Shown in pieces: positions 1 to 64,000 of a stretch of 64,000 nucleotides of DNA. The translations under genes and the position numbers were made by a program. Source of the stretch: Entoloma clypeatum (lineage: Eukaryota; Basidiomycota; Agaricomycetes; Agaricales; Entolomataceae); NCBI GenBank assembly GCA_963565915.1, contig OY751490.1, forward strand, positions 1,054,001 to 1,118,000, in the 5' to 3' direction. The notes under the pieces are model-generated. The model saw only the letters and a list, made by a program, of their open reading frames with translations, ran no database searches and was not told the DNA's origin. Position 1 is the first letter of the stretch, and each line of letters begins with the position of its first letter.

Positions 1-50
1 AAGATCTGATCCGTGATTTCCATCGGCAGAACCTGTCTCGCCCACAATAA
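1..50 (+). pseudogene. 3' end of a family A gypsy pol (truncated by window edge)
   Basis: Reading from base 3 gives [15 protein letters not shown] and then TAA. This closely matches the last residues of the intact family A pol at about 45240-45288 ([15 protein letters not shown]). It is the C-terminal tail after the chromodomain of another copy of the same Ty3/gypsy family, lying mostly outside the window. Similarity fades by about base 70. No 3' LTR follows, so the copy is truncated on its right side. Confidence 0.75.
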
Positions 51-69
51 AAGATATTTTTCTGAGGAC

Positions 70-717
70 GTGGCTGTGGCCCCCTTGTTCAGTTGATAAC
101 CCGCCTTTTATGTTGACATAGCTGGCTTGTTTCTTATGCCCCAATATGCCTCTTCCGCCCCCAGAACCTCTTCTGAATATTACCACCCCGTGCATCTCCC
201 CATGCCAGCCATACTGACGCGCCGGCCTTTGCAGCTGATTCCACATGGGGACGGGCACCAACATCGATTACAGTGCCCCTTACACACACCCGCCACTGCC
301 CTCGTACCTGCCTTGCCGTCCTCCATCGTCAAATGATTAGGGCCATTCAGCTTGACTCAACGTGCATCCGGCTCTCTCGGAATGTCCATTAGTGTAGCTG
401 CCCTGTACCATCTTCTTTTTCTCTCGACTTGTCCGCTTCCACTCTGATGTATATCATTACTTAAAAATCAATACATTTTTATCTCCAAACTATCTAAGGT
501 CCCCATTAGCCACACTGAACCCCAGGATCATTTTCTCTTTTGTGTGGGGTGTACCTTTCCTAACTTTCTCCCTCTCCAGTTCTGAGCAGCCCCCATGCAG
601 CAGCCTCTATCCTCTGTGGCATCATGGTTATGAAACATACTTTCCATTCAATATATATCTTGCGATCCGGCAAACTTCGAGTTCCATCCTGTCTCGAGTC
701 CTCTCCCCGTGGACAGT
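70..717. other. Stretch without a recognised gene
   Basis: I see no conserved protein here in any frame. The short open frames are below 75 codons and do not look coding. The stretch lies just upstream of the CxC1-KDZ relic starting at 718 and may hold its old promoter and 5' end. No TATA-like or repeat structure stands out. Confidence 0.5.
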
Positions 718-1632
718 ATGTCAGGTAACAAACACAAATACAAGGGCCTGACCAAAGCTACGAAACACTCTACACACCGTGGCGCTGAGCGTCGAACAAA
801 GGTCCTCAAGGGCAGCAAACAGGGGTGCCGAGTGGCTACTCATACTGAGGAACGATGTGCTATACTTCAAGGTAAGTCCTCATCAATCATCCCTCGAAAA
901 CCACAGTTGAAGTCATTTCTTTAGCATATTCTCAAGCACAGCGGGATGATGTCAATTTCATGGACACAGATGCAGGATACGCTAATGATAACATTCAGGC
1001 CATTGGACACATTCCACCACCAGGCAAAGAAGCTGAGGCGATGGACCAAGAAGGTGGAGATCTCCTCGTTTTTGAAGGCTTGGGGGATGATCTCGCCCGA
1101 GCTACGGGATCGTGTCACATGGACTCGCGTGTTCGAACTGATCGTGTTGAAATTCAGACGGCCCACTGGGAACAACAGATGGCGAATTTGATCCAGGCTT
1201 ATCTCACTTATTGATCGCAGGATCATGGCGACCGTCTCCCATGTACTCTGCCAACTGAAGGCATAGCTGAATCCCAATTCCTGCCTCCCTTCCCATCGTT
1301 CACTATTGACACTCTGGACAGCTATTGTAGCTATATTTTTCTTTTTCAGTTTATCCGACTCTAACACAATTTTTCACGGCCCAGTCCTACTCTAAATTTG
1401 AACCAAAAAATGGCAAAGTCTGGGCAAATGAGACGCTCATTTGATATGGCTATCTCGGCTGCGCTCCACTACAACCAACCCTAGCTATCTCGATTCGGAC
1501 ACTTGAATTATATCGCCAGACTCACCGGACATGTCCGCGGTTCAGCATTGAGGGACAATGCAAAGCCTTGTGTTTTATGCAGAGTGTATAAAGTATTCCA
1601 CACAACTCACTGCAGATAGGTGCTCATCAATA
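718..1632 (+). pseudogene. CxC1-type KDZ transposase, 5' relic
   Basis: N-terminal part of a KDZ-superfamily DNA transposase of the CxC1 architecture. Exon 1 runs from ATG 718 to 871; the intron 872-924 has GTAAGT and TTTCTTTAG ends; exon 2 follows in frame. Visible conserved parts are the HWEQQMANLIQAYL segment (about 1155-1205) and GYLGCAPLQPTLAISIRTLELYR (about 1446-1525), which I recognise from CxC1/KDZ transposases. The frame is broken by TGA at about 1212 (L-T-Y-stop-S-Q-D) and by TGA about 1440 (T-L-I-stop-Y-G-Y-L-G); both are at places where CGA (Arg) is expected, so CpG decay is likely. The gene is cut at 1633 by the LTR of gypsy A1, and no catalytic domain remains in the window. Confidence 0.7.
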
Positions 1633-2003
1633 TGTTACGGACTCTACGGTATGCGGACAACGTCATTACTTTTACTTATTGGCCCGGCTCGGCGCCCTCT
1701 TACGAATACATTATGTCGCAACATCTATTTCCATTCCCTTCGCTCCCGCTCTGACTCATTCCGCAGTAGCTTTACTCAGCTCCGCAGTATGTATGACTCA
1801 TTGTACATAGCCTTCCGCAGTCGCCTTACTCATGCGCACTGCCTTCCGCAGTACTGACTCATCCGCTACCGCCTATAGTCAGTACCTATATAAACCTCTT
1901 GTACTGTAGTAGATTCCTTAGATTTAGCAATCACATTGCTCTTCGCCTTTCCACTTTCCTGCATACTCTGCCCGAACCTTGGAATGGTTTGTTAAGCATA
2001 ACA
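1633..2003 (+). repeat. 5' LTR of gypsy A1
   Basis: 371 bp from TGTTACGG to CATAACA, homologous over its length to the A2 LTRs (369 bp). It holds a TATATAAA-like box (about 1890), several TCCGCAGT units, and three TGACTCA words at 1752-1758, 1794-1800 and 1855-1861 that match the Gcn4/AP-1 binding consensus. The TGACTCA function is inference. Confidence 0.9.
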
Positions 2004-3661
2004 AGTTGCTAAATCTTGTTAGGTTCGCCCAGAGCGAAGAGAGCAACTACCAGACGAGTCAAGACATTGCGCTTCTTTGAAGACTTCACCAGTAACCCAT
2101 TCGCCTCACCAGAAGCCCGACAGGAGGAGCTAAGTCCTCGAGACAGTATCGATTTTACACTCATCCAGCAGTACATCGAATCGGAGATCCGTCGCATCCT
2201 ACAGCAGGTGCTTGACAAAGAACTAGACAACGACGAGCATCGCCCCCACGGCGAGATATCAGAGAGCATCCATCTTGCTCGACAACACCAGATTGCGCGT
2301 TACAATGCCCGACAGAACAAACTCGAAAGCTTTTGCGTTCAAGAAGGACCTCAGACAGGTCGGATCACAGAGATCAGAGAGTTTATCGGTGTCCAGACAA
2401 CCGTTATCAGAAGATTGATTAGGACGCTCACATCGAGACGTCCCAGAGCCGCATCATCACGTCGTACTCGAAGCAACAGATCTACGCCCACTTTACAACC
2501 ACCAAACAACAGACCGAGTACGGTCGTTGGGCACGAAACGAGAGACTTGACCCCTTCTCACAACCGACAGACGCGCAGGAACAGAGATTCCTTAGAGATC
2601 TACAGAGGAAATACCCCGAACGTTTTGCCACCGATTCCGCCGACGAGTCCCCTGATGAATTTGCTTTTGACTCCGCGCAGTCAGATATCGAACAGACGCC
2701 TAGAACAGGGACTCATTTTCAACCCTTACCTGTATCCCGAACCCCATCTTCATCCCAACAACCCAACCCCTCTCCTTCTCCGCAGACTCTAGACATGGCA
2801 GAAGCTCCGGCAGTACAAACGATGGATACATCCAAGATCATCAAGGATCCTGGGATGTTCAAGGACAGACACACCTTTGACGAGTGGTGGAAAGCCACTA
2901 AACTATACATCAGGTTCCAAAAGAGCCTAACAGACGATCAGAAGATTCTTGCGGTACTATCTCGCATGATGGAAGGGTCCGGCAGGCACTGGGCCAGTAA
3001 CAAGTTAGACGCTCTTGCCGTTGACAACGAGAACATCACCTGGCTAGGATTCTCCGATGATATTGCCACACGATTCTCTATCGCCAACAAATCAGTCGCT
3101 GCCAAAGCAAGACTCGAAGTCCTGAGACAAGAGAAACGCACCGTCGACGAATTCTTAGACGAATTCGAAGAGCTCTTGAAGCTGTCAAACCTTGGCGAAG
3201 AAACTGGGAAATACATCCTAGAAAAGAACGTCAACCGCAGAATCTCTGAACAAGTGGCTAGTGATGCCAAGATGTACTCCGAGTATGCAAAGGAAATCCG
3301 AAACAAGGGACGACAGATGGAGGGACACGCACTGGTCATCCGAGGTGGCGTCGACATGCGCACCGGATCAGGTACCACTTATGGTGGTCAAGGCAAGGCC
3401 ATGGAGATCGACAAAGCAGGAGTGGCCCGTTGCTACAACTGTCAACGCTTCGGTCACCTTGCTAAAGACTGCAGCGCTCCAAAGAAGAAAGATGGTTGCA
3501 AGTGTTTCAACTGCGACCAAGAAGGCCATATTGTGCGCAACTGCTGCAAGCCGAAGAAGAACTCCGGAAGGGTTAGGAAGGTGTCTGAGGAAGATGCCGA
3601 GAATGATGAAACCACAATCTTAGAAGCCGACGAGAAGGATTTTCCCGAAGGGTCCAATTAA
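2004..3661 (+). pseudogene. gag: Gypsy A1 leader and gag
   Basis: The leader 2004-2794 carries the same stop-free 258-codon frame as A2. It is followed by gag, ATG 2795 to TAA 3659-3661, 288 codons. The gag protein has a retrotransposon gag core ([14 protein letters not shown] region) and two CCHC zinc knuckles near its C-terminus, [14 protein letters not shown] and CFNCDQEGHIVRNC. Both knuckles are complete here, unlike in A2. The gag frame itself is open, but the downstream pol is broken, so the copy cannot move by itself. Confidence 0.85.
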
Positions 3662-3717
3662 ACAACGATAAGTCGCGACCCTTATCTATTAAACGGACTT
3701 GCTTGCCTTGTATGACT

Positions 3718-5335
3718 GCAGACAATAGAACCTATGTCATCCCTGCCAAGCGAGCCGCTGCGTCGACTAAGATTGTGAAGGGAGACAAACCTCCGAAACG
3801 ACGAGGACCAAAGGTCATTTGACCTGAGGTTGATAGCGGATGTGAACGCACATGCATCCATCCCAGAATAGTACGTGAACAGAACCTCCCCACGCAAGGA
3901 ATACCGCCCATAGCAATTCTAAATGCGGATGGATCACCAAATCGACAACAAAAAGCGAACCAACTTGCCGAAGTCAAGCTGGATTTGGGAACACATCAGG
4001 AAACCATGGAAGCGATGGTACTGGACATTGGGAGAATGGACATGCTCTTGGGACATGACTGGTTGGTACACCACAACCCTACGATCAATTGGACAACCGG
4101 CGCTGTAACGTTCAACCGGTGCCCAACAACATGCCGAACCAAACATTCGGATTTCAGGGTTAACCTTGATGGTCGCAAACACCGGGTTCGCATGGTTGAG
4201 GTGCGCGACAAAGATGCACCCAAGAAGTCAGATCAGAAATGGAAGCCTGGAGACCCTATATTGGAAGCTGTCACTCCCACACCACCTCCCACAACCAAAC
4301 AACCCTCATACGTTGATCGGTTTACTCACCTCTTTGAGAAGGAGAACTTTGATAAGATCCCGAAGGAAAGGGAATGGGACCATGGTATTGAACTTACACC
4401 GGACGCACCAAAGGAACTAGGGGGAAATACATATCCCATGACACAAAAGGAACAAGAGGAATTGGACGCATTCATTGACGAAGGTCTAGCAACTGGAAAG
4501 ATCCGCCCGTCCAAATCCCCTTATGCTTCCCCTTGCTTCTTCATCAATAAGAAGGATGGTTCCAAACAATTGGTACAAGATTACCGCATGGTCAACAAAT
4601 TTACGGTCAAAGACAAGTTCCCACTCCCACGCATCTCCGATCTCTTGGACGTGCTGAAAGATGCAGTCTACTTCAATAAAATGGACATCATGTGGGGTTA
4701 CAACAATGTCCGGATTAAGGAAGGCAATGAATGGAAGGCTGCCTTCCTCACCAGTCGAGGATTGTTTGAACCATTGGTCATGTTTTTCAGCCTTTGCAAC
4801 TCCCCAGGAACGTTCTCTCGGATGATGGCTAGTCTATTCCGAGACCAGATCCGCCGACACATCTGCGTGATCTACATGGATGACATTGTGGTTATTGGTA
4901 AAACCAAGGAAGAACTTGCGAGAAACACCGAAGAAATTCTGCAGATCCTATCGGACAATGACTTGTTCCTGAAGGAAAAGAAGTGTTTCTGGGAAGTAAC
5001 GAAATGCCCCATATTGGGATATGTCGTTGGTGAAGGACGTGTCGAGATGGAAACCGAGAAGGTGGACACGATCCGAAACTGGCAAGCACCCACATCAAAA
5101 AAGGAAGTCCAGAAGTTCCTTGGGTTTGCTAACTTCTTGGGGACCAACGGAACAGCAGGCATTTGAAGGCCTCATACAGGCAATTACATCGGCACCAGTC
5201 TTGGCATTACCGAAACCAGATGGACAGTTCAGGGTTGAAACCAATGCATCGGGCTATGCCATTGGAGTGGTACTCTCACAGAAACAGGACGACAAGTGGC
5301 ATCCTATCGTGTTCTTGTTGTGGACCATGTCCATC
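3718..5335 (+). pseudogene. pol: Gypsy A1 pol, broken
   Basis: Aligns with the A2 pol from the MTADNR start (ATG 3712) through protease, reverse transcriptase (YMDDIVV near 4876) and the start of RNase H (TNASGYAIGVVLSQK near 5240). An in-frame TGA at 3821-3823 replaces Arg. A 74-bp deletion after GFANF at about 5137 shifts the frame, so RNase H continues in another frame. Integrase and chromodomain are absent. The RT motif FFGLCNSPG reads FFSLCNSPG. Confidence 0.85.
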
Positions 5336-5339
5336 AGTG

Positions 5340-5876
5340 AAATGCCAAATTACTTAATCCACACTTGATGTACTTGGGCCAGCGCTAAGTCAGGTCTAAG
5401 TACTCAACATAGCTTAATTTGTACTTAGGGAAATGCTTACTTATTACCTTCTTGCACAGTCCTTAAGTTGCTTCAAGTTGGAACAGGCCATCACAAAATA
5501 GCATCCTGCTTACACTTAACTTGAACCTACTTGAGCTGACTTGAGGCATTCTTGCTTCCAAACCCAAGCCACCCAAATAACTATTCTAAACAAGTTTCAA
5601 GATTCCCCAAGGCAGTTCAAGGTAGACCCAAGCTCACGAGAAGTCACTCAAAAGCAAACATTTATTCAAGACCTCTCAAAGTAGCTCAAGGGAGATCCAA
5701 GCTCATGAAAAGTCACTTAAAAGTAAGAATAAGCACTCTATAGATTTTCAAGTACTATCAAAGTGGATACATATACATAAATATATTTAAAAAGAAAATG
5801 AGCATGCATGGGCATGCTGAGCCAACAGCGAGTGGAGACATGAGGGGAAGGGGTACACACCTGCTGTCTGTGGTAC
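5340..5876. other. Non-coding stretch with a ~68-bp tandem duplication
   Basis: No gene seen. About 5608-5670 and 5676-5727 are two imperfect copies of one unit (CAAG-rich, containing CCAAGCTCA, AAGTCACT and AAAAG in the same order, spacing about 68 bp). The last ~30 bases before 5877 (CACCTGCTGTCTGTGG) resemble 20031-20047, see the findings. Confidence 0.5.
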
Positions 5877-6354
5877 TGTTACATTCCGATTCATTCCGAC
5901 GATTTCCGACCAATCCCGACACCTCCGACACCTCCGACATTTTGACTAATACTTATTATGCATACTTACTGTTATGAATCTCGTTACTACGTACATTACT
6001 TACATCCGACCATTTTACTTATGTTAAGAATCTCCGACAGCCACTCGTTATCCGACTCCGACGAAGCCACACGTCCTCCGACATAGTATTTAAACTTATG
6101 TAGAATCGTGTATTAGCTTCAGTTTGAATATCAACTTAGAATCAACATCACACCTTCTGTCCTCTTTCCAACTCTTAACTTGAGTCTGACCTCCGATCCT
6201 CCGATCCTTCCGAAATAAGGACACCGACGTATTAGCGAGGGCGCAACACACAAGTTGAAGCCAAGTCCTTGCCCCTACGTTGCACGCACTCCGACCCTCC
6301 GACCTTCCGATGCGTCCGACGTAGCTCCGACGTTTTGTCGATCAGTTCTTAACA
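5877..6354 (+). repeat. 5' LTR of gypsy B
   Basis: 478 bp, TGTTACATTCC to TTCTTAACA. By eye it differs from the 3' LTR at about 12 positions, about 9 of them CG versus TG or CA. It contains 18 copies of TCCGA on the plus strand. TATTTAAA-like sequence near 6088 is a candidate TATA. Confidence 0.95.
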
Positions 6355-6400
6355 GTATATTCAAACTGCCACTCGCTTATCCGTATTTCAAATCCCAGTT

Positions 6401-7627
6401 ATGGCAGCCCGCAACACACAGAACTCCCGCGCAGCAGCAGCCGCAGCGGAAGCTTCAAACCTGCAGGACACCAGGGCGACATTTCTACATACGTTCCAAG
6501 ATATTCCCGCAGAAGAATCTGCACCCAAACCTGACCCCATATCTCCGACACCTCGTCTCCAAACACCTCAGACACAAGGACCTCCGATTCCTGAAGAATT
6601 CCGTCCTTTTAAATCTCCGACCTCTCCTTTTGACGATAACAATCCTTTCCGTCGCGAGCAAACTCCAAACCTCGCCGAAGCAATTATGCTTATGACGCAG
6701 GAGCTCCGACGTAGAGAGACTCCGAAAACTCCGAAAAAGAAGTTGAAGGAACCCGACACTTTTGACGGTTCCGACTCTTGGAAACTCACCAGTTTCCTCG
6801 CACAATGCACACTATATTTCCGAAACAACCCCGCCTTTGACGATGATGATAACAAAGTCAGTTTCGCTCTGTCGTACCTCCGAGGAACCACGCTCGAATG
6901 GTTTGAGCCCACCCTCTTGGGAGAGTCCGACAACGACTCTGTCTGGTTGGACGACTGGTCCGCCTTTGTGCACATCCTCCGATCCGAATTCGGACCTATC
7001 GATCCGACCGGAGAAGCAGAGGATAGCCTGGATCACCTTCAGATGCGCGACAATCAGAAGATCCTACGTTACAACGTGGACTTCAAACGTCTTTCTGCTC
7101 GCACACAGTGGGATGATGGCGCACTCCGATATTGGTACTATACCAGTTTAGCGGAACGCATCAAGGACGTTTTGGGGACTTTTCCCAAACCAAAGACTCT
7201 CGCCAAGTTGAAAGTAATGGCCCATAACATTGATGCTCGCTACTAGGAACGTCAACGCGAGAAATCGCGCTCCTCCAACAAATCTACTCTGAAGTCCGAC
7301 AAATCCGACAAATCCGACAAAAAACAGACCCCCGCTTCATCATCCTCCAACAACAACTCCTCATCGTCTAAACCCAACTCGCAACAACAACAAAAATTGT
7401 CATCCACCTCTCCGAAATCTGCCCTCTCTGACAAACTTGGCAAAGATGGGAAATTAACTCCCCAAGAACGCCAACGACGATTTGACAATAATTTATGCAT
7501 GTTTTGCGGCAACGTTGGTCATCAGGCTTCCGACTGCTCGAAGAAATCGTCTTCTAACGCCAAAGCAAAGGCCCGCGCGGCCCAAGCTGAGGACAAATCA
7601 GAGAAGACGACCGAGTCAAAAAAATAG
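6401..7627 (+). pseudogene. gag: Gypsy B gag, one in-frame stop
   Basis: MAARNTQNSRAA start at 6401. A gag core of the Retrotrans_gag type lies near 6800-7200 (LRGTTLEWFEP, LRSEFGP). An Asn/Ser/Lys-rich linker follows, then one CCHC knuckle CMFCGNVGHQASDC near 7496. The frame is interrupted by TAG at 7244-7246; a relic fragment of the same family at 49345-49473 reads Y-W-E at this place, so TGG changed to TAG. The gag frame ends in A AAA AAA TAG at 7618-7627, and the pol frame is -1 relative to it. Confidence 0.85.
7618..7624 (+). promoter_or_regulatory. Candidate -1 frameshift heptamer A AAA AAA
   Basis: Seven A residues lie in the phase A AAA AAA, directly before the gag stop TAG (7625-7627). 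The -1 frame is open across this point into protease. This fits the X XXY YYZ rule for -1 ribosomal frameshifting. I have not folded the downstream RNA. Confidence 0.55.
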
Positions 7628-8420
7628 TAAGCAGTCCTCAGATTCCAGCACGTACTGGGGATTGCGTTGACTCCTTTCGTGCACCTTTGGAAACCCTCCG
7701 ACTCAATGTGTCCGCTCTCTCAAATCCGAACTCTCTATGTATTGATTTGATATCTCCGACCTTTTCCGATTCTCTTCCGATAAAGACTCTTATTGATTCT
7801 GGTTCTACACATTGCTTCGCAGATACCAGATTTATTTCTTCTTTAAACTTATCTCCGATTCCGATTCCTTCACCTATGGTTTTGAAACTTTTTGATGGTT
7901 CTTCAAATACTTATATCACACAATCTATCAATCTTCCTCTCCGATTTCCTTCCGGTGAACTTCTGACCGTCGCGTTTTACGTGACAACCCTCGATTCGTC
8001 TTGTAATTTGGTTCTAGGACACAACTGGCTCACCCGCTACAATCCGTTGATTGACTGGGTATTGGGCAGTATCTTATTCCGTTCTATGTTACCCGACACT
8101 CCGAGTCCGACTCCGACGTCGACTGCTGAGGCAGCTCCGCCACCTCTGCAGTGTCCGCCCTCTCCAATGGGCATCTCCGATCCGCTCACTCCGAACACCT
8201 CCGACCCGCCACAGATTACCATGGTCAATGCAGCCGCATATCTCCATGCATGTAAAGCTCCTGGGGCATACGCTTTCCGTGTTCACCTCTCCGACATCTC
8301 CGCCAATTCCGCGTCCATCTCCGACGACGCTCCTGACCTCTCTGGCATACCCGAGGAATACCACGATTTTGCTGATGTATTCAGTAAGAAAAAAGCCGAC
8401 ACCCTTGCACCCCACCGACC

Positions 8421-8770
8421 TGTTGAACATATCGCCAGATATGAACACACCATGTGCTTGTCACAGGAAGTGACTATAAGTCACTATTACCATATATGTG
8501 AGTTTATGGTACAACCACGGACGAATGACTTGTTTATACATTGTTTGTACAATGGTCCGTGCGCATATTGGATTAGTATAAATACCCATGTATTTAGTAC
8601 GATGAATCCTAACTTCTTGAACACCCCAGTTCTCTGAGTTAACTAACCAGCTAGTATAGCTTCTAGATTCTCTATAGTTACTCTTAACCAGGTCAGTAGA
8701 GCTTCCACTATGCCTTCATACCGATACGTCTTGAGCGCCCTTTGGGCTGCCTACGTCGGGTATTTCATTA
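8421..8770 (+). repeat. 5' LTR of the copia element
   Basis: 350 bp, TGTTGAACAT to TTTCATTA. The right boundary is set by the end of identity with the 3' LTR and by the CGACC duplication. TATAAATA at about 8578 is a candidate TATA box. The ATG of the extra ORF (8710) lies inside the LTR, in the probable R/U5 part. Confidence 0.95.
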
Positions 8771-9546
8771 GGTTATGGGCCCCGGCCCTAGCGCCGCACG
8801 CTCTCAGTATCCTAGCATTTGCGCTACTATTGGCAGCATCCGCTTTGTATGCTGGCCTGGAGACTGGCTTCCTCAGCATCGAATACATCGAGCTCGATGG
8901 TTCCCTCGACGGTGAACCTCGAAGCATTCGAGGTATTGAATGTACCTTTCAATGGGCCATTCTTGATCGATTGCTTGAGAGAATCCCTGTCACAATGATC
9001 GTATCACGAGAGCAAGTCCATATGGTGCCAACGGCACAGGGCTCAGTCCCTTCAGGTCTTGATGACAATGGACGCATCGTTGCTCGTTGCGGAGTGTGTC
9101 GACAACTCGTTGTTGACAGTCAGCATTGCCCGAGGCATTGCATAGACAACACTACTTTTGACTACTCGTGTACTACGTGTGATGCAGGAGGAGCAAGGAC
9201 TCGAGCTTTGAACCGCAGACGGCGTAATCGCCGTACTGAGGTACCTGTTGCGGTACCTACCCAAGATGGAGATCCTACGGATCCTCCGCCCGTGTATGTT
9301 GATGATGGAACCATCCCTGAAGCACACGGCGCACCTCCTCTTTCGCCTCCGGCCCGACAAATTCGGTTGCCGGATAATGACCCCTTAATTGAGGCGGCGA
9401 ACAGAGCGAATGAAGTCATGCTCCCTATTCAGGGAGGATCTTGCACCTGTGGGCAACACAGCACTCAGGGTGCACATGACGATTGGGTAGAACTAGTGAT
9501 GGCATTTCATATGCTACCACTAGACCAAACAGGGGACGAAGAATGA
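8710..9546 (+). CDS. Extra ORF in the copia leader, 278 aa, unknown function
   Basis: Uninterrupted 278-codon frame that starts in the 5' LTR and ends 90 bases before the gag-pol frame, in a different frame from it. I do not recognise the protein. Visible: one or two hydrophobic stretches at residues about 8-20 and 30-50 (ALSILAFALLLAASALYAG) that could anchor it in a membrane; a Cys/His cluster at about 125-157 (CGVCRQL, HCPRHC, CTTC) that could bind zinc; a basic patch RRRRNRR; a proline-rich stretch; and CTCGQH near the end. An extra frame between LTR and gag is not part of the standard copia plan. CAG|GTCAGT at 8689-8692 and TTTCACAG at 9622-9629 could splice it out of an RNA, leaving gag-pol as first frame; this is inference. 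Confidence 0.6.
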   Translation: MPSYRYVLSALWAAYVGYFIRLWAPALAPHALSILAFALLLAASALYAGLETGFLSIEYIELDGSLDGEPRSIRGIECTFQWAILDRLLERIPVTMIVSREQVHMVPTAQGSVPSGLDDNGRIVARCGVCRQLVVDSQHCPRHCIDNTTFDYSCTTCDAGGARTRALNRRRRNRRTEVPVAVPTQDGDPTDPPPVYVDDGTIPEAHGAPPLSPPARQIRLPDNDPLIEAANRANEVMLPIQGGSCTCGQHSTQGAHDDWVELVMAFHMLPLDQTGDEE

Positions 9547-9636
9547 TGACCGACAAGGCAGCTCGTCTATTTATTTTTCTGATGCGCTTTTTCGAAAAAA
9601 CATATGCTGATTCTATTTATGTTTCACAGCATCATC

Positions 9637-12600
9637 ATGTCTTCAAACTCTAAACTCGACCTCGCCTCTTCCGTTCCCAAACTCACCACCACCAACTTCT
9701 CCGTCTATCAGGAGAAGATGAGCGCCTACCTTAAGGCAGCTAAAGTGTGGAGGATCGTCACCGGCGACAAAAAGTTCCCGGCTGATCCCAAAGAGACAGA
9801 CTTCCAAGACAAGTTAAACACTTGGCATGAACAGGACGATCAGGCCCAAGGCCTAATCCAGATGTCCATTTCGGACTCTCTCGTCCATCACATCAAGGGA
9901 GCTAAAACCTCCAAGGAGATGTGGGACCTGATCGCCACGAAACTGTCCACGGTCGGTCCGTCCACCGTCTTTGCTGATTTCCAGCAACTCCTCCGCACTT
10001 CTCTCTCTCCCGCCGATCCTTTATCTGGCATCGATAAGATGCAGACCCTTTTCCAACGACTCGAGCATAACCATATAGACATCCCCAAGTTCGTCCGGAT
10101 CATGATGATCCTGAATGGACTGCCTCAGGGCTACGATGGTCTTGTGCACAGCATCCTCTTTGATGCAGTACACTATGTGGCGCCTGGCGGCAATCAGTCC
10201 ACGGTACTCGAGATCGGGAAAGTAATCGAGCAAGTACGCTCGGAATACTTCCGTAAAAACCCGCACGCTCCACAGTCCCAAGGAGGTGCTCACGCGAATA
10301 AGATTTCTGCGGTAAAACGCGCTCGGCCCAACCCCCCGAAGTACCAGCCTCGCACTGGACCCTCTCAGGGATCTTCGGAAGGACCGGCTGCTAACCAGCA
10401 GCATTCGCATCAGCACTCCAAGCCCTGGAAAGGCAAGGGACGTGGGACTTCCGCTGGGAAGACCAAGGGCAAAGGACCCTGGAAAGGTAAAGAGAAGGCG
10501 CATTTTGCCTCCTCTGCCATGGATAGCGCCCCTGATGGGCAGCTTCCAATCCAGACCTTACCCAATACGGTCATTTACGGAAATGGGTCTATCTTCACTC
10601 CGCACCCCTCATCATCCACCGATTGGAGGATAAGGAACAACCAATCGCTTGCGATCGGTAATATTCCTGGCCCAGGCCCTTTCACGGACCTGGATGGAGC
10701 GCGCACACTAGCTAACAGCATTGGTGTCCCTCCAACAGCGCAGAATCTGACTCGCCTCGTCGATGTCCCCGCACTTCAACGTAATGAAGCTGCGACGTCA
10801 AGGCCGCTTTCAGCGCCTCCGACAATGGACCCCCGGAATCACCGCATTCCGGTTTTCGAAGAGACACCGAGTAGAATCAGCTGGGCCGATGAGATGGATA
10901 CAGAAGACATAGCCCCCACCATAAGGGGCTATTACGATGAAGGATACGTCAACGACTATATGGAGTATGAAGTTTCCCGTGGTGATGGAAACAACGACGA
11001 CATGGGGTATGTTTCACATTCAACAGCACGTACAGCGCAGTTGACAAATACTTCACAGAAGCCTCTTTGGAGACGAGTGAATGGACGGCGGTCCAATGTA
11101 TTTTTATCACCTGCTGTACACGCGCTTATAGCGCAAATAAATTCTCATTATGCGAATTGTGCTGAATGTAAGAAACAGAATCAATCCAATTGGATTCTTG
11201 ATTCAGGTGCATCGTTGCACTTTACCTATGACATCAATGATTTCATTGAGTATACCCCATTAAAAGATCGTCAATCTGTGCAAATTGCGCAGAAAGGTCA
11301 CACTATTCAAATCCTTGGACAAGGAACGGTGTTGATTAATCACACCATCAAGAAAAACGGGCGAGAACAAAATAAAATAACTCGTCTATCACCCGTTTAT
11401 TATATACCAGATTTAGACGTTCGTCTTTTATCTGTAGGCGAGATCCTTAAACAAGGAAATGAAATTAGCGGACGATTTGGTTCGATCGCGCTAAAGACCA
11501 ATTCAGGTCTTCCTTTGTTTATGTGTTATCCTCATAAGGCAAATGAATCGATTTATTGGCTAAATGCCACGATCATTAAAGAGGAACGAATACACTTGGT
11601 TAGTCTTAGTGTCTCACAATCTGTTGATTATGACACCTGGCACAAGCGATTCGGACACCCTTCACATGAAGTACTACGACATGCTTCTAAACATGTCAAA
11701 GGTTTCAATGGAGTGGACAAACCGTCCACTGAGCGACCCTGCAAAGGATGCGCTCTTGGAAAGATGCCTTCAAAATCTTTCCCACCATCTCAGACACGCG
11801 CTAAAGCACCTCTTGAGCTAATCCATTCGGATTTAAAGCAATTCAAGAAGGCGACTTATAGCAAATATAATTATTATATCAGCTTTGTTGATGACTACAC
11901 GTCACACGCCTGGATCTCTTTATTGAGACTAAAATCCGATGCACACTCTGCACTTCGAGATTTTAATGCCATGGTTAAAAACCAGTTCAATACGACAATT
12001 AAAACTTGGCGTTTTGATGGCGGCGGTGAGTTTGTCCCTTTCCAAGCAGATATGCGTGAGATGGGAATCCAGGGTGAAGTTACTGTGCCGCACCAGCCAC
12101 AACAAAATGGTCGAGCGGAACGTTTTAACAGAACTTTAATGGATAAAGCACTTGCTATGTTGCATGATGCTTGCCTACCCGAAACATGGATTCAATTTGC
12201 GGTAGAACATGCACTTCACTTGTATAACCGAACTCCATTGAAAAGACATGGATGGCTTACTCCGTATGAGTCCCTTAAAAAGGAAAAGCCTGATGTGTCA
12301 AACCTACACGTTTTTGGATGTGGTGCTTACGTCTTTCTTCCAAAAGAAATTCGTACTACCACCGCTAAATCCGAGCTGATGATCTTCATCGGATTTAAAA
12401 CTGGAACTAAAGGTTACCGGTTTATGCGGATACCAAACAACGTAGTCTTCATAGGTGTCACAGCAATGTTTGATGAACAGCTGTTCCCTAAATGTTCTAC
12501 AATGAACAAAATACCTTCGATAACACAATACCATGATCCAACATCAGACGATATGGGAAACGATGATGTAAATGGACATGATGGCCCGTCTGTTTTACCA

Positions 12601-14820
12601 ACCGACGATTTCCATTCGGAAAACAATGATGTACATGGTCCTGGCGGTTCACGTTACCCGTTTAATCCAGGAAACCATGATGACAATCATAACCTCCCTG
12701 ATACAAATAGCGACCAAACTGGTCAGCTTCCCGAAGGTTCCAGTCAGACTTCTGATGGAACAAACAGACAGGACACCGCTGAGAATCAGCAGTGGGTTCC
12801 CCGGACTCGCAATCCAGGGAAACGTGTGCGCACAGATGCACCAAACGATGATCGTACCTTACCAGGCGATTATCGTCCACAGACTGATCGTCCTCGTCGT
12901 ACTCGGGTTATACCCCAGCGTCCTGGAAATGTTTACGGGAACAACCCGGCTGAGGCCTTGCGTCAAAATCAGCGTGATTGGAGCAGAACCGTTCAGGAGG
13001 ATTCACGGCGATACGCCTATAATCCCCGATCGGAGACCAGACCCCAGCAATCTGGCGCTGTTCCATCAACTAGCTCCGCTGATCCTCAGATGTATCAGAA
13101 CAATTCCAATCCGAATCCGGATATAGATATGGAGGAATTACTCTATATTAGGGAAGGGGGAGGACAGTCACAAATGCTTGCGCACTTGCTATCTAAAGCA
13201 ATCCCTGCATATGACGAAATTCCACAAGACCCAAAGTCTTGGCAAATGAAGGACATAAATAAGCTACCTGAAAAGGAAAAGCTTGAATGGAAAGCAGCAT
13301 GCCGTGAGGAACTAGAAGCCCTCCGGAAGCGCAATGTCTTTAAGTTGGTTGACCTGCCTAAAGGTCGTAAAACCATCAGAAATCGATGGGTATTCGACGT
13401 CAAAACTGACGGACGAAAGAAGGCACGACTCGTTGCCAAGGGTTTCTCACAGATCGAGGGTATCGATTTTGATGAGATCTTCTCACCCGTGATACGTTTT
13501 GAAACTATCCGAATCCTCTTCGCCGTAGCTGCGCTTGAAGGATGGGTGATTGAAGGAATAGATGTCAAATCAGCTTTTCTTTATGGAGAGCTCGATGAGG
13601 AAATCTATATGAATCAACCCGAAGGCTTTGTTGTCAAAGGCCAAGAACGGAAGGTCATCCGTTTATTAAAAGCACTCTATGGCCTAAAACAGGCTGCGAG
13701 AGCGTGGTGGATCGCGCTCAATGCATCAATGGAGAAGCTAGGTTTTACTCGATGTAGAACCGACTCAGGCGTCTTTGTTTACCACAACAAACAATCAGGT
13801 GATTTGATAATCGCTTTGATCTATGTTGATGACGGCCTGTTCATGGGATCAAACCCAGATCTTGTTCGCAAGATAAAATCTGACTTTAAAAATAAATGGG
13901 AAAGTCGTGATCTTGGTATTGCTAAAGAATTCTTGCGTATGAGAATACGACAAGATTCGGAAAAGCAGATCGTAACAATCGATCAGTCAGAATACCTGAA
14001 GAAGATCATTAAGCGCTTTGGCTTAGAAAATGCAAAGGCTGCTGACACTCCACTCCCAAAGGGTTATTACCCTACACCAAATGAGGGGGAGGTGGATCCC
14101 ACACTCAAAACGAGGTACCAAATGATCATTGGATCGTTGTTGTACTTGTCCATTGGAACGAGACCGGACATTGCTTTTGCAGTTGCAAAAATGTCACAAA
14201 TGTCTGCAAACCCTTCCAAAGAGCATGAGAAATACGCTCTACGGATTGTCAGATATCTTGTCGGTACTCAAGACTACTCTATAGTCTATGATGGTCGATC
14301 CAAGGCTTCTTTTGAAGCATGGACAGATTCAGACTGGGCATCAGACCCATCTGATAGAAAATCCCAATCGGGATATTTCCTTAAGCTTGCAGGAGGACTT
14401 GTTCTTTGGAAAAGTCGCAAGCAAAAGACAGTGGCACATTCGTCCACTGAGGCGGAAATGATTGCTGCCAGTGAATGTTCGCGAGAATGCGAATGGGTTA
14501 CTCATCTCTTCAAAGAGCTTGGACTACAGGACATTACCAAAATGCCGTTCCATGTAGATAACCAAGGCGCGATTTTCAATGCGCAGAACCCAGTCACTGA
14601 AGGCAGAACCAAACATATAGCAATCCATCACTTTGCTATACGCGATAGAGTTCAAGATGGATTGATCGAACCACGGTTCGTTCCGGGAACAGAGAATCCG
14701 GCTGATATGTTTACCAAGCCACTTGGTCGCCAGGAATTTGAGAAATTCCGTGCTCTACTTCAGATGAAGTTTAAAGAGCCTTATACTCCACTTACGAAAC
14801 CTACCCGGGATTCTAAGTGA
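9637..14820 (+). CDS. gag-pol: Copia Gag-Pol polyprotein
   Basis: One frame is open from 9604; the Met at 9637 (MSSNSKLDLASS) is the likely start because the gag similarity begins just after it. Order: UBN2-type gag (NFSVYQEKMSAYLKAA), basic Gly/Lys linker without a clear CCHC knuckle, protease (ILDSGASLHF, about 11194), GAG-pre-integrase HHCC (HKRFGHPSHE, CKGC), integrase with D (11830), D (12016) and E (12118) and the variant FDGGGEF, RT (YVDD at 13822), and RNase H (TDSDWASD to NPADMFTKPL). All catalytic motifs are present and no stop or frameshift is seen. With identical LTRs this is a good candidate for a currently active element. Confidence 0.95.
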   Translation: MSSNSKLDLASSVPKLTTTNFSVYQEKMSAYLKAAKVWRIVTGDKKFPADPKETDFQDKLNTWHEQDDQAQGLIQMSISDSLVHHIKGAKTSKEMWDLIATKLSTVGPSTVFADFQQLLRTSLSPADPLSGIDKMQTLFQRLEHNHIDIPKFVRIMMILNGLPQGYDGLVHSILFDAVHYVAPGGNQSTVLEIGKVIEQVRSEYFRKNPHAPQSQGGAHANKISAVKRARPNPPKYQPRTGPSQGSSEGPAANQQHSHQHSKPWKGKGRGTSAGKTKGKGPWKGKEKAHFASSAMDSAPDGQLPIQTLPNTVIYGNGSIFTPHPSSSTDWRIRNNQSLAIGNIPGPGPFTDLDGARTLANSIGVPPTAQNLTRLVDVPALQRNEAATSRPLSAPPTMDPRNHRIPVFEETPSRISWADEMDTEDIAPTIRGYYDEGYVNDYMEYEVSRGDGNNDDMGYVSHSTARTAQLTNTSQKPLWRRVNGRRSNVFLSPAVHALIAQINSHYANCAECKKQNQSNWILDSGASLHFTYDINDFIEYTPLKDRQSVQIAQKGHTIQILGQGTVLINHTIKKNGREQNKITRLSPVYYIPDLDVRLLSVGEILKQGNEISGRFGSIALKTNSGLPLFMCYPHKANESIYWLNATIIKEERIHLVSLSVSQSVDYDTWHKRFGHPSHEVLRHASKHVKGFNGVDKPSTERPCKGCALGKMPSKSFPPSQTRAKAPLELIHSDLKQFKKATYSKYNYYISFVDDYTSHAWISLLRLKSDAHSALRDFNAMVKNQFNTTIKTWRFDGGGEFVPFQADMREMGIQGEVTVPHQPQQNGRAERFNRTLMDKALAMLHDACLPETWIQFAVEHALHLYNRTPLKRHGWLTPYESLKKEKPDVSNLHVFGCGAYVFLPKEIRTTTAKSELMIFIGFKTGTKGYRFMRIPNNVVFIGVTAMFDEQLFPKCSTMNKIPSITQYHDPTSDDMGNDDVNGHDGPSVLPTDDFHSENNDVHGPGGSRYPFNPGNHDDNHNLPDTNSDQTGQLPEGSSQTSDGTNRQDTAENQQWVPRTRNPGKRVRTDAPNDDRTLPGDYRPQTDRPRRTRVIPQRPGNVYGNNPAEALRQNQRDWSRTVQEDSRRYAYNPRSETRPQQSGAVPSTSSADPQMYQNNSNPNPDIDMEELLYIREGGGQSQMLAHLLSKAIPAYDEIPQDPKSWQMKDINKLPEKEKLEWKAACREELEALRKRNVFKLVDLPKGRKTIRNRWVFDVKTDGRKKARLVAKGFSQIEGIDFDEIFSPVIRFETIRILFAVAALEGWVIEGIDVKSAFLYGELDEEIYMNQPEGFVVKGQERKVIRLLKALYGLKQAARAWWIALNASMEKLGFTRCRTDSGVFVYHNKQSGDLIIALIYVDDGLFMGSNPDLVRKIKSDFKNKWESRDLGIAKEFLRMRIRQDSEKQIVTIDQSEYLKKIIKRFGLENAKAADTPLPKGYYPTPNEGEVDPTLKTRYQMIIGSLLYLSIGTRPDIAFAVAKMSQMSANPSKEHEKYALRIVRYLVGTQDYSIVYDGRSKASFEAWTDSDWASDPSDRKSQSGYFLKLAGGLVLWKSRKQKTVAHSSTEAEMIAASECSRECEWVTHLFKELGLQDITKMPFHVDNQGAIFNAQNPVTEGRTKHIAIHHFAIRDRVQDGLIEPRFVPGTENPADMFTKPLGRQEFEKFRALLQMKFKEPYTPLTKPTRDSK

Positions 14821-14827
14821 GGGGGAG

Positions 14828-15177
14828 TGTTGAACATATCGCCAGATATGAACACACCATGTGCTTGTCACAGGAAGTGACTATAAGTCACTATTACCAT
14901 ATATGTGAGTTTATGGTACAACCACGGACGAATGACTTGTTTATACATTGTTTGTACAATGGTCCGTGCGCATATTGGATTAGTATAAATACCCATGTAT
15001 TTAGTACGATGAATCCTAACTTCTTGAACACCCCAGTTCTCTGAGTTAACTAACCAGCTAGTATAGCTTCTAGATTCTCTATAGTTACTCTTAACCAGGT
15101 CAGTAGAGCTTCCACTATGCCTTCATACCGATACGTCTTGAGCGCCCTTTGGGCTGCCTACGTCGGGTATTTCATTA
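14828..15177 (+). repeat. 3' LTR of the copia element
   Basis: 350 bp, no difference from the 5' LTR found by eye. It starts right after the purine-rich stretch following the gag-pol stop (TGA 14818-14820). It also carries the ATG of the leader ORF, but the frame here runs into gypsy B sequence. Confidence 0.95.
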
Positions 15178-18117
15178 CGACCTTATAACCTCAAGATCAA
15201 TTTGGAGGAAGGTACTTCCCCTCCGATTGGTCCAATGTACTCACTCTCGCAATCCGAACTTGGATCCCTCCGAGACTTCATCGACAAGCATCTCAATATC
15301 GGTTTTATTAAACCTTCAAGTTCACCTCACGGCGCTCCGATCCTCTTCGTCCGAAAGAAAGATGGATCACTCCGACTATGCGTCGACTACCAAGGCCTGA
15401 ACAAAATCATGAAGAAGGACCGATACCCACTTCCGCTCATCTCTGACCTCTTAGCCACTGCCGGAAAAGCACGTGTTTATACCACCATAGACCTCTGACA
15501 CGCATACCACCTAGTCCGCATCGCTGAAGGTGACGAATGGAAAACTGCATTCCACACTCGCTATGGATCGTTTGAATGGTTAGTCATGCCATTCGGATTG
15601 TCTAACGCACCTGCAGCCTTTCAACACTTTATGAACGACATCTTCTCCAACCTTCTGGACAACTGCGTTACCGTTTACCTCAACAACATCCTGATCTACT
15701 CCAACAACCCCGAGGAACACAAAAAACATGTCCGAGAAGTCCTCCGACGACTCCGACAACATGGTCTTTACGCCCGTGCCGACAAGTGCGACTTCTCTGC
15801 CGAAACTGTAGAATATCTTGGATTTATCCTTTCTCCCGACGGACTCAAAATGTCGCAAGCGAAAGTCAAGATTATTCAGGATTGGCCTGAACCGCGCAGA
15901 GTGAAGGACGTCCAGTCCTTTTTAGGTTTTGCAAACTTTTACCGATGTTTCATTCCATTCTATTCCAACATCACTATTCCACTCACTCGTTTAACCAGGA
16001 AACATGCCACTTGGCTGTTCTCCAACGACACCCGAACCGCTTTTAATGACCTGAAAAAGGCATTTACCACCGCTCCGATTCTGACACACTGGATCCCCGA
16101 CTCTCCGATAATTGTCGAAACCGACGCATCCGACTATGCCCTAGCGGCTATTCTGTCAATAGTCACCTCTGACAATGAAGTCCACCCCGTCGCATTCCAT
16201 TCCCGCACCTTCACGGCCCCCGAAGTAAACTATGACACCCACGATAAGGAACTTCTTGCCATCTACGAAGCGTTTAAAATTTGGGGCCATTACCTTGAAG
16301 GCTCCGGTACTCCAATTGATGTTGTTACCGACCACAAAAATCTCGAGTATTTTGCCACCACCAAAGTTCTTTCACGCCGACAAGTCCGATGGTCGGAATA
16401 CCTTTCTCAGTTCAACCTCGTCATCTGATTCCGCCCCGGCTGATTGGGAACTAAACCTGACTCTCTAACTAGACATTGGGATGTCTACCCTAAAGGGGGA
16501 AATAGCGACTATGTTGACATCAATCCAACCAACCTCCGACCAGTCTTTTCGCAAGAACAGCTCTCCGCTTCAGTTCGCGCGACTCAACTCCTTGAGCCCG
16601 TCCTCCGTGCAACCATTATCATGGACACAGAAAAGCTTCACCACAACATACTCACAGCACTCCCTTCCGACACTCTTTACGACACTCTTTTTAAAGATCC
16701 TAAACCCCGCTGGTCTCTCAACCCCGATGGTTTCCTCCGACATGACGATTGGATATATGTTCCCGACTCCGACAACCTCCGACTCCGAGTCCTACAGCAC
16801 AAGCACGATCATATGCTTGCTGGACACCCAGGTCAGAACAAGACACTCAGTCTCATTCAGCATGATTATACCTGGCCCGGAATACGAGATTTTGTTAAAC
16901 ACTATTGCAAGTCATGTACCACTTGCATGCGATCGAAGCCACAAAGACACAAGCCTTACGGCCTACTCAAACAGCTTCTGATCCCCGAATGTCCTTGGAA
17001 TTCTATCTCAATGGATTTCATCGAGACCCTTCCGACCTCCGACAACTTTGATTCAATCCTCGTTATCGTTGACCGATTAACGAAACAAAGTATTTTCATT
17101 CCGACAACAATTCACTGCACCTCCGAAGACCTTGCCGTTCTCTTCGTATTGCATGTCTTCTCTAAACACGGCGTCCCCGAACATGTCACCTCTGACCGCG
17201 GCCCCGAATTCATCTCCCTATTTTTCCGATCTCTCGGAAAGGCTCTAAACATGACCCTCCACTTCACCTCCGGTTACCACCCCGAAGGCGATGGCCAAAC
17301 CGAACGCACTAACCAGACCCTCGAACAGTACTTGCGGATATTCTGCAATTACCAACAGGACAACTGGTCCGCTCTCCTTCCGATTGCGGAGTTCGCGTAC
17401 AACAACGCACCTAGTGCTACCACTGGCATATCTCCCTTCTTTGCTAACAAGGGTTACCATCCGAACATTACTGTTCACCTGGAACGAGACCTCGCCTCTT
17501 CCCGAGCCCGATCCTTCGTGACTGACTTAGACGAACTTCACCAAGAACTGAAAGCCACCATCTCCGACACTCAACGACGTTACCAGAAGTCCTCCAACAA
17601 TAATTGGATCGCACCTCCGACATTTTCTGTCGGACAACAGGTTTTCGTCAAAGCACAGTTCTTCCGCACAACACGCCCATCCAAGAAACTCTCAGAAAAG
17701 TACTTGGGACCATACGAGATCATTGCACAACCCGGCACACACTCCTTTACCCTCCGACTCCCCGACACATTCCGCGGTGTTCACCCCGTCTACCACGTCT
17801 CCATGCTTGAACCCGCAACTCCGAACACCATTCCGAATCGGACCCAACCTCTGCCTCCTCCGATTGACATTGACGGAGAACTTGAGTACGAGATCGCTGA
17901 AATAGTCGACTCAAAGATCGACCGACGACGTAGCTGCAAGCTACTATATTTCGTCCGTTGGTTAGGATATGAAAACACTGATGAAGAATTCTCTTGGCTA
18001 CCAGCCAATGAATTGGAAAACGCCCCCAAGCTTGTCTCCGACTTTCACTCCGCTTATCCCGACAAACCGGGTCCGCTCACATCGCTCTGAAACAAGAAAA
18101 AACAAGTACTATTCTAT

Positions 18118-19095
18118 CTACTTAGTACATTGTTTCTTGTTTGACGGACCCTCCTCCTTGTCCGACTCCTCCTCCTCCTCCGCCTTCTCCGACGGCTCCG
18201 AAATCGACATGTCGGAATCGTCCGACAGCTCCGGCAACTCCAACCTCTTCCTATTCACAAGATCCTTCCTAATCCTTCTCGTGATCCTCTTCTCCAGTCC
18301 CAACTTGTGCGTCTCCTCCGCTGTATCCATCTCCAACTCCGACCCTTCCTCCGACACCTCCGGCGACTTTGGTTGATACTCGGCGTTCACCGAGCCTTCG
18401 ACTGCTGTTAGCAGTCGCCTCACCTGCCTTGTCTCCGCCAGTATCATCTTGAGGACACCCAAGACGGTGTCCTCCGACCCACTCTCCGACGGCATCTCCG
18501 ACGCCTTTTTCTTCCCCTTAATCACCTTCACCGTTTTCTTCACCTCCTTCACCTCCGACTTTCCCTCTGACGCTCCGACCTTGCACTTCTTCTTGTCCTT
18601 GACACAACCCTTGCAGGACGACTTATTCCTAAAACAAAAGGTTAAAACAGAAGAGACGAACCAAAGAAGAACTTACTCATCGCGTTCACATTCGACGCCC
18701 TTCGCAATGCACCTATCACAGGCGCCGACCCCGACCCCGACTCCCGACCCCTCTCCGACCGTCGCCGTCACTTCCTCTACCTTCCTTTTCTTCGTCACCT
18801 GCTTCTTCTTCTTCTCCACCTGCGGCCCCCCCGACCCCTTGCTCAATGCACCTTGCGCAGCGGCCACTTCATCGGCCCTCTTCTGAGCCGCCAGCTCCTA
18901 CGCCCGATGCATCTCCTCCGCTACCCGCATCTCCTCCACTAACCGTGCCGCCTCCACAGCCCTCTCTTCCTCCGCTCTCCGCTCCTCCTCAGCCTTCCTC
19001 GCAGCCTCCTCCTCTGCTGCTCGCTTTTTCGCCTCCACCTCTGCGAGCTTAGCCTGCAGCGCCTCCATCTCCTTTTGAAAATCGGTTGCCGACAT
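18118..19095 (-). pseudogene. Antisense spliced gene inside gypsy B: coiled coil plus two zinc clusters
   Basis: Minus strand, between pol and the 3' LTR. Exon 1 is 19095-18677 and exon 2 is 18628-18118; the 48-nt intron has GTAAGT and TTTGTTTTAG ends and joins the frame. The model is 309 codons: MSATDFQKEME start, a long charged coiled coil (Ala/Glu/Arg), then CDRCIAKGVEC and, across the intron, CKGCVKDKKKC, i.e. two C-x2-C-x6-C clusters, and an acidic/basic C-terminus with a helical segment (VLKMILAETRQVRRLL). One TAG at about 18897 interrupts exon 1, so this copy is probably dead. The architecture suggests a DNA- or RNA-binding regulator; the function is not known to me. Confidence 0.65.
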
Positions 19096-19259
19096 ATTGA
19101 GGTTTTTTCGGAAAAGTTTAAAACGAAAAGAGAATGGGGGAACAAGAAGAAAGAACCACTCAGACAGTATTTTCAACCAACGCATCACATGACGCAGTTC
19201 ACACGCACCGACCACCTAGGTCCTTAGGCCTCATGGGTTCGGCCCTAAGGGGGAAATAC

Positions 19260-19737
19260 TGTTACATTCCGATCCATTCCGACGATTTCTGACCAATCCC
19301 GACACCTCCAACACCTCCAACATTTTGACTAATACTTATTATGCATACTTACTGTTATGAATCTCGTTACTACGTACATTACTTACATCCGACCATTTTA
19401 CTTATGTTAAGAATCTCCGACAGCCACTCGTTATCCGACTCCAACGAAGCCACACGTCCTCCGACATAGTATTTAAACTTATGTAGAATCGTGTATTAGC
19501 TTCAGTTTGAATATCAACTTAGAATCAACATCACACCTTCCGTCCTCTTTCCAACTCTTAACTTGAGTCCGACCTACGATCCTCCGATCCTTCCGAAATG
19601 AGGACACCGACGTATTAGTGAGGGCGCAACACACAAGTTGAAGCCAAGTCCTTGCCCCTACGTTGCACGCGCTCCGACCCTCCGACCTTCCGACGCGTCC
19701 GACGTAGCTCCGACGTTTTGTCGATCAGTTCTTAACA
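19260..19737 (+). repeat. 3' LTR of gypsy B
   Basis: 478 bp, homologous to 5877-6354. CpG losses are distributed on both LTRs (for example CTCCAAC here for CTCCGAC, and TTCTGTC in the 5' copy for TTCCGTC), showing decay after insertion. Confidence 0.95.
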
Positions 19738-20114
19738 GGTACTAACGGTGAGAGGGGACCGTTATTGGGATGGCAGGTATGTACGGGCAGTACTCACCCA
19801 TGGTCGTGTTGTCCGTTGCTGTGTGACTGGTGGCACATTGTAATCTGCTTGACCAGTAAATCGAAGAGTAATCAGGCTGGCGGCCTGATGCAGCCTGATT
19901 TAAGTAACCTGATTCAGCCTGATTTCTCCAATTCTCGCTGAATCAAGACCCCTTCCATTACACCTGAGCGCTGAGCTGTAATGTAGTGGTGAGCAACGGT
20001 GGGCGGAGGCATATGGGGGGGGGGGGGGGGGTTTGCACCTGCTGTCTATGGTTGTTAACGACAAGAAGGGACCGTTATCGTGTGGAATAGACAAGGCCGA
20101 CTGCCACGGCACAC
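19738..20114. other. Flank of gypsy B with a poly-G run, no gene
   Basis: Nothing coding recognised. A run of about 19 G lies at 20017-20035. Sequence around 20031-20085 (CACCTGCTGTCTATGG, GGGACCGTTAT) resembles the joined flanks of gypsy B (5848-5876 plus 19738-19775). Confidence 0.4.
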
Positions 20115-20211
20115 ATAGTCAACCTACATTGTAACGTCTTAGACCGTCCAGCGAAGACATACAATGTATTGTCTCAGATGGCTGCAGCGGGCCCGCTGGA
20201 GCTCCGGCGAA
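20115..20211 (+). repeat. Diverged KDZ-type terminal repeat, single end
   Basis: Aligns with the KDZ terminal inverted repeat at 27932-28006: AGTCAACCTACA, then GACCGTCCAGCGAAGACATAC against CGGTCTAGCAAACGCATAC, then CAATGTATTGT against CACTGTATGGT, then GCAGCG. It is followed by CCGGCGAACAAACC. No partner end is seen nearby, so it is a solo terminus or a relic. Confidence 0.5.
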
Positions 20212-20281
20212 CAAACCTTAAATGACAGAGCTTAGTAATCAAAGTAGAACAGTGTGTTAGTGGCTCTACTAGCACTGCCAG

Positions 20282-20740
20282 TCAATAATATATTGGGTAT
20301 ATCTCAGTGACCTGTGCATGGATTTGAATGACCCAGGGCTTGTTTCGAAGCCGGTCCACCAGGCATTGACCGGCACTATGACCGGCACCTATAATTTTGA
20401 TGGACCAGCACATTTTCTGACACATTCATCGGCACATCAGGCAGCACAAAAGTGCCGGTCAATAATATTGTAAGTATATCTCAGTGACCTGTGCATGGAT
20501 TTGGATGATCCAGGGCTTGTTTAGAAGCCATTCCACTGGGCATCAACCAGCACCATGACTGGTACCCACAATTTTGATCGACCCACACATTTTCTGACAC
20601 ATTCATCAGCACATCGGGCAACACACAAGTACCGGTCAATAATATATTGGGTACACCTCAGCAGCCTGTGCACCTGGAATTTTCATGGACCAGTACATTT
20701 GTCGACACACAAGTGCCCGCAAAGAAACAACCCACTGGTG
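20282..20740. repeat. Tandem repeat, unit ~178 bp, about 2.5 copies
   Basis: Units begin at about 20283, 20461 and 20637 with CAATAATAT, and each continues with CTCAG..CCTGTGCA. Units 1 and 2 also share CAGGGCTTGTTT, CACATTTTCTGACACATTCATC and a closing CCGGTCAATAATAT. The third copy is shortened. No coding signal. Confidence 0.7.
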
Positions 20741-20965
20741 AGGAGACACGGCGCAGGACAGCTCACAATTGGCAGATATTGCACAGTCAGTAATTGGTGG
20801 ATCTGTTGGTTCAATGTTGCATGATGCACGACACACACATCAAACCTGTCAACTACATGTAAACAAATCCCCAAAATATTGCACATCCTCCTCATCATCT
20901 CTCCACAGGAACAAGTAAACTTTTCTACTATATCAGTTAGATAGGGGAGAATGTTGTATCATCAA

Positions 20966-23900
20966 GTATGTATGGAAGTTATTCATATGATCAGAGGAGC
21001 AAAGACGGAACCTATGCAAGAGGAATCTGCAGAGCAGAAAGTGCCTCGTAAATATGACCCATATTTATCTGTCTTCGAGAAAAAGGCATCAGAAAGATTA
21101 CTGATTCGGAAACCATGGGATCACGCCATAGACTTAAAGCCCGATTTCGTCCCAAAGAAGGCGAAGGTTTACCCACTGTCACCGGAAGAAAGGAAAGAAG
21201 TATCTGAGTTCGTGAATGAGCAATTATGTAAAGGATATATCAGACCTACCAAATTGTCACAAACCTCGCCAGTGTTCTTTATACCCAAAAAGGATGGAAA
21301 GAAACGAATGGTACAGGATTACCAATATAAATAGCTGGACTGTTCGAAATAATTACCCGCTCCCGTTAATTCCAGAGTTGATCGATAAGTGAAAAGGTTC
21401 ACCAAGATGGATCTCAGATGGGGATACAACAATGTGCGCATCAAGAAGGGAGACGAGTGGAAAGTGGCATTTACGACCCCTGACGGAGCCTTTGAACCAA
21501 CAGTCATGTTTTTTGGATTGAATAATTCCCCGAGCACGTTCCAGACCATGATGAACGATATCTTTAGGGACTTGATCGACCAGGGATACATGGTTATTTA
21601 TATCGATGATATATTGGTGGCACAGAAGGAAAGGAAGGGCACGACGCCATAGTGGAAGAAGTCTTGAAAAGATTACGAGAGAACGATTTATTCTTGAAAC
21701 CAGAAAAATGTTTCTTTGGTAGAGACAAAATAGAGTTCTTGGGATTAATTATTGGGAAAGACAGAATCAGGATGGACCCTTCGAAAGTAGATGCCATCAA
21801 ACAATGGCTGACACCGACTAAGGTCAAGGAAGTACAATCATTCCTTGGACTTGCCAATTTCTATCGAAGATTCATCAAGGACTTCTCTAAAGTGGCCGGA
21901 CCATTACATAAGTTAACAAGGAAGGACATGGTATGGAAATGGAGTACGGAGCAGGAAGAAGCATTTAGAGAACTAAAGAAATTATTTATGGAAGCACCCA
22001 TATTAGTTTCCCCCGATCCGGATCGGAAATTAAGGGTAGAATCGGATGCATCGGACTTTGCCACAGGAGCAATCTTATCTATGGAATGTGAAGACGGTCA
22101 CTGGAGACCATGTGCGTTCTTGTCTAAGGGATTGAATGACGTTGAATGGAATTATGATGTCCATGATAAAGAAATGCTGGGTATTATCAGAGCGCTGGAA
22201 GCATGGAGACACCACCTTGAAGGAGCCAAACATGAGATTGAGATCTGGACCGATCACAAAAACCTGGAGTACTTCATGCAGGGTCGAAAGCTTAATCACA
22301 GACAAGCACGTTGGGCATTGTATCTAACATGTTTCAACTTTAAATTAATACACAAAGCAGGAACCTCAATGGGGAAGGCAGACGCTCTTTCAAGAAGAGT
22401 CAACCATAGAAAGGGGGTGGAAAATGACAATGAGGATGTAACACTATTGAAACCCGAATATTTCCACTTGTGTGCAATGGATCGGGGACATCTACTTATT
22501 GATGGAGAAGAAACTAAACTATTGAAACGCATCAGAGATGCAAAAGAGTTTGATGAGCAAGTGCTCAAAGCGGTGGAAGAACTAAAGAAAACAAACACGA
22601 AAACATTACGAGCGGAGGAATGGCATGAGGAGCAGGGTTTATGGTTGCACAGAGGAAAGGTTTACGTTCCAAAGGATCAGGAACTCAGGGTGGATTAAAT
22701 TACATCACGACAATCCAGTCGCTGGACATCCGGGTCAATGGAAAACCCTGGAATTAGTCACGCGTAATTATTGGTGGCCCGGAATCACAAACATGGTCAA
22801 AGCTTATGTCGAGGGCTGCAACAAATGCCAACAATCAAAAAATGTGCCTCAACCGCTAGCCGGTAAATTAAAAGCAAACATGGAACATGCTGGACCATGG
22901 AAACACGTCACTGCGGACTTTATTGTAGGACTCTCAGAAGCACAGGGATATAACGCCGTATTAGTGGTCGCTTGTAGATCTACAAAACAAGCACACTTTA
23001 TCAAAACATGTGACGAAGTCTCAGCCGAAGGATTAGCTAAGCTATATCGGGACGAAGTCTGGAAACTTCATGGATTACCGGAAACGCTGACATCAGAACA
23101 ATGACCGCAATTCGCGGCAACTTTTATGAAAGAATTGAACAAAATCCTGGGAATTACAACTAAATTATCAATGGCATACCATCCGCAAACAGACGGACAA
23201 ATGGAACGAATCAACCAGGAGTTGTAACAGTATCTAAGATCATTTATTTCCCATCAGCAAACAGATTGGCCTGAATGGATGGCAAGCGCGGAGTTCGCCT
23301 ATAATAATAAGATACACACAGCAACTCAGTTTTTGCCGTTCTATGTAAATTATGGATTCAACCCTAGGATGGGCATAGAACCTCGGAGGGCAGAAAAGTC
23401 GGAACCGGCAAAAGAATTTGCGGAGCGAATGAAGAAGATTCATGAGGAGGCAGAAGCGGCGCTTGTAAAAGCACGAGAAGAGATGGAACGGTATGCAAAT
23501 CTAAAACGGGGTGATGCACCAGTTTACAAAGTTGGCGACAAAGTTTGGTTATCAACTAAAGACCTGAAATTGAACCGACCTTAAAAGAAACTTGCCGAAC
23601 AATGGATTGGACCCTATATCATAACAAAAATCATTTCGTCACATGCTGTGGAACTTAAATTGCCAAAGTCATGGAAAATTCACCTGGTAATTAACGTATC
23701 GCGGGTTCGATTATTCAAGGAACCTGTATATAAGTCTCAAACGACGCGAGCGCCGAACCCCATTGTAATCAACAGAAAAGAAGAACATGAGGTGTCTAAA
23801 GTTATTGACTCAAGAATGAAGAGAGGGAAGTTGGAGTATCTGGTACAATGGGAGGGTCTGACTCAGGACCACAACACGTGGGAACCCGAGGATCACCTGG

Positions 23901-24058
23901 AACATGCCAAGGAAGCGGTGGAGGACTTCTTTAAATTAAACCCGAATGCACCCCGGCGCTTACGCGCAAACATCTTTGAAGGATTGAAATTCAAACCATA
24001 TGAGAATTTTACGGACACCCCGGAGGACATCATATCTCGCCTGGAAGTCGAGATCTAG
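20966..24058 (+). pseudogene. pol: Gypsy C pol, multiply broken
   Basis: RT begins near 21050 (FEKKASERLLIRKPWDHAI; VFFIPKKDGKKRMVQDY), shifts frame at about 21320-21390, and resumes with [18 protein letters not shown] and YIDDILV (about 21600); another shift occurs near 21645. RNase H (VESDASDFATGAIL) and the tether are open to 22698. The zinc finger (GHPGQWKT, CNKC) and integrase follow in another frame, with TGA at 23102, TAA at 23226 and TAA at 23582. The chromodomain (VSKVIDSRMKRGKLEYLVQWEG) and tail end at TAG 24056-24058. Confidence 0.85.
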
Positions 24059-24069
24059 AAAGGGGGTAA

Positions 24070-24400
24070 TGTTATGATCGTACTTTCACTTTTTACTTTA
24101 TCTTATCTTATCTCAATCTTATCTTATCTACATCATATCATACATGAGGACATCGTATCATTATTGCGCAGCATGACGCTGCCTCAATGCAGCCTCATGG
24201 TATTTACATATATAAGTAGGGTACTTTCACTTGTATTCAATAGCTTGTTCTCTTGAGATTTCCGCTGGGTCTCTTGGCAATACAGCACCCTTATCATCTT
24301 TCCACGTTTTTCCTCTAAGTTCAGAAGTTTGGGCTCGCAACGTCGTCAGACTTAGCATTGCCTCAACACCAACCCCCGGTCACAGATCTGCCACATGACA
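24070..24400 (+). repeat. 3' LTR of gypsy C (probable extent)
   Basis: Starts TGTTATGATCG right after the purine tract and probably ends CCACATGACA at 24400, giving TG..CA ends. TATATAAG near 24210 may be a TATA box. With no second copy the right boundary is inferred only from the TG..CA rule. Confidence 0.6.
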
Positions 24401-26984
24401 CCCCCTTGTTCAGTGGCAAACATATTTCTCCACAATAACCTTATCAATGTCCTCCGGGTTCGGAATCACTTGTAATTTGTCTCTTCTATAATCCTGTAAC
24501 CTTACTTTGAGAAGAAATATTGTGCTCATGTCGTCAGAGGCTTCCCGGTGAGGGGGAGTCGAAAATTCAGGGTATTTGAAACAATTGTCATGGTATCGTC
24601 ATGGTTATATTTCAGTCTCCGCAAGCAGTTGACGTGTCAGGCGTCCATGGTAACAATTTAGTACCCCTTACGCAATTCAAACGCCGCTTGGAAGTGTCAC
24701 TCTAATATCACTCCCAAAGCTCTTTTTTCATAGTTCGGTGTCCCCTGAACAAACGCATCCTGGGACCTGAGCTCAGGGATTTAAGGTCCCCTGATATTGC
24801 CAAAGAGGCTCCGTGAACTGAACCTTAAGTGGTCCAGAGGATCTGGATAGATCTAGCCATCACTGCCGTATTTACACCAGTTTTTCTCATGAAAAATCAC
24901 CAAATTGCCTCTCAAGCAGGCTCTCTTCAATTTCTCTGCTCAAAGAGTTGGGGATCCAGTACTATGATATAACGGATGACGTGTGCCAAATCATGGAGGT
25001 AGAAGTTGAATGTGGAAGGAGGTAGTCGAGATTTTCAAATACTGTTCAGGTTTCAAATACCTGGTCACTGATAGTATGTCCGAGTCGCGTGTCACTCACC
25101 TGATGCTGGGGTGACATCTGTGTGATTGATTGAGTGAAGGGTATGACCCACACCTGATCTTCCCACAAATTAAGGCAAATATGCCTTGTTGATCCAGTGC
25201 CTCAACAAGGCAAAACTGCCTTGAAAGCACCAAATCCCTGACACCAGCGTTAAATTGTTGCATAATTCTAAGTCCCTCACCACTGGTGTTTGTTTGTCAT
25301 CACCTATGTTTGGCAACCTCCCATCAATGTTGCTCCTCTCCATCAATGGCCAAGTTTGGGAATGCACCCTTCCCTGCCATCAATGGTGCTCAGTTATGTC
25401 CTCCCATGCCATCAAAGCACCTCCTGAACCCTTTCCTACTATCAATGTCTCTTGTGGACCTGACTTATCTGCCATTGAATGCCTCTCTCATGGACCCTCT
25501 TTGGCACATTCCCATGCCCCTCCCTCACATCAGAACCCTCTGTCCCTCCTCACCTCACCTCCCCTCCACCTTTCCCATGCCTCCTATGCCTCCAACTTCT
25601 TCTCCCCTCCCACCTGTGAGTATATATACACTATGGGTGGTATACATAGTCTTCCATAACCCCCTACAAACACATAACATCAACAGGGCCCTTCCCCTTA
25701 ATTGTCATGAAGTTCAGCTACTGATACCAATCCTTCTGCCTGGTATATGATGGGCTCTGCCTCACTACCACCAGTGTTCCTTCACTATCTGCCCTCATCT
25801 CAGTCATTCTGCAAACTTGTAGGCATCCCATTTTTCTGCATTGACAGGCCTATCTCAGGCTCTTCCAAGGATGCTCGGCATGTTCTCCATTTTGTGGTGG
25901 TGAGCTCATGTTTGGTACAAATTTGGATATTCAGGACACAATTTTGATTATTATGCTTCAATCGGCGTTGAAAAACAAGTAATCTTATGTTTTTGAGACA
26001 ATTGTTACATATCTGGCAATGTCACGCTAAGTCATGTGACATTGGAACAAAGTGGATGTCCCCTACCTTATAGGTTAGCTATATATTCCACCTAGATATC
26101 TCTATGAGGATAGAGAAAAATATTCACTGGTTGCCTTTCTGGAAAGCAGTTTGTGTGACTAGTACATTGCAACGGTTTTGTCCTTGATGCTCAAAAACCT
26201 ACAAATACCTCTCTTACTCCATCCATTCTTTCAAATAACACCAACCAACTATGTAGCAAGTATGTATAGGATGTGTAGACCATGTAGCAACCCAGTATCA
26301 TATAGTCCATCATGGCTATTATCTGTCCATTTCCCCAGTCAGTATGGTTCAAAATTGATTCTTATTTTGTTCAATAAAGGGCATTTAGGACATTAGATAT
26401 CAACTTCTCTTCATATTTTCACCACTGTTGTCACTAAAATATGCTTTGAAAACTGTTTCAACCTTGTCAAGACAGATAGAGACTGTTCTTGCAAGACTTT
26501 ATCCTCTCCTGCCTGTGGTTGTCTGTTGTTTATCATGTTGTGCAAAACTAATAGCATTACTGGGATGTCCAAAACAATATGTAAAAGGCTGTTTGCATCA
26601 ATTTGCTTGGATATACAGTGACTTAAAAAATTGATTCAATGTTTGACACTTTTTTAATATCTGTTGAATAACTTTGGATCTGATATGAATAATACCAGGG
26701 TGTTGGTATATGGAAGGAAGCACCTGATCCGGGCCATCCATCAAAAAAACATTTATGTAATTTTGATTAGTATCCATTGACATATGATCAGTTTAAAACA
26801 GGAACTCATTGAATCAATTATTTGAGGGGGTATCAGAATCTGATGCTCCACTGATTCTATAGCAACCAATGAGTGACAAATAGTTGCTATAGTGATGCTA
26901 CCTTTGATTGGACCTGGACTGAAGGTATTTAAGCAGTCAAAATGCCCCCAGGATGTTTTAAATTCAACACACACCCTATTTCCT
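24401..26984. other. 2.6 kb without a recognised gene
   Basis: No conserved domain is seen on either strand, and open frames are short. 25168-25217 is a compact set of inverted repeats (AAGGCAAATATGCCTT; TTGTTGATCC..CAACAA; AAGGCAAAACTGCCTT), possibly the core of a small MITE-like relic. CCATCAATG recurs several times in 25320-25450. A short minus-strand stretch at 24430-24530 has a weak coding look (PEDIDKVIVEKYVCH) that I cannot assign. Confidence 0.5.
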
Positions 26985-27756
26985 TTTTTTCAGAAGAAAA
27001 ACATCCTTTCTCTGGCCCTGGGGTGGGGGTCCCACCGGGGGAAAAAAAAAAGTTGCACACCCCCAAACTATGACGTAATACCTGCCAAAAATGGCAGTCC
27101 TACACAACGAGTGACTGAACCCTTTGCCCCACTCAAGCTTCGTGTCACTCCCTGCCACCCAACCGTCTTTCCCTCCTTGACCAGCCTCTGGATTGCCTCC
27201 ACCACCACCGTCATCTTGCCATTCTGAGTATTGGCATGTAGGCCCACGCCACAAGGGCTTTGTCAATTGCCTGCACCTGGTTCGGGGCAAGCGAGACCTG
27301 GTGGTCCACACTGACAAAGATGCCTGTCGGGGTGAGGTCGAGCACGAACCCGCATGTGAGTGCCAGGAGCCGTGGGTCGACAGAGATGTAGACAGACCAA
27401 CATCCGCCAGTCATCAGGGTGCCGCACGGGAGGAACGAGGTCCACGGGCTTGTGCTGGCACGGAATGAGATGGCGGGAATACCGGGAGGAGGAGCGGGGA
27501 ATGGGAGGGCACCACAGGGGAGGTGAGGGCAGGGGTGGTCTCGCTCGAGGAGCGGACGAGGGCAGAGAGGAGGGGAGAGGGCGCTGGCAGTGATTTCATA
27601 TATGGTTTCTTTTGTTTTCTGTCATTTCTTCTCGGAAAAACATATATGCGTGAGTACAACATACTATATTAGGAAGGAGGGGGTGGGGGTCCCTTGGGCT
27701 CGAAAAAAAAAAAGTTCGACCCCCGGTATATTTTTTCTGTTCCGCCACCCCCTTGG
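26985..27756. repeat. Pair of G-rich hairpin-like direct repeats with unassigned sequence between
   Basis: Two similar units lie about 650 bp apart at about 27017-27066 and 27675-27726: GGGTGGGGGTCCC, a short spacer, GAAAAAAAAAAAGTT, then ACCCCC, so GGGGGT can pair with ACCCCC around the A-tract. Both are preceded by GAAAAACAT. Between them a minus-strand frame (about 27414-27211, PRLLALTCGFVLDLTPTG) has some coding character, but I do not recognise it. Confidence 0.45.
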
Positions 27757-27923
27757 TAAAATTGATACTGTCTCGAGGACTTAGCTCCTCCTGTCGTGCT
27801 TCTGGCATAGCGAATGGGTTGTTGGCGAAGTCTTCAAAGAAGCATGACATCTTGACTCGTCTGGTAGTTGCTCTCTTTGCTCTGGGTGAACCTAACAAGA
27901 TTTAGCAACTTGTTATGCATAAC
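27757..27923 (-). mobile_element. Left remnant of antisense gypsy A3 (leader)
   Basis: The reverse complement matches the family A leader just after the LTR (TTGCTAAATCTTGTTAGG; the frame reads RAKRATTRRV). Similarity stops at 27757. Its LTR is on the far side of the KDZ element (48426-49069), so the KDZ transposon is inserted at the LTR/leader junction of this copy. Confidence 0.85.
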
Positions 27924-27931
27924 CAGGTAGT

Positions 27932-28006
27932 CAACCTACACTGTATTGTAATATACGGTCTAGCAAACGCATACACTGTATGGTAAATTACGGAAGCAGC
28001 GAATTC
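27932..28006 (+). repeat. Left terminal inverted repeat of the KDZ element
   Basis: 75 bp, CAACCTACACTG to GCGAATTC. It matches the reverse complement of 48344-48418 with two differences (GCAAACGC here, GCGAACAC there), both of G/A type. Confidence 0.95.
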
Positions 28007-28029
28007 GCTAGAGCACCAGCGAATTTGCC

Positions 28030-28390
28030 ACGGCGGGCGGCGACAGAATGAAATGTGGCCGGCGACAAGTCAATGCGGCCGGCAACAAACTCTATGCCCC
28101 CAGCGACAAACTCAATGCAGCCGGCGACAACGATCGGCCGACGACAGTCAAATGAAATGTGGCCGGCGACAACACATCAATCGACAGTCAAATGTTGGCC
28201 AGTGACGATGTCAATCCAGCCGGCGACAACAGGTCAATCCAGCCGGCGACCCTCAAATGAAACGTGGCCGGCGAAAAAACTCAATGGTCACCGGCGAAAG
28301 GAAGGACCGGCGAAAAGGTTGAAAAGGACCAGCGAAAGGTGGCCGGCGACAAAACTCAATGCGGCCCTCAATGCAGCCGACACCAGGATT
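28030..28390 (+). repeat. Left subterminal array of GGCCGGCGACAA..TCAATG units
   Basis: Roughly 15 degenerate units of about 20-25 bp built on CCGGCGACAAACTCAATGCAG, i.e. the reverse complement of the array at the right end. The inverted arrays extend the terminal repeats and may be transposase-binding sites (inference by analogy with subterminal repeats of hAT- and KDZ-like elements). Confidence 0.85.
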
Positions 28391-28391
28391 G

Positions 28392-28660
28392 CCGTTGTCA
28401 TCTTGACGGAGTAGTCCGTCGCGGCATGAGACATTGATCTTGCCTGGACATGTCGCCGGCACAAGACATGTCCTGAGACCGGCGACACGGCGAACACGTA
28501 CCGGCGAAATGATGGTCGGCGAAACGATGGTCACCGGCGAAAGGAAGGACCGGCGAAAAGGTTTACCGGCGAAAGGAAGGGCGGCGAAAGGAAGGATTGG
28601 CGAAAGAATGTCGGTGAAAGGATGTCGAAAGGATGTCGGCGAGGAATCAAGCCGGCGACA
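28392..28660 (-). repeat. Inverted copy of transposase intron 4 and start of exon 5
   Basis: The reverse complement aligns with 37410-37755. It includes the TTCGCC-rich intron, the acceptor-proximal GTCTCAG, and the exon sequence ACATGTCTTGTGCCGGC..CATGTCCAGGC..GATCAATGTCTCATGCCGCG. The exon part ends at about 28392. This shows a piece of the internal gene duplicated in opposite orientation next to the left end. Confidence 0.85.
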
Positions 28661-28728
28661 ACAGTCATCTGTTACAAACCAGGAGGTGTTTCATGTTATC
28701 CTATTTTACATTGCAACCCCTAATATAC

Positions 28729-29558
28729 CTATTCCCCATCGCCCAACCGCCCACCCGCACCCTCCCCATCTTGTTCCTGCATTGCCCCACGATCTATATT
28801 GATGATCCTGTCGGCGATATTGTCGCTGACCATCTCATCAACCATTCGCCGGGTGTCAGCCGCCTGGCGCTGGGAAGTGTCAAGGGTGTGGATCCTGTGT
28901 ACCTCTGCATGGTACAGACGGTGTGCAGCATCCTTGTAGCTGATGCCCAGCTGTGCCTGGAGGGCTTTGACCTCCGCATGAAGCGCGAGAAGTTCTCTAT
29001 GGCTCAAACCCTATAGAAAGCGGTGAGAGCGAAACACACAGGGGAGGGAAATGACATACTGGTACAGCGGGTGCTGGGACAGTACCCCGGTTGATGAGGC
29101 CTGAAGACAGGGCTTCCATAGAAAGGGGCTGAGGAGCAAGGAGGTCAGCTGGATGAATAAGACGCTGATCGGCAAAACATAGCAAAAGGCTGCTTGGCGA
29201 AAAGACCGGCGAACAAGACAAACAAGACCGGCGAACACTGCACGGCGAATAACCGGCGAAGAGCATCGGCGAATGACCGGCGACAACTTGTCGGCCAACA
29301 AATATCGGCGACGATGCTCATCCGCACACATGAGGTGGATGGAGTCAAGGAATGTGGTGGTGGGTGGTATGGGGAACAGCTCACCCCTCCTGCGGCGTGC
29401 TCCACATCAAGAGAGCGCCACATCTCTGCCATGTTCAGGGCCAGATCCGTGGCAGGGACAAGGAAATTTGGCACCAGATACTCGTGCCCATCCGGGGTGG
29501 TACCTATCGTATAGCCCGGCGGCACATCGCGATGGGGTTGGTTGGATGGGGCAGACAT
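28729..29558 (-). CDS. KDZ gene A: small conserved companion protein
   Basis: Minus strand, three exons. Exon 1 starts MSAPSNQPHRDVPPGY (ATG 29558) and ends HAAGG near 29383 at GTGAGC. Intron 1 (to about 29165) is packed with TTCGCCGG words. Exon 2 reads RLIHPADLLAPQPLSMEALSS..PAPAVP; intron 2 runs GTATGT to TTTCTATAG; exon 3 reads LSHRELLALHAEVKAL..YKDAAHRLY and ends at TAG 28729-28731. Proteins with GYTI..DGHEYLVP and HRELLALHAEVKALQ..ISYKDAAHRLY recur beside KDZ transposases in mushroom genomes as far as I recall; the function is unknown. Coiled-coil character in exon 3 suggests a protein-protein contact role (inference). The exact acceptor of intron 1 is uncertain. Confidence 0.65.
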
Positions 29559-29749
29559 GAGGAGTAGCAGAAAAGAAGGCGACTGGTGGGAATTAGGTTG
29601 CCGATCATCACAATGATCAGGGCGGAAGTAGTCACATGTTAGAAAAGTTTGTTTTTTTTTCGTTTATTCAACGGCGAGCGGCGATTACACGTGTTTCCAA
29701 CTCATCTACCTACCTACTACCAACACATTTCCACAACACCGCCCTCAAG

Positions 29750-32511
29750 ATGTCCGCTACTCCCCGCAAGACCAGAGACATTGTCACCGACTTCGCCCGT
29801 TTCGACGCCACCATTCGCAAGGGGATGGCTGATGGGACCATCATTGAAGGGTTAAAGGGGATGAAGGGAAAGTTGGTGAGTAACCCCCGGAGCCGTTGTA
29901 TTGACCCAATTCTAACGTATTTCACGAACAGTTGAAATTGTTCAAGGAAGCGGCGGGGCAACCGGCGGCACCGTTTGCCAGGTTCGCCTGGATAAATCAG
30001 TTTGTCATGTCCTGGGCCCACAAGCGCAAAGAGGACGGGTTTCTGGAAGGTCAACGCCTCGCCCTGGCAACGTTCAACAGCCTGCGGGTACAAGAGGCAA
30101 CGGCCCCTGTCACTGCACTATTGGCTGGGCCAAGCAATGTGCCGACAGGAGCCGCGGGTGGACGTCCGACACCACGCCCCCTTACGGCGAAGGGCAAAGA
30201 ACCGGCGAAGGGCAAAGAACCGGCGAAGGGAAAAGAGACGGCGAAGGGAAAGCACACGGCGAAGGGAAAGGAAACAGCGAAGGGAAAGGAAACAGCGAAG
30301 GGAAAGGAAACAGCGAAGGAACAGGAGGGGGAGGGGAATGGCAGGCAATCAAGGGAGACAGGGGAAGCCCAGCGCGGGGGGTCAGAGGAGATGGAGGTGG
30401 ACGAGTTGTCGAAGGAGAAGATGGCGACGGCAAAGGAGAAGACAGAAACGGCGAAGGAGATAATGGCGACAACAACGGCAAAAACAACGACGGCAAAAAC
30501 GACGGCGACAACAATAACGACGGCGAACGAGAAAACGGCGACAACAACGGCGACGGCGAAGCAACCGGCAAAGAAGATAGTGGGTGCAGCAAAGGCAGGA
30601 ACGGGAAAGGTGGCGAAGGACGCACCTGCGAAGATGACGCTGAGGTCGAAGCCAACCGTGGCTTCAAGCAGTGACGAGGATGAGCAACCGGCACCAGCCC
30701 GAGGCAAGACGATGCAAGGCCGCAGGAATTACGCTCGGCGAGCCCCTGTCCACACCGGCAAATACAACGATCCGCTGCCTCGTCAGTGGGGGGACACGGC
30801 ATTTCGCGGCTCTTGTAGTTCTATCACACGAATCACGCAGGGTTGATCTGAGCGTCGACTTAACACACCGCCCAAGCCTTGCTCACCCACTTACCTACCT
30901 GTCTGCATGTAATGTGTAACATAGGAACTCAGTTCCTCCAGCACAATAAACTTGATTCAAAAAAAAAAAAAAAAAAAAAAAAATACAACAACATCCCGTG
31001 CGATAGGTGCAAATTGAAGGCGCAGCCATGTGAGAAGGAGAAGTTTGCTGCAGTGTGTTATGCCTACTACACGCTGAAGGGGAAATGCCTGACTGGTGGC
31101 GAGGCGCCTCAGAGGAAGAAGAAGACCAAGATGGAGGGCCGCAGTGCGTCACGAAAGGCGAAACCGGCGAAGGAGGCACCACGGCAGAAGGCGACAAAGG
31201 CGACTGAATATGTGGAGGTAGAGACAGAGGTGGACGGTGACGATGAGGACAACGAAGATAAGAACGGCAATGTGGCGACTGGCCCAGGAGCAACCACCTC
31301 CTGGCGACGACCCATCAGCGACGGCGAAGCCAGGGGTGACACTTTGCCGGCGGCGCGTTCGACGCTGCCCCCCGCCCTCACGGATGCGCGTGAGTAATTA
31401 TACTGAATCATTTCTTGGACATCATCTCACGCAGTCTGGCCTGGCAGTGGAGCTATACCTGGTGGACTGGTTCCGCCAGCAGGGAACCATCTCGCAGCGG
31501 GCATACCATACACAGAGTGGCGCCCTCTTCAAACTCAAAGGGCAGATCAACAAGCTCACGAACCGCTTCAACCGGATCCTCGAGGGGGCAAATGCACAGC
31601 TGGCGATGCAGGAGGAGAACGCGTACTCCTGCCTGTTGTACATGGAGGACACAATAGAGGGGTTGAACGTCAGGTTGACGGACATCGAGAACTACCTGGG
31701 TTTCGACCGCCGTCCCGCCCACAACGACCGCGAGTACTGGCGACCCTACCTTCCCCCACCACCAGAAGTCAACGTAGAGCGCCTCTGGCCTGCGGACCCC
31801 GAGGGGATGGACCCTGAGCACTACAAGATGGGGGGGTGGCAGCAGGACAAGGGTGCATGGCAAGATTCGCCCCTGCGACGGCCATCGACAATGAGTGACC
31901 CGCCGTCATCGACCCCTCGCGCCTCGCGCCGACCACCCTTCGCCGGATCCTTCGCCGAGCCCTTCGCCGAAGGTTCTGGGGCCACGCCTGGCCCATCTCG
32001 GCGAGTGCCATTCGCCGGTGGTCATTCGCTGGACAACCCCTACGCCGCTTCCTTCGCCGTTGGGCATTCGCCGGTCAGTCACCGGGATGACTCTCCCTCG
32101 CCGTCGCCCCCAGCTGTCACTGCCACCACCACTACCACCACCACTGCCGCTGCCACCATCACCGCCGCCTCCCACCCCGTCACACACCCCGTCGTCGCCC
32201 CTCCTGCAGTCTCCCACCCTGTCGTCGCCCCCCCTGCAGTCAACCTTATCACGCCGACACCAACGACATCCCAGGAGACGGCGCAAGGCACGGTGCAACT
32301 CATCCCCCCCCCACCTGCGAGTCCTATGGCTGTCGTCGCAGAGGAGGAATCTGTGATGGAAGAGGATGTGCCCGACACCACCGACACTCGTCCGGTGACC
32401 CTCGCCGCCTTGCCTGCCGATCCGCTTCAGCAAAGTCCTCGGCTAAGCGACCACTCACGTTTGCCATCTGCATCAGGCAGTACAGCGTCATCTGAGGGGA
32501 AACGTGGATGA
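29750..32511 (+). CDS. KDZ gene B: zinc-cluster protein, interrupted by a retroposon
   Basis: Divergent from gene A, 191 bp between start codons. Exon 1 is 29750-29875 and exon 2 starts at 29932 (intron with CTAAC branch). Exon 2 is interrupted by a retroposon (30769-30980, then TSD 30981-30989) and continues 30990-31389. Exon 3 is 31448-32511. Without the insert the frame is 808 codons. The N-terminal helical part is followed by repeated AKGKE units, then CDRCKLKAQPC and CYAYYTLKGKC, a C-x2-C-x6-C cluster pair in which one expected Cys is Tyr; then acidic sequence; exon 3 holds a conserved helical block (LYLVDWFRQQGTISQRAYH) and a Pro/Ser-rich tail with FAG repeats. Probably nucleic-acid binding; the role in transposition is unknown. 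With the insert present the frame stops at 30846, so this copy is disrupted. Confidence 0.7.
30769..30980 (+). mobile_element. Small polyadenylated retroposon (5'-truncated)
   Basis: 190 bp of unique sequence ending in AATAAA, seven bases, and a run of 25 A (30959-30983), flanked by the direct repeat AAATACAAC at 30760-30768 and 30981-30989. This is the signature of target-primed reverse transcription of a polyadenylated RNA. Removal with one repeat restores the reading frame of gene B through TGKYN-NIPCDRC. I see no tRNA-like promoter boxes, so a truncated mRNA copy or LINE end is more likely than a SINE. Confidence 0.8.
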
Positions 32512-32724
32512 AAGCGTAAGGGTGGGGATGACAGCAGCACAACTGGGGGAAAGCGGTCTCGCGCGTGAACACGGCTGGCGAATTTTTTATTTTTTATTCA
32601 CATATCCATTCAACTCGCTTTCATTTGTTTTACGATTTTCTTATTGCTTGTCATGTAAGTATTGTATGAAAGGCAATACTACTTTTGTCGTTTGGAACGG
32701 CGAAGGCCATTTGAGTGATCTGAA

Positions 32725-34807
32725 TCAGTTATTAGCGTGGGGATAATTCAAAATCAGAAACATGAATATCCTACCATTTGGTGTAATCAATGTTGGATCA
32801 ATCACTGAGTCGTTTGCTTGATTCAACATCAAAGCTCGTACAGCAGAGGCTGGGACACTATACTGTGGGTCACCATCCAGTGGGCCATTGATCGGCGCCG
32901 TGACCATCATGCCCTGTAGAACGAGTTCATTCATTTGCATTTGACCTACAGTCACATATCCGTCACTGGCGACACCTTCGGTAAAATGTTCTTCGGCGAA
33001 AGGTCCTTCGGCGACATCACCGGCGAACCTTTCTTTGGCGACATTCCTGACGGCGAATGGATCATCGGCAACAATGGGGCGAACACGGCAAATGTCGCCG
33101 GTGGTTATATGACTGCTCGCCGTCCCCTCACTTCCACTGGGCCATTCTGTATCAGACGCGCGATGACTTCCGCTCCCCTGTGAGACGCTATTGCGATGGC
33201 GCTGATCTGGGACAGCAAGCAGGCCATTCCTTGCTGATCGGCTCTGCCTTCGCCGTCCCCTTTGAGCTTCTGCTAGTATGGGGTATTGGCTTTCCACCTC
33301 GTGTCTGTCCTTGTCGACAATCTTCTTGAAGCGAAATGCCTTGCCTGCACCATGTCGATCCTGCCTTGATTTGACGTGTTCAAAAAAGGCCTCGATCTCC
33401 TTCTTGTGCAGGTTTTGTGGATCCTTGATAGTGAACCCCTGTGGGAGGTATTCAGCTGCCACCAAGAGTTGCGTGTTAGCTGCCAGAGTCCCAAATGGCA
33501 CATGGTTAGTACAGCCAGCCGACGCAAGAGCTGTCATACTTCCAATCAGCAGCACTCGATTGAGAACAAACTCGCTTACAGTAGTGTTTGGACAAGAACT
33601 CGCGTAGTAAGTGCTCAAGCTGACCCTTGGTCATTGTTCCAAAAGAGACATCGGGAACGAGGGGAAACCCATTCGGCGAAAGGGCTATTGTCGCTGCGAC
33701 GGCCAGCTGATCAGTTGCATTCGCCGGAGTCAGTCTGTCATTCGCTGGCGTCAGTCTTCCATTCGCCGGCGTCAGTCTTCCATTCGCCAGAGTCAGTCTT
33801 CCATTCGCCGGAGTCAGTCTTCCATTTGCCGGAGTATTCACCGCAATATTCGCCGGAGCATTCGCCAGAGTCAGTCTTCCAGCATCCGGCACATGTTTGA
33901 GGCCCTTAACATACTCCCCAAAAAAACGGCACATCTCATTCACCACGGTGGCCTTGCTCTCCACAAATGACGGTGCCTTTTTACCCATCAGTCCCACTGA
34001 GTCCTCATGACTTTAGCCAGTTAGCCAGTTTTGTAAACTGTCGCCGACCGGCGAACATGACGCACCACATTATTCTGTATTTCCCATCCTCTCTCGGGTA
34101 CCCATAGAATGTCATTGTCACTACACCCATCTCACGCCAACACTTTGTGGAGAAATCCTCCACTCTCGGGGTTGCCTTGGACTTTGCTAGCCTGTCGTCG
34201 TGGTTAGGTGTGTACACTGCAATCAGCGAAGACTTACCGGCGCTGTACCTCAGGAGGATTACCTTGTTCCTGATGCTGGTCCACTAGAATTTGGATTTCC
34301 TTCTTACCCTCAGCATCCATGGCTTCATAAATATTTTTTGCGGCACTCAACCTCTGTCCAAAATGTGCTCGGAGTGCAAGATTCAGATTCTCCACACCAA
34401 GCATCCTCTTCATTTCCTCCTTTACCTCATTCCCCCTCACCTGCCACACAACCTCCAGTCTACTCACCTTGCGATCATGTTGCCCCCTTGTGGTCACAAA
34501 TGGTCTCCAGTTGTTCCGGAGCCACTTTGCAAGTCTCTGTACTATGGTTAATTAATCCTGCAACACACATATATAGTCCAACTCATACCTCAGTCCGCTC
34601 CTTCACTTCCTTTGGTTCTATTGGAACATCCCCATTCTGTGTCCAGTAGTTGAGCAGTGGGAGCAAGATTGAAGTTACAATCTCGCGGCGTGCTGCTGAG
34701 GATGTTGCAGAGCGGTACTCATGCTTGAAATGTTGAAAGGTGGCTCGCTCCTCTGCCGTGTACTGACAGTCGGCTCGAGGCTTCCTTTGTGGCACAAAGT
34801 CGGACAT
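32725..34807 (-). CDS. KDZ gene C: conserved companion protein of unknown function
   Basis: Minus strand, convergent with gene B. Exons read as 34807-34589 (MSDFVPQRKPRADCQY), 34536-34238 (RLAKWLRNNWRPFV..HFGQRLSAAKNIYEAM), 34191 to about 34060 (VEDFSTKCWREMGVVTMTF), 33996-33580 (KAPSFVESKATVVNEMCRFFGEYVKGL) and 33530-32725 (SAGCTNHVPFGTLAANTQLL). The junctions 34588/34537, 34237/34192 and 33579/33531 have good GT..AG ends and keep frame; the donor near 34060-34050 is uncertain. The fourth exon contains tandem RLTPANG units made from TTCGCCGG words. Helical blocks and the Trp-rich LRNNWRP segment are conserved in proteins I recall near KDZ transposases. No enzymatic motif seen. Confidence 0.6.
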
Positions 34808-35083
34808 GGGTGGTGGGACGTGGAATTATTCAAGAAACATCCTCGATGGAACCCATTGGACATATATTGCTTTAGTGATTTTCGTGAACACATGTTTAAT
34901 ACTTTGATCATTGATGTTTAATACTTTGATCATTGATGATGTACAAAAATGATAGAAGACAAGCTTTTGCGGTGACAAGTGAACACGCGGAGATCATTGT
35001 GGGCATGTGTTCACCATGCGCCGTCGCATTTTTGCCCGTTTGAACCAATCCTCTCTCGTAAACCAATCCTCCCCAACCTTTCA

Positions 35084-38000
35084 ATGTCGAGCCGACGATC
35101 AAAGCGACAGAAGAGAATTCATGTATATGATGAGGATGAGGATTATCAGGTGGTTACAGTAAAGAAGGTGACTGTATTGACTCGACAAGGACTAATTACC
35201 CGAGATGTTGATGTCCCACTATACCCGCCCACCAATTCCAATCTACAATCAGATGACGAGGCAGGTCCAAGCACTGAGCCTGTCAGTGTTGCGATCCCTC
35301 CAGATGGCCCTTTTGGTGATGCTGGATGGGAAGGATTGGCGAGCGATGACATGAATCCAAATAGAAACAAGGTACCAGCTAATAAATGATCTCGAGTATA
35401 ATTACTAACAGGCATGGTAAAGCAACACTACTGGATGCAAGAATTTGTCCATCGTGCTGATTCCTTGTTGGCCGCATTACTCTCCCGAGAAGCTTTGCCG
35501 GCTGGTGGATACTGCCAGACATGCACTGGTGAGAAAAGAGCTGTGTGGAGGTGCATAGATTGTACCATAACACCTTTACTCTGTCATGGGTGCATGTGTC
35601 ATGCTCATCGACATGACCCATTGCACCGCATCGAGTGTTGGACTGGTAGTTTCTTTCGCTGTGCCGCTTTGTGGGAGGTCGGTACATACATTCTTGTTCC
35701 GCATCATCTGGACACAGACCTCTGCCCATCATTGGAATGGCAAGTCACATTCTTGGAAGAACTTCAGATCCAGCAAGATGAGAAGGAACAGCATCGACTC
35801 ACGGTGACAACCTTCGCCGGTGACACTACATTCGCCGGTGACACTAACTTCGCCGATGACGATGCATTCGCCGGTGACACTACCTTCGCCGGTCCTACTG
35901 CCGATGGGGTGGACGATGATGATACTGACTACCCGAGTACCGAACTCGGCGAGGATGACGATGAGGACGGCAACTTGATGCCATGCCACGGATATCTCGC
36001 CGAGAATCCCCTGAAGGCGGCGCCCTTCGCTGACAACTCAACGGCCAGCAATTCAGCTGCCGCCGAGGCACACACTAGTTCCATCCCCACCATACCCCAG
36101 CATGACTCATTGCTCAACCACTATGTGCATGTTGTTCACCCTAATGGGATCCATCATCTTGCGCTGGTTACCTGTCAGTGCCAAGGCCAGGAGAGTGTTC
36201 ACGGTGACCTGATGCACTGTCGCCTGGTGCCAACAACCTTCATCCGGTACAGAACTCTGTTCTCTGTCGCTGTTCTGGATGATTTCCGCCTTTCGAACCT
36301 CGAGTGCAAGGCCACGGCATACCAATACTTTCAAAAGATTCGTCGGCTCACATTTCCCATGGCACCTCTGAAGGCACCCAACCTCTATCAAGAACTGCTT
36401 CGGCTGTCGCGCATCTGGCGCTGGTTGAAGAAGAAGAAGTGGGCTGGTCATGGCCACAGAACGGCGACCGGCGAACAGACGGCACCCGCCAAATTTGGCA
36501 ACTTCTGTCCAGCATGTCCCCAACCAGGAATCAATCTCCCAGAACACTGGAAAGAGGATCCACGACGGTAGGTGCATCATCCCAATATCGTGTTCCTTGG
36601 TGAATCAAATGCACAGGTGGGTGTACAATCGGTCTTTTGTCGCCGACGGCAACTTCAAGGCCGACCATGTTCGGCAAAAAACCTCCGGCGAGGTGTGGCT
36701 GGATGAGGGTGCTGGTATGATGTCAAAGCGTCAAGACTATCTCGGATTCCTGAAAACCGCCATAGAGCGCCTCACAGTATGAAAGTTTCTGCATTGTTAT
36801 ACAGCCCAGAGATGCTGAAAATTTGATTTCTAGAAGGCACCATGTGAGAACCAGTTTCGTGCCATTGAGCTTGCTATGCTTGGCTCCAAGGCATGCGACA
36901 TCACTGGCATTGTCGCCGTTGCCTGTGCACGGCATGGGTGTTTTGTCCCCAATGCGATTGCCAATCTGTTCAAGGGTGAGGGCCAAAAAAATGCTGACTG
37001 GGTTCTTCTTATGGGTATCAAGTATGGCAATGTGGATGTGGAACAGATTGTCATGATCATCTACGACATCGTCTGTCAATACTTTGTCTATCTTTATGAC
37101 CGCATTGGTCACCTCCTCCCCCCTGGCCTGGTGCTTGACCGGGCTATCGGCCTCTTTCATGTACATGGCCACAAGGAAGAATGTTTTTTCCGGTATGCCA
37201 CGTCCTTCATTCCTGGCGCCGCCGTCACCGCCGGTGAAATCCTCGAGACTCTGTGGTCAAATTTGAACGTCATTACAACAACAGTACGGACGGCTACACT
37301 GGCAAATAGGGCCGAAACCATTGATGACCATGCAACAGACTCAAATCACAAGAAGATGTTGAACATGGGTAAGTATTCCACAATCATCCCTTTCTTGTTT
37401 CCCTGACGATTTCTTCGCTGATATCCTTTCACCGACATTCTTTCGCCAATCATCCCTTTCGCCGGTCCTTCCTTTCGCCGATCCTTCCTTTCGCCGGTCC
37501 TTCTTTTCACCGGTGACATCCTTTCGCCGACATTGTTTCGCCAATCCTCCCTTTCGCCAATCCTCCCTTTCGCCAATCCTCCCTTTCGCCAATCCTTCCT
37601 TTCGCCATCCTTCCTTTCGCCGGTTACCATCCTTTCGCCGGTACATGTTCGCCGTTTCGCCGGTCTCAGTACATGTCTTGTGCCGGCAACACGTCCAGGC
37701 GAGATCAATGTCTCATGCCGCGATGGACTACTTTGTTAAGATGACGACGGCAATCACCCATGATCATGTGAACAACTGGGAGACAGAAATTAAAGCTGCT
37801 GAAGCACGTCGCCTCGCCGATGTCACAGCAATGGATATTCTACATACTCATACAACCGAGCCCGAGGAGCCTGTCGATATAATGCCAAGTGAGATGCACA
37901 CCCCGGTGGAAGAATGGATAAGAATGGCCCTCAATATCGAGGAGAAACAGTGCGTGTTTTATGTGTCACTCACTTGTAATCCTTCTGATTTCTGGGCAGG

Positions 38001-39032
38001 ATTGAGTTAGAGGACCGTCTCCGGCATTGGAAAAAGAACCCTCGGCCTGACGATGCAAAACAGATTGAACACCTTCAAGATAATCTCACATCCCAGCTGA
38101 CTGTGCTCGATACATTGCAACAGCAGGTTGGGGTGCTGGGAACAGTGGCACCAGATACATCAACATCAGATGATCCAACAGCCTTTGACGATCTTGATGA
38201 TGATGAGCATGAAGGCGAGAGCGATGACGACGGCGACGTCCCCAGCCGCTATACTGTCACCGGCAACCTCCCACATGAACACCGGCCACTTGTCTTGCCT
38301 TCCACTGCGTCTGGTCGCAATCAAGCTCACTGTGCTGTAGAGGTGGCCGAGCGAACGAGGCAGGCCACACGGCATCTCAATGCACTTTGCACCATCATCG
38401 CCGACAAATCCTTTCACTACTCCCATGTCATCCGAGTAGCACCCCGGAAAAGTGTCAAAACTCGAGCTCGAGCCGCGATCATCAAGCTCAATCAGCAGAT
38501 TTCTTTCCATTCTCGAGTATATACGATGCAGGGCGGCCCTCGGCCGGCTGCAAGTTTCGCCGGACGTCATGGCGAGATTTCGGGTTTTAAGCCGAGACGA
38601 CCTGAAGTGCAGCACGGCTGTTCTGGATCCCAACATCCAGGGTTCAACAACTCTACACCTGTCCTGGATATGGCAGATGCAACTGGGTATCAATCCTACG
38701 TCGCCGGCGGCCGTGCTAGAATGTTAGTCGCCGTGTATTGTCGCCGTGGATCTTCTGATCGCCTTTTAGTCCAACATGTTCATTGGTTACATGCACGAGC
38801 ACGAAGCCACCGCTGGGAGGAGGAAGTCATCCTTGTCCAATATGAGATGGGTTGGACGACCCGATATTTTATCCATCAACGGGACATTTGGGACGGCCGG
38901 CGACAAGTCGCCGCTTCGCCGGGACTCATGGCACATGCAGCGAGAAAGGCGGCGATGTGGCAGATCCTTGTGACAGATGCTGAAGATGAATTTGCGGGTA
39001 CTACAAGGTCATATGTGCGGATAATTGAGTAA
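35084..39032 (+). CDS. KDZ gene D: CxC2-type KDZ transposase
   Basis: Seven exons: 35084-35371, about 35412-36567, 36617-36776, 36834-37368, 37670-37949, 38000-38722 and 38770-39032, most with clean GT..AG junctions. N-terminal basic region MSSRRSKRQKRIHVYD, then the CxC2 cluster (CQTC, WRCIDC, LCHGCMCHAH, DPLHRIECWTGSFF), then CPACPQPGINLP. The catalytic part has ADGNF (36650), YDIVCQY (37065), FHVHGHKEEC and GEILETLWSNLN (37230), which I take as the D, D and E of the KDZ transposase fold. The C-terminus WEEEVILVQYEMGWTTRYF is typical. Exon 2 holds FAGDT repeats from TTCGCCGGT. Problems: the phase does not match between exons 1 and 2, and a one-base shift is needed near 38515 in exon 6, so this copy is probably not functional. 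Confidence 0.85.
37369..37669 (+). other. Intron 4 of the transposase, a TTCGCC array
   Basis: 301 nt, six times longer than the other introns of the gene; GTAAGT donor and GGTCTCAG acceptor chosen because they restore NMVHVLCRRHVQARSM. It consists almost wholly of CCTTTCGCCRRTCC units of 13-20 bp. A related array is in intron 1 of gene A. Confidence 0.8.
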
Positions 39033-39611
39033 TGTTTTCACATTTACACATAAAATAAGGAAAAAAAACATGCATGTAACGTGTAACGATGTGACACATG
39101 GCATAAGCACATTGTTATCTGTCACATTTACCGCCATCTTCTTCTCATCCACAGTCTATTGCAACTACAATGCCCTCTTCCTCCACCTCAACTTTGTTTA
39201 TGACTGCTCCTCCTCGTCCCGATCCAAATACAGTAGTTGCATACTGTGAGTCACGCTTCCGTGCCGCTTTGCTTGGTATCCAGCGGGCGCCGGCGAATCA
39301 GCATGGGTGGATGAAGGATATACTTGCCTCGGAATTGGTAAGCTGATGTGCCGATTAAATAATCTGTATACTCACATATCATAGGCCGTGTCGATGCGCT
39401 TTGTCGGCCTGGCGGCAAGTGCTGGAGTGCCAATAGACATTCCAATCATCACTCGCACACTGTCGTTCACCGATCTGGGTGGATATGGAAACGACGCTCA
39501 TCCCCATTTTCCTTGGTCAGCCGTGCTTGATGGGAGCTCCCACCTGACGCAAGAATTTGGCATTGTGCCGCACTACCACCTCGACTGGTGGAACCACCCA
39601 GAGCGCCCCCA

Positions 39612-39980
39612 TGTTACGGACTAACGACTACGGACATATACGCTTACTTTTTCACTTTTACTCATCGGCCCCCGCTTACACATATCGTATTATACTTTAT
39701 TTCCTTTAGTATACTTCGCTCCCGCGCTGCCTCGCTTTCCGCAGCTGTCTGACTCACTCCGCAGTCAGCTTACTCATTAGTACATAGCCTTCCGCAGTCG
39801 CCTTACTCATGCGCACTGCCTTCCGCAGTTACTGACTCATTTGCTACCACTCATAGTCAGTACTATATAAACCTCATGTACCATAGCTACATTCCTTAGA
39901 TTTAGCAATCACATTGCTCTTCGCCTTTCCACTTCCTGCATACTCTGCCCGAACCTTGGAACGGTTTGTTAAGCATAACA
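39612..39980 (+). repeat. 5' LTR of gypsy A2
   Basis: TGTTACGGAC to AAGCATAACA. It contains TATATAAA at about 39863, repeated TCCGCAGT, and TGACTCA at 39750-39756 and 39833-39839, the Gcn4/AP-1 consensus. The last ATG of the transcribed part is at 39876. Confidence 0.97.
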
Positions 39981-40771
39981 AGTTGCTAAATCTTGTTAGG
40001 TTCGCCCAGAGCGAAGAGAGCAACTACCAGACGAGTCAAGACGTCGCGCTTCTTTGAAGTCTTCACCAGTAACCCATTCGCATCACCAGAAGCCCGACAG
40101 GAGGAGCTAAGTCCTCGAGACAGTATCGATCTTACACTCATCCAGCAGTACATCGAATCGGAGATCCGTCGCATCCTACAGCAGGTGCTTGACGAAGAAC
40201 TAGACAACGACGAGCATCGCCCCCACGGCGAGATAGCAGAGAGCATCCATCTTGCTCGACAACACCAGATCGCGCGTTACAACGCCCGACAGAACGAACT
40301 CGAAAGCTTTCGCGTTCAAGAAGGACCTCAGACAGGTCGGATCACAGAGATCAGAGAGTTTATCGGTGTCCAGACAACCATTATCAGAAGATTGATTAGG
40401 ACGCTCACATCGAGACGTCCCAGAGCCGCATCATCACGTCGTACTCGAAGCAACAGATCTACGCCCACTTCACAACCACCAAACAACAGACCGAGTACGG
40501 TCGTTGGGCACGAAACGAGAGACTTGACCCCTTCTCACAACCGACAGAGGCGCAGGAACAGAGATTCCTTAGAGATCTACAGAGGAAATACCCCGAACGT
40601 TTTGCCACCGATTCAGCCGACGAGTCCCCTGACAAATTTGCTTTTGACTCCGCGCAGTCAGATATCGAACAGACGCCTAGAACAGGGACTTATTTTCAAC
40701 CCTTACCTGTATCCCGAACCCCATCTTCATCCCAACAACCCGACCCCTCTCCTTCTCCGCAGACTCTAGAC
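39981..40771 (+). other. ATG-free gypsy leader with long open frames
   Basis: From 39879 to 40771 no ATG occurs in any frame of the plus strand, yet the frame at 39993-40769 is open for 258 codons and reads protein-like (LIQQYIESEIRRILQQVL; NARQNELESF). The gag frame is open upstream to about 40407 (YAHFTTTKQQTEYGRWARNE..RFLRDLQRKYPERF), overlapping it in another frame. Possible readings: non-AUG initiation with a frameshift, an unrecognised splice, or an ATG-free leader for scanning. Both long frames are also kept in A1. Confidence 0.55.
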
Positions 40772-41638
40772 ATGGCAGAAGCTCCGGCAGTACAAACAAT
40801 GGATACATCCAAGATCATCAAGGATCCTGGGATGTTCAAGGACAGACACACCTTTGACGAGTGGTGGAAAGCCACCAAACTATACATCAGGTTCCAAAAG
40901 AGCCTCACAGATGATCAGAAGATTCTTGCGGTGCTATCCCGCATGATGGAAGGGTCCGGCAAGCACTGGGCCAGTAACAAGTTAGACGCTCTTGCCGTTG
41001 ACAACGAGAACATCACCTGGCTAGGATTCTCCGATGATATTGCCACACAATTCTCTATCGCCAACAAATCAGTCGCTGCCAAAGCAAGACTCAAAGTTCT
41101 GAGACAAGAGAAACGCACCGTCGACGAATTCTTGGACGAATTCGAAGAGCTCTTGAAGCTGTCAAACCTTGGCGAAGAAACTGGGAAATACATCCTAGAA
41201 AAGAACGTCAACCGCAGAATATCTGAACAAGTGGCTAGTGATGCCAAGACGTACTCCGAGTACGCAAAGGAGATCCGAAACAAGGGACGACAGATGGAAG
41301 GACATGCAATGGTCATCCGAGGTGGCGGCGACATGCGCACCGGATCAGGTACCACTTATGGTGGTCAAGGCAAGGCCATGGAGATCGACAAAGCAGGAGT
41401 GGCCCGTTGCTACAACTGTCAACGTTTCGGTCACCTCGCTAAAGACTGCAGCGCTCCAAAGAAGAAAGATGGTCGCAAGTGTTTCAACTGGGACCAAGAA
41501 GGCCATATTGCGCGCAACTGCCGCAAGCCGAAGAAGAACTCCGGAAGGGTTAGGAAGGTGTCTGAGGAAGATGCCGAGAATGATGAAACCACAATCTTAG
41601 AAGCCGACGAGAAGGATTTTCCCGAAGGGTCCGATTAA
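40772..41638 (+). CDS. gag: Gypsy A2 Gag
   Basis: 288 aa from the first ATG after the leader. A retrotransposon gag core occupies about residues 30-170 ([31 protein letters not shown]). The C-terminal half has zinc knuckle 1 [14 protein letters not shown] (intact) and knuckle 2 [14 protein letters not shown], where the second Cys is Trp (TGC to TGG; A1 keeps Cys). This may weaken RNA packaging. The protein may really extend upstream, as the gag frame is open for 122 more codons. Confidence 0.9.
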
Positions 41639-44600
41639 ACGACGCTAAGTCGCGACCCTTATCTATTAAACGGACTTGCTTGCCTTGTATGACTGCAGAC
41701 AATAGAACCTATGTCATCCCTGCCAAGCGAGCCGCTGCGTCGACTAAGATTGTGAAGGGAGACAAACCTCCGAAACAACGAGAGATCAGGTTGTTAGCTC
41801 AACTCAAAACACGACGAGGACCAAAGGTCATTCGACCTGAGGTTGATAGCGGATGTGAACGCACATGCATCCATCCCAGAATAGTACGCGAACAGAACCT
41901 CCCCACGCAAGGAATACCGCCCATAGCAATTCTAAATGCGGATGGATCACCAAATCGACAACAAAAAGCGAACCAACTTGCCGAAGTCAAGCTGGATTTG
42001 GGAACACATCAGGAAACCATGGAAGCGATGGTACTGGACATTGGGAGAACCGACATGTTCTTGGGACATGACTGGTTGGTACACCACAATCCTACGATCA
42101 ATTGGACAACCGGCGCTGTAACGTTCAACCGGTGCCCAACAACATGCCGAACCAAACATTCGGATTTCAGGGTTAACCTTGATGGTCGCAAACACCGGGT
42201 TCGCATGGTTGAGGTGCGTGACAAAGATGCACCCAAGAAGTGGGATCAGAAATGGAAGCCTGGAGACCCTATATTGGAAGCTGTCACTCCCACACCACCT
42301 CCCACAACCAAACGACCCTCATATGTTGATCGGTTTACTCACCTCTTCGAGAAGGAGAACTTTGATAAGATCCCGAAGGAAAGGGAATGGGACCATGGTA
42401 TTGAACTTACACCGGACGCACCAAAGGAACTAGGGGGAAACACATATCCCATGACACAAAAGGAACAAGAGGAATTGGACGCATTCATTGACAAGGGTCT
42501 AGCAACTGGAAAGATCTGCCCGTCCAAATCCCCTTATGCTTCCCCTTGCTTCTTCATCAACAAGAAAGATGGTTCCAAACGATTGGTACAAGATTACCGC
42601 ATGGTCAACAAATTCACGGTCAAAGACAAATTCCCACTCCCTCGCATCTCCGATCTCTTGGACGTGCTGAAAGATGCAGTCTACTTCAATAAGATGGACA
42701 TCATGTGGGGTTACAACAATGTCCGGATTAAAGAAGGCGATGAATGGAAGGCTGCCTTCCTTACCAGTCGAGGATTGTTTGAACCATTGGTCATGTTTTT
42801 CGGCCTTTGCAACTCCCCAGGAACGTTCTCTCAGATGATGGCTAGTCTATTCCGGGACCAGATCCGCCGATGCATCTGCGTGATCTACATGGATGACATC
42901 GTGGTTATTGGTAAAACCAAGGAAGAACTCACGCAAAACACCGAAGAAATTCTGCAGATCCTATCGGATAATGACTTGTTCCTGAAGGAGAAGAAGTGTT
43001 TCTGGGAAGTAACAAAATGCCCCATATTGGGATATGTCGTTGGTGAAGGACGTGTCGAGATGGAAACCGAGAAAGTGGACACGATCCGAAACTGGCGAGC
43101 ACCCACATCAAAAAAGGAAGTCCAGAAGTTCCTTGGGTTTGCTAACTTCTATCGGCGCTTCATTGAAGGATACTCAAACATCGCGAAACCACTTACCGCG
43201 CTCACAGGCAGCACTGCGTTTACTTGGGGACCAACGGAACAAAAGGCATTTGAAGGTCTCATACAGGCGATCACATCGGCACCAGTCTTGGCATTACCAA
43301 AACCAGATGGACAGTTCAGGGTCGAAACCGATGCATCGGGCTATGCAATTGGGGCTGTACTCTCTCAAAAACAGGACGACAAATGGCATCCTATTGCGTT
43401 CTTGTCGCGGACCATGTCCGCGGCCGAACAAAATTATGAGATATACAACAAAGAGCTCTTGGCAGTCATGGAAGCACTGAAAGATTGGAGACACTATCTG
43501 CTCGAAGCCAGGGAACGCTTCGAGATCTTAACTGATCACAAGAACCTGGAGTATTTCCGCCGTCCTCAGGACCTAAATCAACGACAAAGGCGCTGGAAGA
43601 TGAAGTTACAAGACTATGACTTCGAACTACGGCATGTGCCTGGCAAGACAAATGCAAAAGCGGACATCCTGTCACGCTTACCCTGGTATGAAACAGAACT
43701 CGAACCGCAAGACAGTGACCAAATGCTCAAGGAGGGACTATTCTTGAAACGATTGGAATCAGAAGATGTGGTACAAATGGAGATGTTCACGGAGGAACAA
43801 TTCTTTGAAGGGGGTGAAACATCTGATTCCATCAAGATTGGAAACGTCACAACCATCGAAAATCCGTGGATCGCACGCATCAAGGGTTCAAACCGCATGG
43901 AGACAGAAGTAGCCCAGGGTCTAAAAAAGAATCCTCATTGGTATCAACAGGAAAACGGCATCACATATGCAGGCGAACGAGTCTATGTTCCACCGGACCC
44001 ACAACTGCGTCAAGAACTAATGTTTGAATCACACGATGCACCAGTGGCTGGACATCCAGGACAGTATCGAACACACGAACTCCTCACTCGCACCTACTGG
44101 TGGCCTACCATCCTGCATGATGTAAAGAAGTACGTAAAGGGTTGCGACACCTGTCAGCGCAACAAGATCAACAGACAGAAACGACATGCTCCGCTACACC
44201 CCCATGCAGCACCAAGTCATCCATGGGAAGACATAGGGATTGACGTCGTGGGACCGATACCAGAGTCTGATGGAAAGAATGCGATCCTGGTCATCACGGA
44301 TAGACATTCGAAGATGCTTCATCTCATTCCAACAACTGTGGAATTATTGGCTGAAGGATTAGCCAAGATCTATCGGGATCAGATATGGAAGCTCCACAGA
44401 ATCCCCAAGAAAATCATCAGTGACAGGGGACCACAGTTCGCCGCGAAGTTCATGGAGATACTTTGCCGCATGTTAGGGATCAAAAGGAACCTGTCCACCG
44501 CATACCATCCACAGACGGATGGACAAGCCGAACGATCGCATCAGGAAACAGAAGCGTTCTTACGAAACTTCGTCAACCATCTGCAAGATGATTGGGCTGA

Positions 44601-45288
44601 ATGGATCGCAATCGCCGAATTCCAGTACAATGACAAAGAACATCAGGCGACGAAGCACACACCATTCTACCTCAACTATGGCTTACATCCTTGGAAGGGA
44701 GAACTTGTGTTGGAAGACACCAACCCGGCTGCCAACAGCTTCTTGGAAAAACTCAAACAAGCACGAGAAGAAGCCAATGCAGCACTGAAACAGGCACAGG
44801 ATCAGATGAAAAAGACAGTTGATACGAGACGAAGTCCGTCTCGGAACTACCGCATTGGAGACAAGGTGTGGCTGGAAGGGACTAACATCAGGACTAACCG
44901 TCCCTCGAAGAAGCTTGACGCACTCCGACATGGACCGTTCAAAGTCCTAGAGAAGAAAGGAGCTAGCGCATACCGTCTTGATCTTCCCAAAACCTGGAAA
45001 ATGATCCACCCTGTGTTCAACGAGACCCTGTTGTCGCCATACAAAACCCCGAAGTATGCCATTCAGAAAAAGAAGCCAGCCCCTGATCCGATCATCGTCG
45101 AAGGACGAGAAGAATACCATGTCTCCACGATCCTGGACTCTCGGAAATTCCGCGGAAAGATCCAGTACCTTGTCCAATGGGAAGGGTATGGCCCAGAAGA
45201 GAACACGTGGGAACCTCGGAATAATGTTCAGAATGCTCAAGACTTGATCCGAGATTTTCATCGGCAAAATCCATCGCGTCCACGATAA
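41587..45288 (+). CDS. pol: Gypsy A2 Pol
   Basis: Open in -1 frame relative to gag; the first ATG is at 41689, TAA at 45286-45288, about 1200 aa. Order: aspartic protease ([13 protein letters not shown] near 41840), RT ([24 protein letters not shown] near 42888), RNase H ([27 protein letters not shown]), HHCC zinc finger ([14 protein letters not shown]), integrase with D (IDVVG), D (SDRGPQF) and E (GQAERSHQE), and a chromodomain ([22 protein letters not shown], about 45115-45210). No stop or shift is seen, so the enzyme set looks functional. It is made either as Gag-Pol by -1 frameshift or from its own ATG. Confidence 0.95.
41614..41620 (+). promoter_or_regulatory. Candidate -1 frameshift site G GAT TTT
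   Basis: Lies 16 bases before the gag stop and in the right phase for a -1 shift into pol, whose frame is open from 41587. The same heptamer is known as a slippery site in a dianthovirus, from memory. It is conserved in A1 (about 3637). Not as canonical as the A7 site of gypsy B. Confidence 0.35.
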
Positions 45289-45406
45289 AAAGATAAACCG
45301 CGAAATCCATTTTCCATACCAATTTTCTGTCACATCGAGTTCCCCGCTCCAACTCTTCTCGCCCAACACGCCGTTCTTCTTATACTTTTCGAACCTCATC
45401 TCCACC

Positions 45407-45772
45407 ATGTCCAACATCACCACCTCCACCGATGCTTCCGACATCAACCCCACCATTACCACCCTCATTGGCGAAGCGCTCTCCATGCGCAACCAGATCC
45501 ATGCGCTTGAAACCTCCGTCGCCGACATCCTCCACCGACAGATGCATATCCGTCTCCACACCCTATCCGACTTGCCAACCGCTCCCACCGCTGAGGAGAA
45601 ACTTATCCTCAAAAATTATACCAACACCCTTGCCGTCGAGAATCAACGCCTTCGCCTCGCCGTTCGAGGTTTAGAGTTTGCCACGGCGGTAAACGATGAA
45701 CTAATAAAGGACTGGGGCAACCGAGCTGATCCTACCTGGACTGATCCAAACGGCAACGATGGATGGGAGTAG
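45407..45772 (+). CDS. Third ORF of gypsy A2, 121 aa, between pol and 3' LTR
   Basis: ATG in a good context (CACCATGTCC), 121 codons, MSNITTSTDASDINP start. Mostly helical with a coiled-coil look (IGEALSMRNQIHALETSVADIL; AVENQRLRLAVRGLEF) and an acidic end. There is no Cys cluster and no transmembrane segment, so it is not envelope-like. No such frame is part of the standard gypsy plan. I do not recognise a family. Confidence 0.6.
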   Translation: MSNITTSTDASDINPTITTLIGEALSMRNQIHALETSVADILHRQMHIRLHTLSDLPTAPTAEEKLILKNYTNTLAVENQRLRLAVRGLEFATAVNDELIKDWGNRADPTWTDPNGNDGWE

Positions 45773-45809
45773 GTAGTCTGTGAGGACACAGACCTTGAGG
45801 AGAGGAACA

Positions 45810-46178
45810 TGTTACGGACTAACGACTACGGACATATACGCTTACTTTTTCACTTTTACTCATTGGCCCCCGCTTACACATATTGTATTATACTTTATTT
45901 CCTTTAGTATACTTCGCTCCCACGCTGCCTCGCTTTCCGCAGCTGTCTGACTCACTCCGCAGTCAGCTTACTCATTAGTACATAGCCTTCCGCAGTCGCC
46001 TTACTCATGCGCACTGCCTTCCGCAGTTACTGACTCATTTGCTACCGCTCATAGTCAGTACTATATAAACCTCATGTACCATAGCTACATTCCTTAGATT
46101 TAGCAATCACATTGCTCTTCGCCTTTCCACTTCCTGCATACTCTGCCCGAACCTTGGAACGGTTTGTTAAGCATAACA
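45810..46178 (+). repeat. 3' LTR of gypsy A2
   Basis: 369 bp, four differences from the 5' LTR, each converting CG to TG or CA in one copy. A purine tract (GAGGAGAGGAACA) lies just before it. Confidence 0.97.
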
Positions 46179-48126
46179 CCCCAGCAGATTTTGGATGTCG
46201 ACACGCTCACCCAGTGTCTCGAAGTCCACCACGGCGTGCTTGGTCACCCGCTGGGCGGCGAGACTGTCGCCGGTCCATTCGCCGGTCCATTCGCCAGTCA
46301 CTCTCTTGCCGACTATCCATCAATTCCCCCTCCCCATATCTCTCTGAACTCTCAGGCAGCGGCGGGGTACCGCGCCGTGGCCCTTGACGCCTCTCACCAA
46401 CTCCAAGCGGTGGCGAACAGGCTTCATGCTCAGGAAACAGCGTCGGCGAATGCGTTGCACTTGGCCATCCGTCGTGCTAGTGGTTTCAACATGCTCTATG
46501 AGCACGCCATGACTCTTGAATCCCTGGAACCCGCAAGGGGACACATTGCAGGACCACCATATCAGCCATCGGCAACCATTGGCAATCGCGCCGGTTCGCC
46601 GGCGGCCACTCCCCAACCCTCATCCTCATGGCCGATGCGCAAATCAACCACCGCTCAAACGCAACGGAAAGGTAGGCCGAGGAGCAAGAAAGTCACCCTC
46701 CAGGATCTGGCCACCATGATCCAGGAGACTGCAGCGGCTGAACGCGACCGATACCAGCAGCACCCCAGCCTGAAGTGGACCTGGGGCGTCGATCTCGAAG
46801 TTGACGACATCAGGAAGCTGGTGAGAGCAGCAGAAAACCAGTACCAGCTGCCGCATTCTGGATATGACGAGTCCCTAGCCAACGGCGGTTTTGCAGGTAA
46901 CAACTCTGATGGCCCAGGAGAAGCCCCCTTCTCAGACATGATTGGTCGCCATTCCGCTGCCTCGCCATCTCTCATCACCGACCTTGGCACCCTCAATATT
47001 CCCCACCATTTCAGAGAGTACCCACTTCGCCGAGCCCACACGGCCACGCCGGCAGACAACCTGCCACATGGGGCAGGTGACAACTCCGCTGCTGCTTTTC
47101 TTCCTGCCCCTTCCCTCACCGCTCTCAATGCCGAGTGTGACTCACCGATTTTCACTCCAATCCCCAGGTCACCCCCAACTCAAACTCCGGCCACCTCCAC
47201 ATCACCTGTCGCCGATCACCAGGAGGTTGTCGACATTATCATGGGCGATATCAGTGATGAACAAGCGACCTCTGCGGGCGATATTCCTCTCCACCTTGTC
47301 ATGCAGACACTGGAGGATATGAGTGACACCGACTCGCCATCCCAACATTCGCCGGCCGACCCTTTGCCGTCCAAACCTTCGCCATCTTCGCCGTCTTCGC
47401 CGCCTTCACTGTCTTTGCTGTCTTCACCGTGCCACCCTTCGCCGAAGCCTGTTGCGCCAATAAGGCGTTCACTGTCCATTGATTCCCCGGTCACTCCTTC
47501 CACCGCGATCTATCATCAGACTCTGGACGTTGCCATGAACGTCCTAGAGGAGGAGGAGAGTGACATAGAGGATGACCAGAGTGGGCCCCCACCGTCAACA
47601 CTATTTGACAATGCACTGGCGGCTCTTGAGGATTCCGATGAAGCCGACGACGAGGCTGATGGCAGCAACGAAACTGACGGCACCCATAACGGTGACAGTG
47701 ACGGCGACAATCACGGCGACAATCACGGCGACGGCGAACCTGACGGCGAAACTGACGGCGAAACTGACGGCGAAACTGACAACGACAGCGACAGCAGTGG
47801 ATCCGTCACCAACGCACCTACTGCCGCCAACGTCGCCAGCGCACTTGAAGGTGTCAACTCCGATGTCTCTGATAGTGAGCCAACTGGACCCCCCCCTCTC
47901 ATTCGTTCGCCGGGGCTCTTTGCCCATGCCCCTGGGGCTCAATTCCAACGCCGCCCTTGGACCGCTGAAGATTTAGCTGATGTGCGTGTCCCTGGCAGTT
48001 CAAGTGATACTGGGTCATCGGAGAGCAAGGGTGCAGAGTGATATGCCTATAGCGGGGTACCATTGTTATTACATTATACTATATACAGATGTCTACCCTT
48101 CTTCTCTACAATAAAATGAGCCTTGG

Positions 48127-48340
48127 TTGTCGCCGGCCATATTGAACCACATTGAATTGTTGTTGCCGGCTGCATTTACTGTTGCCGGCTGCATTGAGTT
48201 TGTCGCCGGCCACATTGACGTTGTTGCCAGCTGCATTGAGTTTGTCGCCGGCTGCATTGACTGTCACCGGCTGCGTTGGGTTTGTCGCCGGCTGCATTGA
48301 GTTTGTCGCCGGCTGCATTCATTCTGTCGCCGTTCGCCGT
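48127..48340 (-). repeat. Right subterminal array of the KDZ element
   Basis: About nine units of 20-25 bp on the plus strand of the form TTTGTCGCCGGCTGCATTGAG, with variants TTGCCGG and TCACCGG. It is the inverse of the array at 28030-28390, directly inside the right terminal repeat. Confidence 0.9.
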
Positions 48341-48343
48341 GGT

Positions 48344-48418
48344 GAATTCGCTGCTTCCGTAATTTACCATACAGTGTATGTGTTCGCTAGACCGTATATT
48401 ACAATACAGTGTAGGTTG
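48344..48418 (-). repeat. Right terminal inverted repeat of the KDZ element
   Basis: 75 bp, the reverse complement matches 27932-28006 with two differences. It ends GTAGGTTG, and 15 bases later antisense gypsy A3 LTR sequence resumes. Confidence 0.95.
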
Positions 48419-48425
48419 AGTATGT

Positions 48426-49069
48426 GGCGTAACAAACCGTTCCAAGGTTTGGGCAGAGTATGCAGGAGGTTGGAAAGGCGAAGAGCAATGTTATTGCTAA
48501 ATCTAAGGAATCTAGCTATAGTACAAGAGGTTTATATAGTACTGACTATGAGCAGTAGCGAATGAGTCAGTAGCTGCGGAAGGCAGTGCGCATGGTGCTT
48601 AAAAGTTAAGGTAAGTTAAGTTAATGACCCTCAAATCAGATTAACTTAACCTAACCAGTCAATTGTTTTCATCAAAATTTCTTAATTTAACCTAACTTTA
48701 GGTTAATAACCAGTTAACTTAGTAATTAACTAGTTAAAACCTTAACTTAACCTTAATCACATTCATTTCATATGATATGCTTTAACCTTTAACCTCAGGT
48801 TAGGTTAATTCAGGTTAGGTTAGGGTAAGTTAAGGTTAATTTCAGAGCACTTACCTTAACTTTTAAGCACTAAGTGTGCATGAGTAAGGCAACTGCAGAA
48901 TGCTACAGTATGTATACTGAGTAATACTACTGCAGAAAGCGAGTCAGCGCAGGAGTGAAGTAAATGGAAGGAGATGCTGTGTCATGGTATATATGTAAGA
49001 GGGCGCCGAGCCGGGCTGATGAGTAAAAGTGAAAATGATATTGTCCACATAGTGTATAGTCCATAACAG
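48426..49069 (-). mobile_element. LTR of antisense gypsy A3, interrupted by a MITE
   Basis: The reverse complement reads TGTTATGGAC at 49069 through the TATATAAA box and TTAGATTTAGCAAT to GGAACGGTTTGTTA at 48430, matching the family A LTR. It is split by the KDZ transposon at its inner end and by the small element 48595-48872. Many differences from A2 show that it is old. Confidence 0.9.
48595..48872. mobile_element. MITE with 22-bp perfect terminal inverted repeats
   Basis: 278 bp, starts GTGCTTAAAAGTTAAGGTAA and ends with its exact inverse (48849-48870). The interior is rich in GGTTAA/TTAACC and is largely self-complementary. The flanks AGTGCGCATG (48585-48594) and AGTGTGCATG (48873-48882) suggest an 8-10-bp target duplication with one CG-to-TG change. 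It has no coding capacity. An 8-bp type TSD would point to hAT or a KDZ relative as the source (inference). Confidence 0.8.
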
Positions 49070-49089
49070 TTGTCGAGTGATGAGACAAA

Positions 49090-49697
49090 GATCAATTAGA
49101 TCCAACTCCGACACCACACTTCCAAACACCTCAGACTCAGACTGTTTGGATTTTACCTTTTACTTGTGATAAACCTTATCTATTTTAAATTGCCGCAACC
49201 TGTATAAAATCCCAATAGCAAAATATTGTACCTGTCATTGATTCGAGTTCCGCCATTTGAGTTTAGCTCCGGACCCATATCTGAGAACTTTAGAGCCCCT
49301 CATGCGGCCCATGGACTTCATCACGTTTGGAGAGAAGTGCCCAAGGATGGAGCAGAGGAGGTCTGTTTCTTGTCGGTTTTGTTGGTTTTGTCGGTTTTTG
49401 GAGTGGTTTTGTTGGAGGAGCCTGATTTCTTGTGTTGAATTCCCAATAGCAAGCATCAATGTTGTGGGCCATTGTTTTTAATTCACCAAGCTTGAAAATG
49501 TGATGTTGTCATCTTTGTCTTCACTTTCAATCATTAAAATAAGAGGAATAGGTATTTTGCCCCAAACTGCAGTAGAAACCAGCTCAAGACTGTTCCTTGT
49601 TCAATTCATTCTTTCTCCTGACAGCCTCCAAATGTTGGAAGATGAAGTCAAGATCATCAAGGATTGGCCTGAACCGTGCAGGGCTCAATGGCGATAA
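49090..49697. pseudogene. Relic fragments of gypsy B-like elements
   Basis: About 49106-49135 matches the gag region CTCCGACACC..CAAACACCTCAGAC of gypsy B. On the minus strand 49473-49345 reads MAHNIDACYWEF and a Pro/Lys-rich stretch like gypsy B gag at 7218-7345, and keeps the Trp codon lost there. On the plus strand 49585-49690 reads FILSPDSLQMLEDEVKIIKDWPEPCR, matching the RT at about 15820-15895. The fragments are out of order and orientation, so this is rearranged debris. Confidence 0.7.
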
Positions 49698-50097
49698 GCA
49701 TGCTTAACTGATAGACCTAAAAGTCAAACAGATACATAAGTAGGGCATAGTGACGCCTCACTATAAAATGGGATAGACAGCCTGATTAGGACGACTAATG
49801 TTTGTGGAACTCAAGCCATCTATACAACCACTGAATGTAGTCTGAAAGATGACTAAACAGTGACTGAAGAGAATTGTTCCATGGCAGAGATGAATGAAGG
49901 ATGAATTTGGCTGAATTTAAACTGAATCCAGCTGAACTGCTGCTCAGATCAGATTATCTGAACGACTGGATCTGACTGAATTTTGCCTGAATTTACTTTT
50001 TACTGAGTTAGATAAGAATATTGGGATACACAGAAAGAAAGAGAGAAAGAGAAAGAGAGACAGAGAAAAGCTACCAATAAACAGATATCCGGATCAC
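49698..50097. other. Non-coding with a GAAA-rich microsatellite
   Basis: No gene seen. 50030-50078 is a purine tract of GAAA/GAGA units. CTGAAT and GCTGAA words recur in 49900-50000. This separates the transposon block from the host-like genes. Confidence 0.6.
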
Positions 50098-50099
50098 AC

Positions 50100-52301
50100 T
50101 CAATCAGCCTTCCTCATCGTATACCTCTCCCAGCTCGGATAAACCACACATCCCGCCTTCACGATCTCCCGCATATCCCTCATCTTCACGGACCTCTCCG
50201 ATTTCGCGTGTCCGTTTTCCCTTCCTTTCTCTTTCCTTTTCTCCGCCTCCACCTCTTTCTCCTTATCTTTCCCCTTCCCAATCACATCACCCTTCCCCTT
50301 CCCCTTCCCCCCCTTCTGTTCTGCCCCTCCACCACCACCACCAGCTTTACCCTCTTTATCCCTATCATTTCTCTCCTTTCCCCGCGACAACGCAGGCATC
50401 GCCACAATCTTCACCCTCCTCTCGTCCGCTCTTGTCCGTGGCCAAGGACACGAAGGCAGCTGCGTCACGGCCTGGCCCGCATCCCGACCCACGTTCGGAT
50501 TTGTATTCGGAGAAGCCGACGACGACGACGATTGACCTCTGGCAGCCAGCGACCCCTGCTCCTCTGCGCTGTCTTCCGAATGCGGGTGTATCGACTGAGA
50601 AGCCGAGGGAGGGAGAAGCGCCGCGAGCTCGGCTAGAGCTTCCGTGTTTGTGGGTTGAAGGCCGAGGACCGCATTGAGGTCTGAGGAAGGGGGGAGATGG
50701 GGAGAGGGGGTGTTATGGTTTGAGAGGTAGATAAGTGATGCGCATATAGCTTGAGAACGCACCCCGGATGGCACCCTCCGTTTTGTGCAGCATCTTCCGT
50801 GCGCGGGCGCGGCGGAAGTAGCCCTTGGTGCTGCGGTGCTGGCTCAGGGCTTTGGTGCATGCTTTCTCGGCTTCTATCCAGCTGGTTTGATTGTGGTATT
50901 ACAGTGGGGTAAATCTGGGACGAAAGGAATATGACGTACTTTTTCAGCTTCAAATGCGCAGCAGCAAGATTGAGCTGGTAATGAGGCAGTTCAGGCTCCA
51001 TGTCGTACGCGGTTTCGTAATGTTTTACAGCAGAGCCGAAGTCGCCCTTTCTGAATGCGGTGTTTCCCTATCAGACACACATGTAAGAACATCTCCCGAA
51101 AGAAAGTGCTAAAAGTGCTCGGGCATACCTCTTCCTTTTCTCTCTCAGCCTTGAGATACCTCCAGTCCATCATCTCCGAAATCGTCATGTCCTCCGCTCC
51201 CTTCTCCGCGCCGCCAAAATCCAGATCCACCTCCCAAATATCCTCCTCCTCCTCAGTCTCCCACCCAAACACGCCCCACCCCCTCCCGTCCCACTCCCGC
51301 TGCTTCCCCGCGCGCACCCTCTCCCCCTCCTCCTCCTCCCTCACCGTGCGCTCACACACCTCGCCCAGATGATCGCTCGAGCACCCACACTCACACCACT
51401 TGCTCGTCAGCTTCTCCCTCAACACGAGCCCGTACCCGCGCACGTCGAACTCGGCCGCGACGCCCCACAGCGTCTGCGCGAGGCGGTCATAGGAAACACG
51501 CACGCGCTCGCGCCAGTCCGCATCCCAGTCGGCCGCGGCGCTGCGGTTGAGGATGCCGAACTTGAGCTCGCACGCTTCTTTAAGCGCTTCTTGGCCTTCG
51601 TGGAGCGAGCCGAGGTGCGGGGGCTTGGAGACGGCTGCGGGGGGCGCAGATCCGAGGGCGTCGAGGTGCGATTTAAGGGCGGGGTGGTACGGCAGAAGCC
51701 GCAGTGTGTGGAGGCCGCGTTTGGTGCAGATGGGGACGTTGTTCGACATGGCCTGGGGGTCTTGTTTGTGAATTTAATTTGTCATGAAGGACGGGGGGAG
51801 GGGGAAACGCACGAAATGCCGGAGGGCCGTGTACGACCAGAGGACGCTCTTGGTAGCAACCCTCTCCCCCGCCTGACGCATGTCCATGCCCACCGCCGCG
51901 CGGAAAAAGTCCTTGATCTCCTCGCAGTCGTGGTTGTGCACGAGCCAGCTGGGCCCGTAGAGGGATACGCAGCGCATGACGAAGGTGGGGAGGTGGACGA
52001 GGGCGATGCTGTAGAGGCGGGTGGAGAAGAGGCGGGCGATGTCCTGCTCGTAGCGGATGAGGAGGATGCGTGCGATGTCGCGCTCGAGGTGGGAGACGGC
52101 GGACATGGCCTGGGAGATGCTGCGGTCGACGAGCGGGTTGGACCGGCCGGCGTGGTGGGGGTGGTGGTGGTGGGGTGGTGTCATGTCTTTGACGTAGCCG
52201 CTGCCTTCCTTCCGGAGGAGACCAGAGGCTGAGCGCCGTTTTACATGGGAGTATTTTGCGGGCATGACGCTGTGGCTGCTTGAGTACGGCATAGGGTCCA
52301 C
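50100..52301 (-). CDS. TPR-repeat protein, five exons
   Basis: Exons 52301-51813, 51752-51129, 51067-50940, 50881-50763 and 50680-50100; all junctions have GT..AG ends and keep phase, giving 646 aa. The N-terminal half (HLERDIARILLIRYEQDIARLF; DFFRAAVGMDMRQAGERV) is helical and not assigned. A Cys-rich stretch CECGCSSDH lies mid-protein. Exons 3-5 form tetratricopeptide repeats (GNTAFRKGDFGSAVKHYETAYDM; NWIEAEKACTKALSQ; YFRRARARKMLHKTEGAIRDL), as in Hsp70/Hsp90 co-chaperones. The C-terminus is low-complexity Gly/Lys/Glu and then a compact end (VYPSWERYTMRKAD). A role in a protein complex is likely; the partner is unknown. The first ATG (52301) could be replaced by Met 52292. Confidence 0.85.
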
Positions 52302-52990
52302 GTATACTTATGCGACGTACCTTTTGTCTTTGAGGATTCAATTATGTAGATAGCGCTGACGCTGGCACTGGCGACGAGCTGGCAACAGTCGACGTCTTGG
52401 TGGCAGCGGAATACGTGGCAGTCGAGTTCTCGGCAAAGCTACTGAGAACTGGGCCTCCCGTTGTGGTCGATGAATAAACCGCGAGGATCGCTCATCATGT
52501 CCACCACGGAGGCACTGCTTCGGCTCCCGGCCTTTTTGATTATTCGACCACAGGCAGCTTTCAACCAAGCTGCAAACATTCGGTGCATACGACCACAAAA
52601 ATTGGTGTCTATGTTTTGTTATTTATGGTGTACAAGAGCCCAGATATGCAATCGTTATTGACGATCCCAGGGAAAAACCGTACCTCTGCTCGTACCCAAA
52701 GCGGCAGTCCGCACTGTCCGTACGACGGATCTCTATGAACTCTGGACTAACTGAAAATACACAGCCTGGATGACTTTCGAGAAGACATCACTCATGCCGT
52801 TCTCGGGAAGGCTCAGCCTTGCGGGTTGGACTGCCTTATTCAACAGTTCATCTACCTTGCCACGCTCCTGCAAGTTTCGTAAAAGCATACAATAACGTGC
52901 TTGGCCACATGTCCAACCTTCATACGAAAAACAAACTCCCGCTCCGTGATCCCTCACCACTTGACATTCGCTTTAAACGCAACGATTATT
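52302..52990. other. Region upstream of the TPR gene, no assigned gene
   Basis: The 5' side of the TPR gene contains a possible leader intron (GTACGT, plus-strand 52316-52321). On the minus strand, 52960-52733 reads SYEGWTCGQARYCMLLRNLQERGKVDELLNKAVQPARLSLP, which looks coding but belongs to no family I can name. Probably a relic. Confidence 0.35.
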
Positions 52991-53009
52991 TCGCACAAGT
53001 ATAAGGAAG

Positions 53010-54420
53010 GGGCCCCAGCCATACAAGCCAGAAACGCAAACGAAGGAATGAAGGGGAGGATGAGGACGAGGGCGAGGACGAGGGCGAGGACGCGGAAGAG
53101 AATGAGGAGCAAGATGAGGAAGATGAGCATGAGGTGGAAGAGGGCGACGCCCAGGGTGGATACAAGGACGATGGAGAGCAGCGGAAGCGTGATGCAGCGG
53201 ACTCGGAGGAGGAGTATCACTTGCCACCACATCGCACTTTCGGGTGGCGGCATGTGCTCTCTTGCTCAAAGTTCAACCTGCGCCCCGACACCATCCTATG
53301 AGGATACGAGTCGCAAGGCAACCCTCCCAGCCAAACTTCCAGACTTGCCCGCCCGCCCTTCTCAACTTCCACATCCCACGTCGGCCCAGAGTTCATCAGT
53401 TCAATACGGTCTCAATTTCAAACCGTCGAGACACAAGAAGGGGAAGGTGGATTCCACGGAAAATGCGCCCGACCAGTTGCCCAGACCATGATGAAGAATC
53501 GGGAGCACTCCCGACCCAAAACAAACTCAAGCGACGCTACACCAAAAGCGGCAAACTACGGCGCGGCGAAATCGAAAGACGCTATCTCTGCAAAGACATA
53601 GTTTTCCTCATATGCATTAGGGATGATATAACGTGTTCACCATGCGATCAACCTTTTCTTTGTTGGTGCCTCTCTGCGCTTCATCTTATGTCACACTCCT
53701 CATGTCCCTGTTAGATGCGCATTTGTGGATCTTTTACTTCGACAGGCAAGGCATTCTCCAATCGGATGGTATCCATCTCATCAAGGATCTTCCACGGTTT
53801 CTAGTTCTTCTCCTCGCATTCCAGCGTTTCAAACTTAATGATTGGGGAGTCATTCGAGAACTGAACCACTCGCCGCCCTTGGTTCATGACCCCCAGCCGT
53901 CGGAAAGAAGGAACACGACTTGTTCAAGTTAGGACCACGACGAACACGTCATGCGTTTCTCTGGGATCATGACAGCGCATGGCGACCCGAGTCTCTGGAA
54001 CTTTATGTTCAGCGCCGAACATAACTGCGGTGTTCTCGGGGATTATGATCTCACAATTTTCCTGGATAAACCTCTAGTGTGAGGGACGGAGAGGACGGGA
54101 ACCATCACTCTCATGGCGATCGAACTTTTGAAGGAGAAACACTGGGATGGCCTGATAAAACGTCAGTATCACCACGAGTGGAAGCCTTCATCTGGGTTCT
54201 TCCATTCGTCTTCCTTCGTTATCGAGACAAGGTTGTGATGCCAGACACAGTTGTTGAGAGCTGGATAACCTCCGACTACGAAACATGCCGAGAGATGAAG
54301 TCCGACTTTTGGTCCCTGATTATAGGACCAGGTCCAGCCTGGGTTCAAGAAGGTTTGGTGGGTTGTGTATGGTTTGCTGAGCTGGGTGGCCGATGAATAT
54401 CTGCTTCGGGTCGCTGAACG
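53010..54420 (+). pseudogene. FunK1-type protein kinase, decayed
   Basis: Pieces of a fungal FunK1 kinase in shifting frames: an acidic region (EDEDEGEDEGEDAEENEEQ, about 53050), then HLWIFYFDRQGILQSDGIHL (about 53725) typical of the N-lobe, FSGIMTAHGDPSLWNFMF with the HGD catalytic loop and GDYDL (about 53960-54050), RTGTITLMAIELLKE (about 54090) and VEAFIWVLPFVFLRYRD (about 54180). A TGA after KPLV (about 54079; CGA expected), a one-base shift between YHHE and VEAFIW, and at least one more break upstream inactivate it. Confidence 0.6.
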
Positions 54421-54429
54421 GAGACGTCG

Positions 54430-55650
54430 ACTACGAAGCTTACGAGTGGGTGGAGAAAAAGAAACGAGTGGACTAGAAGGAGAAGAAGAAGAAGAAGAAG
54501 AGCCTGAAATAACACCGGAGGAGATCCCATATATTAAAGTTCCCTTATTTGCGGCGCGGGCTGGCTTTGTAAAAAAACTGAGGGAGTTCAATGATGCGGA
54601 AGAGTCGTTGGAGGATGGATATCATCTTTTATCGACCCAACATCTGACTGCGCCCGGCCGCGAAATCCTGTTTCAGGTTGAAAGAGGTGACCGACGCTCA
54701 CTTCCTTGACCCCCTATGCTCCACATGCCGTCCCCTCCTGCCTATTGATTGATGTGCACGATTGTGGACCGTTTGGCGCCGTCTTTGCAAACGGTACTGT
54801 CTTCAACTCCGGGATCATTCTCTGGGGGTACGTATCCCGATCCTCTCACTTTATATCTTGAGTCTGATGGTGCACAGGTGCCAGGTGTTCAACGCGAGCC
54901 GAAGCGACTAATAGGTGATCCCTGCCATATCGTTGCGCGTACACTACGATCTCAGATCATCATTGATGCCGGCGCTTCCACTGAGAAATTTTCCAGCCGT
55001 CGCGCATCATGCCCAATCATGATCCAAAACAACGGGAGCTCCCTAGTGAAAACGGGGCCAATAGAAGTGCGTGTATTGTCATAACTCACTCGATGCAAGA
55101 GACATCCCTCATCATCAAAAGTCCCACTGCGGTTCGGATACTTTTTTCATTGTACTGCAGGCAGGTTCCCGGCCGATTCGAAGACAAATCGATGAGCGGA
55201 GAGAATTTTTCCAACGAAACAGTAAGTACAAAAGTAGCATTCCTCATTGGCTAGCAACCATACATTTTATCTTTCAACCAGTCAATCCAGAAAAGGTCAA
55301 GCGAGAAAAACATGTTCGTGTCATGCGTTTTCAAGATACTGAATTTTCCACGTTGTATTGGTGATTTGAATTTTACGAATAATCTGCATATTGAACATCA
55401 ATTTATAATTGGCCGCGGAGCTCAATGCAAGGTTCAGGCTACATTTTTTCGACATCGTTTTTTTCCCCGACTTTCGTTGAATTCATTTACAAGGACCTCT
55501 AACCGCACTTAGTAACCTACTATGCACTATACTCATTCTGCTAGTGGAGCTCTTATGACAAATCTTGGCGTCACATCTCCGACCCTCAGGCAATAAAAGG
55601 AGTTGCAACCGAGCTGCGACTGTCTCCCTTCGACATCCCAAGTTCGCGCC
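54430..55650. other. 1.2 kb without an assigned gene
   Basis: A plus-strand frame at 54365-54709 (GLEGEEEEEEEPEITPEEIPYIK) overlaps the kinase relic end and may be its continuation or chance. The rest shows no conserved domain. The last ~60 bases before 55651 contain CAATAAAAGG (about 55592), a possible TATA-like element of the dismutase gene. Confidence 0.4.
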
Positions 55651-56583
55651 ATGCGATTCTTCAAAGCACTCGCTGCAGCCGTGGCCGTGTGTCCCGCAAC
55701 GCTCGTCGCCTTGGTCGTGCCGCATTCGGTTATATACGGCGGCCCTGCAAACGACTCACCTGTGAGACACGCTGTCATGTCGCACACGCTGCCTGATCTG
55801 CCCTACGCCTACGATGCCCTCGAGCCCTATATCTCTCGCCAGATCATGGAGCTGCACCACAAAAAGCACCACCAGGCCTACGTGAACGGCCTTAACGCTG
55901 CCGAGGATTCCTATGCCAAGGCTTCGACGGTTAGAGAGCGCATCGCGCTCCAGTCAGCCATCAAGTTTAACGGCGGCGGTGCGTTACCCATCGTCGGGTT
56001 ATACATACATCATCGCGTCCGGTGTTCATAATATTTGCTTTGTTCTACTACGCAGGCGATATCAACCATTCGCTGTTCTGGAAGAACCTCGCTCCCGCAC
56101 GATCCGCGGGCAAGGGGAACGGCGGTATTTTGAAGGAGGGAAAGCTCAAGGACGCTATTGTATCTACCTTTGGAAGCGTCGATTCTTTTATCAAGGAGTT
56201 CAACGCGGCCACTGCTGCGATCCAAGGATCTGGCTGGGGGTGGCTCGTGAGTCCGAACGTTTTTCAGCTTGTAATTTGGGTTATCTTATCTAATGTAGGG
56301 CTTCGATCCCAAGACTGGGAGTCTTGAAATTACGACGACCCCTAATCAAGACCCTCTACTGTCACATCTCCCGATCCTTGGCGTCGATATCTGGGAGCAC
56401 GCTTTTTACCTCCAGTATCTAAACGTCAAAGCTGATGTGAGTCTTGTCACCGAGGGCGCGTTCATGGCGAGACGACTGACTCTTTTGCGAAAATTTTAGT
56501 ATCTGAATTCTATCTGGTCTGTAATTAACTGGGAAGAAGCCGAGAAGCGCTATAATGAAGGTCTTACTGCTCCCAAGCCGTAA
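55651..56583 (+). CDS. sod2: Fe/Mn superoxide dismutase, four exons
   Basis: Exons 55651-55978, 56056-56246, 56299-56436 and 56500-56583, all GT..AG, 246 aa. It converts superoxide to oxygen and hydrogen peroxide. Metal ligands are His69 in MELHHKKHH, His114 in GDINHSLFW, and Asp203 and His207 in DIWEHAFY. The Gln in IQGSGWGWL is the Mn-type second-shell residue. The first ~30 residues ([23 protein letters not shown]) are hydrophobic and could be a secretion signal or a poor mitochondrial leader; a shorter form from Met43 ([13 protein letters not shown]) would be cytosolic. All key residues are present, so probably functional. Confidence 0.93.
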
Positions 56584-56947
56584 GTAATATAGTTCATATC
56601 TTCGTCGGACTATACGCCTATGAACAAAAAACGAACGTGACGTTACTTTTGTTGAATATTCGCAGGTGTATCGCATGTAGCCATATCATACCGCAAAGTC
56701 AGCCCAACTGAAAACCTCATTTATTGTTGAGTTTGAAAGATATTCAACCAAAATGTAAACTGTACTTACAGCCATTTGCATAAACTATGATGAGTGAGTT
56801 ATGGCACTACTACTTACTATGGTGAATTCTTGGAGGACTCAATAGTAATAATATACAGTGACAATCAGACAACTTGAAAGACAAAGACAAGAGGCTAGTG
56901 ACAGATGAGTGAGACAAACAGACAATGATGGATTCGAGCTAAATGTG
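56584..56947. other. Spacer between convergent genes
   Basis: Shared 3' ends of the dismutase (plus) and the P-loop gene copy 1 (minus). 56820-56947 is repeated at 61348-61470 next to copy 3, so it belongs to the duplicated segment. No gene. Confidence 0.6.
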
Positions 56948-58492
56948 TTATGCCCCTCGCCTACGTTTACGGCCGGGGAGTACAGGAGTGTTGCCAGAAT
57001 TCTCGATAAGAGACAGAGGATTTCCATTCGTGCCGTTCGCAAGGGCACGATGAGCGCACTCCTCGAGTAAGATACCAGCTATGGCCTTCGCCCCGGAAAT
57101 ACCGTTGAAACGGTCGATCCATGTCCGAAGATCTTCTTCTTTCAATGTGCCTAACTTCTGAACAAACCGACGGGCAATCAGTTTCGACCTCAGATCAATG
57201 CGCCAACGGACGGATTCTGTCAATTTATCTGGAATCTTCGGAATCTGGACTATGATTCGATGACAGAGGCGTTCGTTGTACCCTTCGTCCGCTGCGATAG
57301 ATAGAGCCACTTGATGTAGCGTTTCCAGGGTTGCCAGGGTCAGAGCACCCTCGATACCCTGTTCAGCATTTCGCCAGTTTTCAATCGCGTGATATACATT
57401 GCGGGCGACGAGCCCACAAAGGCTAATGGCTGCAACTAACAGACACTCGAACGCGGCATCGGGGGTGAGCGGCGAGTCAGAGTTGCTAGCTGAAAGAGAT
57501 AGGACCTCGCGGACACTTTTGAACGCACCCATCGCCTCCCAGTTCACCTGGATAGTCTGAAACGCGAGCCGGAGCTTCACTAGGAGGGGCTTATAGAATA
57601 CCTGATAAGGTAACCTGCGAAGCATGGGGGGAAAGAAGATAATAGATGATAGGAACCTTACCCTCTCGCAAGTTCTTCATGTGTCCAAAGCGGTAAGCCA
57701 AGCCTTAGAGGGTTGTGCTGCTTAACCCAGATCTTGAATTGCTCGGGGTTGGGGGAGGCCGTCTGGACGGGGAAGCAGGGGCTGTCCCAAAGCAATGGCG
57801 GAGGGTGTCGTTCGTCTACCATATCAAACAATGACCAGATGAACCCTCCCTCTACCATGCACTCCGGGAGTTGAGGGTTTGAATTGACCGTGGAGGTGTA
57901 CACCTCGTCAAAATAGAAAAGCCAGAGGCGGTGGCCATCGGGAGAGAAGAGTACAATTTGGTCCTGTTGACGAAGGCGAACAAGGAGATAACGCTGAAAC
58001 ATGGTCTTGCCTGGCAGTGGGCATAAATTAAGCACTGGCGCAAGGTTTAAGGTGAGCAACGGCGTACCAGTGCCAGGCTGGCCAGTGATGAGAACACCCG
58101 TCCACGGAAACGCAAGACCGTAATTATAGACGCGCTTGAACACATCGGTGTACGAGTCGAGGACGATTATTGACTCCGTATATCTTTTCATTGGGTCCAC
58201 TTGGGGAAGAGTTACTACCCCGGGGCCGTTGGCATCGGGCCATTCTTGAGCGCGCCGCCATTTCTTGTCAAAATCCTTGAGTCTGGGAGATAAGTCCCAT
58301 TTCAACTTCGCCTCCTGGGGAAATCTCCACTTGGAGGGATCTATGCATATGAGCGGTTAATGGACAATCAAAGTAAGGCAATCACACCTCACCTCGGTTG
58401 ATATCTGCACGCTCCTGTTGCCGTTGATTCAGCTGCGGAAGATGGAATGGTACGGGAGAGGTGTCTTCTTTGTCTTTGGACGCCCCCTCCAT
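56948..58492 (-). CDS. P-loop Crinkler/RHS-like protein, copy 1
   Basis: Four exons: 58492-58393, 58340-58068, 58010-57662 and 57614-56948, 462 aa, phases consistent. MEGASKDKEDTSP start. Intron 2 falls inside the Walker A motif: splicing turns GQPGTG..KTMF into an intact GQPGTGKT. Further conserved parts are VLFSPDGHRLWLFYFDEVY, FIWSLFDMVDERHPPPLL, CFPVQTASPNPEQFKIWVKQ and LPLWTHEELARGLPYQVF. I recall this NTPase family from mushroom genomes, where it is linked to Crinkler/RHS-type proteins; substrate and role are unknown. The C-terminal domain (exon 4) ends RKRRRGA, perhaps a nuclear signal. It is arranged head to head with the kinase gene at 58591. Confidence 0.8.
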
Positions 58493-58590
58493 GGTTGATG
58501 ATGGGTTTCACTGCAGTCACAGTGTGACAGGCCTGATTCTAGTAAAGTATATGGTGTCTCAGTGGCTGGTGTTTGACTGTACCGTAGCAG

Positions 58591-59505
58591 GAATTGATGA
58601 CGAGAAACGGCTCGTGGGGCGTGGAGCGTTTGGAAGGGCGGTGGAGGGCATGTGGTGGGGCGGGGACGGGGCTGGCGATTTGAAGACCATTGCTGTCAAA
58701 GCTCTATATGTTAAGACGGGCCATGAAGCAGATCGAAGACGGGCGGAGGAGGTGTGTGTAGATGTCATTTTCCTCCGTTTTTCATCTTATGAAGGCTACT
58801 TTCAGTCATTCAGAAACGAAGTTCACATCTGGTGAGCGCAAGGGTACATGTACCTAGCCGATCTCTTATCTTCCGTGTAGGTCCCGCCTTTCACATCCCA
58901 ATATCCTCCCATTTTATGGCGCATGCTTAGAGTCGGCCCAAGTACGTTCCATATCCCATGGCACGAAGAGCATGCCTGATGTTTCCGCCTCTTCCAGCCC
59001 TTCATAATAAGCCCGCTTTGTACCTCTGGAAACGCCCTCATATATCTATATGCTCACGCTAACGCTGACCGTGTCCGACTGGTCCGTTCCCATGTCCCAT
59101 TCCGTCTGTTGTAAACTAACATTCAGTGGATCGCAGCTTCACGACATATCCCTCGGTATGATATACCTACACTCCCTGGGCATAATCCACGGAGACCTCA
59201 AAGCAGTCAGTCCTCATTCTTCCTCTTTGCTCTTGTCATGGCTTTGACATACTCTCTTCCAAAAGACAAACATCCTGCTGTCCACGACCTACACCACCAC
59301 TGCCCCTCGTGGCCTCATAGCAGACTTTGGCCTCTCCATCGTGCACGACCCCTCATCCTTCCCCTCCTCGCTTCGCTTCCCCTCCTCAGGCGCCAACTCA
59401 AGCTCTACCTTCGGCCGTCGTTCCTCAAGGCGCTCGTGAACCTCAACCTCAGCATCGTCACCTTTAATCACCCGCAAGCGCCGGGGCCGGCGTGTAATCG
59501 CGACG
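58591..59505 (+). CDS. Protein kinase, 5' end uncertain and 3' end lost in gap
   Basis: Exons from 58591 (KRLVGRGAFGRAVEG, glycine loop; IAVKAL, ATP-binding Lys) to 58751, 58806-58831 (SFRNEVHIW), about 58881-58940 (SRLSHPNILPFYGACLESAQ), about 58997-59065 (PFIISPLCTSGNALIYLYAHA), about 59138-59205 (LHDISLGMIYLHSLGIIHGDLKA) and 59266 on (TNILL..IADFGLS). Catalytic HGDLKATN and DFG are present, as in tyrosine-kinase-like kinases of Agaricomycetes. A TGA follows RRSSRRS at about 59436 (may be decay or a missed intron). The upstream first exon overlaps the start region of P-loop copy 1. Confidence 0.65.
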
Positions 59506-59705
59506 NNNNNNNNNNNNNNNNNNNNNNNNNNNNNNNNNNNNNNNNNNNNNNNNNNNNNNNNNNNNNNNNNNNNNNNNNNNNNNNNNNNNNNNNNNNNNNN
59601 NNNNNNNNNNNNNNNNNNNNNNNNNNNNNNNNNNNNNNNNNNNNNNNNNNNNNNNNNNNNNNNNNNNNNNNNNNNNNNNNNNNNNNNNNNNNNNNNNNNN
59701 NNNNN
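59506..59705. other. Assembly gap, 200 N
   Basis: Exactly 200 undetermined bases, a conventional scaffold gap whose true size is unknown. It lies between inverted copies of one gene, where assemblies often break. Confidence 1.
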
Positions 59706-60940
59706 TATACGGAGTCAATAATCGTCCTCGACTCGTACACTGATGCGTTCAAGCGCGCCTATAATTACGGTCTTGAGCTTCCGTGGACGGGTGTTCTCAT
59801 CACTGGCCAGCCTGGCACTGGTACGCCGTTGCTCACATTAACCTTGCGCCAGTGCTTAATTTACGCCCGATTCCAGGCAAAACCATGTTTCAGCGTTATC
59901 TCCTTGTTCGCCTTCGTCAACGGGACCAAATCGTACTCTTCTCTCCCGATGGCCACGAACTCTGGCTTTTCTATTTTGACGAGGTGTACACCTCCACGGT
60001 CACTTCGAACCCTCAACTCCCGGAGTGCATGGTAGAGGGAGGGTTCATCTGGTCATTGTTTGATATGGTAGACGAACGACACCCTCCGCCGTTGTTTCTG
60101 TACCGCCCCTGCTTCCCCGTCCAGACGGCCTCCCCCAATCCCGAGCAATTCAAGATCTGGGTTAAGCAGCACAACCCTCTAAGGCTTGGCTTACCGCTTT
60201 GGACACATGAAGAACTTGCGAGAGGGTAAGGTTTTTGTCATCTCATTATCTTCTTTCCCCCCATGCTTCGCAGGTTACCTTATCAGGTATTCTATAAGCC
60301 CCTCCTAGCGAAGCTCCGGCTCGCGTTTCAGACTATCCAGGTGAACTGGGAGGCGATGGGTGCGTTCAAAAGTGTTCGTGAGGTCCTATCTCTTTCCACT
60401 AGCAACTCTGACTCGCCGCTCACCCCCGATGCCGTGTTCGAGTGTCTGTTAGTTGCAGCCATCAGCCTTTGTGGGCTCGTCGCCCGCGATGTATATCACG
60501 CGATTGAAAACTGGCGAAATGCTGAACGGGGTATTGAGGGTGCTCTGACCCTGGCAACCCTGGAAACGCTACACCGAGTGGCTCTATCTATCGCAGTGGA
60601 CGAAGGGTACAACGACCGCCTCTGTCATCGAATCATAGTCCAGGTTCCGACGATTCCAGAAGATTTGACAGAATCCGTCCGTTGGCGCATTGATATGAGG
60701 TCGAAACCGATTGCCCGTCGGTTTGTTCAGAAGTTAGGCACATTGAAAGAAGCAGATCTTCGGACATGGACTGACCGTCTCAACGCTATTTCCGGGGCGA
60801 AGGCCATAGCTGGTATCTTACTCGAGGAGTATGCTCATCGTGCCCTTGCGAACGGCACGGATGGAAATCCTTTGTCTCTTATCGAGACTTCTGGCAACAC
60901 TCCTGTATTCCCCGGCCGTAAACGTAGGCGAGGGGCATAA
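59706..60940 (+). CDS. P-loop Crinkler/RHS-like protein, copy 2 (5' end in gap)
   Basis: Same gene as copy 1 in inverse orientation. Exons: gap to 59820 (SIIVLDSYTD..GQPGTG), 59877-60225 (KTMFQRYLLVRL to EELARG) and 60274-60940 (LPYQVFYKPLL to RKRRRGA). The introns sit at the same places as in copy 1, including the one splitting Walker A. No stop is seen in the part available. The N-terminal exon and half of exon 2 are hidden in the gap. Confidence 0.8.
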
Positions 60941-61470
60941 TACATCTAGCTCGAATCCATCATTGTCTGTTTCTCTCACTCACCCTCAGTAAAAAGGCCA
61001 TGTAGGCAATATGCAGATGATTGTCGCGTGAATTTCAGGGCATGCAGATTCGTGTGGATTTTGCGCTTTTTAGAAAATTTACATGATAATTACTGGCAAT
61101 TTGCCGGCTGTCATGAGAACTGCAATTCGCAGGCAGAGTGCTTCGTGAATTGATATGATACTATGCAGAAGGCTACACAAAACTGTCGTAATGTACGGAG
61201 ACTTAGTATAGAATGGAGCCATATTTATTGAAGGTGTGTGCAGCATTTCATCCATGCCTTATCCAAGCCTTATTAGATCTGTCGTCAGTGGAGCCAGGTT
61301 GGGCTACTGTACTATTACAAACCGGGTGTTCAGTCATGACCTTTACTGTGAATTCTTGGAGGACTCAATAGTTATATACACTGACAGTCAGATAACTTGA
61401 AAGACAAAGACAGGAGCCTAGTGACGGATGAGTGAGACAAACAGACAATGATGGATTCGAGCTCGATGTG
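60941..61470. other. Spacer with no gene
   Basis: The convergent 3' flanks of copies 2 and 3. The first ~50 bases after the copy 2 stop are the inverse of the flank of copies 1 and 3 (TCGAATCCATCATTGTCTGTTT). The remainder is AT-rich and featureless. Confidence 0.6.
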
Positions 61471-62568
61471 TTATGCCCCTCGCCTACGTTTACGGCCGGG
61501 GAGTACAGGAGTGTTGCCAGAATTCTCGATAAGAGACCAAGGTTTTCCATCCGTGCCGTTCGCAAGCGCACGATGAGCGTACTCCTCGAGTAAGATACCA
61601 GCTATGGCCTTCGCCCCGGAAGTACCGTTGAAACGGTCAATCCATGTCCGAAGATCTGCGTCTTTCAATGTGCCTAACTTCTGAACAAACCGACGGGCAA
61701 TCGGTTTCGACCTCAGATCAATGCGCCAACGGACGGATTCTGTCAATTTCTCCGGAATCGTCGGAACCTGGACTATGATTCGATGGCGGGGGCGCTCGTT
61801 GTAACCTTCGTGCAGTGCGAGAGATAGAGCCACCTCGTGTAGTGTTTCCAGGGTTGCCTGATCCAGAGCCTCCTCGATATCCCGTTCAGCATCTCCCCAG
61901 TTTTCAATCCCTTGATATACATCGCGGGCGATGAGCCCACAAAGGCTAATGGCTGCACCTAGCAGACACCCAAACCCAGCATCGGGGGTGAGCGGCGACT
62001 TGGCATCCTCGTCGTCAGAGTTTCTAGATAGGACCTCGCGGACACCTTCGAACGCATCCAGCACCTCCCAGTTCACTTCAGTAGTCTGAAACGCGAGCTG
62101 GAGCTTCGCCAGGAGGTGCTTATAGAATACCTGATGAGGTAACCTGCGAAGCATGGGGGGTAAGAAGATAATGAGATGATAGGAACCTTACCCTCTCGCA
62201 AGTTCTTCATATGTCCAAAGCGGAAAGCCAAGCCTTAAAGGCCTGCGCTGCTTCATCCAGATCTTGAATCGCTCGGGGGCGGGGTCGGTCGTCTGGACGG
62301 GGAAGTAGAGGGATTTCCGAAGGAACGGCGGAGGGTGTCGTCGGTCTTCCATATCAAAAAATGACCAGATGAACCCTCCCTCTACCATGCACTCCGGGAG
62401 TTGAGGAGGGATCTATGCATATGAGCGGTTGATGGACAATCCAAGAAAAGGCAATCACACCTCACCTCGGTTGATATCTGCACGCTCCTGTTGCCATTGA
62501 TTCAGCTGCGGAAGATGGAATGGAGATACGGGAGAGGTTTCTTCTTTGTCTTTGGACGCCCCCTCCAT
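61471..62568 (-). pseudogene. P-loop Crinkler/RHS-like protein, copy 3 (internal deletion)
   Basis: Exon 1 is 62568-62466, then the intron, then exon sequence 62412-62192 and 62143-61471. A deletion joins ATCCCTC at the start of exon 2 to CTCAACTCCCGG in the middle of exon 3. It removes the whole Walker A region and shifts the frame. The breakpoint has CCCTC on both parental sequences. The C-terminal exon is otherwise like copy 1, with extra changes. Confidence 0.8.
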
Positions 62569-62732
62569 GGTTGATGAAGCTAGACTGTCTCAGGATAAGA
62601 GCTGACGACTGGAGTCACGCCATCACAGGGCAAGGAATATACCATATATATGGGGACCACTGCAATAAACACGTACCAAAACACGACCAAGTCAAAGGAG
62701 CGCAACAATCATGCAACTCAAGAGCAAAAACC

Positions 62733-64000
62733 TCACGCCGCATCCCCACAGACCCTCAAACACTCCCCCGCCCTCATCTGCTCCTCCGTTGTCCCATTCT
62801 CCACAAACCACCTCAACCCATTCCTCACCCCCGAGTCTCTCACCTTCACCTCCTTCTTCAACCACACCCGCCCAGTCTCTGCAAAAGGCACACACACGCA
62901 CACACCATGAGCAAATGGCCCCAGATCGAAAGGAGGAGAAAGCCCTCACCCGATCCACTGATCCGATGCAAAAAGTGCAGCGCATACTTCTGCTCATTTG
63001 TCGATACCGTGCGCATGGCAGTGTAGGGCACAGAGAAGGACAGCTCCCCAAGGACTTCGGAGACTGTGCATGTAATCGCTCTGTGGCAGAGTATGTCTGC
63101 ATGGTTGGAGGCTGCATCGTAGCATGAATAGAAAGTTCACAAAAAAGCTCGTTGGTGAAGGGGACGAACCAGATCTGGCGATGTTCCTCAAGCACCGCAG
63201 CGCCTGCGCCTTGATCGGGTGATCTTTTCTTCGTTCAACGCCCAAGCTCGTGGCAAGGCCGAGGATGAGGTCAGGATGGTCGAGGAGTGTCATGATGCCC
63301 CTCTCTGATGCGATAAAACGTTCATGAGTCTTTTTAACTTCCTAAGCATCGAGCCTGACGTACCATCCACCGAGAGATTACCCAGACACATCAATGCCTG
63401 CTCCTTCGCGACCTCTTCCACTGCGTCATCCTCGCGAGCCTGGGGGAGCATAAGAGTTCCAACGAGGGAATCAAGCACTTCAGGTATCGAGAGAATCGTA
63501 GATCGCCCCAGTTCTGTGTTGCATATATGCGTTACTTTGGATTCCTCGAAAGATAAGACAAGAGACAAGAGTGCACGAACGTTTGTGCGAGAGGTTCGTC
63601 AAGCATCCGAGGATATTCCTCGCCGCGTTCAGCGGAGCTGACGTCGACAGGAGCAGCTTAGCCATGGCGTGAACAAAGCCTTCCCCTCCTTCCGGTCTTG
63701 GGACGAACAAATGGTGGCTTTGACCTGCGTTCATCATCAGCATAGGAGACAGATTTAGAGAAAAATGAACCCTTACTGCTCGTGGACAAATTGTAAAGAC
63801 ACCTCGTTGCATTCTCCTGAACTGGAACAGGCGCTAATGAAGACAGCGATGACATCAAGGCGGGGATAAGATCTGTTTGTGCGACGAGATACGCTCTTGC
63901 GTTTCCTGGTAGTAGAACTTGAGCAAAAAAGCAAATTCATTGGGCTTGGTAGGAATTACACACCATGACATGCCAAATTCGCCAAAATCCCGGAGGTGAG
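62733..64000 (-). CDS. Armadillo-repeat protein, 3' part (runs off the window)
   Basis: Minus strand, several exons; the stop is TGA at 62735-62733. From the right edge: LIPALMSSLSSLAPVPVQENATRCLYNLS, QSHHLFVPRPEGGEGFVHAMAKLLL..NILGCLTNLSHK, TILSIPEVLDSLVGTLMLPQ..EQALMCLGNLSVD, ILGLATSLGVERRKDHPIKAQALRCLRNIARS, then across GTTCGT..GATGCAG ASNHADILCHRAITCTVSEVLGEL. The A-x-x-C/L-x-N-L helices are typical ARM repeats. The C-terminal stretch LGPFAHGVCV..WFVENGTTEEQMRAGECLRVCGDAA is well formed but needs a one-base shift near 62930 relative to the previous frame (sequence error or mutation). Function by analogy: scaffold or adaptor. Confidence 0.75.

Follow-up and report, generated by a model that had tools for sequence, protein, structure and literature searches.

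Our analysis of a 64,000-nt window of the Entoloma clypeatum contig OY751490.1 (coordinates are window positions throughout) revealed a short word, CCGGCGA/TCGCCGG, that is dispersed over a whole KDZ transposon, exons included, and is replaced by another word in a sister family; these are the new observations of this study. The stamping of the element with this word, together with the switch in the sister family, suggests that the element carries a protein that recognises its own DNA. We consider it probable that we are dealing with a five-gene cut-and-paste KDZ transposon tagged over its full length by a CGG-based word, with an element-encoded reader that is probably the product of gene B. 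In this transposon, exact ends enclose the transposase together with four old companion genes, and the word, shared with non-coding partners and switched in the sister family, provides a handle on how self DNA is told from host DNA.

The sequence-only reading from which we started had described a 20-kb KDZ transposon at 27924..48425. The assignment to KDZ and the left end stand, but comparison with other copies moves the right end to 48426, and the transposon proper measures only about 13.9 kb, the rest being a nested gypsy element (Table 1). The termini at 27924-28006 and the reverse complement of 48344-48426 are identical at 78 of 83 positions; inward of position 8 there are two differences only, and this inner stretch corresponds to the 75-bp inverted pair with two differences that had been noted. 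Subterminal arrays, also predicted, are present on both sides and inverted relative to each other, with a unit near 21 bp, close to the 22 bp claimed. An 8-bp target duplication, in contrast, was rejected, because 20 sequenced end pairs indicate 7 bp (all seven bases match in 10 pairs and six of seven in 2) and give no prominence to any other length. The duplications in the window agree at six of seven bases, the difference being a CpG-to-CpA change, and the element ends are of the CA..TG type (CAGGTAG and CACATA). A 28-base terminus pattern, with up to three mismatches allowed, occurs 83 times in forward and 78 times in reverse orientation in the 60-Mb genome, whereas its reversed control has none in either direction. 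KDZ transposons are common in this genome, and they have been reported from many mushrooms. Exact ends, which had been thought to be new for KDZ elements, have been published before (Kojima 2025, PMC12730594; Cryptococcus KDZ1-3, PMC12810828).

Table 1. Features of the KDZ transposon copy in the window
Feature	Position	Strand	Remarks
Left 7-bp target duplication	27917..27923		GCATAAC
Complete KDZ transposon copy	27924..48426	+	13.9 kb (211-bp insert included) plus nested gypsy
Left terminal inverted repeat	27924..28006	+	CAGGTAGTCAACCTACACTG...
Left subterminal array	28033..28658		16 of the 60 TCGCCGG/CCGGCGA motifs
Gene A	28732..29558	-	Small protein, ~150 aa; exons near 29379-29558 and 28732-29010
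Gene B	29750..32511	+	Basic protein with cysteine cluster; interrupted in window copy
211-bp insert	30771..30981		25-A tract; inside gene B
Gene C	32725..34807	-	28-39% identical in family F1
Gene D	35084..39032	+	CxC2 and KDZ transposase; 3' end approximate
Motif array	37391..37760		5 motifs; in gene D intron, reading by inspection
Gene E	39170..48041	+	Split by gypsy insertion at 39611/46179
Nested Ty3/gypsy LTR retrotransposon	39612..46178	+	TG..CA ends; duplication CCCCA on both sides
Right subterminal array	48127..48337		5 motifs
Right terminal inverted repeat	48344..48426	-	Reverse complement begins CACATACTCAACCTACACTG
Right 7-bp target duplication	48427..48433		GCGTAAC

The five genes lie in the order A-, B+, C-, D+, E+, as had been read, and Pfam confirms that gene D encodes a CxC2/KDZ transposase: it matches the KDZ transposase domain PF18758 (E 3.8e-38; 131.8 bits against a cut-off of 26.6) and the CxC2 cluster PF18803 (8.9e-16), and its KDZ domain (36627-37346) retains DGNFKADH, YDIVCQY and GEILETLW. 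The array that we read as a gene D intron is related to the left subterminal array but lies in inverted orientation. Pfam scans of A, B and E up to an E value of 1 returned no match, gene C matched only RtcR at a non-significant 0.26, and a PDB sequence search with B, its cysteine cluster and C found nothing credible. There was also no Pfam match to TET/JBP inside the element, although a very divergent PE type could escape such a scan. Because the copies change mostly by CpG decay, a substitution-based gene finder over-predicted and was dropped in favour of a codon-bias model; this model also adds false small genes and exons, and exon limits are therefore approximate for A, B, C and D.

Two insertions disturb the window copy. 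The nested retrotransposon, assigned to gypsy by inspection of its pol ORF (41587-45288), contains no copy of the word and is absent from all 11 of the other long copies, 10 of which are continuous across the site (in C11a the site is deleted); we therefore put the transposon proper at about 13.9 kb. The insert in gene B is missing from all eight copies that span its position (C14a, C11a and C5a do not). Because gene B is thus interrupted and has lost one cluster cysteine, leaving five of six, the window copy is not intact.

Do the five genes travel as one unit, as the sequence-only reading had claimed? Eleven long copies were chosen for fetching among 42 head-to-head terminus pairs, and each has the same ends and is colinear with the window element between them; internal deletions are present in several. 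Across the genome, matches to A-E in order were read by hand at 17 loci. These results bear the claim out, and in the eight short elements that we also fetched the ends surround non-coding DNA, not unrelated genes. The copies are recent, diverging by 0.35-2% outside CpG.

An older relationship is seen in a sister family, F1, which measures 13,943 bp once its own gypsy insert is subtracted and holds A-, B+, C-, D+ and E+ in this order between related ends. Amino-acid identities to the window family are 37-49% for A, 28-39% for C, 39-78% for D and 30% for E, while gene B is 31-45% identical in short stretches; gene D is the best conserved (catalytic part 66-78%, N-terminal part 39%). No matching target duplication was found at the ends of F1, and its mobility therefore rests on the related ends and the conserved gene set. 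C, D and E recur at two more distant clusters, F3 and F4. Neither A nor B was found by sequence at F2, F3 or F4 in the fetched stretches, and a relative of A lies 12 kb beyond gene D of F3. As to gene clusters standing apart from such ends, which had been named as evidence against a single mobile unit, F1 has two related ends and F3 one, but none were found in the fetched stretches of F2, a fragment, and F4, which is decayed. Neither of the two patterns named beforehand as refuting a single unit was borne out. The five-gene set is far older than the recent copies. The lack of a significant Pfam match for A, B, C and E might suggest that these genes were caught by chance from the host or the neighbourhood and play no role in transposition, but the order of the five genes in F1 (with A, C and E 28-49% identical), the recurrence of C, D and E at F3 and F4 with A beside F3, and the contrast between recent copies and a much older gene set make this very improbable. 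We rejected it on the evidence of F1: because F1 keeps the five genes in order, the companions are conserved parts and not chance cargo.

The word occurs 60 times in the 13.9-kb element against 3 times in the 43.5 kb of the window outside it. Its density in the element is one per 232 bp, compared with a genome mean of one per 10.5 kb (5,694 occurrences genome-wide; 4,434 for the reversed word), and 200 order-2 Markov copies of the element held at most 11. The two subterminal arrays account for 21 of the 60 and the gene D array for 5, so that non-coding arrays hold 26, and the other 34 are in the gene-bearing body. Within the exons tested, where the word falls on both strands and in several frames, the counts exceed those of 500 synonymous-codon shuffles: 6 against 1.9 expected in gene E (reached by 1 shuffle), 4 against 1.1 in gene B (4 shuffles), 6 against 2.4 in gene D (10) and 4 against 0.6 in gene C (2). 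F1 contains no CCGGCGA; instead it contains 52 copies of ACCGGCA/TGCCGGT, of which the window element has 4. We considered whether the F1 word is a decay product of CCGGCGA and rejected this, because in 42 of the 52 the next base is C, T or G and not the A that decay would leave. F3 has a less sharply defined word, CGGCAA[CT], with 21 occurrences against a simulation maximum of 6; the same word exceeds simulation (at most 11) in the window element (13) and in F1 (16). A CGG core is common to these different family words.

The eight short elements (2.0-4.8 kb) share only their termini with the long copies: their blastn matches to the 11 long copies are no longer than 173 bp and, except for one 32-bp row, touch their outer 250 bases, and tblastn of A-E gave no match. 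What lies between their ends is non-coding, as in non-autonomous derivatives. They carry 50, 10, 15, 2, 2, 8, 9 and 9 words, two of them thus having only 2 each. ACCGGCA is found 1-11 times in each (in L040, 11 times against 10 CCGGCGA), and in all 40 occurrences the next base is A, which is what decay of ACCGGCGA would produce. CpG decay is heavy among the copies, with C to T at 8.9% in CpG and 0.3-0.5% elsewhere, which we take as a sign of methylation pressure. Protection of the motif CpGs after insertion was not seen: the intact fraction is 0.832 for motif CpGs and 0.814 for others, and since the former are kept no better, there is no sign of lasting protection.

Which protein might read the word? 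Zn2Cys6 zinc clusters have a characteristic cysteine spacing and recognise CGG. In other copies the gene B cluster reads C-X2-C-X6-C-X8-C-X2-C-X6-C, with all six cysteines kept in each of the nine in which the region was found, and gene B resembles fungal Zn2Cys6 proteins both in this spacing and in the CGG core of the words. It differs from them in its Pfam score: whole gene B has no match, and the isolated cluster has Zn_clus (PF00172) as its sole match, with an E value of 0.015 and 15.8 bits, under the 21-bit cut-off. In F1, the B protein has five of the six cysteines (CERC...CVRCAKLKERC). The sequence-only reading had proposed that A, B, C and E may form a transposition complex; gene B has rather the look of a DNA-binding protein, and it is the best candidate for a word-binding protein.

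We infer that the word is a candidate binding site of an element-encoded protein, serving anti-silencing or transposition. On this explanation, such a protein, most likely B, would bind the word and so pick out the element's own DNA from the genome; once bound, it would prevent silencing by cytosine methylation or else assemble the transposition complex, gene D would carry out the chemistry at the ends, and A, C and E would act as conserved helpers. Alternatively, the transposase D itself might bind the word, through CxC2, in the subterminal arrays, from which the word would have spread inward with no part in anti-silencing, and the short elements would be built from these arrays and need them for mobilisation. 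Other DNA transposons are known to have subterminal repeats to which their own proteins bind. The density of words near the ends (21 of 60 subterminal, with 5 more in the gene D array), their presence in short elements that share these ends and the absence of lasting protection of motif CpGs all fit such a model, which we regard as a real but clearly lesser possibility. It does not readily account for the 34 words in the gene-bearing body, which include exon words in excess of synonymous-codon shuffles. D is also the best conserved protein (catalytic part 66-78%) while the word has been wholly replaced, an argument that is weak because the N-terminal part of D is only 39% identical.

The word might also have no function, having arisen by slippage and gene conversion of repeats in a GC-rich element, each family drifting to a word of its own. 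Array lengths and positions do vary among copies, low-complexity protein stretches built from the repeat unit are tolerated, and motif CpGs decay as other CpGs do. We nevertheless think this unlikely: non-coding elements with nothing but the ends in common are enriched for the same word, the copies outside arrays lie scattered on either strand and in several frames, simulations with the trinucleotide make-up of the element give at most 11, and the different family words have the CGG core in common.

A reading protein encoded by the element would have parallels in plants. The TnpA protein of maize En/Spm binds to motifs repeated in the subterminal regions and has a role in transposition as well as in methylation. 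The pairing of an element protein with a repeated motif may be similar here; En/Spm, however, belongs to the CACTA superfamily and has its motifs only subterminally, whereas the window word runs along the whole element. The VANDAL elements are plant elements of the MuDR superfamily. As in the VANDAL/VANC system of Arabidopsis (Hosaka 2017, PMC5735166), the window element has arrays of a family-specific short motif that differs between related families, and a companion gene besides the transposase. VANC motifs are in non-coding regions, whereas the word is also in exons, and binding and demethylation are proven for VANC (PMC5735166), whereas the window element has only a candidate word-binding protein. 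By analogy, KDZ elements could have independently evolved anti-silencing of the VANC kind, with a zinc-cluster reader and a word that change together and non-coding relatives that exploit them; we offer this only tentatively. Should the word prove to be an anti-silencing tag, the strategy known from Arabidopsis would have arisen a second time, in a different kingdom and in a different superfamily of transposons.

Among KDZ elements, the Laccaria Kyakuja families are reported to have no terminal inverted repeats and to carry TET/JBP (Kojima 2025, PMC12730594). The window element resembles Kyakuja in its KDZ transposase, CA..TG ends and 7-bp duplication, but, unlike the Laccaria families, it has an 83-bp inverted repeat, carries four other conserved genes as well as a family-specific word, and gave no match to TET/JBP. 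In the KDZ literature consulted we found no role assigned to such companion genes, and neither a companion set nor a dispersed word in the descriptions of Zisupton (PMC12730594) and Cryptococcus KDZ1-3 (PMC12810828). These elements, of about 9-11 kb, share with ours a KDZ transposase, long inverted repeats (139-241 bp in KDZ1-3) and exact ends. Cryptococcus KDZ elements have CxC1 where the window element has CxC2, and their duplications are 8 bp in KDZ1, as in Zisupton, and 4-8 bp in KDZ2 and KDZ3, compared with 7 bp here.

We searched the whole genome (60.08 Mb in 20 contigs) for relatives of the window element, a KDZ DNA transposon with genes A to E at window positions 27924-48426; the window itself is G000:C9:1054001-1118000. 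When three mismatches were tolerated, a terminus pattern of 28 bases matched 161 times, and its reversed control never. Among the matches listed, at least 42 head-to-head terminus pairs spanning 2.0-27.7 kb were counted by hand; the typing of termini covered 141 listed entries, two of which are the same terminus, from pattern searches that each list at most 100 places. Compared end to end, the termini of the window element show three differences in the first seven bases and two in the next 76. The 7-mers flanking 20 end pairs, the window included, agree at 7/7 positions in ten, 6/7 in two (the window and the long copy C11a), 5/7 in one (the long copy C1a) and 2-3/7 in seven. The 8-bp target duplication proposed in the sequence-only reading did not hold up, in that none of the lengths 4, 5, 6, 8, 9 and 10 gave a signal in these pairs such as that at 7 bp. 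The empty site sought in that reading does exist: uninterrupted gypsy-family sequence reads TGCTTAAC at the insertion spot, the host site being an older copy of the gypsy family that later invaded the window element. The left flank of the long copy C2a (L017, G000:C2:676900) ends in GGTTGAGTATGTG, another copy's right-end sequence, which abuts the C2a left end directly, without duplication.

Coordinates of features of the window element and of related loci
Feature	Sequence	Position	Remark
Left terminal inverted repeat	Window	27924-28006	78/83 positions match the other end
Right terminal inverted repeat	Window	48344-48426	78/83 positions match the other end
Part of left subterminal array related to the array inside gene D	Window	28387-28626	
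Array inside gene D	Window	37391-37760	Inverted relative (84-95%) of left subterminal array
211-bp insert with 25-A tract	Window	30771-30981	Splits gene B; AAATACAAC on both sides
Nested (young) gypsy	Window	39612-46178	Splits gene E; CCCCA on both sides
Old gypsy host copy	Window	27756-27923 and 48427-48594	Flanks the window element
LTR related to window gypsy	Joined long copy C13a (L019+L020)	9994-10363	
Two-LTR element	Sister family F1 (L029)	about 1917-8506	
Large inverted segmental duplication around F1	G000:C9 (L029-L032)	3440500-3474500	99.7-99.8% identical

The window copy was compared with 11 of the longer pairs and with eight of the 15 pairs below 5 kb. Each of the 11 long copies has the same ends and lines up colinearly with the window from one to the other, at 88-98% identity in aligned pieces of at least 250 bp and 78-84% in array pieces; several carry foreign inserts or internal deletions (e.g., C5a, C1a, C11a and C2b), and lengths range from 5.4 to 19.5 kb, with 13.5-13.8 kb in four. 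When several searches were combined by hand, matches to A-B-C-D-E in order within at most 31 kb were found at at least 17 loci, a lower bound in which only the best candidates are listed. In listed or fetched sequence, both termini were found at 12 of these loci and one listed terminus at the other five; other loci match only some of the five genes. The Pfam scan identified CxC2 and KDZ in gene D and gave no significant match for A, B, C or E, and PF18758 has 118 exon-level matches in the genome, a KDZ load that suggests a basidiomycete. Diverged clusters of A, C or E also occur with no listed KDZ domain nearby (e.g., C10:546-554 kb and C1:1522-1542 kb). Exact ends of KDZ elements have already been published (Kojima 2025, PMC12730594), also for Cryptococcus KDZ1-3 (PMC12810828), and in Pleurotus, CxC2 lies ahead of intact KDZ elements (PMC7641404).

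The window element contains the word TCGCCGG/CCGGCGA 60 times. The other 43.5 kb of the window have three occurrences and the nested gypsy has none; in 200 runs, order-2 Markov sequences with the composition of the element reached at most 11. Sorted into regions by hand, with the array in gene D read as intron, 16 words lie in the left array, five in the right array, five in the array in gene D and 34 elsewhere in the gene-bearing body, where introns were counted too. The gene D array looks like an intronic copy of the left subterminal array. Genome-wide the word occurs 5,694 times and the reversed word 4,434 times; of the 5,694, 661 (11.6%) lie in twelve copies (556 words in 162,217 bases) plus the eight short elements (105 words in 25,907 bases), which together make up 0.31% of the genome. 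Exon counts exceeded those of synonymous-codon shuffles, being reached by 1, 4, 2 and 10 of 500 for E (from C2a), B (from C6a) and parts of C and D, respectively. Because the exonic words occur on both strands and in several frames, the word is a feature of the DNA rather than a repeat in the proteins.

The short elements, which are non-coding, are the strongest control for the word. Against the 11 long copies they gave 353 blastn rows, all of at most 173 bp and all touching the outer 250 bases save one of 32 bp, and tblastn gave no match to genes A-E in any of the eight. They contain the word 50, 10, 15, 2, 2, 8, 9 and 9 times, with simulation maxima for their own make-up of 7, 3, 3, 1, 2, 2, 4 and 4, so that seven of eight exceed simulation and one, L043, only equals it. 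Since elements sharing only the termini carry the word, it goes with the ends, which is how a sequence needed in cis by the family machinery would behave. L043 and a second short element, L042 (both on G000:C10), share their flanks, inverted relative to each other, and so represent a single insertion duplicated together with its surroundings. Another, L044 (G000:C2:1402594), directly adjoins gene C pieces of a window-family copy, as if inserted into a larger relative. Among the seven remaining pairs below 5 kb there is at least one deletion derivative, C1:358942, with matches to A and B.

Relatives of gene E exist at 28-47% identity, several beside other KDZ loci. The sister family F1 matches the window element in the order and orientation of all five genes, and measures 13,943 bp once its own gypsy insert is removed, versus 13,935 bp for the window element. 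Identity to the window is 37-49% for A, 31-45% for B (which aligns in short stretches only), 28-39% for C and 30% for E; for D it is 39% over the N-terminal half, rising to 66-78% over the catalytic part. Its ends, CAGGTAGTCAACCTACATTG and CACATAGTCAACCTACATTG, are of the same two types as those of the window element, and no matching target duplication was found at them. The gypsy is missing from one arm of the duplication around F1. Of the more distant clusters, F3 has C, D, E and one CACATAGTCAACC end in a different arrangement, with a relative of gene A 12 kb past D. F2, a fragment, retains D and E; the decayed F4 retains C, D and E. Neither F2 nor F4 yielded any ends, and gene B was not found in F2, F3 or F4.

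The window word is absent from F1, which contains TGCCGGT/ACCGGCA 52 times (simulation at most 10), versus four times in the window element. Descent of this word from a decayed window word (CCGGCGA to CCGGCAA) is ruled out, because C, T or G follows ACCGGCA in 42 of the 52. In the short elements, A follows in 40 of 40, and ACCGGCA there is best read as decay of the window word. F3 has a third, weaker word, CGGCAA[CT], 21 times (simulation at most 6); it occurs 13 times in the window element and 16 in F1 (simulation at most 11 each). CGG is common to all family words.

Fungal Zn2Cys6 clusters read CGG triplets. In other copies gene B encodes C-X2-C-X6-C-X8-C-X2-C-X6-C, the fungal Zn2Cys6 spacing, and the six cysteines are kept in each of the nine other copies where this region could be located (C11a and C5a gave none). 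The only Pfam match of the isolated cluster was PF00172, under the cut-off (E 0.015), and F1's B has five of the six cysteines. Gene B is our best candidate for a putative reader of the word.

What might the word do? The window-family copies are young, differing from the column majority by 0.35-2% outside CpG, with differences at 5.5-15.7% of bases in CpG. Changes from C to T reach 8.9% at CpG versus 0.3-0.5% in other contexts, about 18 to 30 times the rate; most of the decay, which affects both strands, turns CpG into TpG/CpA. This is, judged from the sequence, the pattern of methylated, silenced DNA, and such pressure would be a setting in which an anti-silencing tag pays. We tentatively suggest that the word may be such a tag, a reading that is less likely than not. 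Against it, no lasting protection of motif CpGs was seen, because they decay like other CpGs (0.832 intact versus 0.814), and a pure transposition role, about as likely, fits equally well. VANC motifs have been described (PMC5735166). Among the papers searched, none deals with family-specific words of KDZ elements; the founding KDZ paper, Iyer 2014, may already mention companion genes.

Within its family, the window copy is one of the damaged ones. Its gypsy insertion is absent from all 11 long copies, ten being continuous across the site and C11a having lost it, and the insert in gene B resembles a SINE or some other retroposed sequence. In the window copy's B, tyrosine stands in place of the fifth cluster cysteine. 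Uninterrupted B and E are present in other copies. A single gypsy family has been a target of these transposons and has later invaded them: the old copy flanks the window element, which the young one hit later, and a related LTR lies in C13a and a two-LTR element in F1.
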